A stretch of DNA of 64,000 bases. Source: Paraburkholderia ginsengiterrae. GTDB lineage: Bacteria; Pseudomonadota; Gammaproteobacteria; Burkholderiales; Burkholderiaceae. The DNA lies in contig NZ_LXKA01000360.1 in assembly GCF_001645125.1 (NCBI RefSeq), positions 186,001-250,000 of the forward strand. Direction: 5' to 3'. Positions 1 to 64,000 of this stretch are shown here, piece by piece. The position numbers and the translations under genes were made by a program. The notes beneath the pieces are model-generated. The model made no database searches, was not told the origin of the DNA, and worked only from the letters and a program-made list of their open reading frames with translations. Positions within the stretch are counted from its first letter, which is position 1; each line of letters begins with the position of its first letter.

Positions 1-12
1 AGGGGTAAACAA

Positions 13-810
13 ATGAATGCCAACTGCCGTGTCGTGATTGCCGAAGATCACGATCTGCTGAGAAACGGTCTGCGCTCGATGCTCTCCGCGCAAGGCGACT
101 ACCACGTCGTCGGCGAAGCGAGAGACGGCAAGGAAGCCTGCCAACTGGCGATGACGCTGCACCCCGATCTGATCCTGATGGATCTGTCGATGCGTGGCAT
201 GAATGGCATCGATGCCAGCGCGGCAATCAAACGCCGCTCGCCGAACGTGCGCATCGTCGTGCTCACGGTTCACCAGAGCGAAGAGTACGTGCGCGAGGCG
301 CTGCGCGCCGGCGTCGACGGCTACGTGCTGAAAGACGTCTCGTTCGACGAACTGCTGATCGCGATGCGCACCGTCATGCACGGGAAGAAACATCTGAGCG
401 CCGACGTGTACGGCTTTATGGTCGACTCGTTCGTGACGGGTCACGATGCGCCCGCACCGAAGAAGGCCTGGGACATTCTGACGGCGCGCGAGCGCAGTGT
501 GCTGAAACTGATCGCCGAAGGACGCACGAACCGGCAGGTCGGGCAGTACCTGAACCTCAGCCCGAAGACGATCGAGAAGTATCGGGCCAGCATGATGCAC
601 AAGCTCAACATTGCCAACCTGACCGAACTGGTTCTGGTCGCGATCAGCATGGGTCTGCTGACTTCGCTAGCGGAGAAATGCTCCGAGCCGCATGCCGACG
701 AGACGCCATTGCGATCGCCGGCCAACCTCGACATGGAATTGGATCCGCCGCCGGAGCCCCCCGCGGACACGGATTTTCCGAACTACAGTTTGGGCGGCGG
801 CGCAATCTGA
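13..810 (+). CDS. NarL/FixJ-family response regulator
   Basis: Two-component response regulator of 265 residues, cytoplasmic. An N-terminal receiver domain (residues about 5-120) has the acidic pair E11/D12, phospho-acceptor D57 in LILMDLSM, and K107 in the YVLKD motif. A LuxR-type helix-turn-helix follows at about 156-212 ([20 protein letters not shown], then [14 protein letters not shown]). An AGGGG Shine-Dalgarno lies just upstream of the ATG. It has an unusual proline-rich acidic C-terminal tail of about 40 residues. It converges with the sensor kinase at 851-1984, its likely partner, and is a close paralogue of the regulator at 2957. The signal and targets cannot be read from the sequence. 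Confidence 0.93.
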
Positions 811-850
811 GCGCATTCCGGGCGCAGTCCGTGTGCAACCCGCAACCTCA

Positions 851-1984
851 CTAGGCAGCCCATGCCGCCGACACCAGTGTGCCGCTCTTACCGAGCGACT
901 GGATCGAAAACGTGCCACCGTGCGACTCGACCCGGTGTTGCATGCCGATGAGACCGAGTCCGCTTGCACAGTCGTCCCCCGTAGAAAGCGGACGGTTTTC
1001 GTAGCCGATGCCGTTGTCCAGAATCGTCATCAGCACGCCGCCTGTCGTGAGCCTGACGCCAAGCGTCACCTCTGTGGCTGCAGCGTGCTTGACGGTGTTG
1101 TTCAACGCCTCCTGAGCGAGCCTGAACATGTCGGCTTTCAGATGTTCCGGCACGTCCTCGTCGCTCACGTCGCAGTCGAACACCACCGAGATGCCTTCGG
1201 CGCTGCGCTCGATGCGCCGGCACAACGAACCCAATGCGGCGGGCAGTCCGAGCTGATCGAGCATCTGCGGGCGCAGTTCGCCGCATATCTGCCGCACGTC
1301 GCCGATCGTCTCGCGGATTCTGAGCACGGTGGCATCCAGCAGCTGGGCCGCGTCGTCGACCTGCCCGCGGCGTATGCGCATCAGCGCGTCTTCAGCCATC
1401 AGCTTGACGAGCGTCAGTGCCTGCCCGAGACCGTCATGCAATTCCGCCGAAAGGCGCTGGCGTTCTTTCTGTTGGCCCATCGTCAGGTACATGAGGCGTT
1501 CCCGCGCGGCAGCATCGGCCGAACGCGTGACAGAGGCCGGTTCGGGCAGGGGGAGCAGGGATTCCTCGAAAAGCGTCAGCAGCGCAGTGCGACCGCTCTG
1601 GCCGGCCGGCACCGACTGCTGGTGCAACATGAGGCGCATTGGCTGGCCGGTGCGGCCGGCGAGCACCGCACGAAAAGAATGAAAGTCGCGCCGTGCGCTC
1701 GCGGACAATTCGTTCGCCAGCGGCTCTTCAAAGTCGGCCGCCGCCATCTCGAGGAGTTGCCTGCCGACCAGGTCGGCGCTCGTGTAGCCGAGCAGGGCCG
1801 CAACCGTGCGATTCGCGGACAGGAAGATGCCATCCGGCGAAAGAATCGCCAGCGGCGCGCCACGCGCATCGGGCATGCTGCCCGTGCCCGGCTCGTAGTG
1901 CCGGGCGGCTCTGCACAGCTTGCGCATGCCGTCGATCAGGTCGGCCAGCTTCACCTGCCATTGCGTGGGCTCGTTGGTATTCAT
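851..1984 (-). CDS. PAS sensor histidine kinase, NarX/UhpB type (HisKA_3)
   Basis: Sensor kinase of 377 residues with no clear membrane segment, so probably cytoplasmic. A PAS-like domain is at about 45-100 (LSPDGIFLSANRTVAALLGY). The HisKA_3 dimerisation helix carries the phospho-acceptor H183 in AELHDGLGQAL. A GHKL ATPase domain follows (EALNNTVKHAAA N-box, LDNGIGYE G1 box, GLGLIGMQHRV G2 box). HisKA_3 kinases pair with NarL-type regulators, and two flank it (13-810 and 2957-3646), either of which could be the partner. It is transcribed away from SCO, with about 300 bp between the two starts. The ligand of the PAS domain is unknown. Confidence 0.92.
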   Translation of the reverse strand: MNTNEPTQWQVKLADLIDGMRKLCRAARHYEPGTGSMPDARGAPLAILSPDGIFLSANRTVAALLGYTSADLVGRQLLEMAAADFEEPLANELSASARRDFHSFRAVLAGRTGQPMRLMLHQQSVPAGQSGRTALLTLFEESLLPLPEPASVTRSADAAARERLMYLTMGQQKERQRLSAELHDGLGQALTLVKLMAEDALMRIRRGQVDDAAQLLDATVLRIRETIGDVRQICGELRPQMLDQLGLPAALGSLCRRIERSAEGISVVFDCDVSDEDVPEHLKADMFRLAQEALNNTVKHAAATEVTLGVRLTTGGVLMTILDNGIGYENRPLSTGDDCASGLGLIGMQHRVESHGGTFSIQSLGKSGTLVSAAWAA

Positions 1985-2287
1985 GTGAGCATCCCGATGC
2001 GTTTTCTTAAGGAAACCTTAAGCACATGACTGATTGTAGGCCGCGATTGGCGCTCGCCGCAACAGGGCATCTACTGAGTTGTGATGTGGGGGCTCCCCGG
2101 TTGATCGCAGCGGGTTTTCCCTCGTAGCGGACATGCCCTACCGTGCTTTGGGGGCTGTTATCCAATGACGATCGTGCGCAAATTCATGAGACTGAACATG
2201 CAAGGTGGCGCGCCTTTCCACACGGTCGACGTGACCTGCACGTGACGTCGCGCGACCGAACCTTGCTGGCCACTACTGGAGGCAGCG

Positions 2288-2920
2288 ATGAGAACAACCA
2301 ACGCATTCCTGCTTGGCGCGATCCTGCTTGCCGGCGCGGGATTAACGGGGCCCGCGGCATGGTGCGCGTCCGCCGCGGACGCCGACGATAGCGCCGCCAT
2401 GCATATGCATCATCACATGATGCCGGGCACGATGCGCACGACCGCCGAGTACACGTTGCCGGCCGTGAAGCTCGTCAGGGACGACGGCAAGACAGTCTCG
2501 CTGCCCGACGAACTGAACGACGGGCGGCCGGTGATCCTCACGTTCATCTACACCACGTGCACCACGATTTGTCCCATGGTCAGCCAGACGCTCGAGAGGC
2601 TGCAAGCGCAGTTGGGCGCCGAGCGGGACAAGGTGCACATCGTGTCGATCTCGATCGATCCTGAGCAGGACACGCCGGCGCGCCTCAGAACCTACGCGGC
2701 GAAATTCGATGCCGGCCCGGAGTGGCAGCACTACACCGGCACCGTCGCGGCGAGTATCGCGGCGCAACGCGCCTTTAACGTCTATCGCGGCGACAAGATG
2801 AACCACACGCCGGTTACGTTCGTGCGCGCGGCGCCCGGCAAGCCGTGGCTGCGCATCGACGGCTTCGCGACGCCGGCGGACCTGCTGGGCGCCTACCATG
2901 ACGCCGTCGCGTCCAATTAG
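2288..2920 (+). CDS. SCO1/SenC-family copper chaperone/thioredoxin-like protein
   Basis: Periplasmic or membrane-anchored thioredoxin-fold protein of 210 residues with an N-terminal signal segment (residues 1-27). The family CxxxC copper motif is present as C91 and C95 (TTCTTICPM), and the distal ligand is H173 (MNHTPVTF). Family members deliver copper to the CuA site of cytochrome oxidase or act in redox signalling. A Met/His-rich stretch, MHMHHHMMPG (residues 38-47), just after the signal looks like an extra copper-binding arm. GGAGG precedes the ATG. It sits between two NarL-type regulators rather than in a cytochrome oxidase operon, so a sensing role is possible. Confidence 0.93.
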   Translation: MRTTNAFLLGAILLAGAGLTGPAAWCASAADADDSAAMHMHHHMMPGTMRTTAEYTLPAVKLVRDDGKTVSLPDELNDGRPVILTFIYTTCTTICPMVSQTLERLQAQLGAERDKVHIVSISIDPEQDTPARLRTYAAKFDAGPEWQHYTGTVAASIAAQRAFNVYRGDKMNHTPVTFVRAAPGKPWLRIDGFATPADLLGAYHDAVASN

Positions 2921-2956
2921 AACTAGCCGCGCGCGGCCCCGTCAGGAGCGACGAAA

Positions 2957-3646
2957 TTGGAAACCCGGCATCGCGTGCTGGTCGCGGAGGATCAGCATCT
3001 ATTGCGCAGCGCGCTTTGCCGTATGGTCTCCGAACTATACGACTTCAGCATCGTGGGCGAGGCGGGCGACGGGCTCGAGGCCTACCGCCTTGCGATTACG
3101 ACGATGCCCGATCTGATCCTGATGGATCTGTCGATGCCAGGCGGCAGCGGCTTCGAGACGATCGCGGCCATCAAGCGCCGCGCGCCGCAGATCCATATCA
3201 TCGTCCTCACCATTCACCGCAGCGAAGAACACGTGCGAGAGTCGTTCGACGCGGGCGCGGACGGCTATGTGGTCAAGGACGCATCATTCGAAGACCTCGT
3301 CAGTGAAATGCGGCTCGTCATGCAAGGCAAGCGCAACACGAGCCTCGACGTTCGGGGGCAGTGGTCCAGTTCAACCGTGCTTGCTCCCGGCGCGCCGCGC
3401 AAAGCGCATCTATGGGACGCATTGACCGGCCGCGAGCGCTCGGTGCTGCGGCTCGTGGTCGAAGGGCACACCAACCGGCAGGTCGGCGAGTGCCTCAATC
3501 TCAGCCCGAAAACCATCGAAAAACACCGGGCCAGCCTGATGCGAAAGCTGGGTATCACCAACGTGACCGACCTCGTGCGTATCGCCATCGAAATGGGTGT
3601 GCTGGCACGGCCGGACGAGGAACACATTCGCCGTCCCTCCCTATAG
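2957..3646 (+). CDS. NarL/FixJ-family response regulator (paralogue of 13-810)
   Basis: Response regulator of 229 residues starting at a TTG preceded by AGGAGCG. Receiver domain with E11/D12, phospho-acceptor D57 ([11 protein letters not shown]) and K107 (YVVKD). LuxR-type HTH near residues 156-212 ([34 protein letters not shown]). It lines up almost residue for residue with the regulator at 13-810 through the receiver core and HTH, so the two are paralogues separated by SCO and a sensor kinase. It lies 36 bp after SCO on the same strand and is probably cotranscribed. A short hairpin terminator follows the stop. Confidence 0.92.
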   Translation: METRHRVLVAEDQHLLRSALCRMVSELYDFSIVGEAGDGLEAYRLAITTMPDLILMDLSMPGGSGFETIAAIKRRAPQIHIIVLTIHRSEEHVRESFDAGADGYVVKDASFEDLVSEMRLVMQGKRNTSLDVRGQWSSSTVLAPGAPRKAHLWDALTGRERSVLRLVVEGHTNRQVGECLNLSPKTIEKHRASLMRKLGITNVTDLVRIAIEMGVLARPDEEHIRRPSL

Positions 3647-3670
3647 GACCCTCACAACTGGAGGGTCTTT
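3647..3670 (+). terminator. Rho-independent terminator after the regulator
   Basis: GACCCTC (3647-3653) pairs perfectly with GAGGGTC (3661-3667) around a 7-nt loop, followed by TTT. It lies directly after the stop codon at 3646. The T-tract is short, so termination may be partial. Confidence 0.6.
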
Positions 3671-3779
3671 ACCCATGTCTTTGGACGGCTCTCCCTACTT
3701 CTTGCCCGTATCGACCTGAACAAGAATGGATTCAACGGCTTCGGCAACGCCGAAGCGGTGAGTCGATACAGGGGGAGCC

Positions 3780-4262
3780 GTGCACAGCGAATTGTCCTCT
3801 ATCAGGCCCGGCATGCCCGGGTGTCCGCAGCGGTGTGTTTGCCCTGAAACGAACCGGCGCCGCAGCCGCGGTTTCACGCTCCTCGAACTGCTCGTGGTGA
3901 TGGTCATCATCGGCCTGCTGGCCGGTCTCGTTGCGCCTCGCTATTTCGAACAGGTCGGCAAGTCGAATACGAAGATCGCGCGCGCGCAGATCGTTTCGCT
4001 GGGCCAGGCGCTCGATCAATACCGGCTGGATGTCGGCAACTATCCCAGCACCGAAGAAGGCCTGCAGGCGCTAATCACGAAGCCGCAGGATGCCACGCGG
4101 TGGAGCGGGCCGTATCTGGCGAAGGCCGTGCCGGCCGACCCATGGGATCGACCCTACCAGTATCGTTCCCCAGGTGAACATGGCGACTACGATCTCTTCT
4201 CGCTTGGCAAGGATGGACGAGGTGGCGGTACCGGCGAGAACACAACGGTCTCCTCGTGGTAG
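3780..4262 (+). CDS. gspG: Type II secretion major pseudopilin GspG
   Basis: Major pseudopilin of a type II secretion system. After prepilin-peptidase processing it polymerises into the periplasmic pseudopilus. Cleavage is expected at G31/F32 (RRSRG then FTLLELLVVMVIIG), with the essential Glu at mature position 5 (E36). The C-terminal GspG domain carries the YPSTEEGLQAL and GPYLAK motifs. GTG start with GGGGAG upstream. The 31-residue leader is long for the family (usually under 15-20), and an internal ATG at 3813 would give a leader of 20. First gene of the secretion operon. No prepilin peptidase gene is present in this window. Confidence 0.93.
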   Translation: MHSELSSIRPGMPGCPQRCVCPETNRRRSRGFTLLELLVVMVIIGLLAGLVAPRYFEQVGKSNTKIARAQIVSLGQALDQYRLDVGNYPSTEEGLQALITKPQDATRWSGPYLAKAVPADPWDRPYQYRSPGEHGDYDLFSLGKDGRGGGTGENTTVSSW

Positions 4263-4341
4263 CGGTACATCGCGTGGTTGCCTGAACGCAAGGCGGGTAG
4301 CGTGGTAGTGGGGTAGTGGGTTGTTTGCAAGGAGAGTCGAC

Positions 4342-5544
4342 GTGAAGTACGTGTTGCGTGTCTTCGATACCAGCGGTGCGGTTCAGACGCTCCGTATCGA
4401 CAGCGATTCTTCCTCGACCGCGGCGTCGCTTGCGCGTGCGCGTGGCCTGCGGGTCGTCTCGGTACGCGCCGACGCGGGACGGCGGCGCCAGCGCAAGAGT
4501 TGGGCGGCGCTGCCCGGCGCCAGGTTCAACGTCGAACTGTTCGCGCGCGAGTTAGCGGCATTGCTCGATGCCGGCGTGGGTGTCGTCGATGCCTTGCGCA
4601 CGCTCGGCGGCAACGAGCGCCGCGAGGGTTCGGCCCAGGTGTACCGCGATCTGTTGCGCCTGCTGGAAGAGGGCCAGTCGCTCTCGGCGGCGCTCGAGCA
4701 CTTCAGCCACATTTTCCCCCCAGTGCTGGTGGCCTGCGTGAAAGCCAGCGAACAAACCGGCGGCCTCGCGGACAGCCTCACGCGTTACTCACGCAATAGC
4801 GCGATGCTTCACGAACTACGCGGGCGCGTCGTGTCGGCGGCGATCTATCCAACGGTCCTGCTGCTGGTGGGCGCAGCGGTCGTGCTGTTCCTGCTGGGTT
4901 TTGTCGTCCCCCGGTTCGCCACTTTGCTGGAGCACAGCGGGCGCGAGCTTCCGCTGCTGTCACGCCTGCTGATTGCCTGGGGCAGCATGGTGCACGCCAA
5001 CGGAGCGGCGCTGGGGATAGGCCTCGCCGTGGTGTCGGTAGCGGCCGGCGTCGCGCTGCGCAGGCAGGCGGTGCGCAACTGGATCACCGATCGCATGCTC
5101 GCGCTGCCTGGCATCGGGCAACACTTCCGCGTGTTTCGCCAGTCACAGTTTTATCGCACGACCGCCATGCTGGTCGACGGCGGCATTCCCGCGGTGCGCG
5201 CATTCGATCTGGCGCACGGTCTGGTCGGCCGCGCGGACCAGACCGCGCTCGCGAACGCGCTGCAACAGGTGCGCAACGGCTCGAAGATCTCCGACGCCTT
5301 TCAGCAGGGCGGTCTTGCCAACCCGATTGCCTACCGGCTGCTGACCGTCGCGGAGAAGACCGGCGGCCTTGGGCCGGTGCTCGACAGAATCGCCGCGTTT
5401 CAGGAGGCGCAGGTGTCGCGCACGATCGACCTGATCTCGCGCCTCATCGAACCCGCGATGATGATTTTTATCGGCGTGGTGATCGGCGGCATTGTCGTGC
5501 TGATGTACATGCCGATCTTCGAAATCGCCTCGAGCATTCAATAG
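4342..5544 (+). CDS. gspF: Type II secretion inner-membrane platform protein GspF
   Basis: Polytopic inner-membrane protein of 400 residues that couples the GspE ATPase to pseudopilus assembly. It has two GspF repeats (about 65-185 and 270-390, each with a family E/G-rich helix such as SEQTGGLADSLTRY and AEKTGGLGPVLDRI). Hydrophobic segments are at about 164-190, 209-240 and 372-395. I chose the GTG at 4342 because AAGGAGAG lies 5 bp upstream. The in-frame TTG at 4321 has no comparable site. Between gspG and gspE, same strand. Confidence 0.93.
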   Translation: MKYVLRVFDTSGAVQTLRIDSDSSSTAASLARARGLRVVSVRADAGRRRQRKSWAALPGARFNVELFARELAALLDAGVGVVDALRTLGGNERREGSAQVYRDLLRLLEEGQSLSAALEHFSHIFPPVLVACVKASEQTGGLADSLTRYSRNSAMLHELRGRVVSAAIYPTVLLLVGAAVVLFLLGFVVPRFATLLEHSGRELPLLSRLLIAWGSMVHANGAALGIGLAVVSVAAGVALRRQAVRNWITDRMLALPGIGQHFRVFRQSQFYRTTAMLVDGGIPAVRAFDLAHGLVGRADQTALANALQQVRNGSKISDAFQQGGLANPIAYRLLTVAEKTGGLGPVLDRIAAFQEAQVSRTIDLISRLIEPAMMIFIGVVIGGIVVLMYMPIFEIASSIQ

Positions 5545-5562
5545 ACCTCCGGGAGAAACGAC

Positions 5563-7317
5563 GTGGATACCGTCAGCACGACTCCGGCCAGCCTCGATGC
5601 CGAACCGCGCGTCGATCTGCGCGACGCATTGCGAACGCTCGGTGAGCGGCATGGTTCCGGCATTCGTGCGCTGGAGGAATTGATGACGCAGACGGCGCTG
5701 AGCGCGGACGACATGTGCGCCCGGCTGGCGGCGCAATTCCGCATGAAGCCGATCAGCATGCGTGAGCTGAATCAGTACGAACCCGATTTCGACGTGATTC
5801 CATTTGTCGAAGCCACCACGCGTCTGTGCGTGTGCTTTCGCGACACGGACGGTGCAAGCGGCACGGACGCCACTCCCCGCAGCAGTAAGGGTCTGCTGTT
5901 CGTGATCGCCGATCCGCTCGATGCGCGCACGCGCGGCAGTGTCGAGCACCGCATGCGTTCCCGGCCGACCGTACCTTACCGCTGGGCGCTCGCGAGCGCC
6001 GGAGATATCAGCGCATATCTGGCCGTGCGCGAAAAAGACGTGCGGGCGATGGACTCGCTCGCGTTCGACGACCCGATCCAGAACGCAGTCGATCCGGCTT
6101 CACTCGCGTTGACGCTGCAGGGCATCAGCAGTGACGACAGCCCCGTGGTGCGGCTGCTCAACTCGACGATCTATGACGCGCTGAAGATGATGGCGAGCGA
6201 CATTCACCTCGAATGCCGCGCCAACGGCCTGATGATCAAGTGCCGCGTGGACGGCGTGCTGACCGTGGTGGGCCGCGTCGAAGGCCGCGACGTCGCGGAT
6301 CAGGTTCTGTCGCGCGTGAAGGTGATTTCCGAGCTCGATATCGCCGAGCGGCGCGTGCCTCAGGACGGGCGCTTCAAGGCGCAGTACGCAGGCCGCGATA
6401 TCGACTTCCGCGTGTCGATCATGCCGAACCAGTTCGGCGAAGACGCAGTGCTGCGGATACTCGACCGCTATCAGCTGTCGCAAGCCTCCGGCGGTCTGAC
6501 GCTCGAAGCCCTGGGTTTCCAGCAGGGCGATACGCGCTTCATGCGCTCGGTCGCGTCGATGCCCTACGGGATGCTGCTCGTGACCGGGCCGACCGGCAGC
6601 GGCAAGACGACCACGCTCTACGCGATTCTCACCGAGATCAACAACGGCCTCGAGAAGATCGTGACGATCGAGGACCCGGTCGAATATCAGCTCGGCGACA
6701 TCCTGCAGATTCCGGTGAACGAGGCGAAGGGACTGACCTTCGCGCGCGGACTGCGCTCGATCTTGCGGCACGACCCGGACAAGATCATGGTCGGCGAAAT
6801 CCGCGATTCGGAGACCGCGCAAATTGCCGTGCAGGCCGCACTGACCGGCCACCAGGTGTTCACCACCGTGCACGCGAACAACGTCTTCGACGTGATCGGC
6901 CGCTTCACCAACATGGAGGTCGATCCCTACAGCTTTGTGTCCGCGCTCAACGGCGTCGTCGCCCAGCGTCTGTTGCGGCAGTGCTGCCCGGATTGCACGG
7001 CCGATGACTCCGTCGACGCCGACACGCTGGTCCGCTCCGGCATCGAGCCCGATACCGCCGGCAGCTATCTGTTTCGTCGCGGCACGGGCTGCGCGGCCTG
7101 CCGCGGCAGCGGATACCGCGGACGCCGCGCGATCGCGGAAGCCTTGCGCATGAACGACGAGTTGCGCCAACTCCTGTCGGAGCGCGCCCCGCTTGGGGCG
7201 ATCAAGGCGGCGGCGTTCCGCTACGGCATGCAGTCGCTGCGCGCCGCCGCGGTCGAGCTCGTGAAGCGCGGCGAAACGACTCTCGAGGAGATTAACCGTG
7301 TCACGATGGTTGAATAA
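5563..7317 (+). CDS. gspE: Type II secretion ATPase GspE
   Basis: Cytoplasmic hexameric secretion ATPase of 584 residues that powers pseudopilus extension. It has an N-terminal GspE/PilB-type domain, Walker A GPTGSGKT at residues 342-349, the Asp box, Walker B region (MVGEIRDSETAQIA) and His box (LTGHQVFTTVHANN). Near the C-terminus are two Cys pairs (CCPDC about 474-478 and CAAC 510-513) forming the Zn-binding CM domain typical of GspE. GTG start 18 bp after gspF. The next gene overlaps its end by 20 bp, indicating translational coupling. Confidence 0.95.
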   Translation: MDTVSTTPASLDAEPRVDLRDALRTLGERHGSGIRALEELMTQTALSADDMCARLAAQFRMKPISMRELNQYEPDFDVIPFVEATTRLCVCFRDTDGASGTDATPRSSKGLLFVIADPLDARTRGSVEHRMRSRPTVPYRWALASAGDISAYLAVREKDVRAMDSLAFDDPIQNAVDPASLALTLQGISSDDSPVVRLLNSTIYDALKMMASDIHLECRANGLMIKCRVDGVLTVVGRVEGRDVADQVLSRVKVISELDIAERRVPQDGRFKAQYAGRDIDFRVSIMPNQFGEDAVLRILDRYQLSQASGGLTLEALGFQQGDTRFMRSVASMPYGMLLVTGPTGSGKTTTLYAILTEINNGLEKIVTIEDPVEYQLGDILQIPVNEAKGLTFARGLRSILRHDPDKIMVGEIRDSETAQIAVQAALTGHQVFTTVHANNVFDVIGRFTNMEVDPYSFVSALNGVVAQRLLRQCCPDCTADDSVDADTLVRSGIEPDTAGSYLFRRGTGCAACRGSGYRGRRAIAEALRMNDELRQLLSERAPLGAIKAAAFRYGMQSLRAAAVELVKRGETTLEEINRVTMVE

Positions 7318-8230
7318 TCCGGTTGCGATCGGAGCGAGCACGCGAGAGATCGTTGTCGGTGCCCGTGTGCCCTGGTTGATACGCCTGCGCCGGCCGGCGC
7401 CCGCGTCGGCGTCGGTGCCCGCCGTCGAGCCTGCCAGCGTGGCGATTCCCGAAGAGTACTGCTGCACTGAAGCGGGCCTGCTCGATGCACTGCGCGCGGC
7501 GCTTGCCGCCACGCCTGCCACCGCCGATGCGATCACCGAAGCCGATGTTGGCGCCCAGCGCGCCGCCGCCCCCATTCCAGCCGCGAGTGCGCAAAAACGC
7601 AGCGCCTGCATGGTGCTGGACGACTTCTGGGGCAATCACGCGATCTTGCGCGGCGACTTCCGCACGCTGCGCGCCCGCGAACTCGAAGAGATCGTGCTGG
7701 CCCATTTCGCCGATACGTACGGGATCGCCGGCGAATCGCTGATCGTGCGTTTCAGCGTGCAGCGCGGCGGACGAGCGCTATTCGCGAGCGCGATGTCACG
7801 CGCGCTTCACGACAGCATCCACGACGTGAGCACGGCCGAACAGGTCGACATTAGCCGGCTGAGGCTCGGTCTTCCGGAGATGCTCAATCGTATCGACGCT
7901 TCAGCCGTGAGCGATGAAGGGCTGCTGCTGTTCGTCGCGGACGAGCTGATGCAGGCGGTCATGGTCGAACAGCACCGCTGGGTTGCGTACGACGCACAGC
8001 GCCTCTTTCCCGGCGATGCCGCCGACGCATCCCGGCTCGCCGAACTGGCGGAGCAATTGTTCGAGCGCTCCGCGACCCGCGCGAACCTGAAGCACGAAGA
8101 CTGCAAGCTCTATCTGGTTGGAGCGGGCACGGAGCTGGAGCCGTTCGAAGCACGTTTCGCGGCGGCGGTCCAGCTCGCGCCGGCGGCGCACGCCTCGCGC
8201 GCGCATCGGCTGATGGAGTGTGCGCAATGA
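7298..8230 (+). CDS. Hypothetical protein in the GspL/PilM position
   Basis: 310-residue protein I cannot assign by motif. It overlaps gspE by 20 bp and is followed by an ATGA overlap into the PilN-like gene. In T4P operons pilM and in T2SS operons gspL occupy this place, cytoplasmic actin-like proteins that recruit the ATPase. It has no transmembrane segment, a low-complexity Ala/Pro stretch around residues 30-100, and a conserved-looking core from about 105 (VLDDFWGNHAILRGDF) to 235. No clear phosphate-binding motif of the actin fold is visible, so the PilM/GspL role is inference from position only. Confidence 0.8.
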   Translation: MSRWLNNPVAIGASTREIVVGARVPWLIRLRRPAPASASVPAVEPASVAIPEEYCCTEAGLLDALRAALAATPATADAITEADVGAQRAAAPIPAASAQKRSACMVLDDFWGNHAILRGDFRTLRARELEEIVLAHFADTYGIAGESLIVRFSVQRGGRALFASAMSRALHDSIHDVSTAEQVDISRLRLGLPEMLNRIDASAVSDEGLLLFVADELMQAVMVEQHRWVAYDAQRLFPGDAADASRLAELAEQLFERSATRANLKHEDCKLYLVGAGTELEPFEARFAAAVQLAPAAHASRAHRLMECAQ

Positions 8231-8790
8231 TCCCGCGAATCCCACGACCCGGCCTGGAGCTCAGCCAGCGCCTCGATCTCGACTTCAGCCGGCGCCGCGC
8301 TCTGCCTCCGATGGGCGGCGTGATCCTGCTGTGCGTGGCCGCCGTGCTGGTGCTCGCAAGCGGCGTGCGGCTCTGGCATGTCCATGCGGTAAACGAGCGC
8401 GAAGAGGCGCAACTGGACGCGATCCGGCAGCAGGCCATCGCAAGCCGGCATGTCGTCAAGGCGCCGCTCACGCCGGCGGCGAAGCTCGCGGAAAAACAGA
8501 GTCAGTCGGTGCTGCGCGAACTGACCGTGCCCTGGCAGGACCTGTTCTCGATCGTCGAAGACTATCCGGATCACGATGTCGCGCTGATCGGCATCGATCA
8601 GAACCCCGCGCAAAGCCAGATCCGCATCACCGCCGAAGCGAAGAACTTCGACGCGATGATCGCGTACCTGAAGTATCTGCAGGGCAGTGTGCTGCTGCGC
8701 GAAGCCGTGCTCAACGATCACCTGATCGAGACAAACGTGCCCGGAAAACCGGTGCGTTTCCAGATCACTGCTGTCTGGAGGAAATCATGA
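8227..8790 (+). CDS. PilN/GspL-like bitopic inner-membrane assembly protein
   Basis: 187 residues, start chosen at the ATG in the ATGA overlap with the preceding stop. A short cytoplasmic N-terminus (PRPGLELSQRLDLDF) precedes one transmembrane helix at about 27-50 (GGVILLCVAAVLVLASGVRL). A periplasmic coiled region and small ferredoxin-like domain follow. This is the architecture of PilN and of the GspL C-terminal half. It sits immediately before a PilO-like gene. Assignment rests on topology and order rather than a diagnostic motif. Confidence 0.85.
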   Translation: MIPRIPRPGLELSQRLDLDFSRRRALPPMGGVILLCVAAVLVLASGVRLWHVHAVNEREEAQLDAIRQQAIASRHVVKAPLTPAAKLAEKQSQSVLRELTVPWQDLFSIVEDYPDHDVALIGIDQNPAQSQIRITAEAKNFDAMIAYLKYLQGSVLLREAVLNDHLIETNVPGKPVRFQITAVWRKS

Positions 8791-9353
8791 AAGCAGACCA
8801 GTTGCAGGACAGGCTGTTGACGTTGCGCTTCGAGTTGCAGCGCACGTTCGGCCTGCCGGGACTGCTCGGCGCGCTGCTGATCGGTGCGGCGGCCATCGTG
8901 ACCGTCTCCGCGCCTGGCGTCGAATCCGGCGCGCACGACGCGCTGGTTCCCGCACGAACGGCGCGAACGGCAGGCGCGCAACACGCCACTCACGAACGCA
9001 GCGCGGTGGCGGATGCGGTCGCGCTCGATACCTTGCCGGCACTATTCCCCGGTTTCACGCAGAGCGCGGACGACATCGCGGTGATCTTCGCGCAGGCTCA
9101 CGAGAGCAATCTGACGCTCGGCTCCGCCGAATATCAGGTGACGACTGAAGCGGGAGCACCCTTTACGCGGTATCAGGTGCTGCTGCCTGTCAAGGATCAG
9201 TACAGCGCGATCCGCCGGTTTCTGGCCGCAGTCCTGAACAATGTGCCCAATGCGGCCCTGCAGGCGATCCACGTCGAGCGGCCTGCCGTCGACGGCAACA
9301 TACTCGATGCGCGAGTCCGCTTCGAGTTGATCTACCGGACTGCGCAGCCATGA
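8787..9353 (+). CDS. PilO/GspM-like inner-membrane protein
   Basis: 188 residues, one N-terminal transmembrane helix (about 24-42, LLGALLIGAAAIVTV) and a periplasmic domain with a PilO-like alpha/beta pattern (TRYQVLLPVKDQYSAIRRFL, then ARVRFELIY). Such proteins heterodimerise with the PilN/GspL partner. ATG at 8787 overlaps the upstream stop (ATGA), with GGAGG 5 bp before it. A longer in-frame reading upstream of 8787 runs through the preceding gene and is not used. The next gene also begins with an ATGA overlap. Confidence 0.85.
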   Translation: MKADQLQDRLLTLRFELQRTFGLPGLLGALLIGAAAIVTVSAPGVESGAHDALVPARTARTAGAQHATHERSAVADAVALDTLPALFPGFTQSADDIAVIFAQAHESNLTLGSAEYQVTTEAGAPFTRYQVLLPVKDQYSAIRRFLAAVLNNVPNAALQAIHVERPAVDGNILDARVRFELIYRTAQP

Positions 9354-9985
9354 ATTCCGCTCTCGTCAAACCCGTGCTGCTGACGATCTGCGGGATCGCC
9401 GCCGCCAGCATCGGCTATCGCGCGCAGATCGCTGCGCCCCAGACGCCAATGGCGTTAGCCGCGCTCCACGGCCAGCGGCTCGACGACTGGCGCGCGCAGC
9501 CGGCGTCCATGCGTTTGCGGCCCGCATCATCAACTGCGCCCACGGCCACTCATGCGGCGGCGCCGGCGCCCGGTTCCGCACCGCACACGAGCGCTGCCCA
9601 CGCAACACCGGCAAGCGCGCCGACGCCGCACGCCAGGCTGGTTTCCCTACGCGCGCCGCTGTCCGTCGAGTCGAACAACAATCCGTTCGCCGCCTCCTCA
9701 TGGCTTCCGCCACCGCCGCCGGTCGAGGTGCCGGTCGTGCCCGAGGTACGCGCGCCAGCACCCACGGCGCCGCCAGTGCCGTTCACTTACCTGGGTGAGC
9801 TGGACGCGAAAGCGGCGAAGCCGCAGATTTTTCTCAGCAACGGCGACCAGTTGCTGGTCGTTTCACCGGGGGATGTCGTCGACAACCAATACCGAATCGA
9901 GTCGGTGTCGGAGTCCGACGTGGTGCTGACCTATCTGCCGCTTAACCAGACTCAGGCTGTATCCATTCCAAGAGAGGCAAAGTAA
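9350..9985 (+). CDS. PilP/GspC-like periplasmic linker protein
   Basis: 211 residues. N-terminal hydrophobic anchor (about 5-22), a long Ala/Pro/Thr-rich flexible linker (about 50-140), then a small beta domain at about 143-208 (FTYLGELDAKAAKPQIFLSN, GDVVDNQYRIESVSESDVVL) resembling the HR domain of GspC and PilP that contacts the secretin N0 domain. It directly precedes the secretin and starts in an ATGA overlap. Role inferred from domain shape and position. Confidence 0.85.
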   Translation: MNSALVKPVLLTICGIAAASIGYRAQIAAPQTPMALAALHGQRLDDWRAQPASMRLRPASSTAPTATHAAAPAPGSAPHTSAAHATPASAPTPHARLVSLRAPLSVESNNNPFAASSWLPPPPPVEVPVVPEVRAPAPTAPPVPFTYLGELDAKAAKPQIFLSNGDQLLVVSPGDVVDNQYRIESVSESDVVLTYLPLNQTQAVSIPREAK

Positions 9986-10105
9986 ATGACAACCTCACGC
10001 AACGGGGATGCGAGCCGCAAAGGGGACAGCGGCCCATCGATCCATCTCTCGCCCCCGGTGCCGTGCTGTACGCCGCGCCTCGCCGGCTGGGAGGGCTCTG
10101 CGGGT

Positions 10106-12262
10106 ATGACGCGACGCGCGCTTGCGCTCGCCGTCTCCATGCTTGCCCTCAGCAGTTGCATGCATATTCCGACCCGGCAGGAGGCCCCGACCGACGCCGA
10201 GTTGAAACTCAACTATCTGAACGACCGCAACGCCCAGGTCAACGCGCTGCTCGACCAGGCCGACGAGTTCCGCAAGAGCTACCAGTTCGACGCGGCAATC
10301 CAGAAGCTCTATGCGGCCAGCCAGATCGATCCGACCAGCGAACGCGGCCGCAAGATCGGCGCACTGATCGACCAGGACCGGCGGGACCTCACCACGCTGC
10401 AGGAAGCCGACCGCATGATGCAGCGCGGCTCGTATGGACCGGCGGCCGACCGCGTGCACCGCGTGCTGCTGACGAATCCGACCAGCACGCTGGCGTTGCA
10501 GTTGCAAAAGGAAATCGACGACAAGATTCACGAGCAGCGCATGAACAAGGAAGAGCAGCTCGCCGAATCGTCGATCATGCGCACGCCGGTCTCGCTGCAG
10601 TTTCGCGACGCCAACGTACGCATGGTGTTCGAAGCGTTGTCGCGCACCTCGGGATTGAACGTTATTTTCGACCGTGACGTTCGTGCGGACCTGAAGACGA
10701 CCATCTTCGTGACGAACGCCTCGCTGAAGGACACGGTCGACATGATCCTGATGCAGAACCAGCTCGACAAGAAGCAGCTCAACGCGAACACGCTGTTCAT
10801 CTACCCGGCAACGCCCGCCAAGCAGCTCGAGTATCAGGAATTGAAGGTACGGACCTTCCAGTTGTCGAACGTCGAAGCCAAGCAGATCCAGTCACTGCTC
10901 AAGAGCCTCCTGAAAATCAAGGAGGTGGTGATCGACGAGCGCGCGAATACCGTGACGATCCGCGGCACCCCGGACACCATCAAGGTGGCGCAGGAGATGA
11001 TTGCCGCCCAGGACCTGCCGGAGCCCGAGGTGATGCTCGAAGTCGAGGTGCTGGAAGTCTCGCACGAGCGCCTGTCCGATCTCGGGATCGAATGGCCGAA
11101 CTCGTTCACGATGTCCACCCCGTCCACTGCGGACACATGGGGCGCGTTGCACCATCTTCCGCTCAACGCGTTCAATGTCAGCGGCCTGTCCGCGACGGCG
11201 AACTTCAAGCTCACCGATACCGACGCGAATCTGCTGGCGAGCCCGCGCATCCGCACACGCAATAAGGAGAAGGCCCGCATCCTGATCGGCGACAAGCTGC
11301 CGGTGATTTCGAGTTCCAGCACACCCAGCACGAGCGGTCCGTCGTACACACAGATGATTCAGTACATCGACGTCGGCATCAAACTCGAAGTGGAACCGCA
11401 GGTCTATCGGGATGGCGATGTCGGCATGAAACTGAATCTCGAAGTGAGCAACATCACCAAGACGATCCAGAGCGGCAATTCGCAGACCGGCCTGAGCTCG
11501 CTGGCCTATCAGATAGGAACGCGCAGTGCCTCGACAAGCCTGCGCCTGAAGGACGGCGAGAGCCAGATTCTCGGCGGCCTGATCTCGGACGAGGACCGCC
11601 GCTCGGCGGACAAGGTGCCGGGTCTCGGACAATTGCCCGTGCTTGGGCGCCTGTTCTCGGATCACAACGGCGACCATACGAAGACCGAGATCGTGTTGCA
11701 GATCACGCCGCAAATCGTACGGCCGCAACTCTCCGCGGATGTGGACACGCAGGAAGTCTGGTCCGGCACCGACGTCAACGTGCACGCCGACCAGCTTCGG
11801 CTCGATCCCGTCATGGCCGCCGCCGCGGTGCCAGGCGCACCGGCCGCGAAGCCGCTGCCGGGCAGCGTAGGTGGGGGCACGACGAGCGCCAGGGCCGCAC
11901 AGTCGGGCGCGGGGGCAAGCAGTTCAACCCCGGGGCCCGCGACCGGATCGTTTGGGCAACTGCCTCCGCCGCAGCGCACGACGCCGCCGCCCTTGCCCTA
12001 CGGGGGTCGCTTTGCGCCGACGCCGACCGCGCCACCGCCAACGCCGGCACCGGCCGCGCCAACTCCCAATGCGCAGCAAGCAGCGGAGCAAAGCGCGGGC
12101 GACGCGGAGCAGGGCGGTGGGGCAAATGCGGCAGCCGCGGCACCGCCGCCCGCGCCCCCACCGGCACCCGCAGCGCCGCCGTCCCCGCCGCCGATTCTGC
12201 AGATGCCGCCGGGTGACATGCCGAGCGATAACCCGCTTCGCTCGATTCAGAACGGGTACTGA
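10106..12262 (+). CDS. gspD: Outer-membrane secretin GspD (lipoprotein)
   Basis: Outer-membrane secretin, the exit channel of the system, 718 residues. The lipobox LSSC puts the lipidated Cys at residue 18, which favours the ATG at 10106 over an in-frame ATG at 9986 that would bury the signal behind 40 polar residues (9986 directly follows the previous stop and is the alternative). A helical/TPR-like region lies at about 40-150, an STN/N0-like domain at about 160-215, an N1 repeat, and the secretin beta-barrel at about 305-545 with the family end motif VPGLGQLPVLGRLF. An Ala/Pro-rich tail (about 565-718) is unusual. Being a lipoprotein may reduce the need for a pilotin. Confidence 0.92.
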   Translation: MTRRALALAVSMLALSSCMHIPTRQEAPTDAELKLNYLNDRNAQVNALLDQADEFRKSYQFDAAIQKLYAASQIDPTSERGRKIGALIDQDRRDLTTLQEADRMMQRGSYGPAADRVHRVLLTNPTSTLALQLQKEIDDKIHEQRMNKEEQLAESSIMRTPVSLQFRDANVRMVFEALSRTSGLNVIFDRDVRADLKTTIFVTNASLKDTVDMILMQNQLDKKQLNANTLFIYPATPAKQLEYQELKVRTFQLSNVEAKQIQSLLKSLLKIKEVVIDERANTVTIRGTPDTIKVAQEMIAAQDLPEPEVMLEVEVLEVSHERLSDLGIEWPNSFTMSTPSTADTWGALHHLPLNAFNVSGLSATANFKLTDTDANLLASPRIRTRNKEKARILIGDKLPVISSSSTPSTSGPSYTQMIQYIDVGIKLEVEPQVYRDGDVGMKLNLEVSNITKTIQSGNSQTGLSSLAYQIGTRSASTSLRLKDGESQILGGLISDEDRRSADKVPGLGQLPVLGRLFSDHNGDHTKTEIVLQITPQIVRPQLSADVDTQEVWSGTDVNVHADQLRLDPVMAAAAVPGAPAAKPLPGSVGGGTTSARAAQSGAGASSSTPGPATGSFGQLPPPQRTTPPPLPYGGRFAPTPTAPPPTPAPAAPTPNAQQAAEQSAGDAEQGGGANAAAAAPPPAPPPAPAAPPSPPPILQMPPGDMPSDNPLRSIQNGY

Positions 12263-12265
12263 GCC

Positions 12266-12811
12266 GTGGCCAAACCGGGGAACACTGTCCGCCTGCGTGG
12301 CGCAAGCCAGTTCGATCAGCGTGGCTTCACGCTGATCGAACTGGTGATCACGCTCGCGCTCGTGTCCATCCTCGCGCTTGCGGTCATGCCGTTCTCCGAA
12401 CTGATCGTGCAGCGCCAGAAGGAGCAGCAGTTGAGCAGCGCGCTGCGCGAAATCCGCACGGCGCTCGACGCCTACAAGGAATCGAGCGATATGGGTCTGA
12501 TCGACAAGGAGGCGGAGGCATCCGGCTATCCGCCGTCGCTGACCATACTCGTGACAGGCGTGCCTAATGCGAAAGATCCGCAAGGCAGCCTGCTGATGTT
12601 CCTTCGCCACGTGCCGCGCGATCCGTTCTTCATCGGCGACGCGGACACGCCGGCGGAAGACACGTGGAACGTGCGCGCCTATGGGATACCGCCGGACGGC
12701 ACCGATGCCGGCACGGCACTCGTCAATGACCGGACCGGCAAGGACGTGTTCGACGTATCGTCGAAATCCGAGCGGACCGGCATCAACGGCGTTCCGTACA
12801 AACAATGGTGA
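12266..12811 (+). CDS. Type II secretion minor pseudopilin
   Basis: Prepilin-like protein of 181 residues with cleavage expected at G20/F21 (DQRG then FTLIELVITL) and the required Glu at mature position 5. GTG start 3 bp after the secretin stop. The body has helix and loop features of GspG-type pseudopilins (EIRTALDAYKESSD, RHVPRDPFFI) but is longer than GspG. Followed after 9 bp by another pseudopilin. Exact class (GspH, I or G-like) not resolved. Confidence 0.88.
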   Translation: MAKPGNTVRLRGASQFDQRGFTLIELVITLALVSILALAVMPFSELIVQRQKEQQLSSALREIRTALDAYKESSDMGLIDKEAEASGYPPSLTILVTGVPNAKDPQGSLLMFLRHVPRDPFFIGDADTPAEDTWNVRAYGIPPDGTDAGTALVNDRTGKDVFDVSSKSERTGINGVPYKQW

Positions 12812-12820
12812 CGGTGCAAC

Positions 12821-13210
12821 ATGAAAACCGCTCGTACGCTCAGATCCCGTGGCTTTACGCTGATCGAACTGGTTGTGGTGATGGCGATCATCGGCCTGCT
12901 CCTGTCGATCGCCTTGCCTCGCTATATGCACAGCATTGAACGCGGCAAGGAGCAGGTACGGCAGCAGAACGTCGCGGTGATGCGCGATGCGATCGACAAA
13001 TATTATGGCGACAACGGCCAGTATCCGGACACGCTCGATGAACTGGTGGCGAAGCATTATCTGCGCTCGGTACCGGTCGACCCGGTGAACGGCGACGACA
13101 AATGGGCCGTGATCGCCTCGCCCGACGACTCCAAGACCGGCGTCTACGACGTCGCGCCCGCGAGCAGTCCGCAAGGGCGGGTGGCGGATGCGGAAGGGGC
13201 GGTCAAGTGA
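12821..13210 (+). CDS. GspG-like pseudopilin
   Basis: 129-residue pseudopilin with a short 11-residue leader, cleavage at G11/F12 (LRSRG then FTLIELVVVMAIIG) and Glu at mature position 5 (E16). The C-terminal region follows the GspG pattern (DAIDKYYGDNGQYPDTLDEL, VPVDPVNGDDKW). It is a second GspG-type subunit in the same operon as the gene at 3780. The following gene starts inside its stop (GTGA overlap at 13207), implying translational coupling. Confidence 0.9.
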   Translation: MKTARTLRSRGFTLIELVVVMAIIGLLLSIALPRYMHSIERGKEQVRQQNVAVMRDAIDKYYGDNGQYPDTLDELVAKHYLRSVPVDPVNGDDKWAVIASPDDSKTGVYDVAPASSPQGRVADAEGAVK

Positions 13211-13839
13211 GTCTCCGCGCGTGCCGGGCGGGGGGCTGCGTACGCCGCGTACGGGCTGCAAGGCAGAGAATCGCGCCATGCCCTGCGCGGCAGCGCGGGC
13301 TCGTGATGCTGGCGCTTCTGATTGCGCTGATGCTCATGTCGATCGCGCTGGCGGGCGCGCTCGACGTCTGGTCGCTGGAGCGGCGTCGCGAGCAGGAGAA
13401 GCAGCTGCTGTTCGTCGGCGATCAATACCGGCAAGCGATCGCGCGCTATTACCGCGTCGGCCGCGCGTACCCGACGTCGGTCGACGATCTGATGAACGAC
13501 ACGCGCTTTGCGGTGCCGATGCATCATCTGCGGCAGGCCTATCCGGATCCGGTCACCGGCAAGACCGATTGGCAGTTCCTGCTGCAGGGCGATCGCATTT
13601 TTGGTGTCTATAGCAGCTCGGGCGCGCAGACGATCAAGCGCACGGGATTTCCGCTGCGTTACGTGGAGTTCGAGAAGGAAGAGACTTACGGCGGGTGGCG
13701 ATTCGTGTATCTGGCGCCAGGGCTGCGCAACACGCCCGCCAGCGTGACAAACGACGCGACTTCGGCACCCCGGTTGCCGGTGCTGAACCTTAACCCTCAG
13801 AATGACGTGGGCGGTTTTTCGATGGGACGGCTTCGATAA
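13207..13839 (+). CDS. Pseudopilin-like protein lacking Glu+5
   Basis: 210 residues. GTG start at 13207 overlaps the previous stop. An Arg/Cys-rich leader of 31 residues ends in a prepilin-type site, PARQRG then LVMLALLIALMLMS. Mature position 5 is Ala rather than Glu, as in GspK and other tip pseudopilins that lack Glu5. The rest resembles GspG-family subunits (DQYRQAIARYYRVGRAYPTS, HLRQAYPDPVTG), not the large GspK domain. Last gene of the operon. A tip or initiator role is inference. Confidence 0.85.
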   Translation: MSLRACRAGGCVRRVRAARQRIAPCPARQRGLVMLALLIALMLMSIALAGALDVWSLERRREQEKQLLFVGDQYRQAIARYYRVGRAYPTSVDDLMNDTRFAVPMHHLRQAYPDPVTGKTDWQFLLQGDRIFGVYSSSGAQTIKRTGFPLRYVEFEKEETYGGWRFVYLAPGLRNTPASVTNDATSAPRLPVLNLNPQNDVGGFSMGRLR

Positions 13840-14262
13840 TGTGCCGGCGGTGTGCGCTACTTCGCGGGAGAACTTACCGCAAATGCGGAGGCGGTAAATT
13901 CGGTTCGGGCCGGCCGCGGCCCTAAGCACGCCGCATCCCTTGCGTGTCAGCGTCACGCGTTCCGGGACTGCCTGTTCGGCATCGCGGCGATCGCCGGGCA
14001 CAAACATTGCGGACAGGCACAGCGCTTGCTGACGACTGTGACAATTTGATGGACCTGCGTGCGCAAGCACACATATTAACGAAACGCGAAGTGCCTTAAT
14101 GGCTCGGGTTGGAGGCGCTCCAGTTCTGTCCGTTCATCTGACCATCTGACGGGCAGACGCATGGCGTTCAATGCACGCTCCGCTACAACTGGCCGTCACC
14201 GCCGCGTGGGAGGCGATTCGTCAATCAACGTGCCCCGCCAAAGCCAAATACAAATCCAGACT
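13840..14262. other. Intergenic region, no gene seen
   Basis: Between the end of the secretion operon and the PAP2 phosphatase. I see no convincing ORF, hairpin terminator or RNA gene. An in-frame extension of the phosphatase upstream of 14263 (to 14161) has no ribosome-binding site. Confidence 0.5.
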
Positions 14263-14967
14263 ATGAACAGCTTCGACACGACACTCCTGACCATCGCGAC
14301 ACAAGGTGCAATGCGCTCGGAGACGCTCAGCCACGCAGTCAGGCTCGTCGCGGACTTCTACCTGTTCAAGGGTGTTCTGCCACTCGCCATGCTGTGCGCC
14401 ATCTGGTTCGACACGAGCGAGCGCAGGCAGTGGCAACGGGAAATGGTGGTTGCCACGATCCTGAGCGGTGTGCTGGCCCTTTTCGTTGGCCGGATTCTCG
14501 CTTCCTGGTTGCCCTTCCGCGAGAGGCCGCTCTACGATCCCACGCTGCACCTGACATTTCCGATCGCGCCCACGCCGGAAGCGGTTCTTCGAACCTGGAG
14601 TTCCTTTCCCAGCGACCATGCCATGATATGGGCCGCCGTCGCGATGGGCATCTTTCTCGTCTCCCGATGGATGGGCGTGCTCGCGCTGCTGCAATGCATC
14701 GTTCTTATCTGTTTTCCGCGCGTTTATCTGGGCTTGCACTACCCGAGCGACGTTCTGGCAGGCCTGATCCTCGGCGTTTGCGTGACCTGCGTTGTCACGC
14801 GCAGACCGGTCATGGAGCTATTTGCGCCGGCCATCGTGCGGCTGATCGACAGGTATCCGAGAGTGTCGTATGCCGGCCTGTTCGTTGTTCTGTTCGAACT
14901 CGCGACCATGTTCGATGAACCACGCATCCTCGCGCAATCTATCGTTCGGCATGTTATCCACGGCTAA
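14263..14967 (+). CDS. PAP2-family phosphatase, undecaprenyl-diphosphatase (BcrC) type
   Basis: Integral membrane acid phosphatase of 234 residues, about five hydrophobic segments. The three PAP2 motifs are visible: LPFRERP (motif 1), SFPSDHA (motif 2, with the PSDH form typical of BcrC/YwoA rather than PSGH) and RVYLGLHYPSDVLAG (motif 3 with H and D). The family dephosphorylates undecaprenyl pyrophosphate or related lipid phosphates at the membrane. The start is uncertain: ATG 14263 gives a normal-length protein, but neither it nor upstream GTG 14230 or ATG 14161 has a strong Shine-Dalgarno. Confidence 0.9.
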   Translation: MNSFDTTLLTIATQGAMRSETLSHAVRLVADFYLFKGVLPLAMLCAIWFDTSERRQWQREMVVATILSGVLALFVGRILASWLPFRERPLYDPTLHLTFPIAPTPEAVLRTWSSFPSDHAMIWAAVAMGIFLVSRWMGVLALLQCIVLICFPRVYLGLHYPSDVLAGLILGVCVTCVVTRRPVMELFAPAIVRLIDRYPRVSYAGLFVVLFELATMFDEPRILAQSIVRHVIHG

Positions 14968-15400
14968 GGTCCGTCGATGCTCCGCCAGCGCTTTAATGCA
15001 CCCGTGCTTTGAGAACTACGCCGAGTCGGTTTTTATCACCTTTTTACTTGGCGCCGGGATTGGGATCGCTACAATAGCCGCAACCTCAAACCGGGAACGG
15101 GTGTCATGAATAACCGATGTCGTCGACCGTCGAATAACCTCACTGCCTGACCGGCAGGACGTCCGCGTGCCCATTCTCCCAGCCGCCGTCTTGCCAGCAG
15201 GCAGACGGTGCGCGCCGCAGTAACCTTCCGTGCATCTTGTTTAGCGCCACCTGAATGCCGGGTTCGCCCGCGTTCGGAGGGGCGTGCCTGCGCGGGCACA
15301 CAATTCATTCAGATTTTTTTGGCAAATCGGATTTGTATACTTAGCAATCCGTATTGTTATACGCATCAACGTCGCTCTATGCATTCCTTAGAGGTCCATC
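14968..15400. other. Intergenic region with AT-rich promoter-like stretch
   Basis: No ORF supported. The last 90 bases before the next gene are markedly AT-rich, with an extended -10-like TG-T-TATACG at 15355-15363 and two similar 10-mers, ATTTGTATAC (15331-15340) and ATTGTTATAC (15353-15362). This could be the promoter of the small gene at 15401. Nothing else recognised. Confidence 0.35.
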
Positions 15401-15772
15401 ATGTTTGAAATGAACAAGAACTATACACGCGAGTACATCCACACTGTCTGCGGCGGCAGCAAGCAGGCTTTTCTCCCAACGAAGAATGGCAAGGTCGTAG
15501 CGGCCTGCCTGCGGCCCGATCTCAACCCGCAAGCGCCTGACATCATCATCTGCAACGGCGGTGCGGCAGCGCGTGCCGCTGGAAAAGCGCTCGCAAGGCA
15601 GGGCGGGGCGATCCCTGTTTTCATCAAGCTCGAAACTGATTCGTTTCGCTACGTGGGTCATTTTTCCGTCAGCGAATCACTGACCGCGCCGCTTGACTGC
15701 GCGCCGTATGCGCAAAACAGCAGCTTCACCGTTGGGCAAGTTGCGCGCGTCATCAAGATGAACCGCTGCTAG
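15401..15772 (+). CDS. Hypothetical protein, small globular
   Basis: 123 residues, ATG with AGAGG upstream and a clear terminator downstream, so a monocistronic gene. No signal peptide or membrane segment. The core has an alternating beta pattern (KVVAACLRPDLNPQAPDIII, IPVFIKLETDSFRYVGHFSV) and the C-terminal half is Cys/Asn-containing (YAQNSSFTVGQVARVIKMNR). I do not recognise the family with confidence. Its isolated, independently regulated context gives no functional clue. Confidence 0.75.
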   Translation: MFEMNKNYTREYIHTVCGGSKQAFLPTKNGKVVAACLRPDLNPQAPDIIICNGGAAARAAGKALARQGGAIPVFIKLETDSFRYVGHFSVSESLTAPLDCAPYAQNSSFTVGQVARVIKMNRC

Positions 15773-15786
15773 CTTGCGCACGCCTG

Positions 15787-15820
15787 GTGGAGGGGTGGCC
15801 GGTCGCGCCTCTCCACTTTT
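15787..15820 (+). terminator. Rho-independent terminator
   Basis: GTGGAGGGG (15787-15795) pairs with CCTCTCCAC (15808-15816) with one G-U, 12-nt loop, then TTTT. It lies 15 bp after the stop of the 15401 gene. Confidence 0.75.
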
Positions 15821-15865
15821 AGAAATTTTTTATGCGGTTGCTGACAGAATCTAATGATCAAATAA

Positions 15866-16102
15866 GTGGGGCGCGTGATGCTTCGGTTGAGATTTCGTCA
15901 ATTCAAGGACGCGACAGAAGGTGTGGACGCAACGGGTGGGTACAGACGCATCATCGTTGCCCGTCAGAATCAGCGCCGCTGGTGTTTCAGGCTGGCTGTC
16001 ACCGCGAGCATGATCGCCTTGCTGGCAATGAGCCTGGGTTTTGCCAAGGTCGGGATCGCTGTCTATATCGCGGCCATCCTGCCATTCGCATTTTTCTCGT
16101 AG
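15866..16102 (+). CDS. Possible small membrane protein
   Basis: 78-codon reading frame from a GTG (alternatively ATG 15878). A basic N-terminus (RLRFRQFKDA, RRIIVARQNQRRW) is followed by two short hydrophobic segments (about 43-60 and 62-77, AIYIAAILPFAFF-like end). No good Shine-Dalgarno and no recognisable family. It lies after a terminator with nothing cotranscribed. Reported because of the basic-then-hydrophobic layout, at low confidence. Confidence 0.35.
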   Translation: MGRVMLRLRFRQFKDATEGVDATGGYRRIIVARQNQRRWCFRLAVTASMIALLAMSLGFAKVGIAVYIAAILPFAFFS

Positions 16103-16253
16103 GCGGTTGATGCAAGCGCTTTTAGGAACACGCCGAGGTGTATGGGATGCGAGAACCGCGCGAAGCGCAGAGATCGCTCATACGCCAAGGATGCGTTTTT
16201 ACGAGCGCTTGCGTCAGCGTTGCTAGCCCCACCTGCGCCGCGTCAACTCTCAT

Positions 16254-16442
16254 CGCGCACCTTCAAATACACTCTTCGAGCAATACAATGAGGCGGTGCT
16301 CAATGCTGTCCGGAATGTGACGCAAGCGGGTAGCGGGCTTGCGACGCGCGACGGCCAGACACCTGGCCAGGAAATCGCACTGACGAAGCCGCTCGACGGA
16401 GGCTGCCAGGCCGACCCGCCTGTTGAATTGCAACCGCGTTGA
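16254..16442 (+). pseudogene. Remnant of a NodT-type efflux outer-membrane protein
   Basis: An open frame without a start reads LFEQYNEAVLNAVRNVTQ from 16272 and ends KPLDGGCQADPPVELQPR before a TGA at 16440-16442. The first part resembles the YNxAVLxAVRDV helix of RND outer-membrane factors of the NodT family. The end resembles their GGGYQ-containing C-terminus. The roughly 50 residues normally between are replaced by a short unrelated stretch and the whole N-terminus is absent. A degraded fragment upstream of the phospholipase D gene. Confidence 0.5.
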
Positions 16443-16481
16443 ATCTTGCCGCCGCGCATTCCAGCCCAACGAGGAACTGAC

Positions 16482-18035
16482 ATGACCAAGCTTCGCAGTC
16501 TTATAGCAGCCTGTCTGGTGGTTCTACTCGCTGCCTGCGCCAGTCTGCCGTCACAGACTGGCAGGACGCCGAGCTATGCGCTTCAGAGTTCCGAAACGAC
16601 GCGCCTCGGCATGGTCTTCGCGCCTCAGGAGAAACAGCACCCGGACAGCAGCGCGTTTCATCTGCTGCCGGACGCCCAGGATGCCATTGTGGCTCGCGTC
16701 ATGCTCGCCGAAACGGCGGATCGCACGCTCGACCTGCAGTACTACATCTGGCACGACGATCTGACGGGACGCGAACTGGCGGCCGCGTTGCTCAGGGCAG
16801 CCGACCGTGGCGTGAGAGTGCGCGTGCTGCTCGACGATCTGGGGACCAACGCCGACGATCAGGTTCTGCTCGCGATCAGCTCACACCCTAACGTCGAAAT
16901 ACGGCTATTCAACCCGGTCGCGAGCCGCACCTTCAAAAAGCTGGCGTCCGCCGTCGAGTTTTCCCGGGTCAATCGCCGCATGCACAACAAGGCGATGATT
17001 GCGGATAACGAAGGCGCGATCCTGGGTGGACGGAACATCGGCGACGAATACTTCGGGGCGTCGAGTGAAGTGACGTTCGGGGACCTGGATGTACTCGTGC
17101 ATGGGCCGATTGTCCGGGACGTCTCCCATGCCTTCGACGAGTTCTGGAATGCCGATTCGGCCTATCCCATCGACAGTCTGATGGGGCATCGCGCAGACCC
17201 GGCCGCTCTCGCCGACTACCGCGCAAAACTGGACCAATACGTCGCATCGCAGCACAACTCACCCTACATTGTGCAGGCGCGGCAACGGCTGGCTCAGGCC
17301 ATGGCAGGGCCTCATGACGACTATTCCTGGGGCAAAGCCATCCTGCTCTACGACGATCCGTCCAAAGTCACACGCTCACCGAAAGACCGGCAGGGCCATC
17401 TCATGACCCAATTCTGGGCGCTGGATCTTGAACCCAAGCAGCAGATGCTGATCGTCTCGCCGTATTTCGTTCCCGGAAAACAGGGGGTGGCGTGGATACG
17501 CAAGCAGACTGACGGCGGCGTGCGCGTCACGGTGCTGACGAACTCGCTGGCGGCGACCGACGTCAGTGCCGTGCATGCGGGATATCAACGCTACCGGAAA
17601 GATCTGCTCGCCGCGGGCGTCCATCTCTACGAGCTCAAGCCGGTTGCAACAGAAGGGGCAACGGAGAAGCAACTCATCTTCGGTTCTTCAAAAGCATCGT
17701 TGCACGCGAAAACGTATGTATTCGACCGCCAAACCATTTTCATTGGTTCGATGAACTTTGATCCGCGCTCGAGCACCCTCAACACGGAAATCGGCGTGCT
17801 TTGCGAGAGTCCGGCAGCGGCCAGGCAGGTGGTCGACGGCGTCGAGCCGGAACTGGATCGGATCGCCTGGCGAGTCGAGCAACGCACGGATGCAAACGGC
17901 AGCACCCGGATCGTCTGGATAGAAACGGCCGCGGACGGAACGACGAAAGAACTCGATGCGGAACCCGGCGTATCGGGCATGCGGCTCACCACGATCTGGT
18001 TCTTGAGCCTGTTGCCGATCGAATCGCAGCTATGA
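16482..18035 (+). CDS. Phospholipase D-family lipoprotein (cardiolipin synthase C/ClsC-like)
   Basis: 517 residues. Lipoprotein signal with lipobox LLAAC near residue 20. Two HKD catalytic motifs: HNKAMIAD near residue 168 (followed by GGRNIGDEYF) and HAKTYVFD near residue 407 (followed by IGSMNFDPRS). This pair and spacing are those of the PLD superfamily members that transfer phosphatidyl groups, such as ClsC. ATG with GAGGAA upstream. Acts on phospholipid at the cell envelope. The exact acceptor (phosphatidylglycerol, phosphatidylethanolamine or other) cannot be told from sequence. Confidence 0.92.
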   Translation: MTKLRSLIAACLVVLLAACASLPSQTGRTPSYALQSSETTRLGMVFAPQEKQHPDSSAFHLLPDAQDAIVARVMLAETADRTLDLQYYIWHDDLTGRELAAALLRAADRGVRVRVLLDDLGTNADDQVLLAISSHPNVEIRLFNPVASRTFKKLASAVEFSRVNRRMHNKAMIADNEGAILGGRNIGDEYFGASSEVTFGDLDVLVHGPIVRDVSHAFDEFWNADSAYPIDSLMGHRADPAALADYRAKLDQYVASQHNSPYIVQARQRLAQAMAGPHDDYSWGKAILLYDDPSKVTRSPKDRQGHLMTQFWALDLEPKQQMLIVSPYFVPGKQGVAWIRKQTDGGVRVTVLTNSLAATDVSAVHAGYQRYRKDLLAAGVHLYELKPVATEGATEKQLIFGSSKASLHAKTYVFDRQTIFIGSMNFDPRSSTLNTEIGVLCESPAAARQVVDGVEPELDRIAWRVEQRTDANGSTRIVWIETAADGTTKELDAEPGVSGMRLTTIWFLSLLPIESQL

Positions 18036-18045
18036 GGGCGACGGC

Positions 18046-18066
18046 GTCCCGCTGGTTGCGGGACGA
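18046..18066. terminator. Hairpin between convergent genes
   Basis: CGTCCCGC (18046-18053) and GCGGGACG (18059-18066) form a perfect 8-bp stem with a 5-nt loop, between the convergent ends of the PLD gene and the metal-dependent hydrolase. No T-tract on either side, so it is a weak terminator candidate. Confidence 0.4.
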
Positions 18067-18083
18067 GCGCGGGCCATGCCGCC

Positions 18084-18986
18084 TCAACCCGCACTACGCA
18101 CCCAGTTGCCCCCATGCGCCGCGGCCTGCGCAGCGGGCGAGGTGGCGAGATAGGCCAGCGCCTGTTCAGTGGAGCCCTCGTGGTGCGGCGTATAGCGCGG
18201 GTTGAAATAGCGCAGCGCCGCCGCGATCATTTTCCAGAACGACGGCAGGCAACGGCGCCGCGCCCCGGCACGCCAGCCGAGAATGAAGCCCCGATACTTG
18301 CCGGCGCCGGAATCGCGCTCGTGCATGAAGCGCGCGCCGCGCGTCAGAAAATACAGCAGAAGCATCACGGTCGACAGCATATGGAAGCAGCGTTCGAAGT
18401 ACGTGCCGCCCATATGCCGGAAAATGTCGAACGCTACCGTGCGATGCTCGACTTCTTCTGCGCCGTGCCAGCGCAGCAGGTCGAGCATGGTGGGGTCGGC
18501 GTTAGCCACATCGAGTCCGTCGGCATTGAGCACCCAGTTGCCGAGGTAACCGAAAAAGTGCTCCAGCGCGGCGATGACACCCAGCTGCTGGCGCAGCCAG
18601 AAGCGCGTTTTGCCGATCTTCAGCCCGAAGGGCTGTTCGCCGAGCACTTTGCCAAACAGCCAGTCGAGTTGCCTGGTGAAAGGCTGCGTATCGATGCCGT
18701 GGGCCTTGTAGTAGTGCGTGAGCACACCGCCGTGTGAGCGCGAATGCACCGCTTCCTGGCGGAGAAAGCCCTCCGCATCGTCGCGCAACGCCGGGTTGGT
18801 AATCAGCGGCAGCGCCTTGTTATAGACGCGGCAGAACCATAGTTCGCCGGCGGGGAACAGCAGGTTCAGCACGTTGATGATGTGCGTGCTCGACGGGTCG
18901 CCCGGAATCCACTGGATCGGCGTCTGGCTCCAGTCGAACTTCACGTGGCGTGCCTTGATCTTGTATGGGGTTGAGTCTTGCGTCAT
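18084..18986 (-). CDS. Predicted metal-dependent hydrolase (PF10118 type)
   Basis: 300 residues, cytoplasmic, of the poorly characterised metal-dependent hydrolase family with ferritin-like helical pattern. Conserved acidic/His clusters are visible: FPAGELWFCRVYNKALP, RQEAVHSRSHGG, AALEHFFGYLG and WHGAEEVEHRTVAFDI, which together suggest a di-metal site of four helices. No biochemical role is established for the family to my knowledge. It is the distal gene of the M24-hydrolase/SDR operon on the minus strand, 64 bp downstream of the fusion gene, and ends convergent with the PLD gene. Confidence 0.88.
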   Translation of the reverse strand: MTQDSTPYKIKARHVKFDWSQTPIQWIPGDPSSTHIINVLNLLFPAGELWFCRVYNKALPLITNPALRDDAEGFLRQEAVHSRSHGGVLTHYYKAHGIDTQPFTRQLDWLFGKVLGEQPFGLKIGKTRFWLRQQLGVIAALEHFFGYLGNWVLNADGLDVANADPTMLDLLRWHGAEEVEHRTVAFDIFRHMGGTYFERCFHMLSTVMLLLYFLTRGARFMHERDSGAGKYRGFILGWRAGARRRCLPSFWKMIAAALRYFNPRYTPHHEGSTEQALAYLATSPAAQAAAHGGNWVRSAG

Positions 18987-19050
18987 AACGGTCTCCGGCG
19001 TCCGGGCGGTGGGGTCAATGCGGCTCGCTCAGTGCGTGCTCAACGCAGGC

Positions 19051-20901
19051 TCAGTGCGGGATCATGCTGATGCGAGCGATCACGCGGCCCAGCCAGGGCA
19101 TGTAGCGCGAGATAAACCGCATGGAATGCGCCTCGACGCCGATGGCAACGACAGGCTTGTTCTGCAATACCGCGCGCAGCGCGGCTTTCGCTACCGTCTC
19201 CGGTTGCAGGCCGCGCATTTGATAAAGCCTGGTGGCTTTCTGGCGCATGCGATCCTGGTCCTGCGCGCTGGCGCCGACGTACTGCGTGGCCGCCATGATT
19301 CCCGTCTCGGCGAACCCGGGGCAGATTGCGCTGACACCGATCCCTCGACCGGCGAGTTCTCCGCGCATGCACTCGCTGAGCATCAGCACGGCGGCTTTGG
19401 TGGTCGCGTAGGCGGGCAGGTCGCGCGAAGGGGCGAAGGCCGCGGCTGACGCCGTGTTGATGATGTGACCGCCATTGCCGCGCTTGACCATCTGTTGGGC
19501 GAACAGGCGTGAGCCGTGAATCACGCCCCACAGGTTGACGTGAAGGATGCGTTCCCAGTCGCGCGCCGATGTATCGAGCACGCCGCCCGCCATGCCGATG
19601 CCCGCGTTGTTGACCACGATGTCCGCGCCGCCGAGTTCGGTGCCGACCCAGCCGGCCAGCGCTTCCATCTGCTCGGCATTGCCGACGTCGGTCTTGCGCG
19701 CATACGCCTGCTGGCCTAACAACCGGACCAGTGTCGCGGTACGCTCGGCGGCGGCGGAGTCGATATCGACCGCCACCACCGCCGCGCCCTGTCTGGCGAA
19801 TTCCAGTGCAATGCATCGTCCGATGCCGCTGCCCGCGCCGGTCACGACCGCGAGCTTGCCGCTGAGGGGTTTGCGTTCCGAGTGCATGCGGGCGCGTTGC
19901 AGCGTCTCAGGTTCGTCGCCGCCTTCGGTGTGCTCGACCAGTTCGTGCACCATCCGGGCCATCTGCTCGGGGTGGGTGAGGGGTACCCAGTGGCGTGCGG
20001 TCAGTTCACGGCGCCAGTACCTCGGCACCCATCGGGAGAGGTCTTCGGAGAGCGCCGGGCTGACGTATTTGTCGAGCGTCGGCACGATCACCTGGACCGG
20101 CGCATGCGCGTAACGCCTGCGCGGCGTGAACAGGCAGCGGATGAAATTGGCGCGGTACAGGGATACGCCGCGCACGCCGTCGCGCGTTTGCGTCGGACGA
20201 GGCATGAGGTGGGTCTTTTCCACGCGACGCAGCACACGCGGCCACGCGCGGCCGAGCCATAGGCGCCAGGTCAATCCCGGCAGCAACGGCAGGTGGAACA
20301 TCAGCACGTACCAGGAGCGCACCAGCTGGCCCAATAGCTTGCCGATCGAGCGCGGCGTGGGGCGCATCAACCGCGCCCGTATCCAGTAAGCGACATGGTC
20401 GAGGCACGGCCCCGAGCACGACGTGTACGAAGCAATGCGCCCACGCAGACGCTCGTCGGTGACGAACTCCCATCCCTGGATCGAACCCCAGTCGTGCGCC
20501 ACCAGATGAACGGCGCGATCGGGGCTCACGGCATTGATCACGGCGATGAAATCGTCGGTCAGTTTTCCTAAGCGATAGGCGTTCATGCGGGTGGGGGCAG
20601 TGGATTGCCCTGCGCCGCGGACATCGTAGGCCACCACGTGGAAATCGTGTGCCAGCAAACCCGCCAGGGCGTCCCAGACTTCGCTGTTGTCGGGGTAGCC
20701 ATGCACGAGCATCACCGTCGGTCGCGTGGGGTCGCCCCATGCTCTGGCGGCGAGCGTCACGTCGCCCGAGTGCACCTTGAAGTCGGTGCGCCGCATGGCG
20801 GGCGGCGCATCGAACGATGCCTCGGGTTGTGCCTCGGGTTGTACCTCGTCTTGCGAGGACGGTACGGGTTCGGTCAAAAGGTCCATGCGCGCCCCCGTCA
20901 T
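19051..20901 (-). CDS. Alpha/beta hydrolase - short-chain dehydrogenase fusion (EphD-like)
   Basis: 616-residue two-domain protein. Residues about 40-325 form an alpha/beta hydrolase of the epoxide hydrolase/haloalkane dehalogenase group: oxyanion motif HGYPDN, nucleophile Asp in VAHDWGS, and catalytic His near ARHWVPLTHPEQ. Residues about 345-616 form a classical SDR: TGAGSGIG cofactor motif, NNAG, and YxxxK in PAYATTKAA. The same order occurs in mycobacterial EphD. The start at 20901 lies in an ATGA overlap with the M24 gene; an internal ATG at 20886 is possible. Substrate unknown, but a hydrolase and oxidoreductase acting in sequence on a lipophilic compound is plausible. Confidence 0.9.
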   Translation of the reverse strand: MTGARMDLLTEPVPSSQDEVQPEAQPEASFDAPPAMRRTDFKVHSGDVTLAARAWGDPTRPTVMLVHGYPDNSEVWDALAGLLAHDFHVVAYDVRGAGQSTAPTRMNAYRLGKLTDDFIAVINAVSPDRAVHLVAHDWGSIQGWEFVTDERLRGRIASYTSCSGPCLDHVAYWIRARLMRPTPRSIGKLLGQLVRSWYVLMFHLPLLPGLTWRLWLGRAWPRVLRRVEKTHLMPRPTQTRDGVRGVSLYRANFIRCLFTPRRRYAHAPVQVIVPTLDKYVSPALSEDLSRWVPRYWRRELTARHWVPLTHPEQMARMVHELVEHTEGGDEPETLQRARMHSERKPLSGKLAVVTGAGSGIGRCIALEFARQGAAVVAVDIDSAAAERTATLVRLLGQQAYARKTDVGNAEQMEALAGWVGTELGGADIVVNNAGIGMAGGVLDTSARDWERILHVNLWGVIHGSRLFAQQMVKRGNGGHIINTASAAAFAPSRDLPAYATTKAAVLMLSECMRGELAGRGIGVSAICPGFAETGIMAATQYVGASAQDQDRMRQKATRLYQMRGLQPETVAKAALRAVLQNKPVVAIGVEAHSMRFISRYMPWLGRVIARISMIPH

Positions 20902-21770
20902 GCCGCCGCCAACACGCGTCCGCGTTGCGCCCAGCGGCGCACATGCGGCAGATCGTCGTCGAGCCAGTAGGCGTCGTCGTCGGTGATGACCAGCAGCTCT
21001 TCGAACTTGGCGCCCACGCCCTGAAAGCCAAGATGCGGCTCGACGGCCCACAGGCCGGGCGTCGGCGCATGATCGGAGCGGCGATCGATCGACCACAACG
21101 GCGACCAGCCTTCCTTGCGGCCCGCGCTCACCTGGTCGAGGACCAGATTGCGCGTGGCGTTCAGGCCAAAACGCGCCACGAAGCGCGGCTTGGCGGGGTT
21201 GTGCAGCTTCGCGACACGATGCGCGAGCACCTTGAACGGATAGGCTTTGTGACGCGGCTCCACGCCCTGTTTCCTGCACAACTGGTCGACCGCGCGCGCC
21301 ACGTCGGCCAGCGTGTGCCGTTGCTTCACCATGCTGACGATCAGTTCGCGGTGTTCGGCGAGGTCGTCTTTCAGCTGCTCGAGAATCGGATTCGTGCCGA
21401 CACAGGTCGCGTAGCCGACATCGGCGATCACTCCATTCAGCACGGGCGCCACGTCGAGAATGACCGGCATGTCTGCTTCCAGGCGGCGCGAACCTGGGAA
21501 GAAGGCCAGGTTGAAGCCGGCCATGTGCGAGAGCCCGGAAAACCCTTCGAAGGCGGTACGGTCGCCAAACCAGGCGAAGGGTTTGTGCAGCCAGTCGCGC
21601 ACGCCGTGATCCTGCAGCCACTCGGTCAACAGGCGGGCGGCGTCTTTCTCCGTCATACCCGGCCGCAGCATCTCGCCGACGCTCTCGACGCAGTGGTAGG
21701 CCAGTTGCTGAACTTCACGGAATTGCCCCAATTCGTCCACGTTGACGTGTGGAATGGCCTTCTCACCCAT
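20898..21770 (-). CDS. M24-family metallopeptidase (Xaa-Pro aminopeptidase-like)
   Basis: 290 residues with the pita-bread fold. The five metal ligands appear as D (VILDVAPV) and D (VIADVGYA), H (LAHRVAKLH), E (WAVEPHLGF) and E (KFEELLVI). It lacks the N-terminal domain of full aminopeptidase P, so it may be a peptidase or a creatinase-type hydrolase. ATG at 21770 is preceded by GGGAGG and is preferred to an upstream in-frame start at 21824. First gene of a three-gene minus-strand operon, with an inverted repeat about 63-82 bp upstream. Confidence 0.9.
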   Translation of the reverse strand: MGEKAIPHVNVDELGQFREVQQLAYHCVESVGEMLRPGMTEKDAARLLTEWLQDHGVRDWLHKPFAWFGDRTAFEGFSGLSHMAGFNLAFFPGSRRLEADMPVILDVAPVLNGVIADVGYATCVGTNPILEQLKDDLAEHRELIVSMVKQRHTLADVARAVDQLCRKQGVEPRHKAYPFKVLAHRVAKLHNPAKPRFVARFGLNATRNLVLDQVSAGRKEGWSPLWSIDRRSDHAPTPGLWAVEPHLGFQGVGAKFEELLVITDDDAYWLDDDLPHVRRWAQRGRVLAAA

Positions 21771-21832
21771 ACTGCCTCCCAATATCCTGTCCGGCGGACG
21801 TGCGGCGGCCCGCCATGATGACATTTTTTATT

Positions 21833-21852
21833 GTTACATTGAATGATGTAAC
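21833..21852. promoter_or_regulatory. Inverted-repeat operator upstream of the M24 operon
   Basis: GTTACAT-N6-ATGTAAC, perfect 7-bp arms, in an AT-rich stretch that breaks the GC-rich background. It lies 63-82 bp before the M24 start, where the promoter should be. This arm/spacer form is typical of TetR-family operators. No regulator gene is adjacent. Confidence 0.6.
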
Positions 21853-22017
21853 GATTGGATGCTACACGATGAGAAAGACCAGTCCACTGGTTGTTTCCCT
21901 GGTGGGGTGGGCGAGAATGCGCGGGCGTTAAGACGCGCGTTGCCGGAGAACGGGCGTCGTAGCGCGCAATGGGATCGTGTGAATGCCGGGAGGCCGATTT
22001 CCCGTGGGCGGCTGGGC

Positions 22018-22206
22018 TCAGCCGGTCAGTTCGGAGAGCAGGCTGGCGAGGCGGGCAATGCGCTTGCGGTACAGGGGAGCTTGCGGGGAATCTTCCAGAT
22101 GCTTGACGCGATCGCGCCAGTAGGTCGGCGGAAACGGCTTTTGTTGCGCGAGGGCGATCACGCGTTCCAGATGGACAAGCTCGCGTTCGAAAATGGCGTG
22201 GTGCAT
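22018..22206 (-). CDS. Small hypothetical protein
   Basis: 62-residue basic, helical protein (HHAIFERELVHLERVIALAQ, then RDRVKHLEDSPQAPLYRKRI, then RLASLLSELTG). It has the heptad-like pattern of a small cytoplasmic helical hairpin. GGGGA lies about 10 bp before the ATG. Proteins of this size and style are common as conserved hypotheticals in Burkholderiaceae, but I cannot name a family. It stands alone between the M24 operon and a long non-coding stretch. Confidence 0.5.
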   Translation of the reverse strand: MHHAIFERELVHLERVIALAQQKPFPPTYWRDRVKHLEDSPQAPLYRKRIARLASLLSELTG

Positions 22207-22801
22207 CGTTTCAATTCCCCGGAGATGGCCGTGCGGCCCATTGGCGAAGGCCAGGTCGTCGCTGCCTCCCTGCGCGAGAGGCGACGACGGCCGAGCCTGC
22301 AGCGGTCAGCCTGGTACATAGCCAGACCAATCTCGCCAAGCCGGTGTCGAACAACGCAGCGATCTTCTCTACGGAAGAATTCAGCCGCCACGTGTCGGCA
22401 CACGACAGTCACTACGACTACAACAACAGCACAGCCCCTCTCGGTCTGCTACCACCAACGCAGTATCGCTGGTGTCGATCGGCGCTTCGTCTCTGGTTCG
22501 TATAACTAATCGAACGGCCGCGATCATTAACGGCGGCCCACGGGCATCGTTGCCGGTGATCCGGAAACAAACGCAACGTTACCGGACATCGATGTTTCGA
22601 ACTCTTTGCGGCGCGCGATCTTTTTTTGGTCTCTCAGGCTCCCCGGATGATCGGTCGGGTTCATTACTCGATTCGGGCATTGCTACCGCCTGTCCAGACT
22701 TTTTCCCAGGCGATGAGCAATACCTACTAAACAGAGCAATAGTCATGCCAATTCGAGATAACGCGCGGGGCGGGGATCCTTGAATATTTACGGCATCGGA
22801 A
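22207..22801. other. Long region without a supported gene
   Basis: About 600 bp with lower GC than its neighbours and no ORF with a recognisable protein. It may be the remnant of a deleted gene that the palindromes at 22802-22889 once controlled. I see no RNA gene. Confidence 0.5.
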
Positions 22802-22817
22802 TGGACGATATCGTCCA
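22802..22817. promoter_or_regulatory. Palindromic operator copy 1
   Basis: TGGACGATATCGTCCA, a perfect 16-bp palindrome. First of three sites of the form TGGAC-N6-GTCCA. Its centre is 32 bp from copy 2, about three helical turns. Confidence 0.7.
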
Positions 22818-22833
22818 CATTTTTCTAAAAAAA

Positions 22834-22849
22834 TGGACGTTATTGTCCA
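22834..22849. promoter_or_regulatory. Palindromic operator copy 2
   Basis: TGGACGTTATTGTCCA: both outer 5-bp arms identical to copy 1, two inner base pairs broken. Confidence 0.7.
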
Positions 22850-22873
22850 CATGGCCGTATCTCGCATATTGAA

Positions 22874-22889
22874 TGGGCGCTTCCGTCCA
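22874..22889. promoter_or_regulatory. Degenerate palindromic operator copy 3
   Basis: TGGGCGCTTCCGTCCA: same 16-bp frame with one arm mismatch (TGGGC for TGGAC). Centre 40 bp from copy 2. Confidence 0.45.
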
Positions 22890-23002
22890 CAAGGGGAACG
22901 CGTTCGACCAGGAAGCAGGGGAAATGCCAGGTGGGGAGGGTGGCGGGACCATCCGGCGCGGCGAGCGGGCGCCGGATGTAGAGCAGGAGTGAAGCGGGGC
23001 GG

Positions 23003-23728
23003 TTACGACTGGAGACTGACCTTGCTGTAAGTCAGCCGGCTGGGGCGAACCTTCATGCGCACCAGTGATACGAGGAAGCTGAACCCGGCCTGATTCGGAT
23101 CGATCACCGGCACAAAGCCGCCCAGCGCCTCGGTGAGCAACGTCGAGACGCGGCTTGCAACGTCCACGAAACCGGTGCACCCGAGCAGAATGGCTTGCGC
23201 GCCGTCCTCCTTGATTGCCTTGAGCGCCGCTTCGAACGTGCGGACAATCACGGTGTCGATGTCGCTGAGCTGCGAGACAGGGCAATCGATCGCACGGATC
23301 GACGCGAACGTGTCCTCGATGCCATAAGTCTGCGGATGGCCACGTTGCATCGCGAGGGTGCTCTGCAGGATCGTGATGATCGAGAACCGCTGGCTGAGCG
23401 CGAGGGCCGTGAACGCCGCCGCCGGAAAACCGCCGATGATCGGAATGTCGATCACCTCACGCGCGGCTTCAACGCCGCACATATCGAAGTCGGTCAGCCA
23501 GATGCCGTCGAACCCGTCGTTGGCAATCGCCTGCGCCAGTTCGACCACCGGCATGCCGTTCTGCAGCCAGTTAGTGCGGTTTTCGATATCGGCGTGCCCT
23601 TGCGTGATATTGCGAATCTCGACCTGCACGTCCGGCGGCACCACCGGCGCGACCGCCTTCAGGATGCGGTCGTTGTATTGCGATGTGTTGACGGGCACCA
23701 GCACACAGATGCGAAGCGGGGCGCTCAA
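23003..23728 (-). CDS. Asp/Glu/hydantoin racemase-family protein
   Basis: 241 residues. The two catalytic cysteines expected of cofactor-independent racemases are present: C84 in FDMCGVEAAR and C184 in ILLGCTGFVDVA. N-terminal ICVLVPVNTSQYND is the usual substrate-pocket start. TTG start at 23728 overlaps the stop of the DUF917 gene (TTGA), with GGGAG upstream; the longer reading upstream is rejected because it runs through that gene. DUF917 proteins and hydantoin racemases commonly occur together in hydantoin or related amide metabolism, which is the likely pathway. Confidence 0.9.
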   Translation of the reverse strand: MSAPLRICVLVPVNTSQYNDRILKAVAPVVPPDVQVEIRNITQGHADIENRTNWLQNGMPVVELAQAIANDGFDGIWLTDFDMCGVEAAREVIDIPIIGGFPAAAFTALALSQRFSIITILQSTLAMQRGHPQTYGIEDTFASIRAIDCPVSQLSDIDTVIVRTFEAALKAIKEDGAQAILLGCTGFVDVASRVSTLLTEALGGFVPVIDPNQAGFSFLVSLVRMKVRPSRLTYSKVSLQS

Positions 23729-24951
23729 GATGCGTCTCCCTTGTGCATGGACTGAAGCGAATGGAGTGACTCCAGCGGCACATACGGCCCGAGATAGCCG
23801 AGCGAGTTCAGCAGTTGCATGAAGCTGTCCAGGTTCAGACCGGGCTTGCGCAATTCGGCTTCGGCACGCCACGCAATCAGTGTCACCGGGCGTTTGCCGA
23901 TCGCCGGATTGAGCGTTCCGTCGGCTTGCACCAGATCTCCGTTACTGAAGATCGACTGGCCCTCGCCACCCACGTAGTACGCGACGCTGTCCGGCGACAA
24001 CACGATCGGCTGCGGGCGCTCGCTGTCCCACGCAAGCAGCGACTCGTTCTGGTACATCACCGTGTAGGTGTGTTGGCCGGCCTGAATGCGAACCTTGCCG
24101 AGGTCGAAACCGCCGCTCGTATCGACTTCGGCCGAGACCAGTTCGCCGGGCTCCGAAATCGCCCGCGCGGCCAGCCCGCAGTGCTCGGCCAGATAGCCGA
24201 TCATCTGCCGGGCGCTGCCGATCCGCCCGGCCTGCACCGCACGCCCGAGCTCGAGCGCGCGCGTCAGCGTGCCGCGAATCGGCGTGGCGCGCCCGATGTC
24301 GGAGGGTTGCATGACCCACATCGCGAGGCCGCCGAACTGGCCGAACTCGGGATCGGCGACGACCGGCCGCATCATCTGCTCGACGATCGCCGACACGTCG
24401 CGTTGATGCGTCGTGCCGCCTTGATTGCCCACGCGCGGCGTCACGTCGAGTTCGACGCACAATCCGCCCTGGCTCACGAGGAACGCCGGGCGCGGATCGA
24501 TCTCCGCGGCCGCGAAGGTGAGCATCGGCAGCGAGGGCACGGCGCGACCGGCGCCATCCGCGTCAATGACCGCGAGGCCGAGCTTCGCCGCCACGAGCAC
24601 CGCCACGGTGAAGCCCAGCGCGCCGCTTTCCGGCGGCATCACATAGGCAAGCCGGGTGGGCTTCAGATCGAGCCGGTCCTGCCCGTTCTTCGCGGCCGTC
24701 ACGGGACCAAGCGGGTAGGTGGCTGTATTGATCGCTTCAGGCGCGCCGAGGTAGGCGACCATGACCGCCGCGCCTTCGGTGGCTTCTTCGACCGACACGA
24801 CCTTGACCGTGTCGGTCGGATAGTAGTCGCCGGCTACAAAATGCGCGGCCAGATGCCGCGCGGATTCGATCGTGCCCCCGCCGCCGCTGCCAAAGAACGC
24901 TGCGCCCAGCAGCAGCGGTTCCAGATCTTCCCGGTGTAACTCATAGGCCAT
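23725..24951 (-). CDS. DUF917 family protein (hydantoinase-associated)
   Basis: 408 residues of the DUF917/S-methyl-thiohydantoin desulfurase-like family. Diagnostic glycine-rich N-terminal motif FFGSGGGGTIESA (about 20-32), VMVAYLGAPEAIN, and the PPESGALGF region are visible. Cytoplasmic, no signal. Members are found next to hydantoinase HyuA and racemase genes, but their reaction is poorly established. It starts 3 bp after the stop of the sigma-54 activator, so the three genes form one operon read activator, DUF917, racemase. Confidence 0.9.
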   Translation of the reverse strand: MAYELHREDLEPLLLGAAFFGSGGGGTIESARHLAAHFVAGDYYPTDTVKVVSVEEATEGAAVMVAYLGAPEAINTATYPLGPVTAAKNGQDRLDLKPTRLAYVMPPESGALGFTVAVLVAAKLGLAVIDADGAGRAVPSLPMLTFAAAEIDPRPAFLVSQGGLCVELDVTPRVGNQGGTTHQRDVSAIVEQMMRPVVADPEFGQFGGLAMWVMQPSDIGRATPIRGTLTRALELGRAVQAGRIGSARQMIGYLAEHCGLAARAISEPGELVSAEVDTSGGFDLGKVRIQAGQHTYTVMYQNESLLAWDSERPQPIVLSPDSVAYYVGGEGQSIFSNGDLVQADGTLNPAIGKRPVTLIAWRAEAELRKPGLNLDSFMQLLNSLGYLGPYVPLESLHSLQSMHKGDAS

Positions 24952-24954
24952 TTG

Positions 24955-27258
24955 TCATCCTTTATTGTTGAGATTGAAGCTCACGTCCTGCCGGAGTTCG
25001 GCGAGCAAACCAGCCGCGCTGATGACGCGGGCGGTCGACTCCGCCTTCAGCGAGCGCAAACCGCGCTCAATGATGTCGATCGCTTCGGCGCTGCGGCCGG
25101 TGGCGCGCAGCAGATCGGCGAGATAGCGCGCGGCGTCCACGCGCGCCGGCACCGAACCGAACGCGAGCGCGGTGGACAGCGCCGTGCGCAATCCCAGTTC
25201 CGCCGCGTTCGTATCGCCCAGCGCCCACTGCGCGCGCGCCCGGGTGACCAGCAGCTCGCCCAGATAGACGCGCCCCTGACGGGCAAGGGTCTCGTCGATC
25301 GCGCCGGCGAGCATGGCCTCGCAGGTCTTCGCTTCGCCGGCGCGCAACAGCAGCTCGCCATGCTGCCACGCCATGAAGGAATAGAAGAGGGCGCCGCCAT
25401 TGCAGACGACGTGGTTATCGAAGCCGTCGAGCATGACCGTTTCCGCTTCCACGGAATGGCCGAGCGAGCTGAGATGGCAGGCGCGGAGAATCTGGCCGAC
25501 GCCCCGATAGAACGCGAATCCATTCGCAATCGACACCGACTCGAGTTCGCTCGCGAGGTGTCCGAGCCGCTCCGAGTCCTCGAACAGGCAGGCGAGCCAG
25601 GCGGCGCCCTGCAGGTTGACGGCGTGAGCGAAGGCGTGCGTGCCGGGCTCGGACGCGCGCAGGATCAACATCTCCATGGCGCGCCGCGCCTGCGAGAATG
25701 CGCCAATCTGGTAGGCGGCGAGTCCTTCGAACGTCAAGGCGAGGCTGGCGAGATCGATTCCTTGCGAGCCCGTGCGAACGTCGTTGCGCGTCACGCCAAG
25801 CAGGTTGCCGCGCGCGAGACAGGCAAGCGCTTCCTCGCTGTCGCCAAGCCAGAAGAGGGTGTTGGTCATCGCGACGTGGGCTTCATCGAGCGACACCCGG
25901 TCACCGCCGTTCTGCGCGCGCTCCAGCATGTTCTGCGCGGTCGCGCGCGCCTGCTTGAGCTCGAGCGTGGTCAGTTGCGTGGTCCAGACGCCGAACTGAA
26001 TCGCGGCGATTTCCGCCGGGGTGCAGACGCCTTCGCCGATGGCCAATGCCGCGGCGTAGCAGGCGGTGGCCTCCGCGTAGAGCCAGCCGTGCACGCTGCG
26101 CAAGCTCAGGCCGAGCAGCCGGTAGGCGTCGAACTGAAGACGCCGTGCGGCCTCCGGTTCGTGGGGCGTCTGCAGCAGCTCCAGGCAGCGGCGCAGGAGC
26201 GGAATGGCTTCGGCGAACTTGGACTCGCCGACCAGCGCGCTGCCGTGATCGAGACACTTGCGCGCTTCCCGGTGATGCTCTTCGCGCGACTTCAGACGCC
26301 GCTCGATGGTCTTGCGGCCTACGCCCAGCAGCGTGGCCGCCGCGCTCTTGTTGCGCCCGGTCCGTTCGAGCGCGCGGTCGATCAGGAGGTCCTCGGCGGC
26401 GGCGAGTTTGTCGCGTCCTTCGAGTTGCAGCAACATGTCGGCGAGGCTCGTACGCGACACCGGCCCGCCGGTTTCGTTGGCGAGAAACGGCTCGAGCGAG
26501 TCGACGTCGATCTGCGTGCTCTCGGCCAGCACGCTGAGCTGGCTGATCAGGTTGCGCAATTGCCGGATGTGGCCTGGCCATGCGTGCTGGCTCAGACGCC
26601 GAAGCGCGGCCGGCGAAAACTCGAGCCGGCGCGTGTGCTGCGAGGCGAAGTGATTGACCAGCGCCGGGATGTCCTCGACGCGCTGTTCCAGTCCGGGGAC
26701 GGCGAGCACGAAGACCGCGAGCCGGTAAAAGAGGTCCTCGCGGAACAGCCCTTCGCGCGCGAGCTCGCGCAAGTCGCGATGGGTCGCGGCAACAACGCGT
26801 CCCGCGAAGTGGAGACTGGTTGACGAACCAATCGGGCGGAAGGTTCGCGTTTCAAGCACACGCAAGAGTTTCGGTTGCAGCGCAAGCGGCAGTTCGCCGA
26901 TTTCGTCGAGCAGCAAGGTGCCGGTGCCGACTTGCTGGAGAAGCCCCTGGCGGCTTTCGCCCGCGCCCGTGAAAGCACCTTTGGCGTGCCCGAACAGTTC
27001 GGCCTCGACGAGGTTTTCCGGAATCGCTCCGCAGTTCACGTCGACGAACGGCTGATCCTGACGCAGGCTGTGCGCGTGCACGCGACGGGCAACCAGTTCC
27101 TTGCCCGATCCGGTCGGCCCGAAAATGAGCAAAGGATGCTCGGTAGGCGCGACCCGGTCGATCATGCGGACCAGTTGACGAAACGCTGGCGCACTGCCTA
27201 CGAATGCGCCGGAATCGGGCTTATCGTGAGCAAACGGCGCGACGGGGGTATAACTCAT
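24955..27258 (-). CDS. Sigma-54-dependent activator with C-terminal TPR-like domain
   Basis: 767 residues. AAA+ domain at about 20-255 with Walker A GPTGSGKE (47-54), the sigma-54 contact GAFTGA (94-99), and Walker B region LLLDEIGEL. There is no N-terminal sensory domain. A Fis-type HTH lies at about 315-335 (NKSAAATLLGVGRKTIERRL), but instead of ending there the protein continues for about 430 residues of helical repeats resembling TPRs (for example FAEAIPLLRRCLELLQ, YAEATACYAAALAIGEG). The sensory module is thus at the C-terminus. The usual WPGNVREL reads WPGHIRQL. Start at ATG 27258 rather than an upstream alternative at 27342. Confidence 0.92.
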   Translation of the reverse strand: MSYTPVAPFAHDKPDSGAFVGSAPAFRQLVRMIDRVAPTEHPLLIFGPTGSGKELVARRVHAHSLRQDQPFVDVNCGAIPENLVEAELFGHAKGAFTGAGESRQGLLQQVGTGTLLLDEIGELPLALQPKLLRVLETRTFRPIGSSTSLHFAGRVVAATHRDLRELAREGLFREDLFYRLAVFVLAVPGLEQRVEDIPALVNHFASQHTRRLEFSPAALRRLSQHAWPGHIRQLRNLISQLSVLAESTQIDVDSLEPFLANETGGPVSRTSLADMLLQLEGRDKLAAAEDLLIDRALERTGRNKSAAATLLGVGRKTIERRLKSREEHHREARKCLDHGSALVGESKFAEAIPLLRRCLELLQTPHEPEAARRLQFDAYRLLGLSLRSVHGWLYAEATACYAAALAIGEGVCTPAEIAAIQFGVWTTQLTTLELKQARATAQNMLERAQNGGDRVSLDEAHVAMTNTLFWLGDSEEALACLARGNLLGVTRNDVRTGSQGIDLASLALTFEGLAAYQIGAFSQARRAMEMLILRASEPGTHAFAHAVNLQGAAWLACLFEDSERLGHLASELESVSIANGFAFYRGVGQILRACHLSSLGHSVEAETVMLDGFDNHVVCNGGALFYSFMAWQHGELLLRAGEAKTCEAMLAGAIDETLARQGRVYLGELLVTRARAQWALGDTNAAELGLRTALSTALAFGSVPARVDAARYLADLLRATGRSAEAIDIIERGLRSLKAESTARVISAAGLLAELRQDVSFNLNNKG

Positions 27259-27631
27259 CAGGAAGTACGCTCCACACAATTCAATATGATCCGCGCGTGG
27301 CGCTACGCGGAAACAGCCGTCGGGAAGACGGCGTTTGTGCATCCATCTGGTGTCTGGCGAAGGCTTCCGGTCGCGTTGCCGGGGCCGTCCGCCGCGAGAA
27401 GAGTCAGAGTATGACGGCTAATTGCGGACATTGTCCTTTCGAAAATTAACCTCGTGACGGCGTATCCGGGATGCCACCGCGGTGGGCTGTGAACAATGTG
27501 TTGTGAGGGCTTGCCGCGATGCTGGGAGTGCGTATGGCCGGTTGATGAAAAGTAACGGTGATATCGGCGGGTAGCGATGATTCTTTAACGGTTCGGGACT
27601 TGGTGCGTGGGCAGCATACGCACCGCGAAAG
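27259..27631. other. Intergenic region at the edge of decayed mobile DNA
   Basis: Upstream of the sigma-54 activator. It should hold the activator promoter, but I see no convincing -24/-12 or -35/-10 pair. No ORF supported. Confidence 0.4.
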
Positions 27632-27667
27632 CGGACATTTCTAATGATCCAGAACCGGACATTTCTA
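27632..27667. repeat. IS21-type terminal repeats, element lost
   Basis: CGGACATTTCTA occurs at 27632-27643 and again at 27656-27667, 24 bp apart. Tandem CGGACATTT repeats are typical of IS21-family ends (IstA-binding sites). No istA/istB is present, so this is a leftover end. Confidence 0.5.
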
Positions 27668-27724
27668 TAAAGCTACGACATCTGAAATGTTGATAATTTA
27701 TCTTATGTCAAATTACAAAACCGT

Positions 27725-28193
27725 TCGCAGACTTCTGTACGAAAACCCACCAGCCCCATAGTGCTCGAGAACCGCAAGGAAGCCGAACGGCTTCTGTTGT
27801 GGTCCGTCGTCCAGATGGACCAGCCGCTTTCGCTGGCGCGTCAGCGCACGCGGCACGCCAAACCGAGGATTACCCGCTACCTGTCGCCCGAGCTCTGGTT
27901 CGAGGTCAAAACCCGGATCCAGAACATGCCAAAGGAAACTGGCCGCGAGCGCGAGCGTTACGCGCGCGTGCGCTGGCTGTTCACCCTGCTCTAGCTCGGT
28001 GGCTTACGGATCACTGAAGTGGGTGAAAACACGATGCGCCGATTCTTCCGCCGTCGGGACGCGAACGGCGACGATCGCAGGTTCGCATATGGCAGACAGG
28101 CAGGTCGGCTTGAGGCTCCTGCGTGACAATCTCGGGCATGCCGACGATCGTCGCCATCGTGAAACCGATGAAAAGCATCGCATTGACTGGTGA
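27725..28193 (+). pseudogene. Broken tyrosine-type site-specific integrase
   Basis: Three pieces of one integrase. From about 27740 the frame reads KPTSPIVLENRKEAERLLLW and RYLSPELWFEVKTRIQNMP (core-binding domain) up to RWLFTLL, then a TAG at 27992. The same frame continues with LGGLRITEVGENTMRRFF, containing the catalytic Arg region. A shift to the next frame gives GLRLLRDNLGHADDRRHRET ending KHRIDW, the C-terminal HxLGH-like region with the residues between lost. An internal stop, a frameshift and a deletion make it inactive. It marks an old integration site near the left edge of the low-oxygen island. Confidence 0.75.
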
Positions 28194-28331
28194 CCCGGAC
28201 GGCCGACATTTGGCATAAGTTAACGTTGACCACTGATTCGTTCAGCCGCCGTTACCCATCGCGCCGCCGCCAACCGGTTCGAACCGTGCCAAGTATGCTC
28301 TTCGGCTTTCGATACACCTCGGAAGTCAAGA

Positions 28332-28442
28332 TTATTTGATTACCTTGCGCCAAAAGAGCAAGTACGCAGATGCGCAGGATACGGCGAGCAAAATTGCCCA
28401 CATTGGAGCCAAACTGATCAGAACAGCAGTGACGGGTAACAT
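28332..28442 (-). CDS. Possible 36-residue membrane peptide
   Basis: ATG at 28442 has TAGGAA 8 bp upstream and opens a 36-residue frame that is almost one hydrophobic helix (LPVTAVLISLAPMWAILLAV, then SCASAYLLFW) ending RKVIK. Short single-helix peptides of this form often associate with membrane complexes. Alternative starts at 28460 and 28520 lack ribosome-binding sites. It stands alone in a region of decayed DNA, so it could be chance. Confidence 0.35.
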   Translation of the reverse strand: MLPVTAVLISLAPMWAILLAVSCASAYLLFWRKVIK

Positions 28443-28658
28443 TTGGATTCCTAAAGGCATAACAAAACACGGGTCCGAACAAGCATTCGCCTGCACGGAA
28501 CGGACAGTCTGACCAAACATATTGGTTCCGAGTGGCGATGAATTAATGCTACATCGCTACCTGATGGCAATTCTGTGGCTTCCTGTCGCACTGCCATTGA
28601 TTCATGTCAAGGTTGAGCCACTGCCGAATCGGAAGGCACGGAGTTCTCCATCGTTGAC

Positions 28659-29153
28659 ATGTTTGCCCTGCTACGAAATGCGCGCTGCTGGTACTCAAGC
28701 AGCGCCTATCCTTTGAACAACGCGAAGAAGCGGGTGGAACTGCCGACAGCTACAAACGTATGCAAGGCTGGCGCACGACGCCACGATGACGCCCGTTACC
28801 CTCTCAAGACCGTCGATAGTTGTGTCATGAGCCCGGCCATTGTCAACATCACGGCCAGTGAATCGGCCGTCAGCCGTGAGATGACCGGCAAGCTCGTCAC
28901 CCCATTGCGGTCGTTGCAAGAAAGTCAGAAAGATGACAAGGCTTCGTTCGACCGGGCCCCCTGCAGCAACGTGTCGCCTCGCGAAGAGGAAAACCTCGGC
29001 CGTATCGCAAAGGGCCGAACCAACAAGGAAATTGCGCGCGCGATGAACATTGCCGAAACGACGGTCAAGGCCCGCGTGCAGCACATTCCGCGCAAGCGCA
29101 AGCTCGGCTCACGCGTGCAAGCTGCAACTCACGTTGTCGCTCGGGCGTTCTGA
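28659..29153 (+). pseudogene. Remnant of a NarL-type response regulator (HTH only)
   Basis: The 3' half encodes a NarL linker (PAIVNITASESAVSREMTGK) and a LuxR-type HTH (SPREEENLGRIAKGRTNKEI, AETTVKARVQHI). No receiver domain precedes it; the upstream part of the frame is unrelated low-quality sequence. The recognisable part starts near 28827. Several HTH consensus residues are altered, so I read it as a decayed regulator. A truncated DNA-binding protein cannot be fully excluded. Confidence 0.6.
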
Positions 29154-29169
29154 TATCCCGCACGCCTTC

Positions 29170-29754
29170 CTACCGATTCGCTTCGGGAAGCGTCGCCACG
29201 AACATATCGAAGAGCCTGTCGAAATCGTCTTCGAGCTTTTCGCCATCGAAGGGATCGCGGTTCGCGCCGAACACTTCGTCGAGTTCGCTCCAGTCGGACG
29301 CCGTCAGATATTTCATCGCCGCCGGCAGAATGACTTCTTCCTCCACACTGCGATGATGCTGATAGAAGCTCGCATATTCGTCCACCATCACGCGAAGCGC
29401 AGCGATCGCAGGCGGCCCTTCGAGTTCGTATCGAACAAGTGCGTCTTCGATATTGCGCAAACGGGCATCACCTTGCGCATGCTCGCTGACCAGTGCCGCA
29501 ATGACCTCGTCAAGATCATGGGTTCGCTCACGCAATCGTGCAAACAGGTAACGGTCCTCCTTCGGGTGATGCACCTTCTCGGGATACTCCCGGATGTAGT
29601 AGAGCATTGCCCGAAACACCATCAGCCCAGGTGTTGCCATGCCAGCTTCGCGCAAATGGATGAAATGATTCATCCCCGAGATCACCGTCGTCAACTGCTG
29701 GTGTTCACGCATCATGACCTGAATGGCGTTACGCGCCTGCATCCACGTTCGCAT
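29170..29754 (-). CDS. Hemerythrin-like (HHE) domain protein
   Basis: 194 residues, four-helix hemerythrin/HHE fold with likely di-iron ligands: MMREHQQL, HHPKEDRYLF, VSEHAQGD and YQHHRSVEEEVILPAA. Family members sense or handle O2, NO or iron, or act in iron-sulfur cluster repair. ATG 29754 has GGAGG 8 bp upstream; an upstream GTG at 29802 is disfavoured. An FNR-type box at 29947-29960 lies 21 bp from a CATAGT hexamer facing this gene, consistent with anaerobic induction. First functional gene of the low-oxygen island. Confidence 0.9.
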   Translation of the reverse strand: MRTWMQARNAIQVMMREHQQLTTVISGMNHFIHLREAGMATPGLMVFRAMLYYIREYPEKVHHPKEDRYLFARLRERTHDLDEVIAALVSEHAQGDARLRNIEDALVRYELEGPPAIAALRVMVDEYASFYQHHRSVEEEVILPAAMKYLTASDWSELDEVFGANRDPFDGEKLEDDFDRLFDMFVATLPEANR

Positions 29755-29946
29755 TCTGATACCTCCGTATGACCGTATCGCCCCCCTTCGAACCTGTCGC
29801 ATCTGCTGGCCACGACTGTCGTCCAGCGTTGCGCACGTTCAGATCCGGTTGCCTGCAGAACACCGCGGGCCTCGGGACATCAATTTCTCGTCTGTCCTTT
29901 CTCTGGGACCGCTACATCTACTATGTGCCGCTCGGGACAACCGAAC

Positions 29947-29960
29947 TTGACACAAATCAA
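29947..29960 (-). promoter_or_regulatory. FNR-type box (hemerythrin promoter)
   Basis: TTGACACAAATCAA, one mismatch to TTGAT-N4-ATCAA. -10-like CATAGT at 29925-29920, 21 bp away on the minus strand. Confidence 0.65.
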
Positions 29961-30039
29961 TCCAGTCATCGACTTTTGCAAGCCCAGCTTGCGCACGAAT
30001 TGTCTTGATGTCGCGGGATGACATATCAAGGGCATTGCG

Positions 30040-30053
30040 ATGATCGAGATCAA
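30040..30053. promoter_or_regulatory. FNR-type box, distal (beta-CASP gene)
   Basis: ATGATCGAGATCAA, one mismatch. No -10 at the standard distance; it sits 19 bp centre-to-centre from the proximal box at 30059. Confidence 0.5.
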
Positions 30054-30058
30054 TCCGA

Positions 30059-30072
30059 CTGATCTATGTCAA
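30059..30072 (+). promoter_or_regulatory. FNR-type box, proximal (beta-CASP promoter)
   Basis: CTGATCTATGTCAA, two mismatches, with -10-like TCCAAT at 30094-30099, 21 bp downstream. Confidence 0.5.
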
Positions 30073-30142
30073 TGGCCCGCCAGCCCCTTGCCGTCCAATA
30101 AGAATCGTGCGGAAACGCACGGCTACCCGACGGAGACCGACA

Positions 30143-31507
30143 ATGAAACTGACCTTTCTCGGCGCCAGCGAGACTGTCACCGGCTCGAAGTATTTGCTTG
30201 AGGATACGGGTGTCCGCATCCTCGTCGATTGTGGGCTGTTTCAGGGCGTCAAGAACCTCCGGTTGCGCAACTGGGCTCCCCTGCCCGTTCCCGCCGATTC
30301 GCTCGAGGCTGTGATCCTCACACACGCGCATATAGACCACAGTGGCTACCTTCCGCTGCTCGTACGCAATGGTTTTCGTGGCCCCGTCTATTGCACGCCG
30401 GGAACCGCGGATCTATGCAACATCATGCTGCGCGACAGCGCGCGGCTACAGGAAGAAGAAGCGGACTTCGCGAACCGCCACGGATACTCGAAACACAAAC
30501 CCGCATTGCCGCTCTACACGCTCGACGACGCACAGCGCGCGCTGCAACTGTTCGTACCGCGGGCGTTTGACGAGCCGGTCAATCTGACGCATGGGCTTTG
30601 CTTCCGCTTCCTGCGAGCGGTTCATATTCTCGGCGCAGCCAGCGTGGTTATGTGCCGGAATCACAAAATCCTCGCATTCTCCGGTGACGTGGGTCGACCC
30701 GAGGACCCCATCATGCATGCGCCGACGCGGCTTGTACATGCCGACTATCTCGTCGTCGAATCAACCTACGGTGACCGCCTGCACCCCGACAGCATTCCCG
30801 AGGACGAGCTCGCGCGGATATTCAGCCGCACGTTCGCGAAGGGCGGAATCGTCGTCATGCCGTGCTTCGCGGTGGGACGCGCGCAGGAGATTCTCTACTA
30901 CATTGCAAAGCTCAAGGAAACGGGGCGGATGGCGAATGTGCCCGTCTACCTGGACAGCCCGATGGCAACGAGCGTCACGGAGGTCTACCGCAGACACCTC
31001 AACGAGCATCGGCTGACGGTCTCCGAAGCAAACGCAATCGACAAGGCAGCCATCATGGTTCGAACCGTCGATCAGTCAAAGGAGATTGCGGGACACCACG
31101 GGCCGATGGTGATCATCGCCGGTAGTGGCATGGCAACGGGTGGTCGCGTGCTGCATCACCTGCATCTGTATGCCGACGATCCTCGCAACACGATCGTGCT
31201 CGTGGGCTTCCAGGCGCCGGGCACACGCGGTGCGGCGCTGGCTGCTCACGAACCGTCAATCAAACTGCACGGCGAATACGTGCGCGTGCGTGCAACTGTC
31301 GAGTCGGTCACGTCCCTCTCGGCGCATGCCGATTATCGCGAAATGCTGCAATGGCTATCAGGTCTCGCCGATCCGCCGAAGCGGACTTTTGTAACACATG
31401 GGGAGCCCGCAGCAGCCGATGCAATGCGCAGACGTATTGCGGAAACGTTGGGCTGGCCCTGCGAGGTGCCTGTTTATCAAGAGACCGTGGAACTGGAGGG
31501 GTTATAG
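30143..31507 (+). CDS. MBL-fold beta-CASP RNA nuclease
   Basis: 454 residues. Metallo-beta-lactamase motif HxHxDH is H61-A-H63-I-D65-H66 (LTHAHIDHSG), with GDVGRPEDPIM and further ligands downstream. A beta-CASP domain (FAVGRAQEILYYI, SPMATSVTEVYRRH) and the C-terminal RNA-specificity segment (SLSAHADYREML, FVTHGEPAAADAM) are complete. This is the YSH1/CPSF-like group found in bacteria, predicted to cleave or trim RNA in the cytoplasm. Such genes recur in low-oxygen islands of proteobacteria. GGAGAC precedes the ATG. Two FNR-type boxes lie upstream. Confidence 0.93.
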   Translation: MKLTFLGASETVTGSKYLLEDTGVRILVDCGLFQGVKNLRLRNWAPLPVPADSLEAVILTHAHIDHSGYLPLLVRNGFRGPVYCTPGTADLCNIMLRDSARLQEEEADFANRHGYSKHKPALPLYTLDDAQRALQLFVPRAFDEPVNLTHGLCFRFLRAVHILGAASVVMCRNHKILAFSGDVGRPEDPIMHAPTRLVHADYLVVESTYGDRLHPDSIPEDELARIFSRTFAKGGIVVMPCFAVGRAQEILYYIAKLKETGRMANVPVYLDSPMATSVTEVYRRHLNEHRLTVSEANAIDKAAIMVRTVDQSKEIAGHHGPMVIIAGSGMATGGRVLHHLHLYADDPRNTIVLVGFQAPGTRGAALAAHEPSIKLHGEYVRVRATVESVTSLSAHADYREMLQWLSGLADPPKRTFVTHGEPAAADAMRRRIAETLGWPCEVPVYQETVELEGL

Positions 31508-31846
31508 ACCCAATGACGCCTTCAAACGCCCAGTGCTTGACATGGGGCGTCAGATCAGTCGCAGCTCCGCCGCCCGAGCGGCCGCAGCGTGACTATGAGG
31601 CACATCCTCAATGAGAAATGATGAGAGATCGATGTCCGCGATGTGCGCGAGCGACTCCTGCCTCGCTCGCGGTCCAACGATAACAGGGGCGATAAGACCC
31701 GCCCCCGTTGTCATCAGCCGTCATTTGCGGCCGCGAATCTTCGTTCCGCTGCGGGCTCGACCTGAATTAACAGTCCTCGTTGCCCGCACACCTCGCAAGC
31801 TTCGTCGCAACTGCTAATCATTCGTGCCGCCTCAAGCGACGCTGCC
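31508..31846. other. Intergenic region, no gene seen
   Basis: Downstream of the nuclease gene. No credible ORF or terminator. It ends at the T-tract side of the candidate small RNA on the opposite strand. Confidence 0.5.
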
Positions 31847-31874
31847 AAAAAAAGCCCCTCTCAGACGGCAGGGG
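31847..31874 (-). terminator. Rho-independent terminator (minus strand)
   Basis: Minus strand reads CCCCT, 10-nt loop, AGGGG, C, then seven T (31853-31847). It ends the candidate small RNA and may also end the channel gene transcript. Confidence 0.7.
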
Positions 31875-31912
31875 TAACTTCCCGCATGGGGGCTTGCGTG
31901 CAGAAAGGCTAT
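31847..31912 (-). ncRNA. Candidate FNR-dependent small RNA
   Basis: On the minus strand an FNR-type box (31946-31959) is followed at 21 bp by a -10-like TAGCAT (31924-31919). A transcript starting near 31912 would run about 65 nt to a T7 tract and contain no ORF. Predicted folding: a short 5' hairpin CGCA/TGCG exposing an AGCCCCCA loop (31894-31887), a single-stranded GTTACC stretch, then a terminator hairpin CCCCT/AGGGG. C-rich loops like this commonly pair with Shine-Dalgarno sequences in regulatory RNAs. All of this is inference from promoter geometry plus terminator. The alternative is that the hairpin simply ends the K+ channel transcript. Confidence 0.5.
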
Positions 31913-31945
31913 GGTTTCATGCTAGAACCCGCTGACATTGCAACA

Positions 31946-31959
31946 TTGATCCAGATCAG
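31946..31959 (-). promoter_or_regulatory. FNR-type box (candidate small RNA promoter)
   Basis: TTGATCCAGATCAG, one mismatch to the consensus. -10-like TAGCAT at 31924-31919, 21 bp away on the minus strand. No protein gene starts in that direction. Confidence 0.65.
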
Positions 31960-32042
31960 CGGACTACGTTAAGCCTGCCAGACGATCAGGCTCTCAGCAG
32001 GGAGACTTGCCAAGCCTTCGTTGAGCAACTTGCAGAGTTTCC

Positions 32043-32882
32043 TCACGGAGCGTCGCGAGGGCGTAGTTGAACAACGTCATCGCCCCCTCCTCCTGAGATA
32101 TTCAACGCCTTTCGCAACGCGTTGAGCTCCACATGCATCCGGATGATTTCATCGCTCAGACGCTTGATATCGCGATGCATCTCGTGCCGCAGCGCCCGCT
32201 CCTCCTTCCCGATAAACGCCGCAGCGATGCTCGCGAACACGAGCGATAGCATCCCGTAACCCAATAGAACGACGAACGCCGCAAAGACGCGCGACGCAGG
32301 AGTCGTCGGTGCAAAATCACCATATCCGACCGTAGCACCGCTTTTAAAAGCAAGCCATAAACCATCAGCGTAAGAATGCACCCGCGGTTCAAGCCAATAA
32401 AATCCCGCACCTGCCATCGCGAGGACGCACGCCCCTGCGACCAGCAGCCACACCAGACGGTTAGGTGTAAAAAAGCTTCGTAGAGACAGAACAATGCGAA
32501 GCGCCACGAGGCACATGAACGCCATCCGGAGAAACCACTCGGCCGGTTGCCATGGGGTCGCTCCAAAGCCGGCACTGAGCCCAGACCCGATCATGATCAC
32601 CAGGTCGAGTCGGTTATGCGCGAGCCATACCTTTGGCTTTCTGCTCACGTGGTGCATCCAGGTTAGCAACGACGCAAAGCCGGCGAACATGCAAAGGTAC
32701 AGCGTACGTGCAACTGTCAGCGAGAATTGGGCGGTAGCATTCAGTTCAATGTAGAAGGCAGGTATGGCGAGGAAGCTCAACGCGCAAAGCACCCAGCGGA
32801 CGCGGCGCCACGCGCGAATCGCCCGAGGGCCATCGTGCGAGTCCACGCCACCCAGTCCGAAATTGCCGAGCTCGCTGTCCAT
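32043..32882 (-). CDS. Two-pore-type potassium ion channel protein
   Basis: 279 residues from ATG 32882 (a TTG at 32900 is the alternative). Several hydrophobic helices are followed by a pore helix and the selectivity filter TVGYGDF, then a last transmembrane helix and a charged cytoplasmic coiled tail (KRLSDEIIRMHVELNALRKA). This is the six-helix KcsA/Kv-like voltage-gated channel superfamily architecture, lacking an RCK domain. K+ flux at the inner membrane is the expected role. The filter is intact. An FNR-type box at 33011-33024 lies upstream. Confidence 0.88.
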   Translation of the reverse strand: MDSELGNFGLGGVDSHDGPRAIRAWRRVRWVLCALSFLAIPAFYIELNATAQFSLTVARTLYLCMFAGFASLLTWMHHVSRKPKVWLAHNRLDLVIMIGSGLSAGFGATPWQPAEWFLRMAFMCLVALRIVLSLRSFFTPNRLVWLLVAGACVLAMAGAGFYWLEPRVHSYADGLWLAFKSGATVGYGDFAPTTPASRVFAAFVVLLGYGMLSLVFASIAAAFIGKEERALRHEMHRDIKRLSDEIIRMHVELNALRKALNISGGGGDDVVQLRPRDAP

Positions 32883-33010
32883 GGTTTGATCAGGTGCCAA
32901 ACGAGTTGCCTTCCACTGTGGCAGGTCTACGCGAACTGTCTCCTGTGCGTGACAGGCATACAGGCCAAGGCATCACGCGTTTCAGGCTATCTCAGGTCTC
33001 AGTGCCGTTT

Positions 33011-33024
33011 TTGACGCAGATCAG
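33011..33024 (-). promoter_or_regulatory. FNR-type box (K+ channel promoter)
   Basis: TTGACGCAGATCAG, two mismatches. -10-like TAGCCT at 32989-32984, 21 bp away on the minus strand. Confidence 0.5.
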
Positions 33025-33076
33025 GGATACGCCTGACCGCGTTTGCAGTCGTCAAGATTGTCGTGAGCTGCTCTGG

Positions 33077-33637
33077 CTAGCAGGCGAAGAGTTGCGCGCA
33101 TATGGCAGGCGCTTCAGGAACGGGCGGGAATACGTCCCATGATCCACTCCCGTGCCGGAAGAAAATGATGGTCAACGGTCCGCTGGAAATCAACCCTTCC
33201 AGGCGGACATTGCGCACGCGGCTAACCGGATGACGGCCGAGTTGCTCGTGATGCGATTCGACACCGGGTACGTCAGTGGTCGCATGCTCCCACCATTGCT
33301 GCACACGCAGAAAAGTGTCCCGGTAGCACTGAAAAGGCCATATGGCCCACTCGGGTGCCACGAAGCGCGGGTCTGCCAGCGTCTCCTGATCTGTCGCGCC
33401 ATCGGTCTGCTGAGCCGCGGCCCCCATGGCCTCCATCGCGAGATTGAGCCGCTTGCCGGGTGAAACGGCCATATGCAACACCCAGTCGAGCCATGCAAGG
33501 ATCATCGATGCGGGCGACAACCCGCCCGTCAATGCTGCCAAAGCCGCATGCGTCGCTCGATCGCGATCATCGCCATTCGCTCTGCGTAGCGGTGCAACTC
33601 GGCCCCCGTTTTCTCGAACGAGCTCGGGTGAAGTCAT
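33077..33637 (-). pseudogene. Truncated poly-hydroxybutyrate synthase (PhaC N-terminal fragment)
   Basis: The first 130 residues match the PhaC N-terminal domain: LTGGLSPASMILAWLDWVLH, SPGKRLNLAMEAM, DPRFVAPEWAIWPFQCYRDT and QQWWEHATTDVPGVESHHEQ. After HHEQL the frame departs from the family and ends at 186 residues, whereas class I PhaC is about 560-590. The catalytic lipase-like Cys, Asp and His are absent. Start overlaps the phaB stop (ATGA), the usual phaB-phaC coupling in such islands. A frameshift plus large 3' deletion is the simplest reading. It cannot make polymer. Confidence 0.75.
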
Positions 33638-34380
33638 CGCATGTGCATCCCACCGTTGATTGCAATGTCGGCACCGGTGACAAAGGCGGCGTCATCGGAA
33701 CACAGATAAGCGATGAGGCCAGCCACCTCTTCCGGGCGCCCCAGCCGCCCGACGGGAATCTGCGGGAGGATCCTTGTCTGCATGATGTCGTGAGGCACAG
33801 CTTCGACCATCGCGGTCGCCAGATAGCCCGGCGACACTGTGTTCACCGTCACACCGTGCTTCGCGACTTCAAGTGCGAGTGCTTTCGTGAACCCGTGCAC
33901 GCCGGACTTGGCGGCGGAATAGTTGGTTTGTCCGAACGCCCCCCGTGACCCGTTGACCGAGCCGATATTGACGATGCGGCCAAAGCCACGCTCGACCATG
34001 CCCGCAAGCAGCGGTTTGGTCATGTTGAACAGACTGTCGAGGTCGGTGCGCATGACTGCGTCCCAGTCCGTCTTGTTCATCCGCGCAAACGATGCGTCGC
34101 GCGTAACGCCAGCGTTGTTGATCAGTACGTCGACCTTGCCCAGTTCATCGAGCACGCGTTGTGCGCAACGCTCGCACGAATCGAAGTCGGCGACGTCGAC
34201 CTCGTAAGCGCGAAAGTTGCGTCCGGAATCCCGCTCTGTCATGAGCCATGTCGCGACGTGATCGTTGCGCGTCGAGTGAGACATGGCCACAGTCATCCCC
34301 GCGTCGTGAAGAGAACGGCTAATCGCCGCACCGAGCCCACCCATGCCACCTGTTACGAATGCCACACGTGCCGTTCGCAT
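33634..34380 (-). CDS. phaB: Acetoacetyl-CoA reductase-type SDR (PhaB-like)
   Basis: 248 residues, NADPH-dependent reductase of the PHB pathway by similarity. Cofactor motif TGGMGGLG, NNAG at the fourth strand, catalytic Ser in IVNIGSVNGSRG, Tyr and Lys in NYSAAKSG, and the C-terminal SPGYLATAMVEAV segment typical of PhaB. ATG 34380 has GGAGG upstream; the longer frame to 34698 is not used. It is followed by the truncated phaC with a 4-bp overlap. The promoter shares an FNR-type box with the divergent acetate kinase gene. Confidence 0.92.
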   Translation of the reverse strand: MRTARVAFVTGGMGGLGAAISRSLHDAGMTVAMSHSTRNDHVATWLMTERDSGRNFRAYEVDVADFDSCERCAQRVLDELGKVDVLINNAGVTRDASFARMNKTDWDAVMRTDLDSLFNMTKPLLAGMVERGFGRIVNIGSVNGSRGAFGQTNYSAAKSGVHGFTKALALEVAKHGVTVNTVSPGYLATAMVEAVPHDIMQTRILPQIPVGRLGRPEEVAGLIAYLCSDDAAFVTGADIAINGGMHMR

Positions 34381-34464
34381 CTCAGCCTCCTGATGAAATA
34401 TCCGCATTGAGTCGCGCTGCCGTCGTTCGACTGTCTCACTGTATTGGCGGGTCGCAGTTCGCGA

Positions 34465-34478
34465 TTGATCTGCATCAA
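34465..34478. promoter_or_regulatory. Perfect FNR box serving two divergent promoters
   Basis: TTGATCTGCATCAA, a perfect match. TAGACT at 34500-34505 faces ackA and TACAGT at 34443-34438 faces phaB, each exactly 21 bp from the box. Confidence 0.75.
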
Positions 34479-34585
34479 CAGGCTCGCCCGTCTGGCTCAT
34501 AGACTCGAAATCGCACTGTGGTTCGCTCATCAGTTCCATACGAGGCTGACGGGCGTTTTTTCCTGATGTCGCATTGAGGGACGAC

Positions 34586-35836
34586 ATGCCAATTCGCACC
34601 ATTCTTGTCCTGAACGCCGGTTCTTCGAGCATCAAGTTCGCGCTGTTCTCCTGTCCAGAAGGCACAGCGAAGAATGCGAATGTTGAGCCGACGTGCACTC
34701 CGCTGCATCAGGGCGAAGTCAGTGGAATCGGCACCAAACCTGTCCTTCGTATCGACGGTGGACTGCTTGACGCGCCACCGTATTCGCAGCGCAATCCCTG
34801 GCGCGCGGCGCTCGGCGCGATTCTCGAATGGGTCGACGCGATGCGGCATGACATCGTGGTCGTGGCGGTCGCGCATCGGGTCGTGCATGGCGGTGCGCAT
34901 CACATGGCCCCTGTTGTCGTCGACGCCCTGGTTTTCGATGAACTCTGCACGCTGATCCCGCTCGCGCCGCTGCACCAGCCGCACAACATCGATGCCATCG
35001 ACGCCATGCGGCATGCGCTACCCGGCATCCCGCAGATCGCCGTCTTCGATACGTCGTTTCACCAGACACTGCCGCGTGTCGAACAGTTGCTGCCGCTTCC
35101 ACGCGAATGGTTCGATGCCGGGGTGCGCCGGTATGGATTTCACGGTTTGTCTTACGAATACCTGTCGATTGCGATTGCCGACAGATTCGGGGCACCCGCG
35201 CGAGGCCGCGTGATCGCCGCGCACCTCGGAAACGGCGCCAGCCTGTGCGCGATGCTCGCAGGGCAAAGCGTTGCGTCGACGATGGGCTTTTCAGCTCTCG
35301 ACGGCCTAATGATGGGCACGCGCAGCGGTTCGCTCGATCCGGGTGTCGTCCTGCATATGATGGAGGCGCGCGGCATGTCGCATCGCGATATGGGACGGCT
35401 GCTGTACGAGGAGGCAGGATTGAAAGGCGTCTCCGGGTACTCATCCGATGTGCGAGATCTGCTCGGACACGAAGCATCGGACGAGCGCGCGAGAGACGCA
35501 CTGGCGTTGTACGTCCATCGCATCGTCCGCGAAGCCGGCGCGCTGACGGCCTTGCTGGGCGGCCTCGACATGCTGGTTTTTACCGCGGGCATCGGCGAGC
35601 ATTGCGCACCCATCCGCACCCGCGTCTGTGCGGCGTTGCGCTGGCTCGGCGTTGAGATCGACGAACAGGCCAACGCGAACAACGCTCACGTCATCTCGAC
35701 AGCATCGAGCTGGGTGACGGTGGTCGTCGAGCCGACGAACGAGGAGTGGATCGCCGCGCGCAGCGCGTGGCGGTTGCTGGACCGCAGCCGCACGGCGGAT
35801 CCCGGCTCGCCCCGTATGCTATCGAGTCCAGCCTGA
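34586..35836 (+). CDS. ackA: Acetate kinase
   Basis: 416 residues, converts acetyl phosphate and ADP to acetate and ATP. The family active-site set is intact: NAGSSSIKF (N, S, K), HRVVHGG (R), FDTSFHQT (D and H), RYGFHGLSYE (H), GTRSGSLDPG (R) and the closing Glu in EPTNEEW. ATG 34586 with GAGGG 5 bp upstream is preferred over a TTG at 34574. Expected to work with phosphoketolase, which supplies acetyl phosphate, for substrate-level ATP under low oxygen. The island phosphoketolase is damaged, so phosphate acetyltransferase elsewhere may feed it. Confidence 0.95.
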   Translation: MPIRTILVLNAGSSSIKFALFSCPEGTAKNANVEPTCTPLHQGEVSGIGTKPVLRIDGGLLDAPPYSQRNPWRAALGAILEWVDAMRHDIVVVAVAHRVVHGGAHHMAPVVVDALVFDELCTLIPLAPLHQPHNIDAIDAMRHALPGIPQIAVFDTSFHQTLPRVEQLLPLPREWFDAGVRRYGFHGLSYEYLSIAIADRFGAPARGRVIAAHLGNGASLCAMLAGQSVASTMGFSALDGLMMGTRSGSLDPGVVLHMMEARGMSHRDMGRLLYEEAGLKGVSGYSSDVRDLLGHEASDERARDALALYVHRIVREAGALTALLGGLDMLVFTAGIGEHCAPIRTRVCAALRWLGVEIDEQANANNAHVISTASSWVTVVVEPTNEEWIAARSAWRLLDRSRTADPGSPRMLSSPA

Positions 35837-35974
35837 TCGACTATTTATTTGCCAATCCCGGTACGTCGCTGTTGCGTTGGCTGCGCCTGCGGAATCGCGC
35901 ACAATGGCATCACAAGGCAATCTGGATCGCTACACGCTGCACAATCGCCTCCCGACACGGCAGGCATACCCCGC

Positions 35975-37384
35975 ATGAAGGCTCGGATGAAAATCAACCC
36001 GGAAACCAGTCGCGCCGCCGGATTGCGCCAGCAAAGCCTGGGCAGAGGCTTCGGCGCGCCCGCCGTACTGACTCTTCTGACCTTCGCCGTGACCGCGGGA
36101 ATCACGCTCGCCGTATCGCGGCTCGTCATGCAGCAGTGGGAAGGCACAGATGAATTGGTCGCGACCCGCGCAGCAACCATTGTCCTCGTCGCCGGCATGG
36201 CGGCCTCGGCGCTCTTTGCCGTCCTTGCGTGGCTGATCGCGACGTCACGCTCCCCCATCAACCCCATGCCGGACGAAGCGCGCCGCAACGAGGCGCGCAT
36301 GATGGGCATCATCCGTTCGTCGATGGAGGCGATCATCACGATCGACGACGCCCAGAACATCCTGATCTTCAACCCAACGGCGGAACGGGTCTTCGGCGTC
36401 ACGGCGATGGATGCGATCGGCATGCCGCTTTCCCGTTTCATTCCGAAGCGCTTCCGTGACGCGCACGTACAACATGTCACCCGGTTCGGCGTCACAGGCA
36501 TCTCCGAGCGGAAAATGGGCCAGCAACGCGTGTTGTACGGCCTGCGCGCGAACGGTGAAGAGTTCCCGCTGGAAGCGTCGATTTCGCAGATACAGGAAGA
36601 TTCAGGCAAGCTCTTTACGGTGATGCTGCGGGATGTCACCGAACGCGTCAAATCGGAGAATGCGCTGAAACAGTCGCGAGAAGAACTGCGCCTGCTATCG
36701 GCCAACCTGCAGAACGTGCGGGAGGAAGAAAAAACGCGCATTGCGCGCGAGCTTCACGACGATCTCGGGCAGCAATTGACGGCTCTGAAGATGGATCTTT
36801 CCGCTGTAGAACAGGATCTGGCTGCCAATCGCGACGCGGCCGGCCCGGTCGACAGCAGCGTGTCGAACCAGTTGCGCGGCATGCGCCGCATGATCGACTC
36901 GACCGTGGCGTCGCTGCGCCGCATCGCCGCCGACCTCCGGCCGGTCATGCTCGACGATCTTGGCCTCGCGCCCGCAATCGAATGGCTCGCGAACGATTTC
37001 ACGAGCCGTTACGGCATCGATATCACGCGCAGAATCGATCCGGGCAACGTCGTCTTTACGAAGGAAGGCGCGACGGCTGTCTTCCGGATCGTCCAGGAGG
37101 CACTCACCAACGTCGCCCGTCACGCCGATGCGACCGCCGTTGAACTGACGCTTCAGGCGAGCGATCAGCACTACCTGCTCCGGATCGAGGACAATGGACG
37201 CGGCGCCAGCCAGCATGCAAGCCCGAATGCCGGTCCGGACAAGTCGTTCGGTCTGATCGGCGTGCGCGAACGCGCGTACATGCTGGGCGGCACCGTCCAG
37301 ATCGACACCGCAGAAAACAAGGGCTTTGCAATCACCGTCAAGTTCCCCTTGCAGTCCGTGCAACAGGAAGAGGCCCACCGATGA
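35975..37384 (+). CDS. Membrane PAS sensor histidine kinase (HisKA_3)
   Basis: 469 residues. Two transmembrane helices at about 30-52 and 66-88 with almost no periplasmic domain, a PAS domain at about 105-225 (ITIDDAQNILIFNPTAERVF), HisKA_3 with phospho-acceptor His near 259 in ARELHDDLGQQLTALKM, and a GHKL ATPase (EALTNVARHADAT, EDNGRGAS). ATG 35975 is a best guess; 35849 and 35984 are in frame. Overlaps its response regulator (ATGA at 37381), making a clear two-component pair. The kinase at 43315 shares much of the catalytic region. Confidence 0.92.
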   Translation: MKARMKINPETSRAAGLRQQSLGRGFGAPAVLTLLTFAVTAGITLAVSRLVMQQWEGTDELVATRAATIVLVAGMAASALFAVLAWLIATSRSPINPMPDEARRNEARMMGIIRSSMEAIITIDDAQNILIFNPTAERVFGVTAMDAIGMPLSRFIPKRFRDAHVQHVTRFGVTGISERKMGQQRVLYGLRANGEEFPLEASISQIQEDSGKLFTVMLRDVTERVKSENALKQSREELRLLSANLQNVREEEKTRIARELHDDLGQQLTALKMDLSAVEQDLAANRDAAGPVDSSVSNQLRGMRRMIDSTVASLRRIAADLRPVMLDDLGLAPAIEWLANDFTSRYGIDITRRIDPGNVVFTKEGATAVFRIVQEALTNVARHADATAVELTLQASDQHYLLRIEDNGRGASQHASPNAGPDKSFGLIGVRERAYMLGGTVQIDTAENKGFAITVKFPLQSVQQEEAHR

Positions 37385-38028
37385 TCAAGGTATTGCTGGC
37401 TGACGACCATACGCTTGTACGCGATGGGCTCCGCCATATCCTCCAGAAGGCAAGCGGATTCGAGGTGGCGGGGGAAGCATGGGACAGCGTCACGACCATT
37501 GCCCTCGTGCGCTCGACCGATGCACATGTGCTCCTGCTCGATCTGTCGATGCCCGGCCGTAACGGCATCGAGCTCATCAAACAGATCAAGGATGAAAAAC
37601 CGGGTCTGCGCGTGCTCGTGCTGACCATGCACGCGGAGCAGCAATATGCCGTGCGTGCGTTCAAAGCGGGGGCATCCGGCTATCTGACCAAGGAAAGCGC
37701 GAGCACGGAACTGGTCGGCGCGGTGACGAAAATCGCTTCCGGCGGTGTCTATGTGAGCCTCGCGATGGCGGAGCGTTTCGCGCAGAATCTCAACGAGCCG
37801 GTCGAAGCTATGCCACATCAGCGCCTGTCCGACCGCGAATTCGACGTCTTCCGGCGCATCGTCGCGGGCCAGAGCATCACGGAGATCGCACACGAGCTGT
37901 GCGTCAGCGTCAAGACTGTCAGCACACACAAGACGCGTATCCTCGAAAAAATGCAGATGCCCAATGAGAACGGGCTCGTGCGCTATGCGATCCGCCACAA
38001 GCTTTTCGACGACGAAAACGACGTCTGA
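37381..38028 (+). CDS. NarL/FixJ-family response regulator
   Basis: 215 residues. Receiver with D8/D9 acidic pair and phospho-acceptor D54 (LLLDLSMPG), K104-region GYLTKES. LuxR-type HTH (LSDREFDVFRRIVAGQSITE, CVSVKTVSTHKTRI). Translationally coupled to the kinase at 35975. By position it is a candidate controller of the island alongside the FNR-type protein. The perfect palindrome at 38070-38085 lies just after it and could be its target. Confidence 0.93.
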   Translation: MIKVLLADDHTLVRDGLRHILQKASGFEVAGEAWDSVTTIALVRSTDAHVLLLDLSMPGRNGIELIKQIKDEKPGLRVLVLTMHAEQQYAVRAFKAGASGYLTKESASTELVGAVTKIASGGVYVSLAMAERFAQNLNEPVEAMPHQRLSDREFDVFRRIVAGQSITEIAHELCVSVKTVSTHKTRILEKMQMPNENGLVRYAIRHKLFDDENDV

Positions 38029-38069
38029 CCTTTAACATCCCCTCCCCGCCGCATCACGCAGGAAATCGC

Positions 38070-38085
38070 GTAGGAATATTCCTAC
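38070..38085. promoter_or_regulatory. Perfect 16-bp palindrome GTAGGAATATTCCTAC
   Basis: Lies between the NarL-type regulator (ends 38028) and the receiver-only protein (starts about 38140). A perfect palindrome of this length by chance is unlikely. The centre is AT-rich against a GC-rich background. Could be a binding site for the adjacent LuxR-type regulator. Confidence 0.6.
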
Positions 38086-38139
38086 AGCAACTACCCGCGC
38101 TCCTATCTTCGCTTAAATCCCGACCGATATATTTTTGAG

Positions 38140-38574
38140 ATGCGGTCGCCGATACTGGTTGACATGGATACCGCAACGTCAACCCTCGTAACGAAGGTCT
38201 ATCTCGTCGACGACACGCTCGAGGTCAGGCGGCGGTTTGCGCGTCTGCTCGCCGCCATTCCGGGCGTTGCCATTGCCGGTGAATCCGAAGACACGGACGA
38301 GGCGCTGGCAGGCATCCTTGCAAGCCATGCGGACGTCGTTGTCCTCGATATAAGGCTTGCTGGCCAGACGAACCTTGGACTGATCAAAGCACTATCCCGG
38401 GCAAAGCCGACCATCGTGAAGATCGCACTTACGAACTATTCCGGCGCCGCTTTTCGCCGGGCGTGCGAAGTGGCAGGCGCGGATTTCTTCTTCGACAAAA
38501 CGTCGGAGTTCGACAAGGCCTGCCGCACTATCCATTCCATCGTCAACGCGCGTACCGCGCGACATGCTGTTTGA
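38140..38574 (+). CDS. Receiver-only response regulator
   Basis: 144 residues (start 38140, or ATG 38164). Single receiver domain: acidic pair D24/D25 in VYLVDDT, phospho-acceptor D70 in VVVLDIRLAG, Thr/Asn in IALTNYSG and Lys in FFDKTSEF. No output domain, so it acts by protein contact or as a phosphate sink. It lies between the NarL-type regulator and the FNR-type protein and may modulate the two island kinases. Neither possible start has a strong ribosome-binding site. Confidence 0.85.
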   Translation: MRSPILVDMDTATSTLVTKVYLVDDTLEVRRRFARLLAAIPGVAIAGESEDTDEALAGILASHADVVVLDIRLAGQTNLGLIKALSRAKPTIVKIALTNYSGAAFRRACEVAGADFFFDKTSEFDKACRTIHSIVNARTARHAV

Positions 38575-38587
38575 ACAGGAGCTGATC

Positions 38588-39370
38588 ATGCAAGTTGCAC
38601 CAGCCCGCGAAGCACAACGCCTTTCGGCGCACGCCCCTACCGTGATACCGATTCATGCCGTCACGCCGGGCAGCGTGTCACGGCACGGTACGCCCCGCTG
38701 CTCAGCCTGTTCAATGCGCTCGATCTGCATGCCGCCCGAGCTGAGCGCCGACGAACTGGCCAAACTCGATGCGGTCATCTGTACGACGCGTTCCGTCAAG
38801 CGCGGCGACACGCTCTACCGGGCAGGCGACATGTTCCAGAGCATTTACGCTGTGCGTGTCGGTTCGTTCAAGACTGTGCTCATGCACCGCGATGGCCGTG
38901 AGCAGGTCACCGGCTTTCAGATTGCAGGTGAAGCGCTCGGTCTCGACGGTGTTTGCGGCGGCAACCACAACTGCGATGCGATCGCTCTCGAAGACAGCAT
39001 CGTCTGCATCATTCCCTTCGCGCAACTCGAAGCCATCTGCCGCGAGATCAAATCGATGCAGCATCACATCTATCAGATGATGAGCAGCGAGATCGTCCGC
39101 GAATCGAGCCAGATGATGCTGCTTGGCACGATGACAGCCGAACAGCGGGTCGCGACGTTTCTGCTCAATCTGTCCAGACGCTTCAAGGCGCGCGGATTCT
39201 CGCCTGCGGAATTTCATCTACGCATGACACGCGAAGAAATCGGCTGTTATCTCGGCATGAAGCTCGAGACAGTAAGCCGCATGTTCTCGAAGTTCCAGCG
39301 AGAGCGGCTCGTGCATGCCAACGGCAAGACGGTCCACATCGTCGATCCGGAAGGACTCGCACAGGTCTGA
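38588..39370 (+). CDS. FNR-type oxygen-responsive transcription regulator (4Fe-4S)
   Basis: 260 residues. C38, C41 and C47 (RCSACSMRSIC) reproduce the C-x2-C-x5-C spacing of E. coli FNR C20/C23/C29. C140 (EDSIVCIIPF) aligns with C122, so all four cluster ligands are present. A cAMP-type sensory barrel, dimerisation helix and HTH follow. The recognition helix LETVSR keeps the E-xx-SR residues that read TTGAT. ATG 38588 has AGGAG upstream. It is therefore the obvious regulator for the TTGAT-N4-ATCAA boxes found across 29.9-56.5 kb. Confidence 0.93.
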   Translation: MQVAPAREAQRLSAHAPTVIPIHAVTPGSVSRHGTPRCSACSMRSICMPPELSADELAKLDAVICTTRSVKRGDTLYRAGDMFQSIYAVRVGSFKTVLMHRDGREQVTGFQIAGEALGLDGVCGGNHNCDAIALEDSIVCIIPFAQLEAICREIKSMQHHIYQMMSSEIVRESSQMMLLGTMTAEQRVATFLLNLSRRFKARGFSPAEFHLRMTREEIGCYLGMKLETVSRMFSKFQRERLVHANGKTVHIVDPEGLAQV

Positions 39371-39425
39371 CGCGATCTTGCAGGATTCGGTACGTCGCAT
39401 ACGTGCCGACCGTCTGGAAGGTTGA

Positions 39426-40082
39426 TCTGCCTCAAAGCAGTTGCGCTTCGCGTTGCAATACGCAGTGCTTGCCCCGTCGAATCACAACACGCAACCCTGG
39501 CAATTCATTGTCGATGGCGATACGGTACAGGTATGCGCTGACCGGATGCGCGCGCTTCCGGTTGTCGATCCATTCGATCGCGAGCTGCTCATCAGTTGCG
39601 GTGCGGCACTCTTCAATCTTCGCGTCGCACTCGGTCGCTTCCGTCTGGCCTACGCTATCACCCTGTTTCCATCCGAGTCGGACCCCGACATCGTGGCGCT
39701 CGTGCGCGTATCACGCGAAGGTCATTGGGACGCGCAACTCACGGGCCTCTTTGGCGCGCTGACGGCGCGCGTGACAACGCGAGCGCCATTCGTTAATGAA
39801 CCCATCCCGGCATCGCTGCAACAGAAACTGATTGATGCGTGCGACGCGGAAGGCACGATGGCATGCTGCGTGGATGGACTTGTTGAACGCCAAGCCATCG
39901 CGGACCTGATTGCCGAGTCGGACCAAATGCAATTCGCCGATCCGCGTTTTCGTCGCGAACTCGCGAGCTGGATTCATCCGCAGCGACGCAACGACGGCAT
40001 GCCCGCTTACGGCACCGCTGTTGGCGGGTTGCTCGATTTTGCGTCACCACTTCTGAAGCTTCGTCCACATGCATCCCTTTGA
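39426..40082 (+). pseudogene. Truncated nitroreductase (Acg-like) gene
   Basis: Reads RFALQYAVLAPSNHNTQPWQ, the FMN-site signature of Acg-type nitroreductases, from about 39441. The 5' end is in another frame (VPTVWKVDLPQ around 39400-39432), separated by a TGA in the main frame at 39423. The 3' end stops after AYGTAVGGLLDFASPLL, about 213 residues against roughly 330 for the family. Both ends are damaged. A TTG start at 39441 with no ribosome-binding site is the only way to call it intact. A box-like TTGATCTGCCTCAA at 39422-39435 lies in the broken 5' end. Confidence 0.65.
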
Positions 40083-40092
40083 CCTGGCTCAA
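40079..40092 (+). promoter_or_regulatory. FNR-type box (cytochrome c promoter)
   Basis: TTGACCTGGCTCAA, two mismatches, with -10-like TAGATT at 40114-40119, 21 bp downstream. Confidence 0.55.
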
Positions 40093-40149
40093 GAACGATC
40101 ACCGGCCGCACGATAGATTGAAAGTATCCGCTATCAAGGAGCCCTTGCC

Positions 40150-40494
40150 GTGATCCGCGCGCCTCTATCCGCATTACTCGTCTTCGCGTCAGGCTGCTTG
40201 CTGGCCGCATCACAAACCGCGTTCGCGCAGCGCAATGAACCAACTGAACTGGTCGATCAGCAGCATTGCATGTTCTGCCATACGTCGGATGCGCCGTTCC
40301 TCGCTCCGTCGTTTCATCAGATAGCCGACCGGTACCGCGACCAGCCCAACGCGACGGCCGTGCTCGAACACAAGCTGCGGATGGGCGGACGCGCGCACTG
40401 GGGCGATACGGCCATGCCGTTGCCCGCGGAGCGTGGCGGCCCGCTATCCGCGGCTGATGCGCACACGCTGATCGAATGGGTGATGTCCCAGTGA
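40150..40494 (+). CDS. Small periplasmic cytochrome c
   Basis: 114 residues. Sec signal peptide ending about TAFA (residues 1-25), one haem motif CMFCH (about 40-44), and Met-containing distal segment (DTAMPLPAERGG) with the C-terminal helix LSAADAHTLIEWVMS of class I c-type cytochromes such as c551. Periplasmic electron carrier. GTG start with AAGGAGC upstream. An FNR-type promoter precedes it, consistent with low-oxygen respiration. Confidence 0.92.
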   Translation: MIRAPLSALLVFASGCLLAASQTAFAQRNEPTELVDQQHCMFCHTSDAPFLAPSFHQIADRYRDQPNATAVLEHKLRMGGRAHWGDTAMPLPAERGGPLSAADAHTLIEWVMSQ

Positions 40495-40542
40495 TGCGTT
40501 GCGCGCTGGAGGTCTGAATCATCGTTTTCAAAGGAGGCTTTG

Positions 40543-40965
40543 ATGAGAATCACCGTCCACCTCGATACATTCGAATGCGCCGATCTCGCCGTCTACGCCA
40601 TTCTCTGGCTCGACCGCGAAGCACGCAAATGGTCGCGTGAGGGGCATGCTGTAATCGATGTTCCTGAATGGGGCAAGCTCGGCTATTCGAACGGCGGCAC
40701 GCGAATTTATGACGCTGCGGGTACGCATCGATTCTGCGAGTTGTCGGGTCTCGATCTCACCTCACCGGGAGGTCCGTTCGAAGGCGAATCAGGCCAAGTG
40801 CTCTGGTACCGACACGCACATCGTGCGCCCGTGGTCGGTCAATGGCATGTGCAGTGCGTCGACGAGCATGACGTGGAGCCCGAAAACGGCGTCTTTGCAG
40901 ATGGAGACGTAGTGTTACATCCGTCTACATGGCGTCAACCTGGAGCACCTGATGATTCTGCGTGA
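40543..40965 (+). CDS. Hypothetical protein upstream of phosphoketolase
   Basis: 140 residues, ATG with AAGGAGG upstream (a TTG at 40540 is adjacent). No signal or membrane segment. Acidic, with repeated Gly/Glu loops ([35 protein letters not shown]). I do not recognise the family. Its last 14 bases overlap the start of the phosphoketolase gene, so they are translationally coupled, which suggests a role linked to that enzyme. Confidence 0.8.
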
Positions 40966-42112
40966 ATACAGAAATGATTTGCCTCTGTCCGCCGACCAGC
41001 TCTATCGCATCGACGCCTGGTGGCGAGCCGCCAACTATCTTTCAGTCGGGCAAATTTATCTGCTCGCCAATCCGCTCCTGCGTGAGCCACTCGAACCCGC
41101 TCATGTAAAGCCGCGCCTTCTCGGACATTGGGGCACGACGCCCGGCCTGAATTTCATCTATGTGCATCTGAACCGGCTCATCAACGAACACGACATCGAC
41201 ATGCTGTTCATTGCTGGCCCGGGGCATGGCGGTCCTGCCGCGCTCGCCAACGCCTGGCTCGAAGGCACGTACAGTGAAACGTACGCGAACGTGCCGCAGG
41301 ACGCAGCGGGCATGGCCACGCTCTTCAGGCAGTTCAGCTTTCCGGGCGGCGTGCCGAGCCATGTCTCCGCACATACGCCTGGCTCGATTCATGAGGGTGG
41401 CGAACTCGGCTATTCGCTGTCGCACGCGTTTGGTGCAGCATTCGATCATCCGAATCTGATCGTTGCGTGCGTGGTTGGCGACGGCGAAGCCGAAACTGGC
41501 CCTCTCGCCACGGCATGGCATTCGAACAAATTCCTGAACCCCGCCACCGGCATTGGAATCTGGGAGTGGGCAAGCAATGACGCAGGCAGCAATCCCGACG
41601 TCGTCATGGCGTGTGCGGGCGACGTGCCCACGCTGGAAACGCTGGCGGCTGTCGATCTGTTGCACGCGCACCTGCCTGCACTGCGCGTGCGAGTCGTCAA
41701 CGTTGTCGATCTGATGACGCTCGAATCGTCCACTGCTCATCCGCACGGGCTCAGTGACGACGAGTTCGACACACTCTTTACCGTTGACCGTCCTGTGATT
41801 TTCGCCCATCACAGCTATCCCGCATTGATTCACCGGCTCACCTACCGCCGTCGGAATCACGCGAACTTCCACGTCCACGGCTTCATCGAGGAAGGGGCAA
41901 CGACGACTCCTTTCGACATGACCGTATTGAACAGACTCGATCGCTTCCATCTGTGCGAAGCGGTGATCGATCATGTCGAAGGCTTGGCGTCGCAAGCCGC
42001 GCATGTTCGGCAGGCGATGCGGGACAAACTTGTCGAACATCGACAGTATGTCGATCAGCATGGAGACGATCTGCCCGAAATCAGAAACTGGCGATGGCTC
42101 GTCCAAACATAA
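40952..42112 (+). pseudogene. Phosphoketolase with a large in-frame internal deletion
   Basis: 386 residues against about 790 for xylulose-5-phosphate/fructose-6-phosphate phosphoketolases. Residues 1-205 match the N-terminus ([47 protein letters not shown]). Then, at about nt 41550 after NPATG, the frame continues directly into the C-terminal domain ([42 protein letters not shown]). About 400 residues, including most of the thiamine-binding middle domain, are missing while the frame is kept open. It very likely cannot cleave sugar phosphates. A translated, stable remnant is possible. Coupled to the 40543 gene. Confidence 0.8.
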
Positions 42113-42159
42113 GGCAGGGAGCGGCGCAGAAACTACGGGCCGTTGGTGGCATTGATCCC

Positions 42160-42420
42160 TTACGGCATGTCAACCGCTTTCTTGACCTGAAATGCCTCAG
42201 AACGCTTGAGTTCGATCCAGACCGCTCCTTCGCGCAGCCCCGCGAGCACGGCTTCGCGCTCAGTGGGAAATGTCTCGTGATTCCTGAAGGCATGCGTAAA
42301 TTCGCCGTTCTGGGTACGATGGCTTACGTGAATTTCGCCGCAAAATTGGCCGTCCGTTGCCGGTATGGTTTGGACCCGCACGGACCACTCATTTTCCTCG
42401 ATCTTCCCTGTCAGTGCCAC
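42160..42420 (-). CDS. Small hypothetical protein
   Basis: 86 residues from GTG 42420, which has AAAGGAG 5 bp upstream; frames extending to 42456 are disfavoured. Mixed beta/alpha soluble protein (ALTGKIEENEWSVRVQTIPA, HVSHRTQNGEFTHAFRNHET, EREAVLAGLREGAVWIELKR). No recognised domain. Located between phosphoketolase and hsp20, both in the low-oxygen island. Likely a conserved small island protein of unknown function. Confidence 0.65.
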   Translation of the reverse strand: MALTGKIEENEWSVRVQTIPATDGQFCGEIHVSHRTQNGEFTHAFRNHETFPTEREAVLAGLREGAVWIELKRSEAFQVKKAVDMP

Positions 42421-42513
42421 GGTCACTCCTTTGATGCAAAGTGGGCCGCGAGCCACGCTTTACCTGGCTAACGCGACGACGGCCCAGTTCTCTCAGGCTT
42501 GTTTGCACAGCAT

Positions 42514-42945
42514 CTAATTGATTTCGATCCGCTTGCGATCGGAAGACGCTTTCTTCGGCAAGGTCAAAGACAGGACACCGTCTTTATATTCGGCCGTCGC
42601 TTTGCACTCGTCGATCACGCTGGCGAGGGTAAATGACCGGCTGAATGATCCCGAGTAACGTTCGCGCCGAATCACCCGTTCGCCTTCTTTTTGTTCTTTG
42701 CTGCGTTCGACCTTTGCGTTGATCGTCACGGCCGAGCCTTCGATCTGGACGTCGATGTTGTTTCGATCAATGCCCGGCAGTTCCGCTTTGACCGAATAGG
42801 CCGTGTCGGATTCGGCGACGTCGATCTTGATCGGAGACAGGTCGGGTTCCTCTGCGACCGACAGGCCTTTGAAAGGCCGGAAGAGACCGTGAAACAGTTC
42901 AGGAATGGGATCCATGAACGGGTCGTAACGAGTCAGGTTGCTCAT
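42514..42945 (-). CDS. Hsp20/alpha-crystallin small heat-shock protein
   Basis: 143 residues. Alpha-crystallin domain at about 45-135 (KIDVAESDTAYSVKAELPGI, SAVTINAKVERSKE, GSFSRSFTLASVIDE) with the closing A-x-x-x-x-G-V-L motif (ATAEYKDGVLSLTLPKK) and a C-terminal IEIN extension related to the I-x-I oligomerisation motif. ATP-independent holdase in the cytoplasm. ATG 42945 with TGGAGAG upstream. An FNR-type box at 43125-43138 faces it, though 180 bp upstream. Confidence 0.94.
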   Translation of the reverse strand: MSNLTRYDPFMDPIPELFHGLFRPFKGLSVAEEPDLSPIKIDVAESDTAYSVKAELPGIDRNNIDVQIEGSAVTINAKVERSKEQKEGERVIRRERYSGSFSRSFTLASVIDECKATAEYKDGVLSLTLPKKASSDRKRIEIN

Positions 42946-43124
42946 AGCATGCTCTCCAGAAATATTCGTGCCGTATGCCGGCATGTGCTTCAGGGGCGTC
43001 ACCGGCAGATCGAACGTGCGGCGCGCAGCCAGGTGGCAGGGATGCCCCTGAGATGACCTCTAAGCGCCCGCGTCGCGTGCTTTGCGTCCGTACTGTCAGC
43101 GTATCGTTGGGCGCGCTGGCACGA

Positions 43125-43138
43125 TTGATCCAGGTCAA
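43125..43138 (-). promoter_or_regulatory. FNR-type box (hsp20 side)
   Basis: TTGATCCAGGTCAA, one mismatch. -10-like TACGCT at 43103-43098 faces hsp20 at 21 bp. No equivalent faces the kinase. Confidence 0.5.
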
Positions 43139-43255
43139 CGGGCTACTCGCCTGCTTGCCACTTGCCGCCGGGACGGAGACCTTCACGCGGTCGTCGAACG
43201 CGGCAGAACACAGCCTCACGCGCACATCCCATGAGGTAGATCATGTGATCGAAAA

Positions 43256-43269
43256 CTGATATAAATCAA
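43256..43269 (+). promoter_or_regulatory. FNR-type box before the soluble kinase
   Basis: CTGATATAAATCAA, one mismatch, 46 bp before the kinase start. No clear -10 at the standard distance. Confidence 0.5.
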
Positions 43270-43314
43270 AGGCATGAGGCAGGTCGTGCCTCACCACACA
43301 CGCGTGGAGGCGCG

Positions 43315-44415
43315 ATGGGACCGTCGAGTAGCGAACCTTCCCGCTTTGCCGGCGCGGCGTCCGTATCCGACGTTCCGCTTGAGGACCGCTACTTTCTGTT
43401 GATCGAGGCGGTTGAGGATTACGCGATCTTCATGCTGGACACTTCCGGATGCGTGACGAGCTGGAACCCGGGTGCGCAGCGCATCAAGGGTTACACGCCT
43501 GACGAGATCATCGGCCAGCATTTCTCGGCGTTTTATACCCCAGAAGATATTGCTGCGGGCAAACCCACCCGCGAACTCGAAATCGCCGCAGCCAAAGGCC
43601 GTGTCGAAGACGAAGGTTGGCGGGTGAGGCGTGATGGCTCGCGCTTCTGGGCCAATGTGGTCATTTCTGCGGTGTGCGACGCGTCTGGCGCCTTGCTCGG
43701 CTTCGCCAAAGTGACGCGCGACATGACCGAACGAATGCGCCTCGCGGAACTCGAACGCGCCGTCGAAGTGACGACCCAAGTGCAAATCACACGGGAGAAC
43801 GAGCAGAAGCGCATCGCCCGCGAACTCCACGACGACCTCGGACAGCAATTGACCGCGCTGAAGATGAGTGTCGCCCTGCTCGAATCAAACCTGGCCGACC
43901 AGACTGTAGCGGCGTCTCTCATATCGGAAACGCATGAACTGCAGACGCAGATCGATTCAATGGTGGCTTCGCTGCGGCGTATCGCCGCCGATTTGCGGCC
44001 GCCGCTACTCGATGACCTTGGACTGACATCCGCACTCGACTGGCTCGCGGAAGATTTCGTGAAGCGCTATGGCGTCGATGTGACCGTGCATGTTGAATCG
44101 GACGAGCCCGCGTTCAACGAATTCGCGTCGACGACACTATTTCGCATCGTTCAGGAGGCGTTGACCAATGTCGCACGCCATGCGAGCGCAAGCCGCGTGA
44201 GAATCGAGATGGCTTGCGCGGAAGACACCCTCTCGCTCGAAATCGAAGATAACGGAATGGGTGTGGCGCTGGACCGTCCGCCTGAAAAGACTTCGTTTGG
44301 CTTGCTTGGCATTCGTGAGCGGGTGCGGCAGTTGCAAGGCAGCGTATCGTTTTTCAGCTCACCAGGCAGCGGATTTCGCATTTCGATCCGCGTGCCGCTC
44401 GCCGCGCTCGAGTAA
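43315..44415 (+). CDS. Soluble PAS sensor histidine kinase (HisKA_3)
   Basis: 366 residues, no transmembrane segment. A PAS domain at about 28-140 (EDYAIFMLDTSGCVTSWNPG, GQHFSAFYTPED, the style seen in redox or haem-sensing PAS domains) is followed by HisKA_3 with H172 in ARELHDDLGQQLTALKM and a GHKL ATPase (EALTNVARHASAS, EDNGMGVAL). There is no adjacent response regulator, so it probably signals to the NarL-type regulator at 37381 or the receiver-only protein at 38140. It is catalytically very similar to the kinase at 35975, suggesting two inputs to one regulator. Confidence 0.92.
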   Translation: MGPSSSEPSRFAGAASVSDVPLEDRYFLLIEAVEDYAIFMLDTSGCVTSWNPGAQRIKGYTPDEIIGQHFSAFYTPEDIAAGKPTRELEIAAAKGRVEDEGWRVRRDGSRFWANVVISAVCDASGALLGFAKVTRDMTERMRLAELERAVEVTTQVQITRENEQKRIARELHDDLGQQLTALKMSVALLESNLADQTVAASLISETHELQTQIDSMVASLRRIAADLRPPLLDDLGLTSALDWLAEDFVKRYGVDVTVHVESDEPAFNEFASTTLFRIVQEALTNVARHASASRVRIEMACAEDTLSLEIEDNGMGVALDRPPEKTSFGLLGIRERVRQLQGSVSFFSSPGSGFRISIRVPLAALE

Positions 44416-44464
44416 CCGAAGGGTAGCGCGGGTGGCACAACGCTGGTTCGGGGTGCTTGCGATG

Positions 44465-46153
44465 TCAAGATACAGTCGACGAAGGAAGACTGCAGCTGGC
44501 GGCGAGTACTCGATTTCGCCCTTCGCTCTTTGCCTCATATAGCGCCTTGTCGGCAGCCCGTATAAGCTCCGTAGGCTCACCCGAACCTTGAATCGGGATC
44601 CGGGCGACAACACCTGCGCTTATCGTGACGAACCCAGTTGGGTTGCCCGTGTGCTCAATGTCCAACCCCCGAATAGCGTGACGGATGTTGTCTGCGATGA
44701 CTACGGCGCGAGCGGCATCGGTATTCGGAAGAAGCACTGCAATCTCCTCTCCACCATAGCGGGCGGCAAGATCTCCTGGACGTCCGGCTGTCAGGTCCCT
44801 GACGAGACGGCTAATCGTCCGCAGGCATTCATCCCCCGCCGCATGCCCGTAAATGTCGTTGTATTGTTTGAAGCAATCGACATCCAGCATGATCAATGCA
44901 AGAGGACTCGCGTGACGCGTGGCACGGCTATATTCGTTATGCAATGTGACATCGAATTGCCGGCGATTCGCGAGCTGTGTCAGGCTGTCCTGCAATGCAA
45001 GTTGTTCAAGCGTCCGATTGAGTTGTTCAAGGGAGGCATGGGCACGTGTCAGCTCCGCCTCTGCAGCAGTTCGCAATTCCATCTGCCGGATCAGATGCCA
45101 GCCGAACAAACCCACCACGACGACAAGGCAAAGCACGCCGGCAGAATGCCAGATCGTGTCGCGCCACCAATGGTGCAAAATCTCGTCCTTGGACAACGCA
45201 GCGGCCACAAAGACCGGGTAGTTTGGGAGGTTGCGGTAATTGTTCAGCCGCGTGACGCCGTCCTGCGCCGATTTGATGAAAGCCGTTCCGGCCGGACCCT
45301 TCGTCGTGTAATAGCGGTACAGCTCAGTTTTCCGCATATCTTTACCGATCATTGCGACATCGAACGGTCGACGAACCAGCATCACACCACTATTCAGGAC
45401 GAGTACAACGGCTCCCGCCTTGCCAATCTGAAGACTATCGTAGAAAGACCTGAAAAAATCGACATCGACGGTCGCCACGACAACACCGCCAAAACTGCCA
45501 TCCGGTTTATTGATTCTCCTTGAAACGGGAATAACCCACTTTCCACTTGACCGGCTGATTACGGGGACACCAATGTGCGGGCCAGGATCAACGTTATACC
45601 GATGAAAAACGAAATATTCGCGATCCGAGTTGTTGAACCGGTTAAGTGGGGTCGACGTAGAATTGACGATCCAGATTCCGTTTTCGTCATAGACAAAAAT
45701 ACCGACAAGCTGGGGAAGCTCCTGTTGGCGCATCACCAGAACGTCGTGCAGTCGTTTAAGCGCGGCTGGGCCGGTTCCGCCATGCTGCACGCGCTCAACG
45801 ATGCCCAGCAATGCCGTGTCTGCTTCCTTGAACGTGTCGTCGGCCTGCTGAACCATCGCCCGTGAAAGATTCGAGGCGGCGACATCCATTTCGCCCAGAT
45901 GGACTGACCGGGCGCTCCAACTTCGCCAGCCATCGAGCACGACGAAGCACAGGCAGACGATCGCGACGAAAGCGATCGCTCGCCAGATAATGGGCGGTCG
46001 ATACGAAATCAAACGGGTCTCCGTGGGCACCTTGCAAGCAACTGGCGGCACAATCTTTTGCAGGAAAAGCCGCCACTGTTGCCAACGTATGCAAGATATA
46101 TCGGCAGCCACACGCGAATCTTGACATCGGTCTGATTGCACCTGAGTTGACAT
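44465..46153 (-). CDS. Diguanylate cyclase with periplasmic dCache-type sensor
   Basis: 562 residues. Transmembrane helix near residues 57-75 (AIAFVAIVCLCFVVLDG), a periplasmic Cache-type domain with the YFVFHRY and PVISRSSGKWVIPVSRRI segments, a second helix near 345-365 (VLCLVVVVGLFGWHLI), a short coiled coil, and a C-terminal GGDEF domain with the active GGEEI variant near residue 467 (ARYGGEEIAVLLPN). Makes c-di-GMP at the inner membrane in response to an external ligand. No RxxD inhibitory site is seen directly before GGEEI. Divergent from carbamate kinase, sharing an intergenic FNR-type box. Confidence 0.93.
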   Translation of the reverse strand: MSTQVQSDRCQDSRVAADISCIRWQQWRLFLQKIVPPVACKVPTETRLISYRPPIIWRAIAFVAIVCLCFVVLDGWRSWSARSVHLGEMDVAASNLSRAMVQQADDTFKEADTALLGIVERVQHGGTGPAALKRLHDVLVMRQQELPQLVGIFVYDENGIWIVNSTSTPLNRFNNSDREYFVFHRYNVDPGPHIGVPVISRSSGKWVIPVSRRINKPDGSFGGVVVATVDVDFFRSFYDSLQIGKAGAVVLVLNSGVMLVRRPFDVAMIGKDMRKTELYRYYTTKGPAGTAFIKSAQDGVTRLNNYRNLPNYPVFVAAALSKDEILHHWWRDTIWHSAGVLCLVVVVGLFGWHLIRQMELRTAAEAELTRAHASLEQLNRTLEQLALQDSLTQLANRRQFDVTLHNEYSRATRHASPLALIMLDVDCFKQYNDIYGHAAGDECLRTISRLVRDLTAGRPGDLAARYGGEEIAVLLPNTDAARAVVIADNIRHAIRGLDIEHTGNPTGFVTISAGVVARIPIQGSGEPTELIRAADKALYEAKSEGRNRVLAASCSLPSSTVS

Positions 46154-46187
46154 GAGCGATCGCCGTCAACCCGCCAGTGCGATGCGA

Positions 46188-46201
46188 ATGATCCAGATCA
46201 A
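46188..46201 (+). promoter_or_regulatory. FNR-type box (carbamate kinase promoter)
   Basis: ATGATCCAGATCAA, one mismatch. -10-like CCTAAT at 46224-46229, 22 bp downstream. Confidence 0.55.
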
Positions 46202-46285
46202 TCGGTCCCACTCCATACGGTGACCTAATTCACTTATGTGAAGACAGCCACGGTGCTCGTGGCACCACGCGGACCGGAGGACATC

Positions 46286-47197
46286 ATGCGAATTCTGATT
46301 GCGCTAGGCCGATCTGCGTTAGTGCGGCGCGGCGAACCGATGACCATGGCTCACCAGATGGCTAATATCCGCCGTGCCGCGCTGCAAATCGCCCGGCTTG
46401 CCGACGGCAACGAACTGGTTGTCACGCATGGCAACGGCCCCCAGGTCGGCCTGCTGGCCTTGCAGGCCACTGCAGCCACTGGTGTGGCGGGCGCGGCTCC
46501 GCTCGATGTGCTCGGCGCCGAGTCGGAGGGCATGATCGGCTATCTGCTCGAGCAGGAACTGGCCAACGCGCTGCCCGCCCAGCGCCAGGCCGCGACACTG
46601 CTTACGCGCGTCGAAGTCGACCCCCAGGATCCAGCCTTCCGGCATCCCGCCAAGCCGATCGGCCCGGTTTATACGGAAGCGGAAGCCGAACGTCTGACGA
46701 GTCGTACCGACTGGATCTTTGCGCGGGACGGGAACGAATTCCGGCGCGTCGTTGCGTCACCGAAGCCGCAACGCATCATGGCGCTTCAGTCCATTGAATG
46801 GCTGCTCGAGCGCAACGTGGTCGTGATTGCTGCCGGCGGCGGGGGAATTCCGGTCAGTGCCGCACACGATCGACAGACGCGCTCCGGCGTGGAGGCCGTG
46901 ATCGACAAGGATCTGTGCAGCGCCCTGCTGGCCACGGATATGGGTGCCGATCTGCTGCTGATTGCAACCGATGTGGATGCGGTCTATGCCGACTGGCACA
47001 CGCCGTACGAACGGATACTGAGCCAGGTATCCGCTGCCGGCCTGCGGTCGATGCCCTTCCCCGCCCACTCGATGGGCCCGAAAGTCCAGGCTGCATGCGA
47101 TTTTGTCACGCGCACCGGCAAGCGCGCGGTGATCGGTTCGATCGATCATATCGAGGCAATGGCAGCTGGAACGACAGGAACTCAGATCACGCTGTAA
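46286..47197 (+). CDS. arcC: Carbamate kinase with an altered GGNAL motif
   Basis: 303 residues, family function carbamoyl phosphate plus ADP to ATP plus carbamate. The amino-acid-kinase fold is recognisable throughout: VVTHGNGPQVGLLAL, VIAAGGGGIPV, VIDKDLCSALLATDMGADLL and IATDVDAVY. The highly conserved N-terminal ALGGNAL reads ALGRSAL here (codons at 46307-46315), replacing Gly with Arg and Asn with Ser in the phosphate-binding loop, which may reduce or abolish activity. ATG 46286 has GGAGG 7 bp upstream. No arginine deiminase or ornithine carbamoyltransferase gene is adjacent. Confidence 0.9.
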   Translation: MRILIALGRSALVRRGEPMTMAHQMANIRRAALQIARLADGNELVVTHGNGPQVGLLALQATAATGVAGAAPLDVLGAESEGMIGYLLEQELANALPAQRQAATLLTRVEVDPQDPAFRHPAKPIGPVYTEAEAERLTSRTDWIFARDGNEFRRVVASPKPQRIMALQSIEWLLERNVVVIAAGGGGIPVSAAHDRQTRSGVEAVIDKDLCSALLATDMGADLLLIATDVDAVYADWHTPYERILSQVSAAGLRSMPFPAHSMGPKVQAACDFVTRTGKRAVIGSIDHIEAMAAGTTGTQITL

Positions 47198-47244
47198 GCG
47201 GCCTGCGGAGGCGCCCCGCGCACCCGCGGTTTCTCCGCCCATGC

Positions 47245-47270
47245 CGGCGGCCGAACCGTTTCGGCCGCCG
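47245..47270. terminator. GC-rich hairpin between convergent genes
   Basis: CGGCGGCCGAA (47245-47255) and TTCGGCCGCCG (47260-47270) form a perfect 11-bp stem with loop CCGT between convergent arcC and the CBS gene. No T-tract, so termination efficiency is uncertain. Confidence 0.45.
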
Positions 47271-47290
47271 CCTGCCGGAGCCGGAGCGCG

Positions 47291-47980
47291 CTAGATGCCG
47301 GGCATCACCGGATACGGCTCGGTGTGATCCTCCACACGCTTGACGCCGGGTATGCTTTGCGCCGCCACACGGACGGCGTCAATGGCTTCCATCGAATGAA
47401 AAATGCCCCACAGGTGCACGACTCCACCGGTGACGACGATATTGCGGCCGGCGAAGCTCCACTTACGGCCAGCCAGCTCGCCCATCAGCATCGCACGGAT
47501 CTCGGCGTCCGGGAGCGTCACATCGGCTGCCGGCTCATCCGGCACGCTGGCGAGTGCCTGCACAAGGTTGGCGCGGCTCACGATGCCCACGAGCTGGCCC
47601 GCCTTCGTCACGGGTACGCGTTTGATGCGCCGCGTCTCGAGAATACCGGCCACCTCGGCGAGCGGCGTGTCGGGCTGAACGCTGATCGCGCCAGTGGTCA
47701 TCACGTCACGCACTTTCGTCGCGTGCGTTTTGATGTAATCCCGCGCTTCATGGCTAGCCGACCAGAATTCGAGCCACGAGGTTCGCGCACGCTCGTCAGT
47801 ACCGATTTCGCTGCGGCGAAGCAGATCGCCTTCGCTGATCATGCCGGCGATATGGCCGTCGGTGTCCAGCACCGGCGCACCGCTGATGCCGTTATCGACA
47901 AAGATTTTTGCAACCTCCCGCACGGTCATGTCGGGGGTGACGGTTATGACATTGCTGGTCATGACATCGGATGCGCGCAT
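47291..47980 (-). CDS. CBS-pair plus BON domain protein
   Basis: 229 residues. Two CBS motifs (about 8-60, DVMTSNVITVTPDMTVREVA, and about 92-145, DVMTTGAISVQPDTPLAEVA) form a Bateman module that usually binds adenine nucleotides. A C-terminal BON domain (about 155-225, VTGGVVHLWGIFHS and SIPGVKRVEDH) usually contacts membranes or phospholipids. A stress or energy sensor is inferred. No signal peptide, so cytoplasmic. An FNR-type box at 48104-48117 is correctly placed upstream. Confidence 0.92.
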   Translation of the reverse strand: MRASDVMTSNVITVTPDMTVREVAKIFVDNGISGAPVLDTDGHIAGMISEGDLLRRSEIGTDERARTSWLEFWSASHEARDYIKTHATKVRDVMTTGAISVQPDTPLAEVAGILETRRIKRVPVTKAGQLVGIVSRANLVQALASVPDEPAADVTLPDAEIRAMLMGELAGRKWSFAGRNIVVTGGVVHLWGIFHSMEAIDAVRVAAQSIPGVKRVEDHTEPYPVMPGI

Positions 47981-48103
47981 GGCGAGTCTCCTTGAAAATT
48001 AGGATCCTTGAATTCATGGCTCCGGTGCGTTTCGATAGGTCCGCATCTGGGCACCGGCAAGCCCTCGTGTGGTCTAGATTAGGTGCGCGCCGCGCCCTGT
48101 CAT

Positions 48104-48117
48104 TTGACTTGGATCAC
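48104..48117 (-). promoter_or_regulatory. FNR-type box (CBS-BON promoter)
   Basis: TTGACTTGGATCAC, two mismatches. -10-like TAATCT at 48081-48076, 22 bp away on the minus strand. Confidence 0.45.
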
Positions 48118-48136
48118 GCATCCCAACGATGCGTGC

Positions 48137-48787
48137 CTATCTCACCACCAGATTGTCGACCAGCGCATGAACCCCAGGCGCCGACCATGCCGCACCGCGC
48201 ACCGCCACGCGTTCCGCCACTGAATCGACGGTACCTGTTAGCGTGACCGTTCCTTCATGCACCTTCACCTCAATATGCTTCGCTTCGCGTTCGGCGTGGC
48301 GTTGCAGCGCTTTGCCGATCTGTTCGCCGATATCCTGCGCCGCTGCGTTGCCACCTATCCGGATGAGGTTCGATACCCCCGTCACCCCACGCATCTGTGA
48401 AATTGTGTGCGTGGCGACGTGGCTCCGATACGCGCAATCAACCTCGCCGCTCAGTGTCACCCGGCCTTTCTCGACCTGCACCTTCACCGCCTCTTCGCTC
48501 AACCCGACTGTCCAGTGCATGATGGAGCGAACAGCATTGGCGATTTCTTCATCTGTTCGCACATCCGAATTCAGCAGGCGGATGTCCATTTCCACGACGA
48601 CAGCCTTGACACCGGCGACACGCTGCGCCGCTTTCTCTGCCGCGAGCTTTTCCGCAAGACTTGCGGGATGGCCAGATAGCGTCACGACCCGATCGCGCAC
48701 TTCGACACCGATGTCCGTGATGTTGACCGCCGGATCCCACGCCAGCTCTTCTTCGACCTGCCGTTTCAATTCCATGTCCGATTTCAT
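48137..48787 (-). CDS. Triple-BON-domain protein
   Basis: 216 residues made of three BON repeats of about 65-70 residues, each with the V-x-L-x-G signature (DRVVTLSGHPASLAEK, GRVTLSGEVDCAYRS, GTVTLTGTVDSVAER) and a closing GV/VxN strand. No signal peptide is visible, unlike OsmY, so cytoplasmic unless exported by another route. BON domains bind phospholipid or act in osmotic and envelope stress. ATG 48787 with AAGGAG upstream. Lies between the CBS-BON gene and an alcohol dehydrogenase on the same strand. Confidence 0.92.
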   Translation of the reverse strand: MKSDMELKRQVEEELAWDPAVNITDIGVEVRDRVVTLSGHPASLAEKLAAEKAAQRVAGVKAVVVEMDIRLLNSDVRTDEEIANAVRSIMHWTVGLSEEAVKVQVEKGRVTLSGEVDCAYRSHVATHTISQMRGVTGVSNLIRIGGNAAAQDIGEQIGKALQRHAEREAKHIEVKVHEGTVTLTGTVDSVAERVAVRGAAWSAPGVHALVDNLVVR

Positions 48788-48867
48788 TGCGTGCTCCTTA
48801 TGTTTGCGCTCGGACGGTGCCCTCGTCGGCAACTTCAGCGTGACGGGATTCATCGTCGACACCGCCG

Positions 48868-49908
48868 TTACGGCATTTCGATAATCACCTTCAATGCATG
48901 GGAATCCGCGGCCCTTCCGAAAGTCTCATAGGCGTTCAACACGTCCTCGAACTGGAAGCGGTGCGTAATCAGGCTGGCGGGATCAAGCCGGCCGGAGCGC
49001 ACCGTTTTCAGCAACATGGGCGTGCTGACCGTATCGACGAGGCGCGTCGTAATGGAAATATTCCGATCCCACAGCGACTCGAGGTGCAGGTCAGCCTTCA
49101 CACCATGCACGCCGACATTGGCGATCACCCCGCCCGGAGCGATCAGCGCCTCGCACAACTCGAACGTTTCAGGCACACCTACAGCCTCGATCGCACAATC
49201 CACGCCGACGCCGCCGGTGAGTTTCATCAGGGCCGCCACCGGCTCGCTCATCCGGCTGTCGATGCATGCGGTTGCCCCGAAACGGCTCGCCGCTTCCAGC
49301 CGATGCGCATCGCGATCGATCATGATGATCTGGGCCGGCGAGTAAAACTGAGCGGTGAGCAGCGACGCCAGTCCGATCGGACCCGCGCCGACAATCGCCA
49401 CCGTGCTGCCGGGCTGCACCTTCCCGTTGAGGACCCCGCACTCGAAGCCGGTTGGCAGGATGTCGGACAGCATCACGAGCGCTTCTTCGTCGGCGCCGGC
49501 GGGAATCGGGTAAAGACTCGTCTCCGCGTGCGGAATGCGCACGTATTCAGCCTGGGTTCCGTCGATACGGTTGCCGAGAATCCAGCCGCCGGTCGTGCAG
49601 TGCGAATACATGCCGCGCCGGCAATACTCGCATTTGCCGCAAGAGGAAATGCACGAGATCAGCACATGATCGCCCTCCTTTAACGAACTGACAGCCGTGC
49701 CGACCTGGTGCACGATGCCCACTCCCTCGTGTCCCAAAATGCGGCTGGGCTCGCACGTTGGAACATCGCCCTTCAGAATATGAAGGTCCGTGCCGCAGAT
49801 CGTGGTGCGAGTCACCTTGACGATAGCGTCGGTGGCGCTGGCGAGTTGCGGCATGGGCCGCTCATCGAGCGACTTCTTGCCAGGGCCGTGATAGACAAGT
49901 GCTTTCAT
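48868..49908 (-). CDS. Zinc-dependent alcohol dehydrogenase
   Basis: 346 residues, medium-chain dehydrogenase. Catalytic Zn ligands in TICGTDLH (Cys) and LGHEGVG (His, Glu). The structural Zn site is ISSCGKCEYCRRGMYSHC. NAD(P)-binding motif VGAGPIGLASLL. ATG 49908 with GGAGG upstream; the extension to 49941 is unneeded. The dehydrogenase may reoxidise NADH under oxygen limitation by reducing aldehydes or ketones, which is inference from the island context. 80 bp upstream of the triple-BON gene, probably one transcript. Confidence 0.93.
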   Translation of the reverse strand: MKALVYHGPGKKSLDERPMPQLASATDAIVKVTRTTICGTDLHILKGDVPTCEPSRILGHEGVGIVHQVGTAVSSLKEGDHVLISCISSCGKCEYCRRGMYSHCTTGGWILGNRIDGTQAEYVRIPHAETSLYPIPAGADEEALVMLSDILPTGFECGVLNGKVQPGSTVAIVGAGPIGLASLLTAQFYSPAQIIMIDRDAHRLEAASRFGATACIDSRMSEPVAALMKLTGGVGVDCAIEAVGVPETFELCEALIAPGGVIANVGVHGVKADLHLESLWDRNISITTRLVDTVSTPMLLKTVRSGRLDPASLITHRFQFEDVLNAYETFGRAADSHALKVIIEMP

Positions 49909-49965
49909 CGACAACCTCCGTTGATCAGTCGGGCCTGCCATGAGGCCGGAATCAGGTTTGCGAAT

Positions 49966-50319
49966 TCAGATGTGCGCGATGCCGCGCTCGAGCAGCCGTT
50001 CTGCCGCATCGAATGACGCCCGCACTGCGTCATCGGGATCCTCACTCTGGCGATGCTTGAGTGGCATCAGTTCACCCGAGCGCAGGACCAGATCGAGCCG
50101 CGCGTCGAACAGGAGATGGCTCGGCATCGCGTCCTGCGCGGCGCTACGCGCACCGGATGTCTCGCTCAACGCCCGCCCATGAACGGCCTCGATCGCAAGA
50201 TGGCATCCCGAAATGGTTTTGCCGAACCGCTCGAGGCGCACCAGTTGCGCTGCCGCCTCCGACTCGATTTGCGCGGAGCCGGCAAATCCGAGGTAGACGA
50301 TCTGCATATCGATTCCCAT
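49966..50319 (-). CDS. HPF/RaiA-like ribosome-associated protein
   Basis: 117 residues. MQIVYLGFAGSAQIESEAAA, then LVRLERFGKTISGCHLAIEA and HLLFDARLDLVLRSGEL, then DDAVRASFDAAERLLER follow the beta-alpha-beta-beta-beta-alpha order of ribosome hibernation factors. It lacks the long C-terminal dimerisation domain, so a short-form HPF/YfiA homologue. Such proteins silence ribosomes in stationary or hypoxic cells, which fits the island. ATG 50319 with GGAGG upstream. FNR-type box at 50425-50438 with a -10-like GATGAT at 21 bp. Confidence 0.75.
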   Translation of the reverse strand: MGIDMQIVYLGFAGSAQIESEAAAQLVRLERFGKTISGCHLAIEAVHGRALSETSGARSAAQDAMPSHLLFDARLDLVLRSGELMPLKHRQSEDPDDAVRASFDAAERLLERGIAHI

Positions 50320-50424
50320 GCTGCCTCCGCCCGTGCAGTTCTATCCTTTGACCATTGCGACAATGAAAGCCGCATTCGGCAGCGAGCCCATGCGGAGATC
50401 ATCCGCGCTAATCGCGCGCCGGGA

Positions 50425-50438
50425 TTGACCTGCATCAA
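50425..50438 (-). promoter_or_regulatory. FNR-type box (HPF-like gene promoter)
   Basis: TTGACCTGCATCAA, one mismatch. -10-like GATGAT at 50403-50398, 21 bp away on the minus strand. Confidence 0.6.
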
Positions 50439-50504
50439 CGGCGCCGCCCGCTGCGACTTTTTTGCCGGATTAATCACGCGGCGCCGCTGAACGATGGCTC
50501 CCGA

Positions 50505-50518
50505 TTGATCCAACTCAA
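50505..50518 (+). promoter_or_regulatory. FNR-type box (Nramp promoter)
   Basis: TTGATCCAACTCAA, one mismatch. -10-like TATGGT at 50540-50545, 21 bp downstream. Confidence 0.65.
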
Positions 50519-50588
50519 CGAGCATCCGCGCTGCGCGGGTATGGTCCAGCCCATACGTCCACGGCCATCACCCCTCGGGGACCACCAC

Positions 50589-51935
50589 ATGAACGACTCC
50601 CGATACCCTGGCACGCTTGCCCAAGAAGATGTCGTAGCGGAACCTGATAGAACACCGTCGAGACGCCAGGGCGCGATACTTGCGCAACTGAAGGAACACC
50701 CGCTCGCGCGGGTTGGGCCCGGTCTCATCACCGGCGTCGCCGACGATGACCCAAGCGGCATCGCCACGTATTCGCAGGCCGGCGCGCAATTCGGCCTGAA
50801 CATGCTGTGGACCATGCCCCTTGCGTTTCCATTGATGGCGGCCGTCCAGTGCATGTGCGCGAATCTGGGCCGCGTGACGGGCAAGGGTCTGGCCGCCAAC
50901 ATCAAGGAGGTGTTTCCGCCGGTCGTTCTGTATGGCGTGGTCGCGCTACTGCTCGTGGCCAACACGCTGAACATCGCCGCCGACGTGGCCGCGATGGGCG
51001 AAGTCGCGCAACTTGTCACCGGCGTAAACCGTCACATGATGACCGTATGCTTTGTGTTCGCCACGCTGCTGTTGCAGATCTTCGTGCCGTACCATCGCTA
51101 CGTCTTTTTTCTGAAGTGGCTGACCGTTTCGCTGCTTGCCTATGCGGCAGTTCTGTTCGTGGTCCATGTACCGTGGGGCGACGTCGTCCTGCGCACGCTC
51201 TGGCCGCACTTCACCGTTGACGCGAGCTCGGCGGCGGTCGTGGTCGCCGTGTTCGGCACCACGATCAGCCCATACCTGTTCTTCTGGCAGGCCTCAGAGG
51301 AAGTCGAGGACATGCACGCGCATGCCGGCGGTGCCCCGCTCGTGGGCGACCCGCGCGCCGCGCGCGTGGAACTGCGGCGCATCCGCTGGGACACGTGGAG
51401 CGGCATGCTCTACTCGGATCTCACCGCCTACTTCATCATCCTCGCGACGGCGGTGACGCTGCATGCCGCCGGCGTGACCGACATCACCACCGCCGCCCAG
51501 GCGGCAAGCGCGCTGCGGCCGCTCGCGGGCAACCTGGCCTATCTGCTGTTCGCACTCGGCATACTCGGTGTGGGTTTTATCGGTGTGCCGGTGCTGGCCG
51601 GATCAGGCGCCTATGCATTGGCGGAGGCCATGGGATGGCCGGAAGGACTCGAGCAAACGCCGCGCGACGCACGCGGTTTCTACGGCCTGATCGCCGTGAG
51701 CGTGCTGGCCGCGCTGGTCATCCAGTATTCGTCGATCAACCCCATGAAAGCGCTGTTCTGGAGTGCGGTTATCAACGGCGTGGTGGCCGTGCCGCTAATG
51801 GTGGTCATCCTCCTGCTCGTCTCGAAACGCAGGGTCATGGGCGACTTCACCGCGAGCCGGCCGCTCCTCGTGCTCGGCTCGATCGCGACCGTGGTCATGG
51901 GCGCGGCAGCGATCGTGATGCTGTTACCGGTCTGA
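50589..51935 (+). CDS. Nramp-family divalent metal transporter-like protein
   Basis: 448 residues, about eleven hydrophobic helices. N-terminal family motif GPGLITGVADDDPSGIATYS is the Nramp helix 1 region, with DPSG in place of the DPGN metal-binding motif of canonical Mn2+/Fe2+ transporters; this is typical of the Nramp-related group whose substrate (Mg2+ or other) is less certain. Helix 6 region TTISPYLFFWQASEEVED follows. ATG 50589 is weakly supported by GGGGA; an upstream frame to 50505 exists but would include the FNR box. Inner membrane. Confidence 0.9.
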   Translation: MNDSRYPGTLAQEDVVAEPDRTPSRRQGAILAQLKEHPLARVGPGLITGVADDDPSGIATYSQAGAQFGLNMLWTMPLAFPLMAAVQCMCANLGRVTGKGLAANIKEVFPPVVLYGVVALLLVANTLNIAADVAAMGEVAQLVTGVNRHMMTVCFVFATLLLQIFVPYHRYVFFLKWLTVSLLAYAAVLFVVHVPWGDVVLRTLWPHFTVDASSAAVVVAVFGTTISPYLFFWQASEEVEDMHAHAGGAPLVGDPRAARVELRRIRWDTWSGMLYSDLTAYFIILATAVTLHAAGVTDITTAAQAASALRPLAGNLAYLLFALGILGVGFIGVPVLAGSGAYALAEAMGWPEGLEQTPRDARGFYGLIAVSVLAALVIQYSSINPMKALFWSAVINGVVAVPLMVVILLLVSKRRVMGDFTASRPLLVLGSIATVVMGAAAIVMLLPV

Positions 51936-51947
51936 GCGGAGCGTGAA

Positions 51948-52214
51948 TCAGCAAGTCCATTCGAGCGTCGCGTATTGCGCCAGATGACGTTTCAACGTAT
52001 TCACGAACAGCAACAGCGATGGGGCCGCCGCACCGCGGTGCACTTCAGCCGCGCGCACCTTGTATTGCGCGACAGGCGCCCGGCCGGCCAGCGCACGCAT
52101 CTCGTCAAAGGCGGCCTGACTGCCGAAGCCGCCGCAACTGCAAAAGAACGCGACATGTCTGAACTTCAAGCGGTTCTCCTCCAGAGCAAACACAAGGACG
52201 CACACGGGCGTCAC
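51948..52214 (-). pseudogene. C-terminal remnant of a flavodoxin-like protein
   Basis: Reads FRHVAFFCSCGGFGSQAAFD, then EMRALAGRAPVAQYKVRAAE, the last third of small flavodoxin-family proteins in which VAFFxTCGG is the 90s-loop flavin region. The N-terminal phosphate-binding loop is missing: only about 20 unrelated residues precede it. An FNR-type box (52254-52267) with -10-like TAAGCT remains correctly placed 40 bp upstream, as though the 5' coding part was deleted up to the promoter. Confidence 0.55.
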
Positions 52215-52253
52215 GGATTTGCTCAGAGCTTAGGCTGCAGCTGGCGGTGGCTC

Positions 52254-52267
52254 ATGACGCAGATCAA
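52254..52267 (-). promoter_or_regulatory. FNR-type box (flavodoxin remnant)
   Basis: ATGACGCAGATCAA, two mismatches. -10-like TAAGCT at 52232-52227, 21 bp away on the minus strand. Confidence 0.45.
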
Positions 52268-52300
52268 GCTCCGTCGTCACGCGCAACGCCGGAGCTGCCG

Positions 52301-52314
52301 TTGATCTGCATCAA
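52301..52314 (+). promoter_or_regulatory. Perfect FNR box (USP operon promoter)
   Basis: TTGATCTGCATCAA, perfect. -10-like TAGACT at 52336-52341, 21 bp downstream, the same hexamer and spacing as the ackA promoter. Confidence 0.75.
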
Positions 52315-52387
52315 TGGGCCTGCGGCGATCGTTTCTAGACTCAAGCTCACGTATCACGTGCCCCTGTCCCCTCCTGGAGCGACCGCC

Positions 52388-53224
52388 ATGAGCTACAAAA
52401 CTATCGCCGTCCATCTGGACACCAGCGCGAATGCCCATCCGCGATTCGAAATCGCGCTGCGCCTCGCCAAACAGTTCGATGCACATCTGATCGGCGCATT
52501 TGCCGTCTTCAGCCCGGACCCGCGCTCGCTCCATGTCATGGCAGGGACTGCGGAGTACTACAGGCAGCACGAAGCAAGGCGTACGGAACGGCGCGCGGCA
52601 CTGGAACGGCTATTTCACGCCGAACTCCGGCGCGCCGGGGTTCCGGGCGAATGGGTGGCCATCGACGAACCTGCCAGTGTCGCCATCCCTCGCGCAGGCC
52701 GCTGCGCCGATCTGATCGTGGCCGGCCAGGACAATCCGGCTGATCCGGAATCCTACGTCGGCGACTTTTTCCCGGAAAACCTGATTCTGTCCAGTGGCCG
52801 CCCGATATTGCTGGTGCCGTACGCGAGCAACGAAAGGTCCACGGGCGACCGGGTGCTGGTGGCGTGGGATGGTAGCCGCGAAGCCACGCGGGCCGTGCAC
52901 GACGCGCTGCCGTTCATGCGCACGGCGAAAAGCACCACGATCCTTGCCGTCAACGGCGAGCATGGAAGTCAACGCACCCGGATACCAGGCGCGGACATCG
53001 CCACCGTGATTGCCCGGCACGGCGTGCACGTCCAGGTCACCGACATCGAAACGGGACCGGGTGGCTCGGTCGGCGAGGTGCTGCTCTCGCAGGTGGCCGA
53101 CGGCGGCGCCGATCTGCTCGTGATGGGCGGCTACGGCCACGCCCGCTGGCGCGAGCTGGTGATGGGCGGTGCCACGCGCACGATTCTGCGCTCGATGACC
53201 GTGCCGGTGCTGATGTCGCACTGA
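52388..53224 (+). CDS. Tandem universal stress protein
   Basis: 278 residues, two UspA-like domains. N-terminal TIAVHLDTSANAHPRFEIAL and second domain VLVAWDGSREATRAVHDALP, ending with the ATP-site signature GGYGHARWRELVMGGATRTI. Cytoplasmic. ATG 52388 with TGGAG upstream; the longer frame to 52247 crosses the promoter. First gene of a three-gene USP operon with a perfect FNR box and TAGACT -10 upstream. Similar to the gene at 53766. Confidence 0.93.
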   Translation: MSYKTIAVHLDTSANAHPRFEIALRLAKQFDAHLIGAFAVFSPDPRSLHVMAGTAEYYRQHEARRTERRAALERLFHAELRRAGVPGEWVAIDEPASVAIPRAGRCADLIVAGQDNPADPESYVGDFFPENLILSSGRPILLVPYASNERSTGDRVLVAWDGSREATRAVHDALPFMRTAKSTTILAVNGEHGSQRTRIPGADIATVIARHGVHVQVTDIETGPGGSVGEVLLSQVADGGADLLVMGGYGHARWRELVMGGATRTILRSMTVPVLMSH

Positions 53225-53259
53225 GCGCGGAGCCTTCTCTTTCTTTGGGAGTGTTCGCC

Positions 53260-53769
53260 ATGTACAAACGGATTCTGGTTGCCGTTGACGGCAGCGAAAC
53301 CTCGTCGCGTGCGCTGACCGCCGCCGTTGAACTGGCGCGCGAGTCGGATGCCCGACTGCAGCCGCTGTACGTCGTGGACATGCCGCTGATGTCTTACGAT
53401 GTACCCGGCTACGACCCATCCTACGTGCGGGACGCGCTCGTGGAGGACGGCCGCCATGTCCTCGCCGACGCTGCCGCGCGAATGGCCAGCAGAGACGTTA
53501 CGGGCTCGCCTCGCATGGTCGAAACCGATCTGATGAGCGGTGACGACATCGCCCGAAGCATCCAGCTTGCCGCGCGCAAATTTGGCGCCGACGTCGTGGT
53601 GATGGGCACGCACGGCCGTCGCGGCGTGCGGCGACTGGTGCTCGGCAGCGTCGCCGAACATTTTCTGCGCATCGCCACCTGTCCGATCTTGCTGATCTCC
53701 GCGCATTGCGCATCGTCGGCTACAGACGTTACCCGGTCCTCGAACGAACCGGCCAAGGAACCTTCATGA
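53260..53769 (+). CDS. Single-domain universal stress protein
   Basis: 169 residues, one UspA domain: RILVAVDGSETSSRALTAAV at the start and the complete nucleotide-binding signature VVMGTHGRRGVRRLVLGSVAE. ATG 53260 (MYKRI) with GGGAG upstream. Has about 20 extra C-terminal residues (SSATDVTRSSNEPAKEPS). It lies between two tandem USPs and the next gene overlaps its stop (ATGA at 53766). Confidence 0.93.
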   Translation: MYKRILVAVDGSETSSRALTAAVELARESDARLQPLYVVDMPLMSYDVPGYDPSYVRDALVEDGRHVLADAAARMASRDVTGSPRMVETDLMSGDDIARSIQLAARKFGADVVVMGTHGRRGVRRLVLGSVAEHFLRIATCPILLISAHCASSATDVTRSSNEPAKEPS

Positions 53770-54593
53770 ACTGCAAAACGCTGCTGGTGCACCTCGACGA
53801 CAGCGCCCATAGCGCCGCCCGGCTCGACTACGCGCTCGTTCTGGCCGCACGCTTCCACGCACATCTGATCGGTCTCTATGCCGTTTGTCAGGAACCGGCA
53901 GAGCCGATCTTCCTGCATGGAGAGGCAATCTGGAACGCCGGCTACGAGGCGCAGCGGAACAACAACCGCAAACGTGCAGAAGCGGCCTTTCTCGCCGCGA
54001 CGGATCGCGCGGCGTGCAACGCCGAATGGCGTGCGCCCGACGGAGCGCCGGCCGCGACGGCGATTCTGCACGCGCGGCATGCCGATCTACTGATTCTCGG
54101 CCAGGACGTTCCGGAAGATGGGAGCACATATGGCGCGCGCCACTTCGTCGAGGACATCATCATGGGTTCGGGCCGCCCAGCAATCGTGCTGCCCTATGCT
54201 GGACCAGTCCGGCCACAGGTAGAAAACGTGATGATCGCGTGGGACGGCGGCCGGGAAAGCGCGCGAGCCGCGACCGATGCGCTGCCGCTCATCCGCCGAG
54301 CCAGGTTCGTCACCATAATGAAAGTTCAGCGTCATCCGCACAATGGCGAGCCGACCGGGATCGACGTGGCCGACTGGCTGGCGCGGCACGGCATCGACGC
54401 AAGCTTCACGGCCACACCCAAGGTGCGGGGCGTCGACACGGGCACCATGCTGCTCAATTCGCTGGCCGACCGCCATGTCGATCTGCTCGTGATGGGCGCA
54501 TATGGTCATGCGCGGGCTCAGGAACGGGTGCTCGGCGGCGTCACCCGTACTATGTTGCAATCGATGATCGTGCCCGTGCTGATGTCGCATTAG
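53766..54593 (+). CDS. Tandem universal stress protein
   Basis: 275 residues, two UspA-like domains like the gene at 52388: TLLVHLDDSAHSAARLDYAL at the start and VMIAWDGGRESARAATDALP for domain two, ending with GAYGHARAQERVLGGVTRTM. Overlaps the upstream stop by 4 bp, with AAGGAA before the ATG. The first domain lacks a full Walker-like glycine signature; the second keeps it. Last gene of the USP operon, ending near the convergent alcohol dehydrogenase. Confidence 0.92.
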   Translation: MNCKTLLVHLDDSAHSAARLDYALVLAARFHAHLIGLYAVCQEPAEPIFLHGEAIWNAGYEAQRNNNRKRAEAAFLAATDRAACNAEWRAPDGAPAATAILHARHADLLILGQDVPEDGSTYGARHFVEDIIMGSGRPAIVLPYAGPVRPQVENVMIAWDGGRESARAATDALPLIRRARFVTIMKVQRHPHNGEPTGIDVADWLARHGIDASFTATPKVRGVDTGTMLLNSLADRHVDLLVMGAYGHARAQERVLGGVTRTMLQSMIVPVLMSH

Positions 54594-54620
54594 GTAGCGG
54601 ATTGACACCGAACGGGCGCG

Positions 54621-55607
54621 CTAACGGATTTTGAGCACTGCCGCACCTGTCAGCCGGCCATCACGCAGGTCACGCAGTGCCCGATTGGCATCGGTCAGAG
54701 GATAGGTCGTGGTTGCGATCTCGAAGCAGATTTCGTCTGCAATACGCATGAAGGCAAGCCCATCGTCGCGGGTCAGATTCGCGACTGACACCACGCGCCG
54801 TTCGCCCCACAAAAACGCATAGGGGAACGACGGAATGTCGCTCATGTGAATCCCGCCGCACACCACCACACCGCCTTTCGCGACCGCTCGCAAGGCTTTC
54901 GGAATCAGGGCACCGACGGGTGCGAAAAGCAGCGCCGCGTCGAGCTCGTCAGGCGGAGCATCCTCGCTGCTGCCCGCCCACGCCGCGCCGAGACGCAGCG
55001 CGAGTTGCTGGGCGGCGTGGTCTCCTGGCCGTGTAAACGCATACACCGTACGCTGCTGATGACGCGCGACCTGCGCGACGATATGCGCTGCAGCGCCGAA
55101 TCCGTAGATGCCGATCCGCTGCGCGCTGCCCGCCATGCTCAAGGTGCGATAGCCGATGAGGCCGGCGCATAGCAACGGCGCCGCCTCGATGTCCTTATAG
55201 TGCTGCGGCAGATGGAAGCAGTAGCGGCTGTCGGCGACGGTGCGTTCCGCGTAACCGCCGTCAATCGTATAGCCCGTGAAAACGGGCTCGTCGCAGAGAT
55301 TTTCCCGCGCCGACAGACAGTAGCGGCAATGCCCGCAGGTGTGGCCGACCCATGGCACCCCCACGCGGTCGCCGACGGCGAACCCGGTCACGCCCGAGCC
55401 GAGCGCGGCAACCGTGCCGACGATTTCGTGCCCCGGAATCACGGGCTGTTTGGGATGCTCCAGTTCACGATCGACCAGATGAAGATCGGTGCGGCACACA
55501 CCACATGCGTGAATGTCGATCAGGATTTGCCCGGCTCCAGGTGTCGGATCTGGCAGCACCTGCTCACGCAGCGACGGCGTCTTGCCGTCGAACACCATCG
55601 CACGCAT
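54621..55607 (-). CDS. Zinc-dependent alcohol dehydrogenase (AdhA type)
   Basis: 328 residues, medium-chain dehydrogenase. Catalytic Zn site in HACGVCRTDLH and IPGHEIVGTV; structural Zn cysteines in GHTCGHCRYCLSARENLC; cofactor motif YGFGAAAHIVAQ. The sequence resembles the bacterial propanol-preferring AdhA group. ATG 55607 with TGGAG upstream. Different from the enzyme at 48868, so the island carries two alcohol dehydrogenases. No FNR box is evident directly upstream; it may be read from the USP promoter at 56370. Confidence 0.93.
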   Translation of the reverse strand: MRAMVFDGKTPSLREQVLPDPTPGAGQILIDIHACGVCRTDLHLVDRELEHPKQPVIPGHEIVGTVAALGSGVTGFAVGDRVGVPWVGHTCGHCRYCLSARENLCDEPVFTGYTIDGGYAERTVADSRYCFHLPQHYKDIEAAPLLCAGLIGYRTLSMAGSAQRIGIYGFGAAAHIVAQVARHQQRTVYAFTRPGDHAAQQLALRLGAAWAGSSEDAPPDELDAALLFAPVGALIPKALRAVAKGGVVVCGGIHMSDIPSFPYAFLWGERRVVSVANLTRDDGLAFMRIADEICFEIATTTYPLTDANRALRDLRDGRLTGAAVLKIR

Positions 55608-55756
55608 AGGATTTTCTCCACGATCCTGCTGTAGCCGCCGACACCCGGTGACATGCGGACGCGATCCAGGCGACACGCGTCTGTCTCCAGAATAGGGGCT
55701 AAGCGCGATCCGTCAAATTTGCGCCTCGACGCCACCCGGCATCAACCTCACGTTGT

Positions 55757-56215
55757 TCACGTCGCGCCTGCCGCATCGCGGACCAGCAGCACGGGACAGG
55801 TCGAGCGCCGAAGGAATTGCTCCGCTACGCTGCCCATCGTCATACGCTGGATCCCGCGGCGTCCGTGGGTACCCATCACGACAAGGTCCACGCTATGTCC
55901 CTGCACGTAACGCAGCAGGCAGGTAGCGACGTCCTCGCTGATGTTGTCCGTCTCTGCTGTATCGACCTTGCACGCAACGTTGCTCCTGGTTGCCTCCATA
56001 CGCGCATCCGCCAGGATCCGATCGCCTTCAGTCCGCAATGCCTCGACCATCGAAAACTGGTCGTGGTTGGCCAAATAGGCAAACATCGCAAAACGGTCGA
56101 GCACGTACAGCGCCGTCAGGGTGCCGTCAGCCAGCTTCGTCATGCTGATAGCTTCCTTTAGCGCCCTCTTTGATGCGTTGCTGCCATCCAGTGCGACCAC
56201 GATATCTTTGTACAT
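55757..56215 (-). CDS. Single-domain universal stress protein
   Basis: 152 residues, one UspA domain: KDIVVALDGSNASKRALKEA, and VVMGTHGRRGIQRMTMGSVA, the ATP-binding signature. Start taken at ATG 56215 (MYKDI) with GAGAGA upstream; the frame opens 6 bp earlier at 56221. Upstream FNR-type box at 56370-56383 with -10-like GATGAT. Fourth USP of the island and its right-most gene. About 150 bp upstream of the alcohol dehydrogenase on the same strand. Confidence 0.93.
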   Translation of the reverse strand: MYKDIVVALDGSNASKRALKEAISMTKLADGTLTALYVLDRFAMFAYLANHDQFSMVEALRTEGDRILADARMEATRSNVACKVDTAETDNISEDVATCLLRYVQGHSVDLVVMGTHGRRGIQRMTMGSVAEQFLRRSTCPVLLVRDAAGAT

Positions 56216-56369
56216 GACCATTCTCTCAGGTAACCCGCTTACGAATTCGCGCCTGATGGCGTTTCAACCGCATCGTCAGCGCAACGTCCGTTGGAGGTAC
56301 GCTCGCCGCGTGACAAACAAGGCTAACGGCACTCACGAGCTCATCATCGGCGCCTTCCAGGCCTGTGAA

Positions 56370-56383
56370 TTGATTTGTGTCAA
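56370..56383 (-). promoter_or_regulatory. FNR-type box (USP promoter)
   Basis: TTGATTTGTGTCAA, one mismatch. -10-like GATGAT at 56348-56343, 21 bp away on the minus strand. Confidence 0.6.
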
Positions 56384-56459
56384 TCGCGCACGTACCACCG
56401 CTGCCCGGTCCTGCCGAAAATCCGGCGTTTCGCCGCGGCGGCGGCGTATTTGACCGGCA

Positions 56460-56473
56460 TTGATTCAGATCAA
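56460..56473 (+). promoter_or_regulatory. Perfect FNR-type box facing the sigma-54 activator
   Basis: TTGATTCAGATCAA, perfect. -10-like GACTAT at 56495-56500, 21 bp downstream, is weak. It would place the alcohol/PQQ activator under oxygen control. Confidence 0.5.
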
Positions 56474-56685
56474 ACCGCTTATACGTATCGGGACGACTAT
56501 GCGTTATCTCTCATCGACCACAGACTTCGGCCAGCCGGCCCGTTCGACCGGTGCGCCAGGGGGCGATCTCAACGGCGACGACGCTTTGTCCGCGCGCAAT
56601 TGCTGCAAATCTGGCGCAGGACTTGCTTAACGTAGTATCGACACAGCCTCGGCAAACGACCGGGGCCGACCCGCAGGAGGAGACA

Positions 56686-58653
56686 ATGCGCGATGAGGTC
56701 TATCCCGCCGTAACATCCATCGCGACACGTGAGGCCGGCTGGCTCACGCCGTCGATTCAGAAATCCCACCAACGCTCCGAAACCTTTGGCCTGAGCGCCT
56801 CGATGCGGCCGGACTATGATGTGCTGCCGGCCGCCGACCTTGCACTGAAGCTCGAGCAAAGCCGCGTGCTCTGCGCACATGCCACACCGGTCATGGAGAC
56901 GCTGCACGAGCAGATCGTCAACACGCAAAGCATGATCGTGCTGACCGACGCACAAGGGCTGATCCTTCATTCGATTGGTGACGATGACTTTCTGCGGCGA
57001 GCAGAGAAAGTGGCACTACGCCCGGGCGCGAACTGGGCCGAGGACCGTCAAGGCACAAATGCAATCGGCACGGCGCTTGCGGAACAATGCCCGACGGTCG
57101 TCCATGGTGAGCAGCACTATCTGACGGCAAACCGCTTTCTAACCTGCTCCAGCGTGCCGATCCTCGATCCGTACGGCGATCTGATCGGCGTACTCGACGT
57201 CACCGGCGACCACCGGAGCTATCACCAGCACACCATGGCGCTCGCGAAAATGTCCGTGCAGATGATTGAAAACCATCTGTTTACCAATACCTTTCGCGAG
57301 ACGTTACAAATCGTCTTTCACGGCCGCCCGGAATTTCTCGGCACCTTGATGGAGGGTATCGTCGCGTTCACCTGCGATGGCCGCTTCCTGTCGGCTAATC
57401 GCAGCGCGCAATTTCAGCTGGGCCTGCCGCTCGCCGGCCTGCGCGCGCACACGCTGTCATCGCTCTTCGGTCTGACTAGCGCGCAACTGATTGACCATCT
57501 TCGAGTCAGCCGGGACCGGCATCTGTCACTGAACCTGAACAACGGCTCGGTGGTCTGCGCGCACGTCGAGTTCCGGCGCGCCACCTACGCCGATGACGGC
57601 CGGCCGCCGCAGGAGCGTCGAGAATATCGCGCGACACACAGCGCGGAGCAACCGGCGCCCGCCGCGCTGTCGAAACTCGGCTACCTGGATACCGGCGACC
57701 CGCAGATCAGCGCCGTGATCGGCAAAATCCGCAAAGTGATCGGCAAGGACATTCCGATCCTGATTACCGGCGAGACAGGTACCGGCAAGGAACTGCTCGC
57801 CCAGGCGATCCACAACGACTCCCCGCGGCGCTCCGGTGCGTTCGTCGCGGTCAATTGCGCGTCGATCCCGGAAACGCTGATCGAATCCGAACTGTTCGGC
57901 TATGAGGAAGGCGCGTTCACCGGCGCGCGGCGCAAAGGTGCCACCGGAAAATTGCTGCAGGCCAACGGCGGCACGCTGTTTCTCGACGAAATTGGCGACA
58001 TGCCCTATCCGCTGCAAGTACGGCTGCTGCGCGTGCTGCAAGAGCGGCTGGTCAATCCGCTCGGTTCGTCAAAGTCGACTCCGGTCGATATCGCCATTAT
58101 TTGCGCGACCCACCGGGACCTGCGCGACATGATCGCGCAGAACCGGTTCCGCGAAGACCTGTATTACCGCCTGAACGGCATGGTGGTCAAATTACCGCCG
58201 CTGCGCGAACGTACGGATCTGTCCGCGGTGATCCAGAAGATGCTGCAATGCGCGTCGTCCGAAAACGCCGACGGGCAACGCCTAAGCGTCGCCGAAGACG
58301 TGATGGCCTTGTTCGAGCAGTGCGCGTGGCCAGGCAACTTTCGTCAGCTCGGCAATCTTCTGCGCACAGCGGCCGCCATGGTCGATGCGGATGGCGAGAT
58401 CCGTCGCGAGCACTTACCCGACGACTTCTTTGATGGCCTACGCACTATCACCGCAGCGCCCGTGGGTTCCCATGACGCATTGCAGCTCCCAACTGGCCGC
58501 CTGGAGGATGTCGCCGTCAGCGTCATCGTCAAGGCTGTGGCGCAGCATGGCGGCAACGTGTCGGCCGCCGCCCGTGCGCTTGGGGTCTCACGTAATACGA
58601 TATATCGCAAACTACCGGCGCAGGGTGTGAGCAACGCCGAAAACGCAACCTGA
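56686..58653 (+). CDS. AcoR-type sigma-54-dependent activator
   Basis: 655 residues. N-terminal GAF-like sensory domain (about 75-210, QGTNAIGTALAEQCPTVVHG, the AcoR signature), a PAS-like region, then AAA+ at about 335-565 with Walker A GETGTGKE near 362 and GAFTGA near 408, and a C-terminal Fis-type HTH (HGGNVSAAARALGVSRNTIY). AcoR-type proteins respond to acetoin or alcohols. ATG 56686 with GGAGGAG upstream; the frame to 56551 is not used. Directly upstream of a -24/-12 promoter before pqqA, so it very likely activates the pqq operon. A perfect FNR-type box precedes it. Confidence 0.94.
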   Translation: MRDEVYPAVTSIATREAGWLTPSIQKSHQRSETFGLSASMRPDYDVLPAADLALKLEQSRVLCAHATPVMETLHEQIVNTQSMIVLTDAQGLILHSIGDDDFLRRAEKVALRPGANWAEDRQGTNAIGTALAEQCPTVVHGEQHYLTANRFLTCSSVPILDPYGDLIGVLDVTGDHRSYHQHTMALAKMSVQMIENHLFTNTFRETLQIVFHGRPEFLGTLMEGIVAFTCDGRFLSANRSAQFQLGLPLAGLRAHTLSSLFGLTSAQLIDHLRVSRDRHLSLNLNNGSVVCAHVEFRRATYADDGRPPQERREYRATHSAEQPAPAALSKLGYLDTGDPQISAVIGKIRKVIGKDIPILITGETGTGKELLAQAIHNDSPRRSGAFVAVNCASIPETLIESELFGYEEGAFTGARRKGATGKLLQANGGTLFLDEIGDMPYPLQVRLLRVLQERLVNPLGSSKSTPVDIAIICATHRDLRDMIAQNRFREDLYYRLNGMVVKLPPLRERTDLSAVIQKMLQCASSENADGQRLSVAEDVMALFEQCAWPGNFRQLGNLLRTAAAMVDADGEIRREHLPDDFFDGLRTITAAPVGSHDALQLPTGRLEDVAVSVIVKAVAQHGGNVSAAARALGVSRNTIYRKLPAQGVSNAENAT

Positions 58654-58679
58654 CCCACTGTGACACGAGTGCTCCAATT

Positions 58680-58753
58680 TGCAACAACGGTGTACTCGAA
58701 CTGAACAGTGCGTTGCAGGTTTCGCCGCTACATACAGCCAGATTCTGTGCAAC
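58680..58753. promoter_or_regulatory. Candidate upstream activating sites (TGCAAC repeats)
   Basis: TGCAAC at 58680-58685, its inverse GTTGCA at 58712-58717 and TGCAAC again at 58748-58753, centres 32 and 36 bp apart, 95-165 bp upstream of the -24/-12 promoter. This is where a sigma-54 activator should bind. Confidence 0.5.
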
Positions 58754-58844
58754 AAGCCTTGGATCCATTCACAACACCACATCCGTTCGGCATGCGAAGC
58801 ATGTGTTGGAACCCGCATGCCTACGGAGCACGAATTGACAGGTC

Positions 58845-58860
58845 CGGCACAGACTTTGCA
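58845..58860 (+). promoter_or_regulatory. Sigma-54 (-24/-12) promoter of the pqq operon
   Basis: CGGCACAGACTTTGCA: GGCAC, 5 bp, TTGCA, matching TGGCAC-N5-TTGCA except for the first base, with the required GG/GC spacing. Transcription would start near 58872, 55 bp before pqqA. Confidence 0.75.
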
Positions 58861-58926
58861 TTCGATTGATACGACCGCTTTCTCAATGCGGTTTCTCAAT
58901 CACATGTCGTATTCAAGGAGACAACC

Positions 58927-59001
58927 ATGCAATGGACTACACCGGCTTATTCCGATCTGCGTTTCGGTTTTGAAATCACGATGTATATCGCCAATCGCTG
59001 A
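58927..59001 (+). CDS. pqqA: PqqA, PQQ precursor peptide
   Basis: 24-residue peptide beginning [11 protein letters not shown], with the conserved Glu16 and Tyr20 (GFEITMY) that PqqE cross-links and that become PQQ. AAGGAG lies 7 bp before the ATG. Its size, E-xxx-Y spacing and position directly before pqqB leave little doubt. Confidence 0.96.
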
Positions 59002-59066
59002 AGCAACGATGAAACGCCGCACGCCTCTCATAGTGAGGGTGCGTGACGGCGCCCGGAGCATCGCTC

Positions 59067-59990
59067 ATGAAGATCAAGATTCTTGGTTCAGGCGCAGGCG
59101 GCGGATTGCCCCAATGGAACTGCAACTGCACGAACTGCAACCGGGCCCGCTATCAGACCGGAGACGTGCTGCCGCGTACCCAGTCGTCGATTGCAGTGAG
59201 CGATGACGGCATTGACTGGATTCTGATCAACGCCTCGCCGGACCTGCTCGCCCAATTGCGAGCGAATCCGGAACTGCAGCCCGGCCGCTCGATCCGCGAT
59301 AGCGCCATCGCCGCGGTGGTTTTGATCGACGCTCAGATCGATCACGTCACTGGTCTGCTGATGCTGCGCGAACGCACTGCGCCCTTGCCGCTGTATGCAT
59401 GTGCGCCCGTGTTCGACGATCTTTCGACCGGGTTGCCGCTCGTGCCGCTGCTCGAACACTACTGCGGTGTCGAGCGTCATGAGATCGCGCTCAACCAGAC
59501 GTTCACGGTCGCACCGGTGGAAGGCATCCGCTTCACCGCATTGCCGATCGAGAGCAAGGCACCACCCTATTCCCCACGTCGCATGGACGCCGCACCCGGC
59601 GACAACATCGCATTACTGATCGAAGACCTTGCCAGCGGCGCGCGTGTATTCTATGCGCCCGGTCTCGCGAATGCACCGGAGCCCGTGGTCGCTGCGATGC
59701 GCTCCGCGCAACTCGTGCTGGTTGATGGCACGTTCTGGTCGGCCACGGAGATGATCGATCTGGGCCTGTCCACTCATCTTGCGGCCGACATGGGTCATCT
59801 TGCGCAGTGCGGCCACCGTGGTCAGCCAGGGATGGTCCAACTGCTCGATGCGTTGCCCAACGCGACACGCAAGGTGCTGATTCACATCAACAACACCAAT
59901 CCGATTCTCGACCCGCACTCCGCCGAATACGCCGTGATACGCGCACGCGGTATCGAAGTGGCACGCGACGGAATGCAATTCCAGGTATAG
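59067..59990 (+). CDS. pqqB: PqqB
   Basis: 307 residues of the metallo-beta-lactamase-like fold. N-terminal [20 protein letters not shown] with the CxC pair, the altered metal site region [15 protein letters not shown], and [12 protein letters not shown] are family hallmarks. PqqB is proposed to hydroxylate the PqqA-derived tyrosine product in PQQ synthesis. ATG 59067 with GGAGC upstream; the frame extends to 59043 but without a better site. Followed 2 bp later by pqqC. Confidence 0.95.
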
Positions 59991-59992
59991 CC

Positions 59993-60712
59993 ATGAACGC
60001 CCCCCTGCCTGCCGCGGTTACGCACGCCGCCCCCTGGCCGCCCGCCGAATTCGAGGCACGCCTGCGTGCGCTCGGCGCGCACTATCATATTCATCACCCG
60101 TTCAACGTGCTGATGAATAGCGGCCGATGCTCGCCGCAGCAGATTCGCGGCTGGGTCGCCAACCGCTTCTATTACCAGATCAACATCCCGCTCAAGGATG
60201 CCGCGATCCTGTCCAATTGCGAGGACCGGCAGACGCGGCGCCTCTGGATTGAGCGGCTGCACGATCACGATGGCTACGGCGACAATCCAGGCGGAATCGA
60301 AGCATGGGCACACCTCGCAGACGCTGTCGGCATTGAGCGCAACGCATTGTGGTCGCTCGAGCATGTGCTGCCCGGCGTGCGCTTCGCCGTCGACGCCTAT
60401 GTCAATTTTGCGCGCCGTGCGCCGTGGCAGGAAGCGGTCTGCTCTTCGCTTACGGAAATGTTCGCGCCGCAGATCCACCGCGACCGGCTGGCCGGCTGGC
60501 CGGACCTGTACCCGTGGATCGATGCGCAAGGATTGCAGTACTTTCGCAGTCGCATTCCGCTTGCACAGCGCGACGTCGAACACGGACTCGCCGTTACGCT
60601 CAGCCACTTCAGGACACCCGACGCGCAACGGCGCGCCCTCGACATCCTGCGCTTCAAGCTCGACATTCTGTGGTCGATGCTCGACGCGATTGAAAAGGCG
60701 TACCCCGCATGA
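59993..60712 (+). CDS. pqqC: PqqC, pyrroloquinoline-quinone synthase
   Basis: 239 residues, all-helical cofactor-less oxidase that closes and oxidises the final PQQ ring using O2. Family segments are visible: [49 protein letters not shown] and [20 protein letters not shown], including the active-site His/Tyr/Arg clusters. Full length for the family (about 240-250). ATG 59993 follows pqqB by 2 bp, and pqqD starts within its stop (ATGA). The reaction needs oxygen, at odds with the oxygen-limited neighbourhood. Confidence 0.96.
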
Positions 60713-60990
60713 ACGCCCCTCGCCACGATCACCACGCCAGTGCGCGGCCGCACCTGCGAATGATGTTCCGCCTGCAGTGGGAAACCGCTCAGGATGCCTA
60801 TGTCTTGCTCTACCCGGAAGGCATGGTCAAACTCAATCCGAGTGCTGGCGAGATTCTCGCGCGCTGCGACGGAACCCGGGAAATGGACGACATCATCGAG
60901 GAATTGGAAGACCTGTTCAACACGTCGGATCTGGCCGCCGATGTGTATCGCTTCATCGATCATGCGCGGCAACGCGGCTGGCTGGATTGA
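60709..60990 (+). CDS. pqqD: PqqD, peptide chaperone
   Basis: 93 residues, small winged-helix-like RiPP recognition element that binds PqqA and presents it to Pqq[41 protein letters not shown] and [15 protein letters not shown] are typical of the family. Separate gene, not fused to pqqC or pqqE. ATGA overlap with pqqC and 1 bp before pqqE. Confidence 0.95.
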
Positions 60991-60991
60991 C

Positions 60992-62140
60992 ATGAGCACG
61001 ACCACCTCCCCCCTGGACCAGCGAGCGTCTCCGCCCCTGTGGCTGCTGACGGAACTCACGTATCGCTGCCCACTGCACTGCGCGTTCTGCTACAACCCCG
61101 TCGACTTCGCCAGCCATGGCGCTGAACTCGATACGGACACCTGGCGCGACGTGATCACGCAGGCGCGCGGCCTGGGCGCTGCACAAATTGGTTTCTCAGG
61201 CGGCGAACCGCTGGTGCGCGATGACCTGGAAACGCTGGTCGCGCATGCCCGTGGACTCGGTTTCTACACGAATCTGATTACCTCGGGCGTCGGACTTAAC
61301 GAGCAGCGCATCGCCGCGCTGAAAGAGGCGGGCCTCGATCATATCCAGCTCTCGTTCCAGGACTCGACGCGCGAGCTGAACGATTTCGTCTCCAGCACGA
61401 AGACCTTCGACCTGAAACACCGTGTCGCGCGCCTCATCAAGGCTCACGGCTACCCCATGGTCCTCAACTGCGTGCTGCATCGCTATAACCTGCCCCATGT
61501 CGCGCAGATCATCGACATGGCGCTGGAAATGGGGGCTGACTACCTCGAACTGGCAAACACACAGTACTACGGCTGGGCGATGCTCAACCGTGAACAGTTG
61601 ATGCCGACCTCAGAGCAACTGCAGGAGGCCGAGGCGATGGTCAACCGGTACCGCGAGCGCGTCGGCGATCGCTGTCGCATCCTGTTCGTGGTCCCCGACT
61701 ACTTCGAATCGCGCCCCAAGGCCTGCATGAACGGCTGGGGTTCGGTATTTCTTGGCATCGCGCCGGATGGAACCGCGCTGCCATGCCATGCGGCGCGCTC
61801 GCTGCCGGGTCTGAGCCTGCCCCGTGTGCAGGACACTGCGTTGGCAGATATCTGGTACCACAGCCATGCGTTCAATGCTTTTCGCGGCGATGACTGGATG
61901 CGCGAACCCTGCCGGAGTTGCGACGAACGTGGGGCCGATCACGGAGGTTGTCGCTGTCAGGCGTATCTGTTAACCGGAGACGCCGCGGCCGCCGATCCGG
62001 TGTGTGCAAAATCGGCTCATCACGAACAGATCGAACAGGTGGTGACGCTGGCCCGGCGGCCTGCCCGTGACGGCGCGTGTGACACCCAGGCGCAGCCGCT
62101 GATTTTCCGCAGCAGAGAGAACTCGCTGCGTTTGGGGTGA
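60992..62140 (+). CDS. pqqE: PqqE, radical SAM peptide cyclase
   Basis: 382 residues. Radical SAM cluster motif CxxxCxxC in RCPLHCAFCYNP (about residues 28-36) and GGEPLVR. The C-terminal SPASM auxiliary cluster cysteines are in CMNGWGSVFLGI, ALPCHAARS and CRSCDERGADHGGCRC. It forms the Glu-Tyr C-C bond of PqqA with PqqD as chaperone. Full length. Last gene of pqqABCDE, followed by a strong terminator. Confidence 0.96.
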   Translation: MSTTTSPLDQRASPPLWLLTELTYRCPLHCAFCYNPVDFASHGAELDTDTWRDVITQARGLGAAQIGFSGGEPLVRDDLETLVAHARGLGFYTNLITSGVGLNEQRIAALKEAGLDHIQLSFQDSTRELNDFVSSTKTFDLKHRVARLIKAHGYPMVLNCVLHRYNLPHVAQIIDMALEMGADYLELANTQYYGWAMLNREQLMPTSEQLQEAEAMVNRYRERVGDRCRILFVVPDYFESRPKACMNGWGSVFLGIAPDGTALPCHAARSLPGLSLPRVQDTALADIWYHSHAFNAFRGDDWMREPCRSCDERGADHGGCRCQAYLLTGDAAAADPVCAKSAHHEQIEQVVTLARRPARDGACDTQAQPLIFRSRENSLRLG

Positions 62141-62191
62141 TCCCTGAATCTTGCGTGAGACGGGGTGAGATGGCGGGTTCGACCGAAAAAA

Positions 62192-62238
62192 CCCGGCGAT
62201 TCTCCTGAATAACGGAGAATCGCCGGGCAGTTTTTTTT
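62192..62238. terminator. Strong bidirectional terminator
   Basis: Perfect 14-bp stem CCCGGCGATTCTCC (62192-62205) with GGAGAATCGCCGGG (62214-62227), 8-nt loop, eight T at 62231-62238 and six A at 62186-62191. It serves pqqE on the plus strand and the cytochrome fusion on the minus strand. Confidence 0.92.
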
Positions 62239-62256
62239 AACGCGCGTAAATCGGGA

Positions 62257-63498
62257 CTATTGCGAAGGGCCCGCGTTGAGCGGCGTCTTCGAAGCCTTGG
62301 CGTTGTCGTCCGTCAGCTTGGTAGAGCCAGCGCTATAGCCGTTCGAATACAGCAGAAAGGCCATGATGTCGGCATACTCCTGGGGTTTCATCTTGCCAGG
62401 GCGGTCAGCGGGCATATTGTTCGTCATGTACCCGTACACCCCGCCGATGGTCAGCTTGGCGTTTGCCGCCGGCGCAAACGCCGGACCGCGCAACGCGGGC
62501 GCATTCAATCCTTGCAGGTTGGGCCCGTGGCATTTCGCGCACGCGCCCGAGTACAGGGTCTTGCCGTGCGCCACCTGTGCGCTGTCGAATCCCGGGGCGT
62601 CGGCTGCGGTGCTCGCATCGACCTTGATGATGCGCCCTTGCTCAGCCCCGTGACCGGCTGCTAACGTCATACTCCATGCCGCATAGTCGCTGCGAGCGGG
62701 GCCGTCGCGATAGGCAAACGTAGCCGCCGCGGCTTGGGCTGTCTGCGCCGTCTCAGGAAGTGTCCACTTACGCGTCAACGCCGCCAGCCGCCCATCGGAC
62801 GCCATCTTCTCCAGCGCGGCATCGACGCGCGGCTGCAGCGCCGCGCCGTTCTTCCCGAACGCGAACACCAGTTGCCAGTCGGCATACGGCGAGGCGGCGC
62901 CCGCAATCCGGAAGTGCTGCCCGGGGTGCGTGATCGAATACGCCACGACCGCCGGGTACCAGACGATTGCACGGTGTGCGTGTCCGCTCGCCACGGCGTC
63001 GACCGTGAGTGCCGCCGTGTTCTCCAGGTCGAGTCTCACGTTGGGCTGCTGCACGGCGATCAGTTGCGCAGGGCTTGCATAGGTTGCCGCAACGACTTCC
63101 GCGCCGCCAGTCGGCGCGGACGATTCGCGCGTGGTGACGCTAACATAGCCAGAGCGCAGATAGCCACGCGAAAACGTCATCCTGGCGCCGGCGCCATCAG
63201 CGACGCTCGAGCGAGGAAAGCCGGCGATCACGTCGCATTTTCGCGCTAGCGCCTTGTTGAGTTCTTTCAGCGAAACGCCATCGTCGTCACTACCGTCGAA
63301 TCCCCCAGGGGCAAGCGACAGCGCAATACCTGCGGTACGAAGCGCTTCGCGCGCGACCGCTTCGTCGAGCGCAACGGATGGGCTGCCGGGAAATGTGCAA
63401 ACACGTACGCCCGCAGCCGCGCTGGCAGGTTCCGGTATGAGTGTGCCGGTGGCCAGCAGAACACTGGCAAGGGCAAGGCAGTTAAGTCGGGTATTCAT
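62257..63498 (-). CDS. Periplasmic solute-binding protein - cytochrome c fusion
   Basis: 413 residues. Signal peptide (cleavage near ASA, about 28). Residues about 30-250 form a periplasmic solute-binding (SBP_bac_3/MxaJ-XoxJ-like) domain (VRVCTFPGSPSVALDEAVAR, VIAGFPRSSVADG, ADWQLVFAFGKNGAALQPRV). Residues about 300-385 are a class I cytochrome c domain with haem motif CAKCH near 316-320 and a Met in NNMPADRPGKM. In methanol dehydrogenase systems the binding protein (MxaJ/XoxJ) and cytochrome (MxaG/XoxG) are usually separate genes. Downstream of a quinoprotein dehydrogenase, so a combined assembly factor and electron acceptor is inferred. Confidence 0.9.
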   Translation of the reverse strand: MNTRLNCLALASVLLATGTLIPEPASAAAGVRVCTFPGSPSVALDEAVAREALRTAGIALSLAPGGFDGSDDDGVSLKELNKALARKCDVIAGFPRSSVADGAGARMTFSRGYLRSGYVSVTTRESSAPTGGAEVVAATYASPAQLIAVQQPNVRLDLENTAALTVDAVASGHAHRAIVWYPAVVAYSITHPGQHFRIAGAASPYADWQLVFAFGKNGAALQPRVDAALEKMASDGRLAALTRKWTLPETAQTAQAAAATFAYRDGPARSDYAAWSMTLAAGHGAEQGRIIKVDASTAADAPGFDSAQVAHGKTLYSGACAKCHGPNLQGLNAPALRGPAFAPAANAKLTIGGVYGYMTNNMPADRPGKMKPQEYADIMAFLLYSNGYSAGSTKLTDDNAKASKTPLNAGPSQ

Positions 63499-63588
63499 GA
63501 TCTCGCTTCCGGAAAAGGCCGGGCCGCCACGGCAGGCTGGCTACATCCATGCAGGTATCGCCAGATTGTCGTGGCGGTCACGTGAACA

Positions 63589-64000
63589 TCAGCCGTGGTG
63601 GTTGAGTGCAAACACATACAACGTGCCACCGCGTGGCACCTTCTCCGCCGCCTTCGCCATCGGCCCACCCCAGATCGGGTTCGCGCCGCCGTAACCCGCG
63701 AGAATGGCGACGTACTCCTGACCGTTGACCTCGAATACGGACGGTTGCGCGACAACCCCGCTCGCCAGTTTCGGGCTTTGCCACAGCACCTTGCCGGTCG
63801 CTTCGTCGAATGCATACAGGTGACCGTCGAGCGAGCCACTGAAGGCGAGCCCCCCGGCCGTGGTCGCTACGCCACCATTCCACGGCAGCTTGCTCCAGTG
63901 ACTCCAGATTTTCTTGCCGGTGTCGACATTGATCGCCTGCAGCTCGCCATAACCCTTGCTGCCAGGTTCCGGCTTGATCTCGAAGCCTTCGCCGAGATAC
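63589..64000 (-). CDS. PQQ-dependent alcohol dehydrogenase, C-terminal part (runs off window)
   Basis: Last 136 residues of a quinoprotein dehydrogenase; the rest lies beyond 64000. Beta-propeller tryptophan-docking repeats are visible (YGELQAINVDTGKKIWSHWS, FSGSLDGHLYAFDEATGKVL). The ending AGYGGANPIWGGPMAKAAEK, then VPRGGTLYVFAL resembles ExaA/PedE-type ethanol dehydrogenases more than XoxF methanol dehydrogenases. Periplasmic, needs the PQQ made by the convergent operon. Followed 90 bp later by the binding protein/cytochrome fusion, same strand. Confidence 0.93.
   Translation of the reverse strand, partial: YLGEGFEIKPEPGSKGYGELQAINVDTGKKIWSHWSKLPWNGGVATTAGGLAFSGSLDGHLYAFDEATGKVLWQSPKLASGVVAQPSVFEVNGQEYVAILAGYGGANPIWGGPMAKAAEKVPRGGTLYVFALNHHG

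Follow-up and report, generated by a model that had tools for sequence, protein, structure and literature searches.

A 28-kb island within the window (the whole 64-kb stretch of Paraburkholderia ginsengiterrae DNA that was analyzed) carries palindromic TTGAT-N4-ATCAA boxes at a fixed distance from -10-like hexamers. These are very probably class II FNR promoters, switched by FNR in an island that looks like the Paraburkholderia counterpart of the Burkholderia low-oxygen-activated (lxa) locus. This class II reading, proposed from sequence in the preliminary description, is well supported because the spacing, the near confinement to the island, the match with Escherichia coli promoters and the conservation across related species all point to it.

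With zero to two mismatches allowed, 36 boxes were found in the window compared with 14.2 +/- 3.8 in shuffled sequences, and 36 was reached in none of 100 shuffles of the window. All 17 boxes first described were recovered, each with 0-2 mismatches and three of them perfect, and a further box at 28597 (1 mismatch) was absent from the original list. Across the 8.53 Mb genome, boxes with at most one mismatch occur at 185 places, 15 of them within 28.5-56.5 kb of the window (P ~1e-16 if uniform), while three of the six genomic places with a perfect box are in the island. The promoters and the associated regulators are as follows.

28570..28610, minus strand: box 28597-28610; hexamer CAGAAT (21 bp), facing left into 27415-28658
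29920..29960, minus strand: box 29947; hexamer CATAGT (21 bp); downstream, a hemerythrin-domain gene (29170-29802, minus)
30040..30053, no strand: box; neither flank has a -10 at 21 or 22 bp
30059..30099, plus strand: box 30059; weak hexamer TCCAAT (21 bp); downstream, a beta-CASP metallo-hydrolase gene (ORF 30107-31507)
31919..31959, minus strand: box 31946; hexamer TAGCAT (21 bp); no downstream gene recognized
32984..33024, minus strand: box 33011; hexamer TAGCCT (21 bp); downstream, an ion-channel gene (32043-32900, minus)
34438..34505, both directions: box 34465-34478, a perfect match, flanked to the left and to the right by a -10 at 21 bp
34438-34443, minus strand: leftward -10 TACAGT of box 34465, for acetoacetyl-CoA reductase
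34500-34505, plus strand: rightward -10 TAGACT of box 34465, for acetate kinase
35849..37384, plus strand: PAS/HisKA_3 kinase ORF with FixL-like PAS domain, true start possibly later
37381..38028, plus strand: FixJ-like response regulator (receiver and LuxR-type helix)
38564..39370, plus strand: FNR-type regulator with four cluster cysteines and ETVSR helix
40079..40119, plus strand: box 40079; hexamer TAGATT (21 bp); downstream, ORF 40150 and DUF3564
43098..43138, minus strand: box 43125; hexamer TACGCT (21 bp); downstream, HSP20 (42514-43002, minus)
43256..43269, plus strand: box with no -10 at either distance (21 or 22 bp); downstream, a PAS kinase (43315-44415)
46188..46229, plus strand: box 46188; weak hexamer CCTAAT (22 bp); downstream, carbamate kinase (46238-47197)
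48076..48117, minus strand: box 48104; hexamer TAATCT (22 bp); downstream, CBS-BON (47291-47980, minus); spacing conserved in relatives
50398..50438, minus strand: box 50425; hexamer GATGAT (21 bp); downstream, ORF 49966-50319, alcohol dehydrogenase 48868-49941 and BON 48137-48862 (all minus)
50505..50545, plus strand: box 50505; hexamer TATGGT (21 bp); downstream, an Nramp gene
52227..52267, minus strand: box 52254; hexamer TAAGCT (21 bp); downstream, a short ORF (51948-52214, minus)
52301..52341, plus strand: perfect box 52301; hexamer TAGACT (21 bp); downstream, three Usp-domain genes
56343..56383, minus strand: box 56370; hexamer GATGAT (21 bp); downstream, a Usp gene (55757-56221) and alcohol dehydrogenase (54621-55676)
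56460..56500, plus strand: perfect box 56460; weak hexamer GACTAT (21 bp); downstream, a sigma-54 activator gene (56551-58653)

Reading the flanks box by box confirmed the reported counts: a -10-like hexamer stands 21 bp from 13 boxes and 22 bp from two (46188 and 48104). Neither distance gave a -10 for 30040, where both flanks were read, or for 43256. The weak hexamers TCCAAT, CCTAAT and GACTAT fell under our listing cut. The GGDEF gene (44465-46153) and the LuxR-type gene at 28659 have no box/-10 promoter of this kind.

Since the preliminary description had examined one spacing only, every spacing was scored, using all 26 boxes with up to two mismatches in 28-57 kb (52 sides, offsets 5-59) and a -10 matrix whose values were set from general knowledge, with a threshold of >3 bits. 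At offset 21 the threshold was exceeded on 13 of the 52 sides (12 of 34 for the 17 boxes first described), compared with a mean of 0.44 (sd 0.53) for the other offsets without 20-22, the next best of which reached 2. A genome scan for density and spacing, the check suggested at the outset, placed 14 of 18 box-N21-(-10) composites in the island; a composite with a 16-bp gap, taken as a comparison, gave seven genomic places, two of them in the island.

The same distance recurs in relatives and is kept despite shuffled gene order. Among 16 related loci a good -10 was present at 21 bp on 50 of 354 sides and at 22 bp on 16, with 0-9 at other offsets. The related loci L010 and L018 had no -10 at 21 bp, and L016 and L020 had one each. 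The arrangement at the CBS-BON promoter is kept in 17 of 20 relatives and missing from three, and its distance to the start codon ranges from 81 to 271 bp. In a family-wide count over 120 genomes, the exact composite occurred at 382 places with the 21-bp gap and at 45 with the 16-bp gap. None was present in 16 of 59 genomes of the genus.

Chance, with boxes and hexamers found because they were searched for, is scarcely credible as the source of this pattern. The original search of one spacing and its three weak hexamers speak for such selection, but the offset and genome scans refute it, and the 16-bp comparison and the genus, related-locus and family counts also stand against it.

In E. coli the distance from box to -10 is 21 bp at the class II FNR promoters of nirB and narK and 22 bp at those of narG and dmsA. 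The palindrome and the 21-22 bp spacing are therefore shared with the island, although the E. coli promoters are spread over the genome rather than clustered, and here one box may serve two promoters. On the favoured reading, the boxes would bind an FNR-type [4Fe-4S] oxygen sensor as a dimer about 41 bp upstream of the transcription start, a position from which the dimer would touch RNA polymerase, which is class II activation. When oxygen falls, FNR would bind and activate those promoters that face a gene, about 14 in all, of which 11 have a good -10 and three a weak one. Their predicted targets include universal stress proteins, HSP20, acetate and carbamate kinases, acetoacetyl-CoA reductase, alcohol dehydrogenases, Nramp and BON proteins, and others.

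The island itself encodes a candidate activator. As the preliminary description had noted, four cysteines and an E-xx-SR helix are visible in the translation of the FNR-type gene, whose product scores 231.8 bits with the NCBIfam Fnr model (cut-off 228) and matches FNR structures with an E value of 2.7e-52. The kinase at 35849-37384 matches FixL structures (E value 1.2e-14) with one histidine aligned, which may be the haem ligand. Because the genes for this kinase, the FixJ-like regulator and FNR come after acetate kinase on the downstream side of box 34465, positive feedback through a putative common operon is likely.

It is quite possible, though less likely than not, that the class II sites are real while the activator is a second FNR-type protein, or a family member of the same DNA specificity, with the island FNR playing a minor part. 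The genome does contain a second FNR-type gene (contig C322), 57% identical to the island FNR, and several related loci with the promoters (for example L011 and L013) gave no FNR match above the cut-off within limited 20-kb stretches. Low-oxygen induction in B. cenocepacia was 77-fold for BCAM0049, outside lxa, and 17-fold for BCAM0287, inside it (PMC4505428). Against this, an FNR gene accompanies the island in five related loci (L007, L008, L009, L014 and L015) and in G253, a genome of another genus. We think it improbable that the main switch is instead the island's FixL/FixJ-type kinases and regulators, with the boxes merely tuning. The island does encode LuxR-type regulators, a sigma-54 activator and two PAS kinases, one of them FixL-like, and FixLJ of B. 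dolosa is described as activated at low oxygen and as inducing fixK (PMC5234846), but in about 14 promoters the box stands at the position where an activator contacts polymerase. The island FNR is our preferred candidate.

Because the switch recurs at one fixed promoter distance in most gene units, we regard the stretch as a relative of the Burkholderia low-oxygen survival locus. Several Usp genes, alpha-crystallin/HSP20, BON and FNR are clustered in both. The two differ in gene order and content, the comparison being with the locus as described; the lxa order usp-HSP20-BON is not seen in the window, where these genes are far apart, and is found in G253, along with 15 more matches to island proteins. 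FNR-box-like motifs at many microaerobically induced B. cenocepacia genes, and an FNR protein inside lxa, are already known (PMC4505428), and that 2015 report calls the functions of the several B. cenocepacia FNR proteins poorly defined. The main text of a 2015 start-site paper (PMC4603805) mentions neither lxa, FNR, Anr nor low oxygen. The Anr regulon of Burkholderia and Pseudomonas shares the regulator type and the box (PMC9104464, PMC11742914), but the Anr genes there sit outside the lxa locus; in B. cenocepacia H111 the cyd promoter bears a TTGATCTCGATCAA site (PMC9104464) and, with both anr genes missing, its activity is 1 Miller unit instead of 82 (PMC11742914). Similar kinds of gene (Usp, alpha-crystallin, Acg/Rv3131-family oxidoreductase) occur in the DosR dormancy regulon of Mycobacterium tuberculosis, a comparison already drawn in PMC6127331, although its regulator and DNA site are different and the likeness is one of analogy, not membership.

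A bolder reading, for which the odds seem a little short of even, is that the island is a portable, self-contained hypoxia regulon of gene-plus-promoter cassettes, reshuffled between species and replicons under kept control and bringing along their own oxygen sensors, with some single palindromic boxes driving two divergent class II promoters whose -10s lie 21 bp off on both sides. As each unit would retain its own class II FNR promoter, reshuffling could occur without loss of control, and the promoters would preserve the common control of the gene set while gene order shifts. In the accessible literature we found no earlier account of the fixed spacing, the near confinement to an island or one box serving two divergent promoters. 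With the fixed spacing, exact predictions can be made for about 14 promoters of the island and for many others in the family, so that it can be tested directly which FNR activates such loci and whether one dimer can serve two divergent promoters.

Three promoters (28597, 31946 and 52254) have no intact gene in their direction. No ORF of at least 90 aa is present in the ORF list for 27415-28658, left of box 28597, and the short ORF at 51948-52214 appears to be left over from a longer protein. At promoter 31946, a U-run preceded by a possible stem lies about 65 nt beyond the expected start. A small RNA was considered here and rejected, being at most a weak idea, since the fold is no better than shuffles (z 0.05). 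Among 145 genus genomes this stretch matched only its own genome and, partially, one other (G053), no box of up to two mismatches was present in the stretch available around that match, and an Rfam search at a permissive threshold gave only one sub-threshold match, to a microRNA family.

Two of the four composites outside the island (L092 and L093) are known from their matched letters alone. The composite at L091 lies near an AraC/DJ-1-type regulator and a fumarase-type protein, and that at L104 has a TetR-type regulator nearby.

The spacing of 21 bp between FNR-type boxes (TTGAT-N4-ATCAA) and -10-like hexamers in the island, the region at about 28-57 kb of the window, is real. All 17 boxes of a preliminary description, numbered here by their start positions, were found where it had placed them, and inspection of their flanks one at a time confirmed its claim of a -10-like hexamer 21 bp from the box edge for 13 boxes and 22 bp for two; boxes 30040 and 43256 have no such hexamer at either distance. 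Three of its hexamers, TCCAAT (30059), CCTAAT (46188) and GACTAT (56460), are weak and fell below the cut for listing. Since that description had itself cautioned that only one spacing was inspected, all offsets from 5 to 59 were scored with a -10 matrix (values written from general knowledge; cut 3 bits) on the 52 sides of the 26 boxes with two or fewer mismatches in 28-57 kb. Offset 21 exceeded 3 bits on 13 of the 52 sides, while the remaining offsets, 20-22 excluded, averaged 0.44 sides (sd 0.53), with two sides for the runner-up. The earlier list lacks box 28597, from which a CAGAAT lies 21 bp away. Seven others of the 26, also unlisted but counted in the test, are situated inside or next to coding sequence or for some other reason have no -10 at that distance. 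Measured alike, the Escherichia coli K-12 nirB and narK promoters have 21 bp to the -10 (TAAGGT in both) and narG (TACCTT) and dmsA (AATACT) have 22 bp, and no clear box/-10 pair was found for nrfA. According to PMC3688515, of 23 activated promoters whose starts are known, 19 have the FNR site at the class II position, -41.5 (+/-4).

A scan of the genome (8.53 Mb in 393 contigs, the window included) for the same density and spacing elsewhere favoured the preliminary description. Three of the six perfect boxes are inside the window, and 15 of the 185 boxes with one mismatch or fewer fall within 28.5-56.5 kb (P ~1e-16, assuming uniform places). Allowing at most one mismatch, the composite pattern TTGAYNNNNRTCAA-N21-TANNNT was found at 18 places, 14 of them in the island (P ~5e-32 if uniform), and all four mismatch-free composites are island sites. 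A version with a 16-bp gap occurs at seven places, two in the island.

Using the PAS kinase at 43315 to query named genomes, we kept the best 80 of 376 relatives. Gene order is shuffled in the 16 loci nearest by kinase (L007 to L022; titles all Burkholderiales), and the island genes in common range from several to almost none. On their 354 box sides a -10 lies at 21 bp on 50 and at 22 bp on 16, with 0 to 9 for each other offset; L016 and L020 have one 21-bp -10 each, and L010 and L018 none. The next 23 loci (L023 to L045) hold a single one, in L027, a Paraburkholderia; these per-locus counts span L007-L045 of a series that runs to L086. Relatives of this kinase (43315-44415) are carried by 18 records of plasmids or megaplasmids, among which 12 are Paraburkholderia, a count of kinase relatives only.

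The promoter of the CBS-BON gene has a box with two or fewer mismatches and a -10 at 20-22 bp in 17 of 20 relatives (the L130 promoter taken from the alignment), and the arrangement was not found in the other three (L121, L123 and L125); the box-to-start-codon distance ranges from 81 to 271 bp. The exact composite occurs at 341 places in 43 of 59 genus genomes (10 for the reversed pattern) and at 382 places in 79 of 120 family genomes (when the gap is 16 bp, 45 places in 38 genomes), figures to be read as counts and not as tests because the genomes are related by descent.

Perfect box 34465 has a -10 at 21 bp on either side. The window and L007-L022 together have 63 box sides with a 21-bp -10, eight of which belong to four such two-sided boxes (window, L009, L011 and L013); opposite-side -10s at other offsets, 20-22 excluded, average 0.39 with a maximum of 3. 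Among the matches listed, the arrangement recurs in at least five more genus genomes (G011, G019, G021, G045 and G051) and at least two more family genomes (G146 and G243). Judged from its sequence, box 34465 may be a site common to two predicted divergent promoters; a common site has been proposed for Sphingopyxis ccoN/ompW (PMC7713065).

Downstream of box 34465, on one strand, lie genes for acetate kinase, a FixL-like kinase, a FixJ-like regulator, a second receiver and FNR (38564-39370, +). Since the ORFs share a strand and are separated by 111 bp or less, the run suggests one operon with positive feedback, in which the FNR gene would be driven from an FNR box. The encoded protein has C-x2-C-x5-C, a fourth cysteine and ETVSR, and matches FNR structures. 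Because a second FNR gene, whose product is 57% identical, is present on another contig, either protein may be the acting FNR. Burkholderia cenocepacia H111 is without the low-oxygen-activated locus, lxa (PMC3759415), has a TTGATCTCGATCAA site upstream of cyd (PMC9104464) and requires its anr genes for cyd expression (PMC11742914).

By Pfam and NCBIfam, the island encodes a hemerythrin protein, a beta-CASP metallo-hydrolase, an ion channel, acetoacetyl-CoA reductase, acetate kinase, the FixL-like kinase, two receiver proteins, FNR, an Acg-family oxidoreductase, DUF3564, phosphoketolase, HSP20, the PAS kinase, a GGDEF protein, carbamate kinase, CBS-BON and BON proteins, two alcohol dehydrogenases, Nramp and four Usp genes. 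The set is similar to lxa as described in PMC6127331 and PMC9733578. A 60-kb stretch of G253, a genome from another genus (g12), presumably Burkholderia, carries usp, HSP20 and BON genes arranged as in lxa (BCAM0276, 0278, 0280), further matches to island proteins including Acg, FNR, FixJ-/FixL-like proteins, acetate kinase, Usps and the beta-CASP protein, and a -10 at 21 bp on 14 box sides and at 22 bp on six (other offsets, mean 0.70). FNR boxes at lxa-type loci are already known; the partial texts of the literature searched held no mention of the fixed class II spacing, the near-confinement to the island or the shared boxes, which we do not claim to be unpublished. The top NCBIfam score of the beta-CASP protein (30107-31507) is to the type VII CRISPR Cas14 model, but at 371 bits it is far under that model's cut-off of 800, so the protein is only a relative.

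Several promoters look like survivors of the genes they served, of which apparent remnants are left. No ORF of at least 90 aa was found downstream of box 28597 and no recognised gene downstream of 31946; a possible short transcript with a U-run (31848-31912) lies behind the latter orphan promoter, with neither fold nor conservation support found. The other apparent remnants are as follows.

51948-52214 (-), 88-aa ORF faced by promoter 52254, whose relatives, present in 24 of 59 genus genomes (its own included), belong to longer open frames (178-366 codons)
39441-40082, Acg/Rv3131-family oxidoreductase ORF, 213 aa against a 317-residue frame in L012, its stop inside FNR box 40079
40952-42112, phosphoketolase ORF, 386 aa, its match to the N-terminal profile covering only the first half and being followed by a match to the C-terminal profile

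The absent middle of the phosphoketolase may be a real deletion or an assembly fault. After the island, 59043-63498 holds PqqB-, PqqC- and PqqE-like genes, identified by domains only, and a cytochrome c gene.
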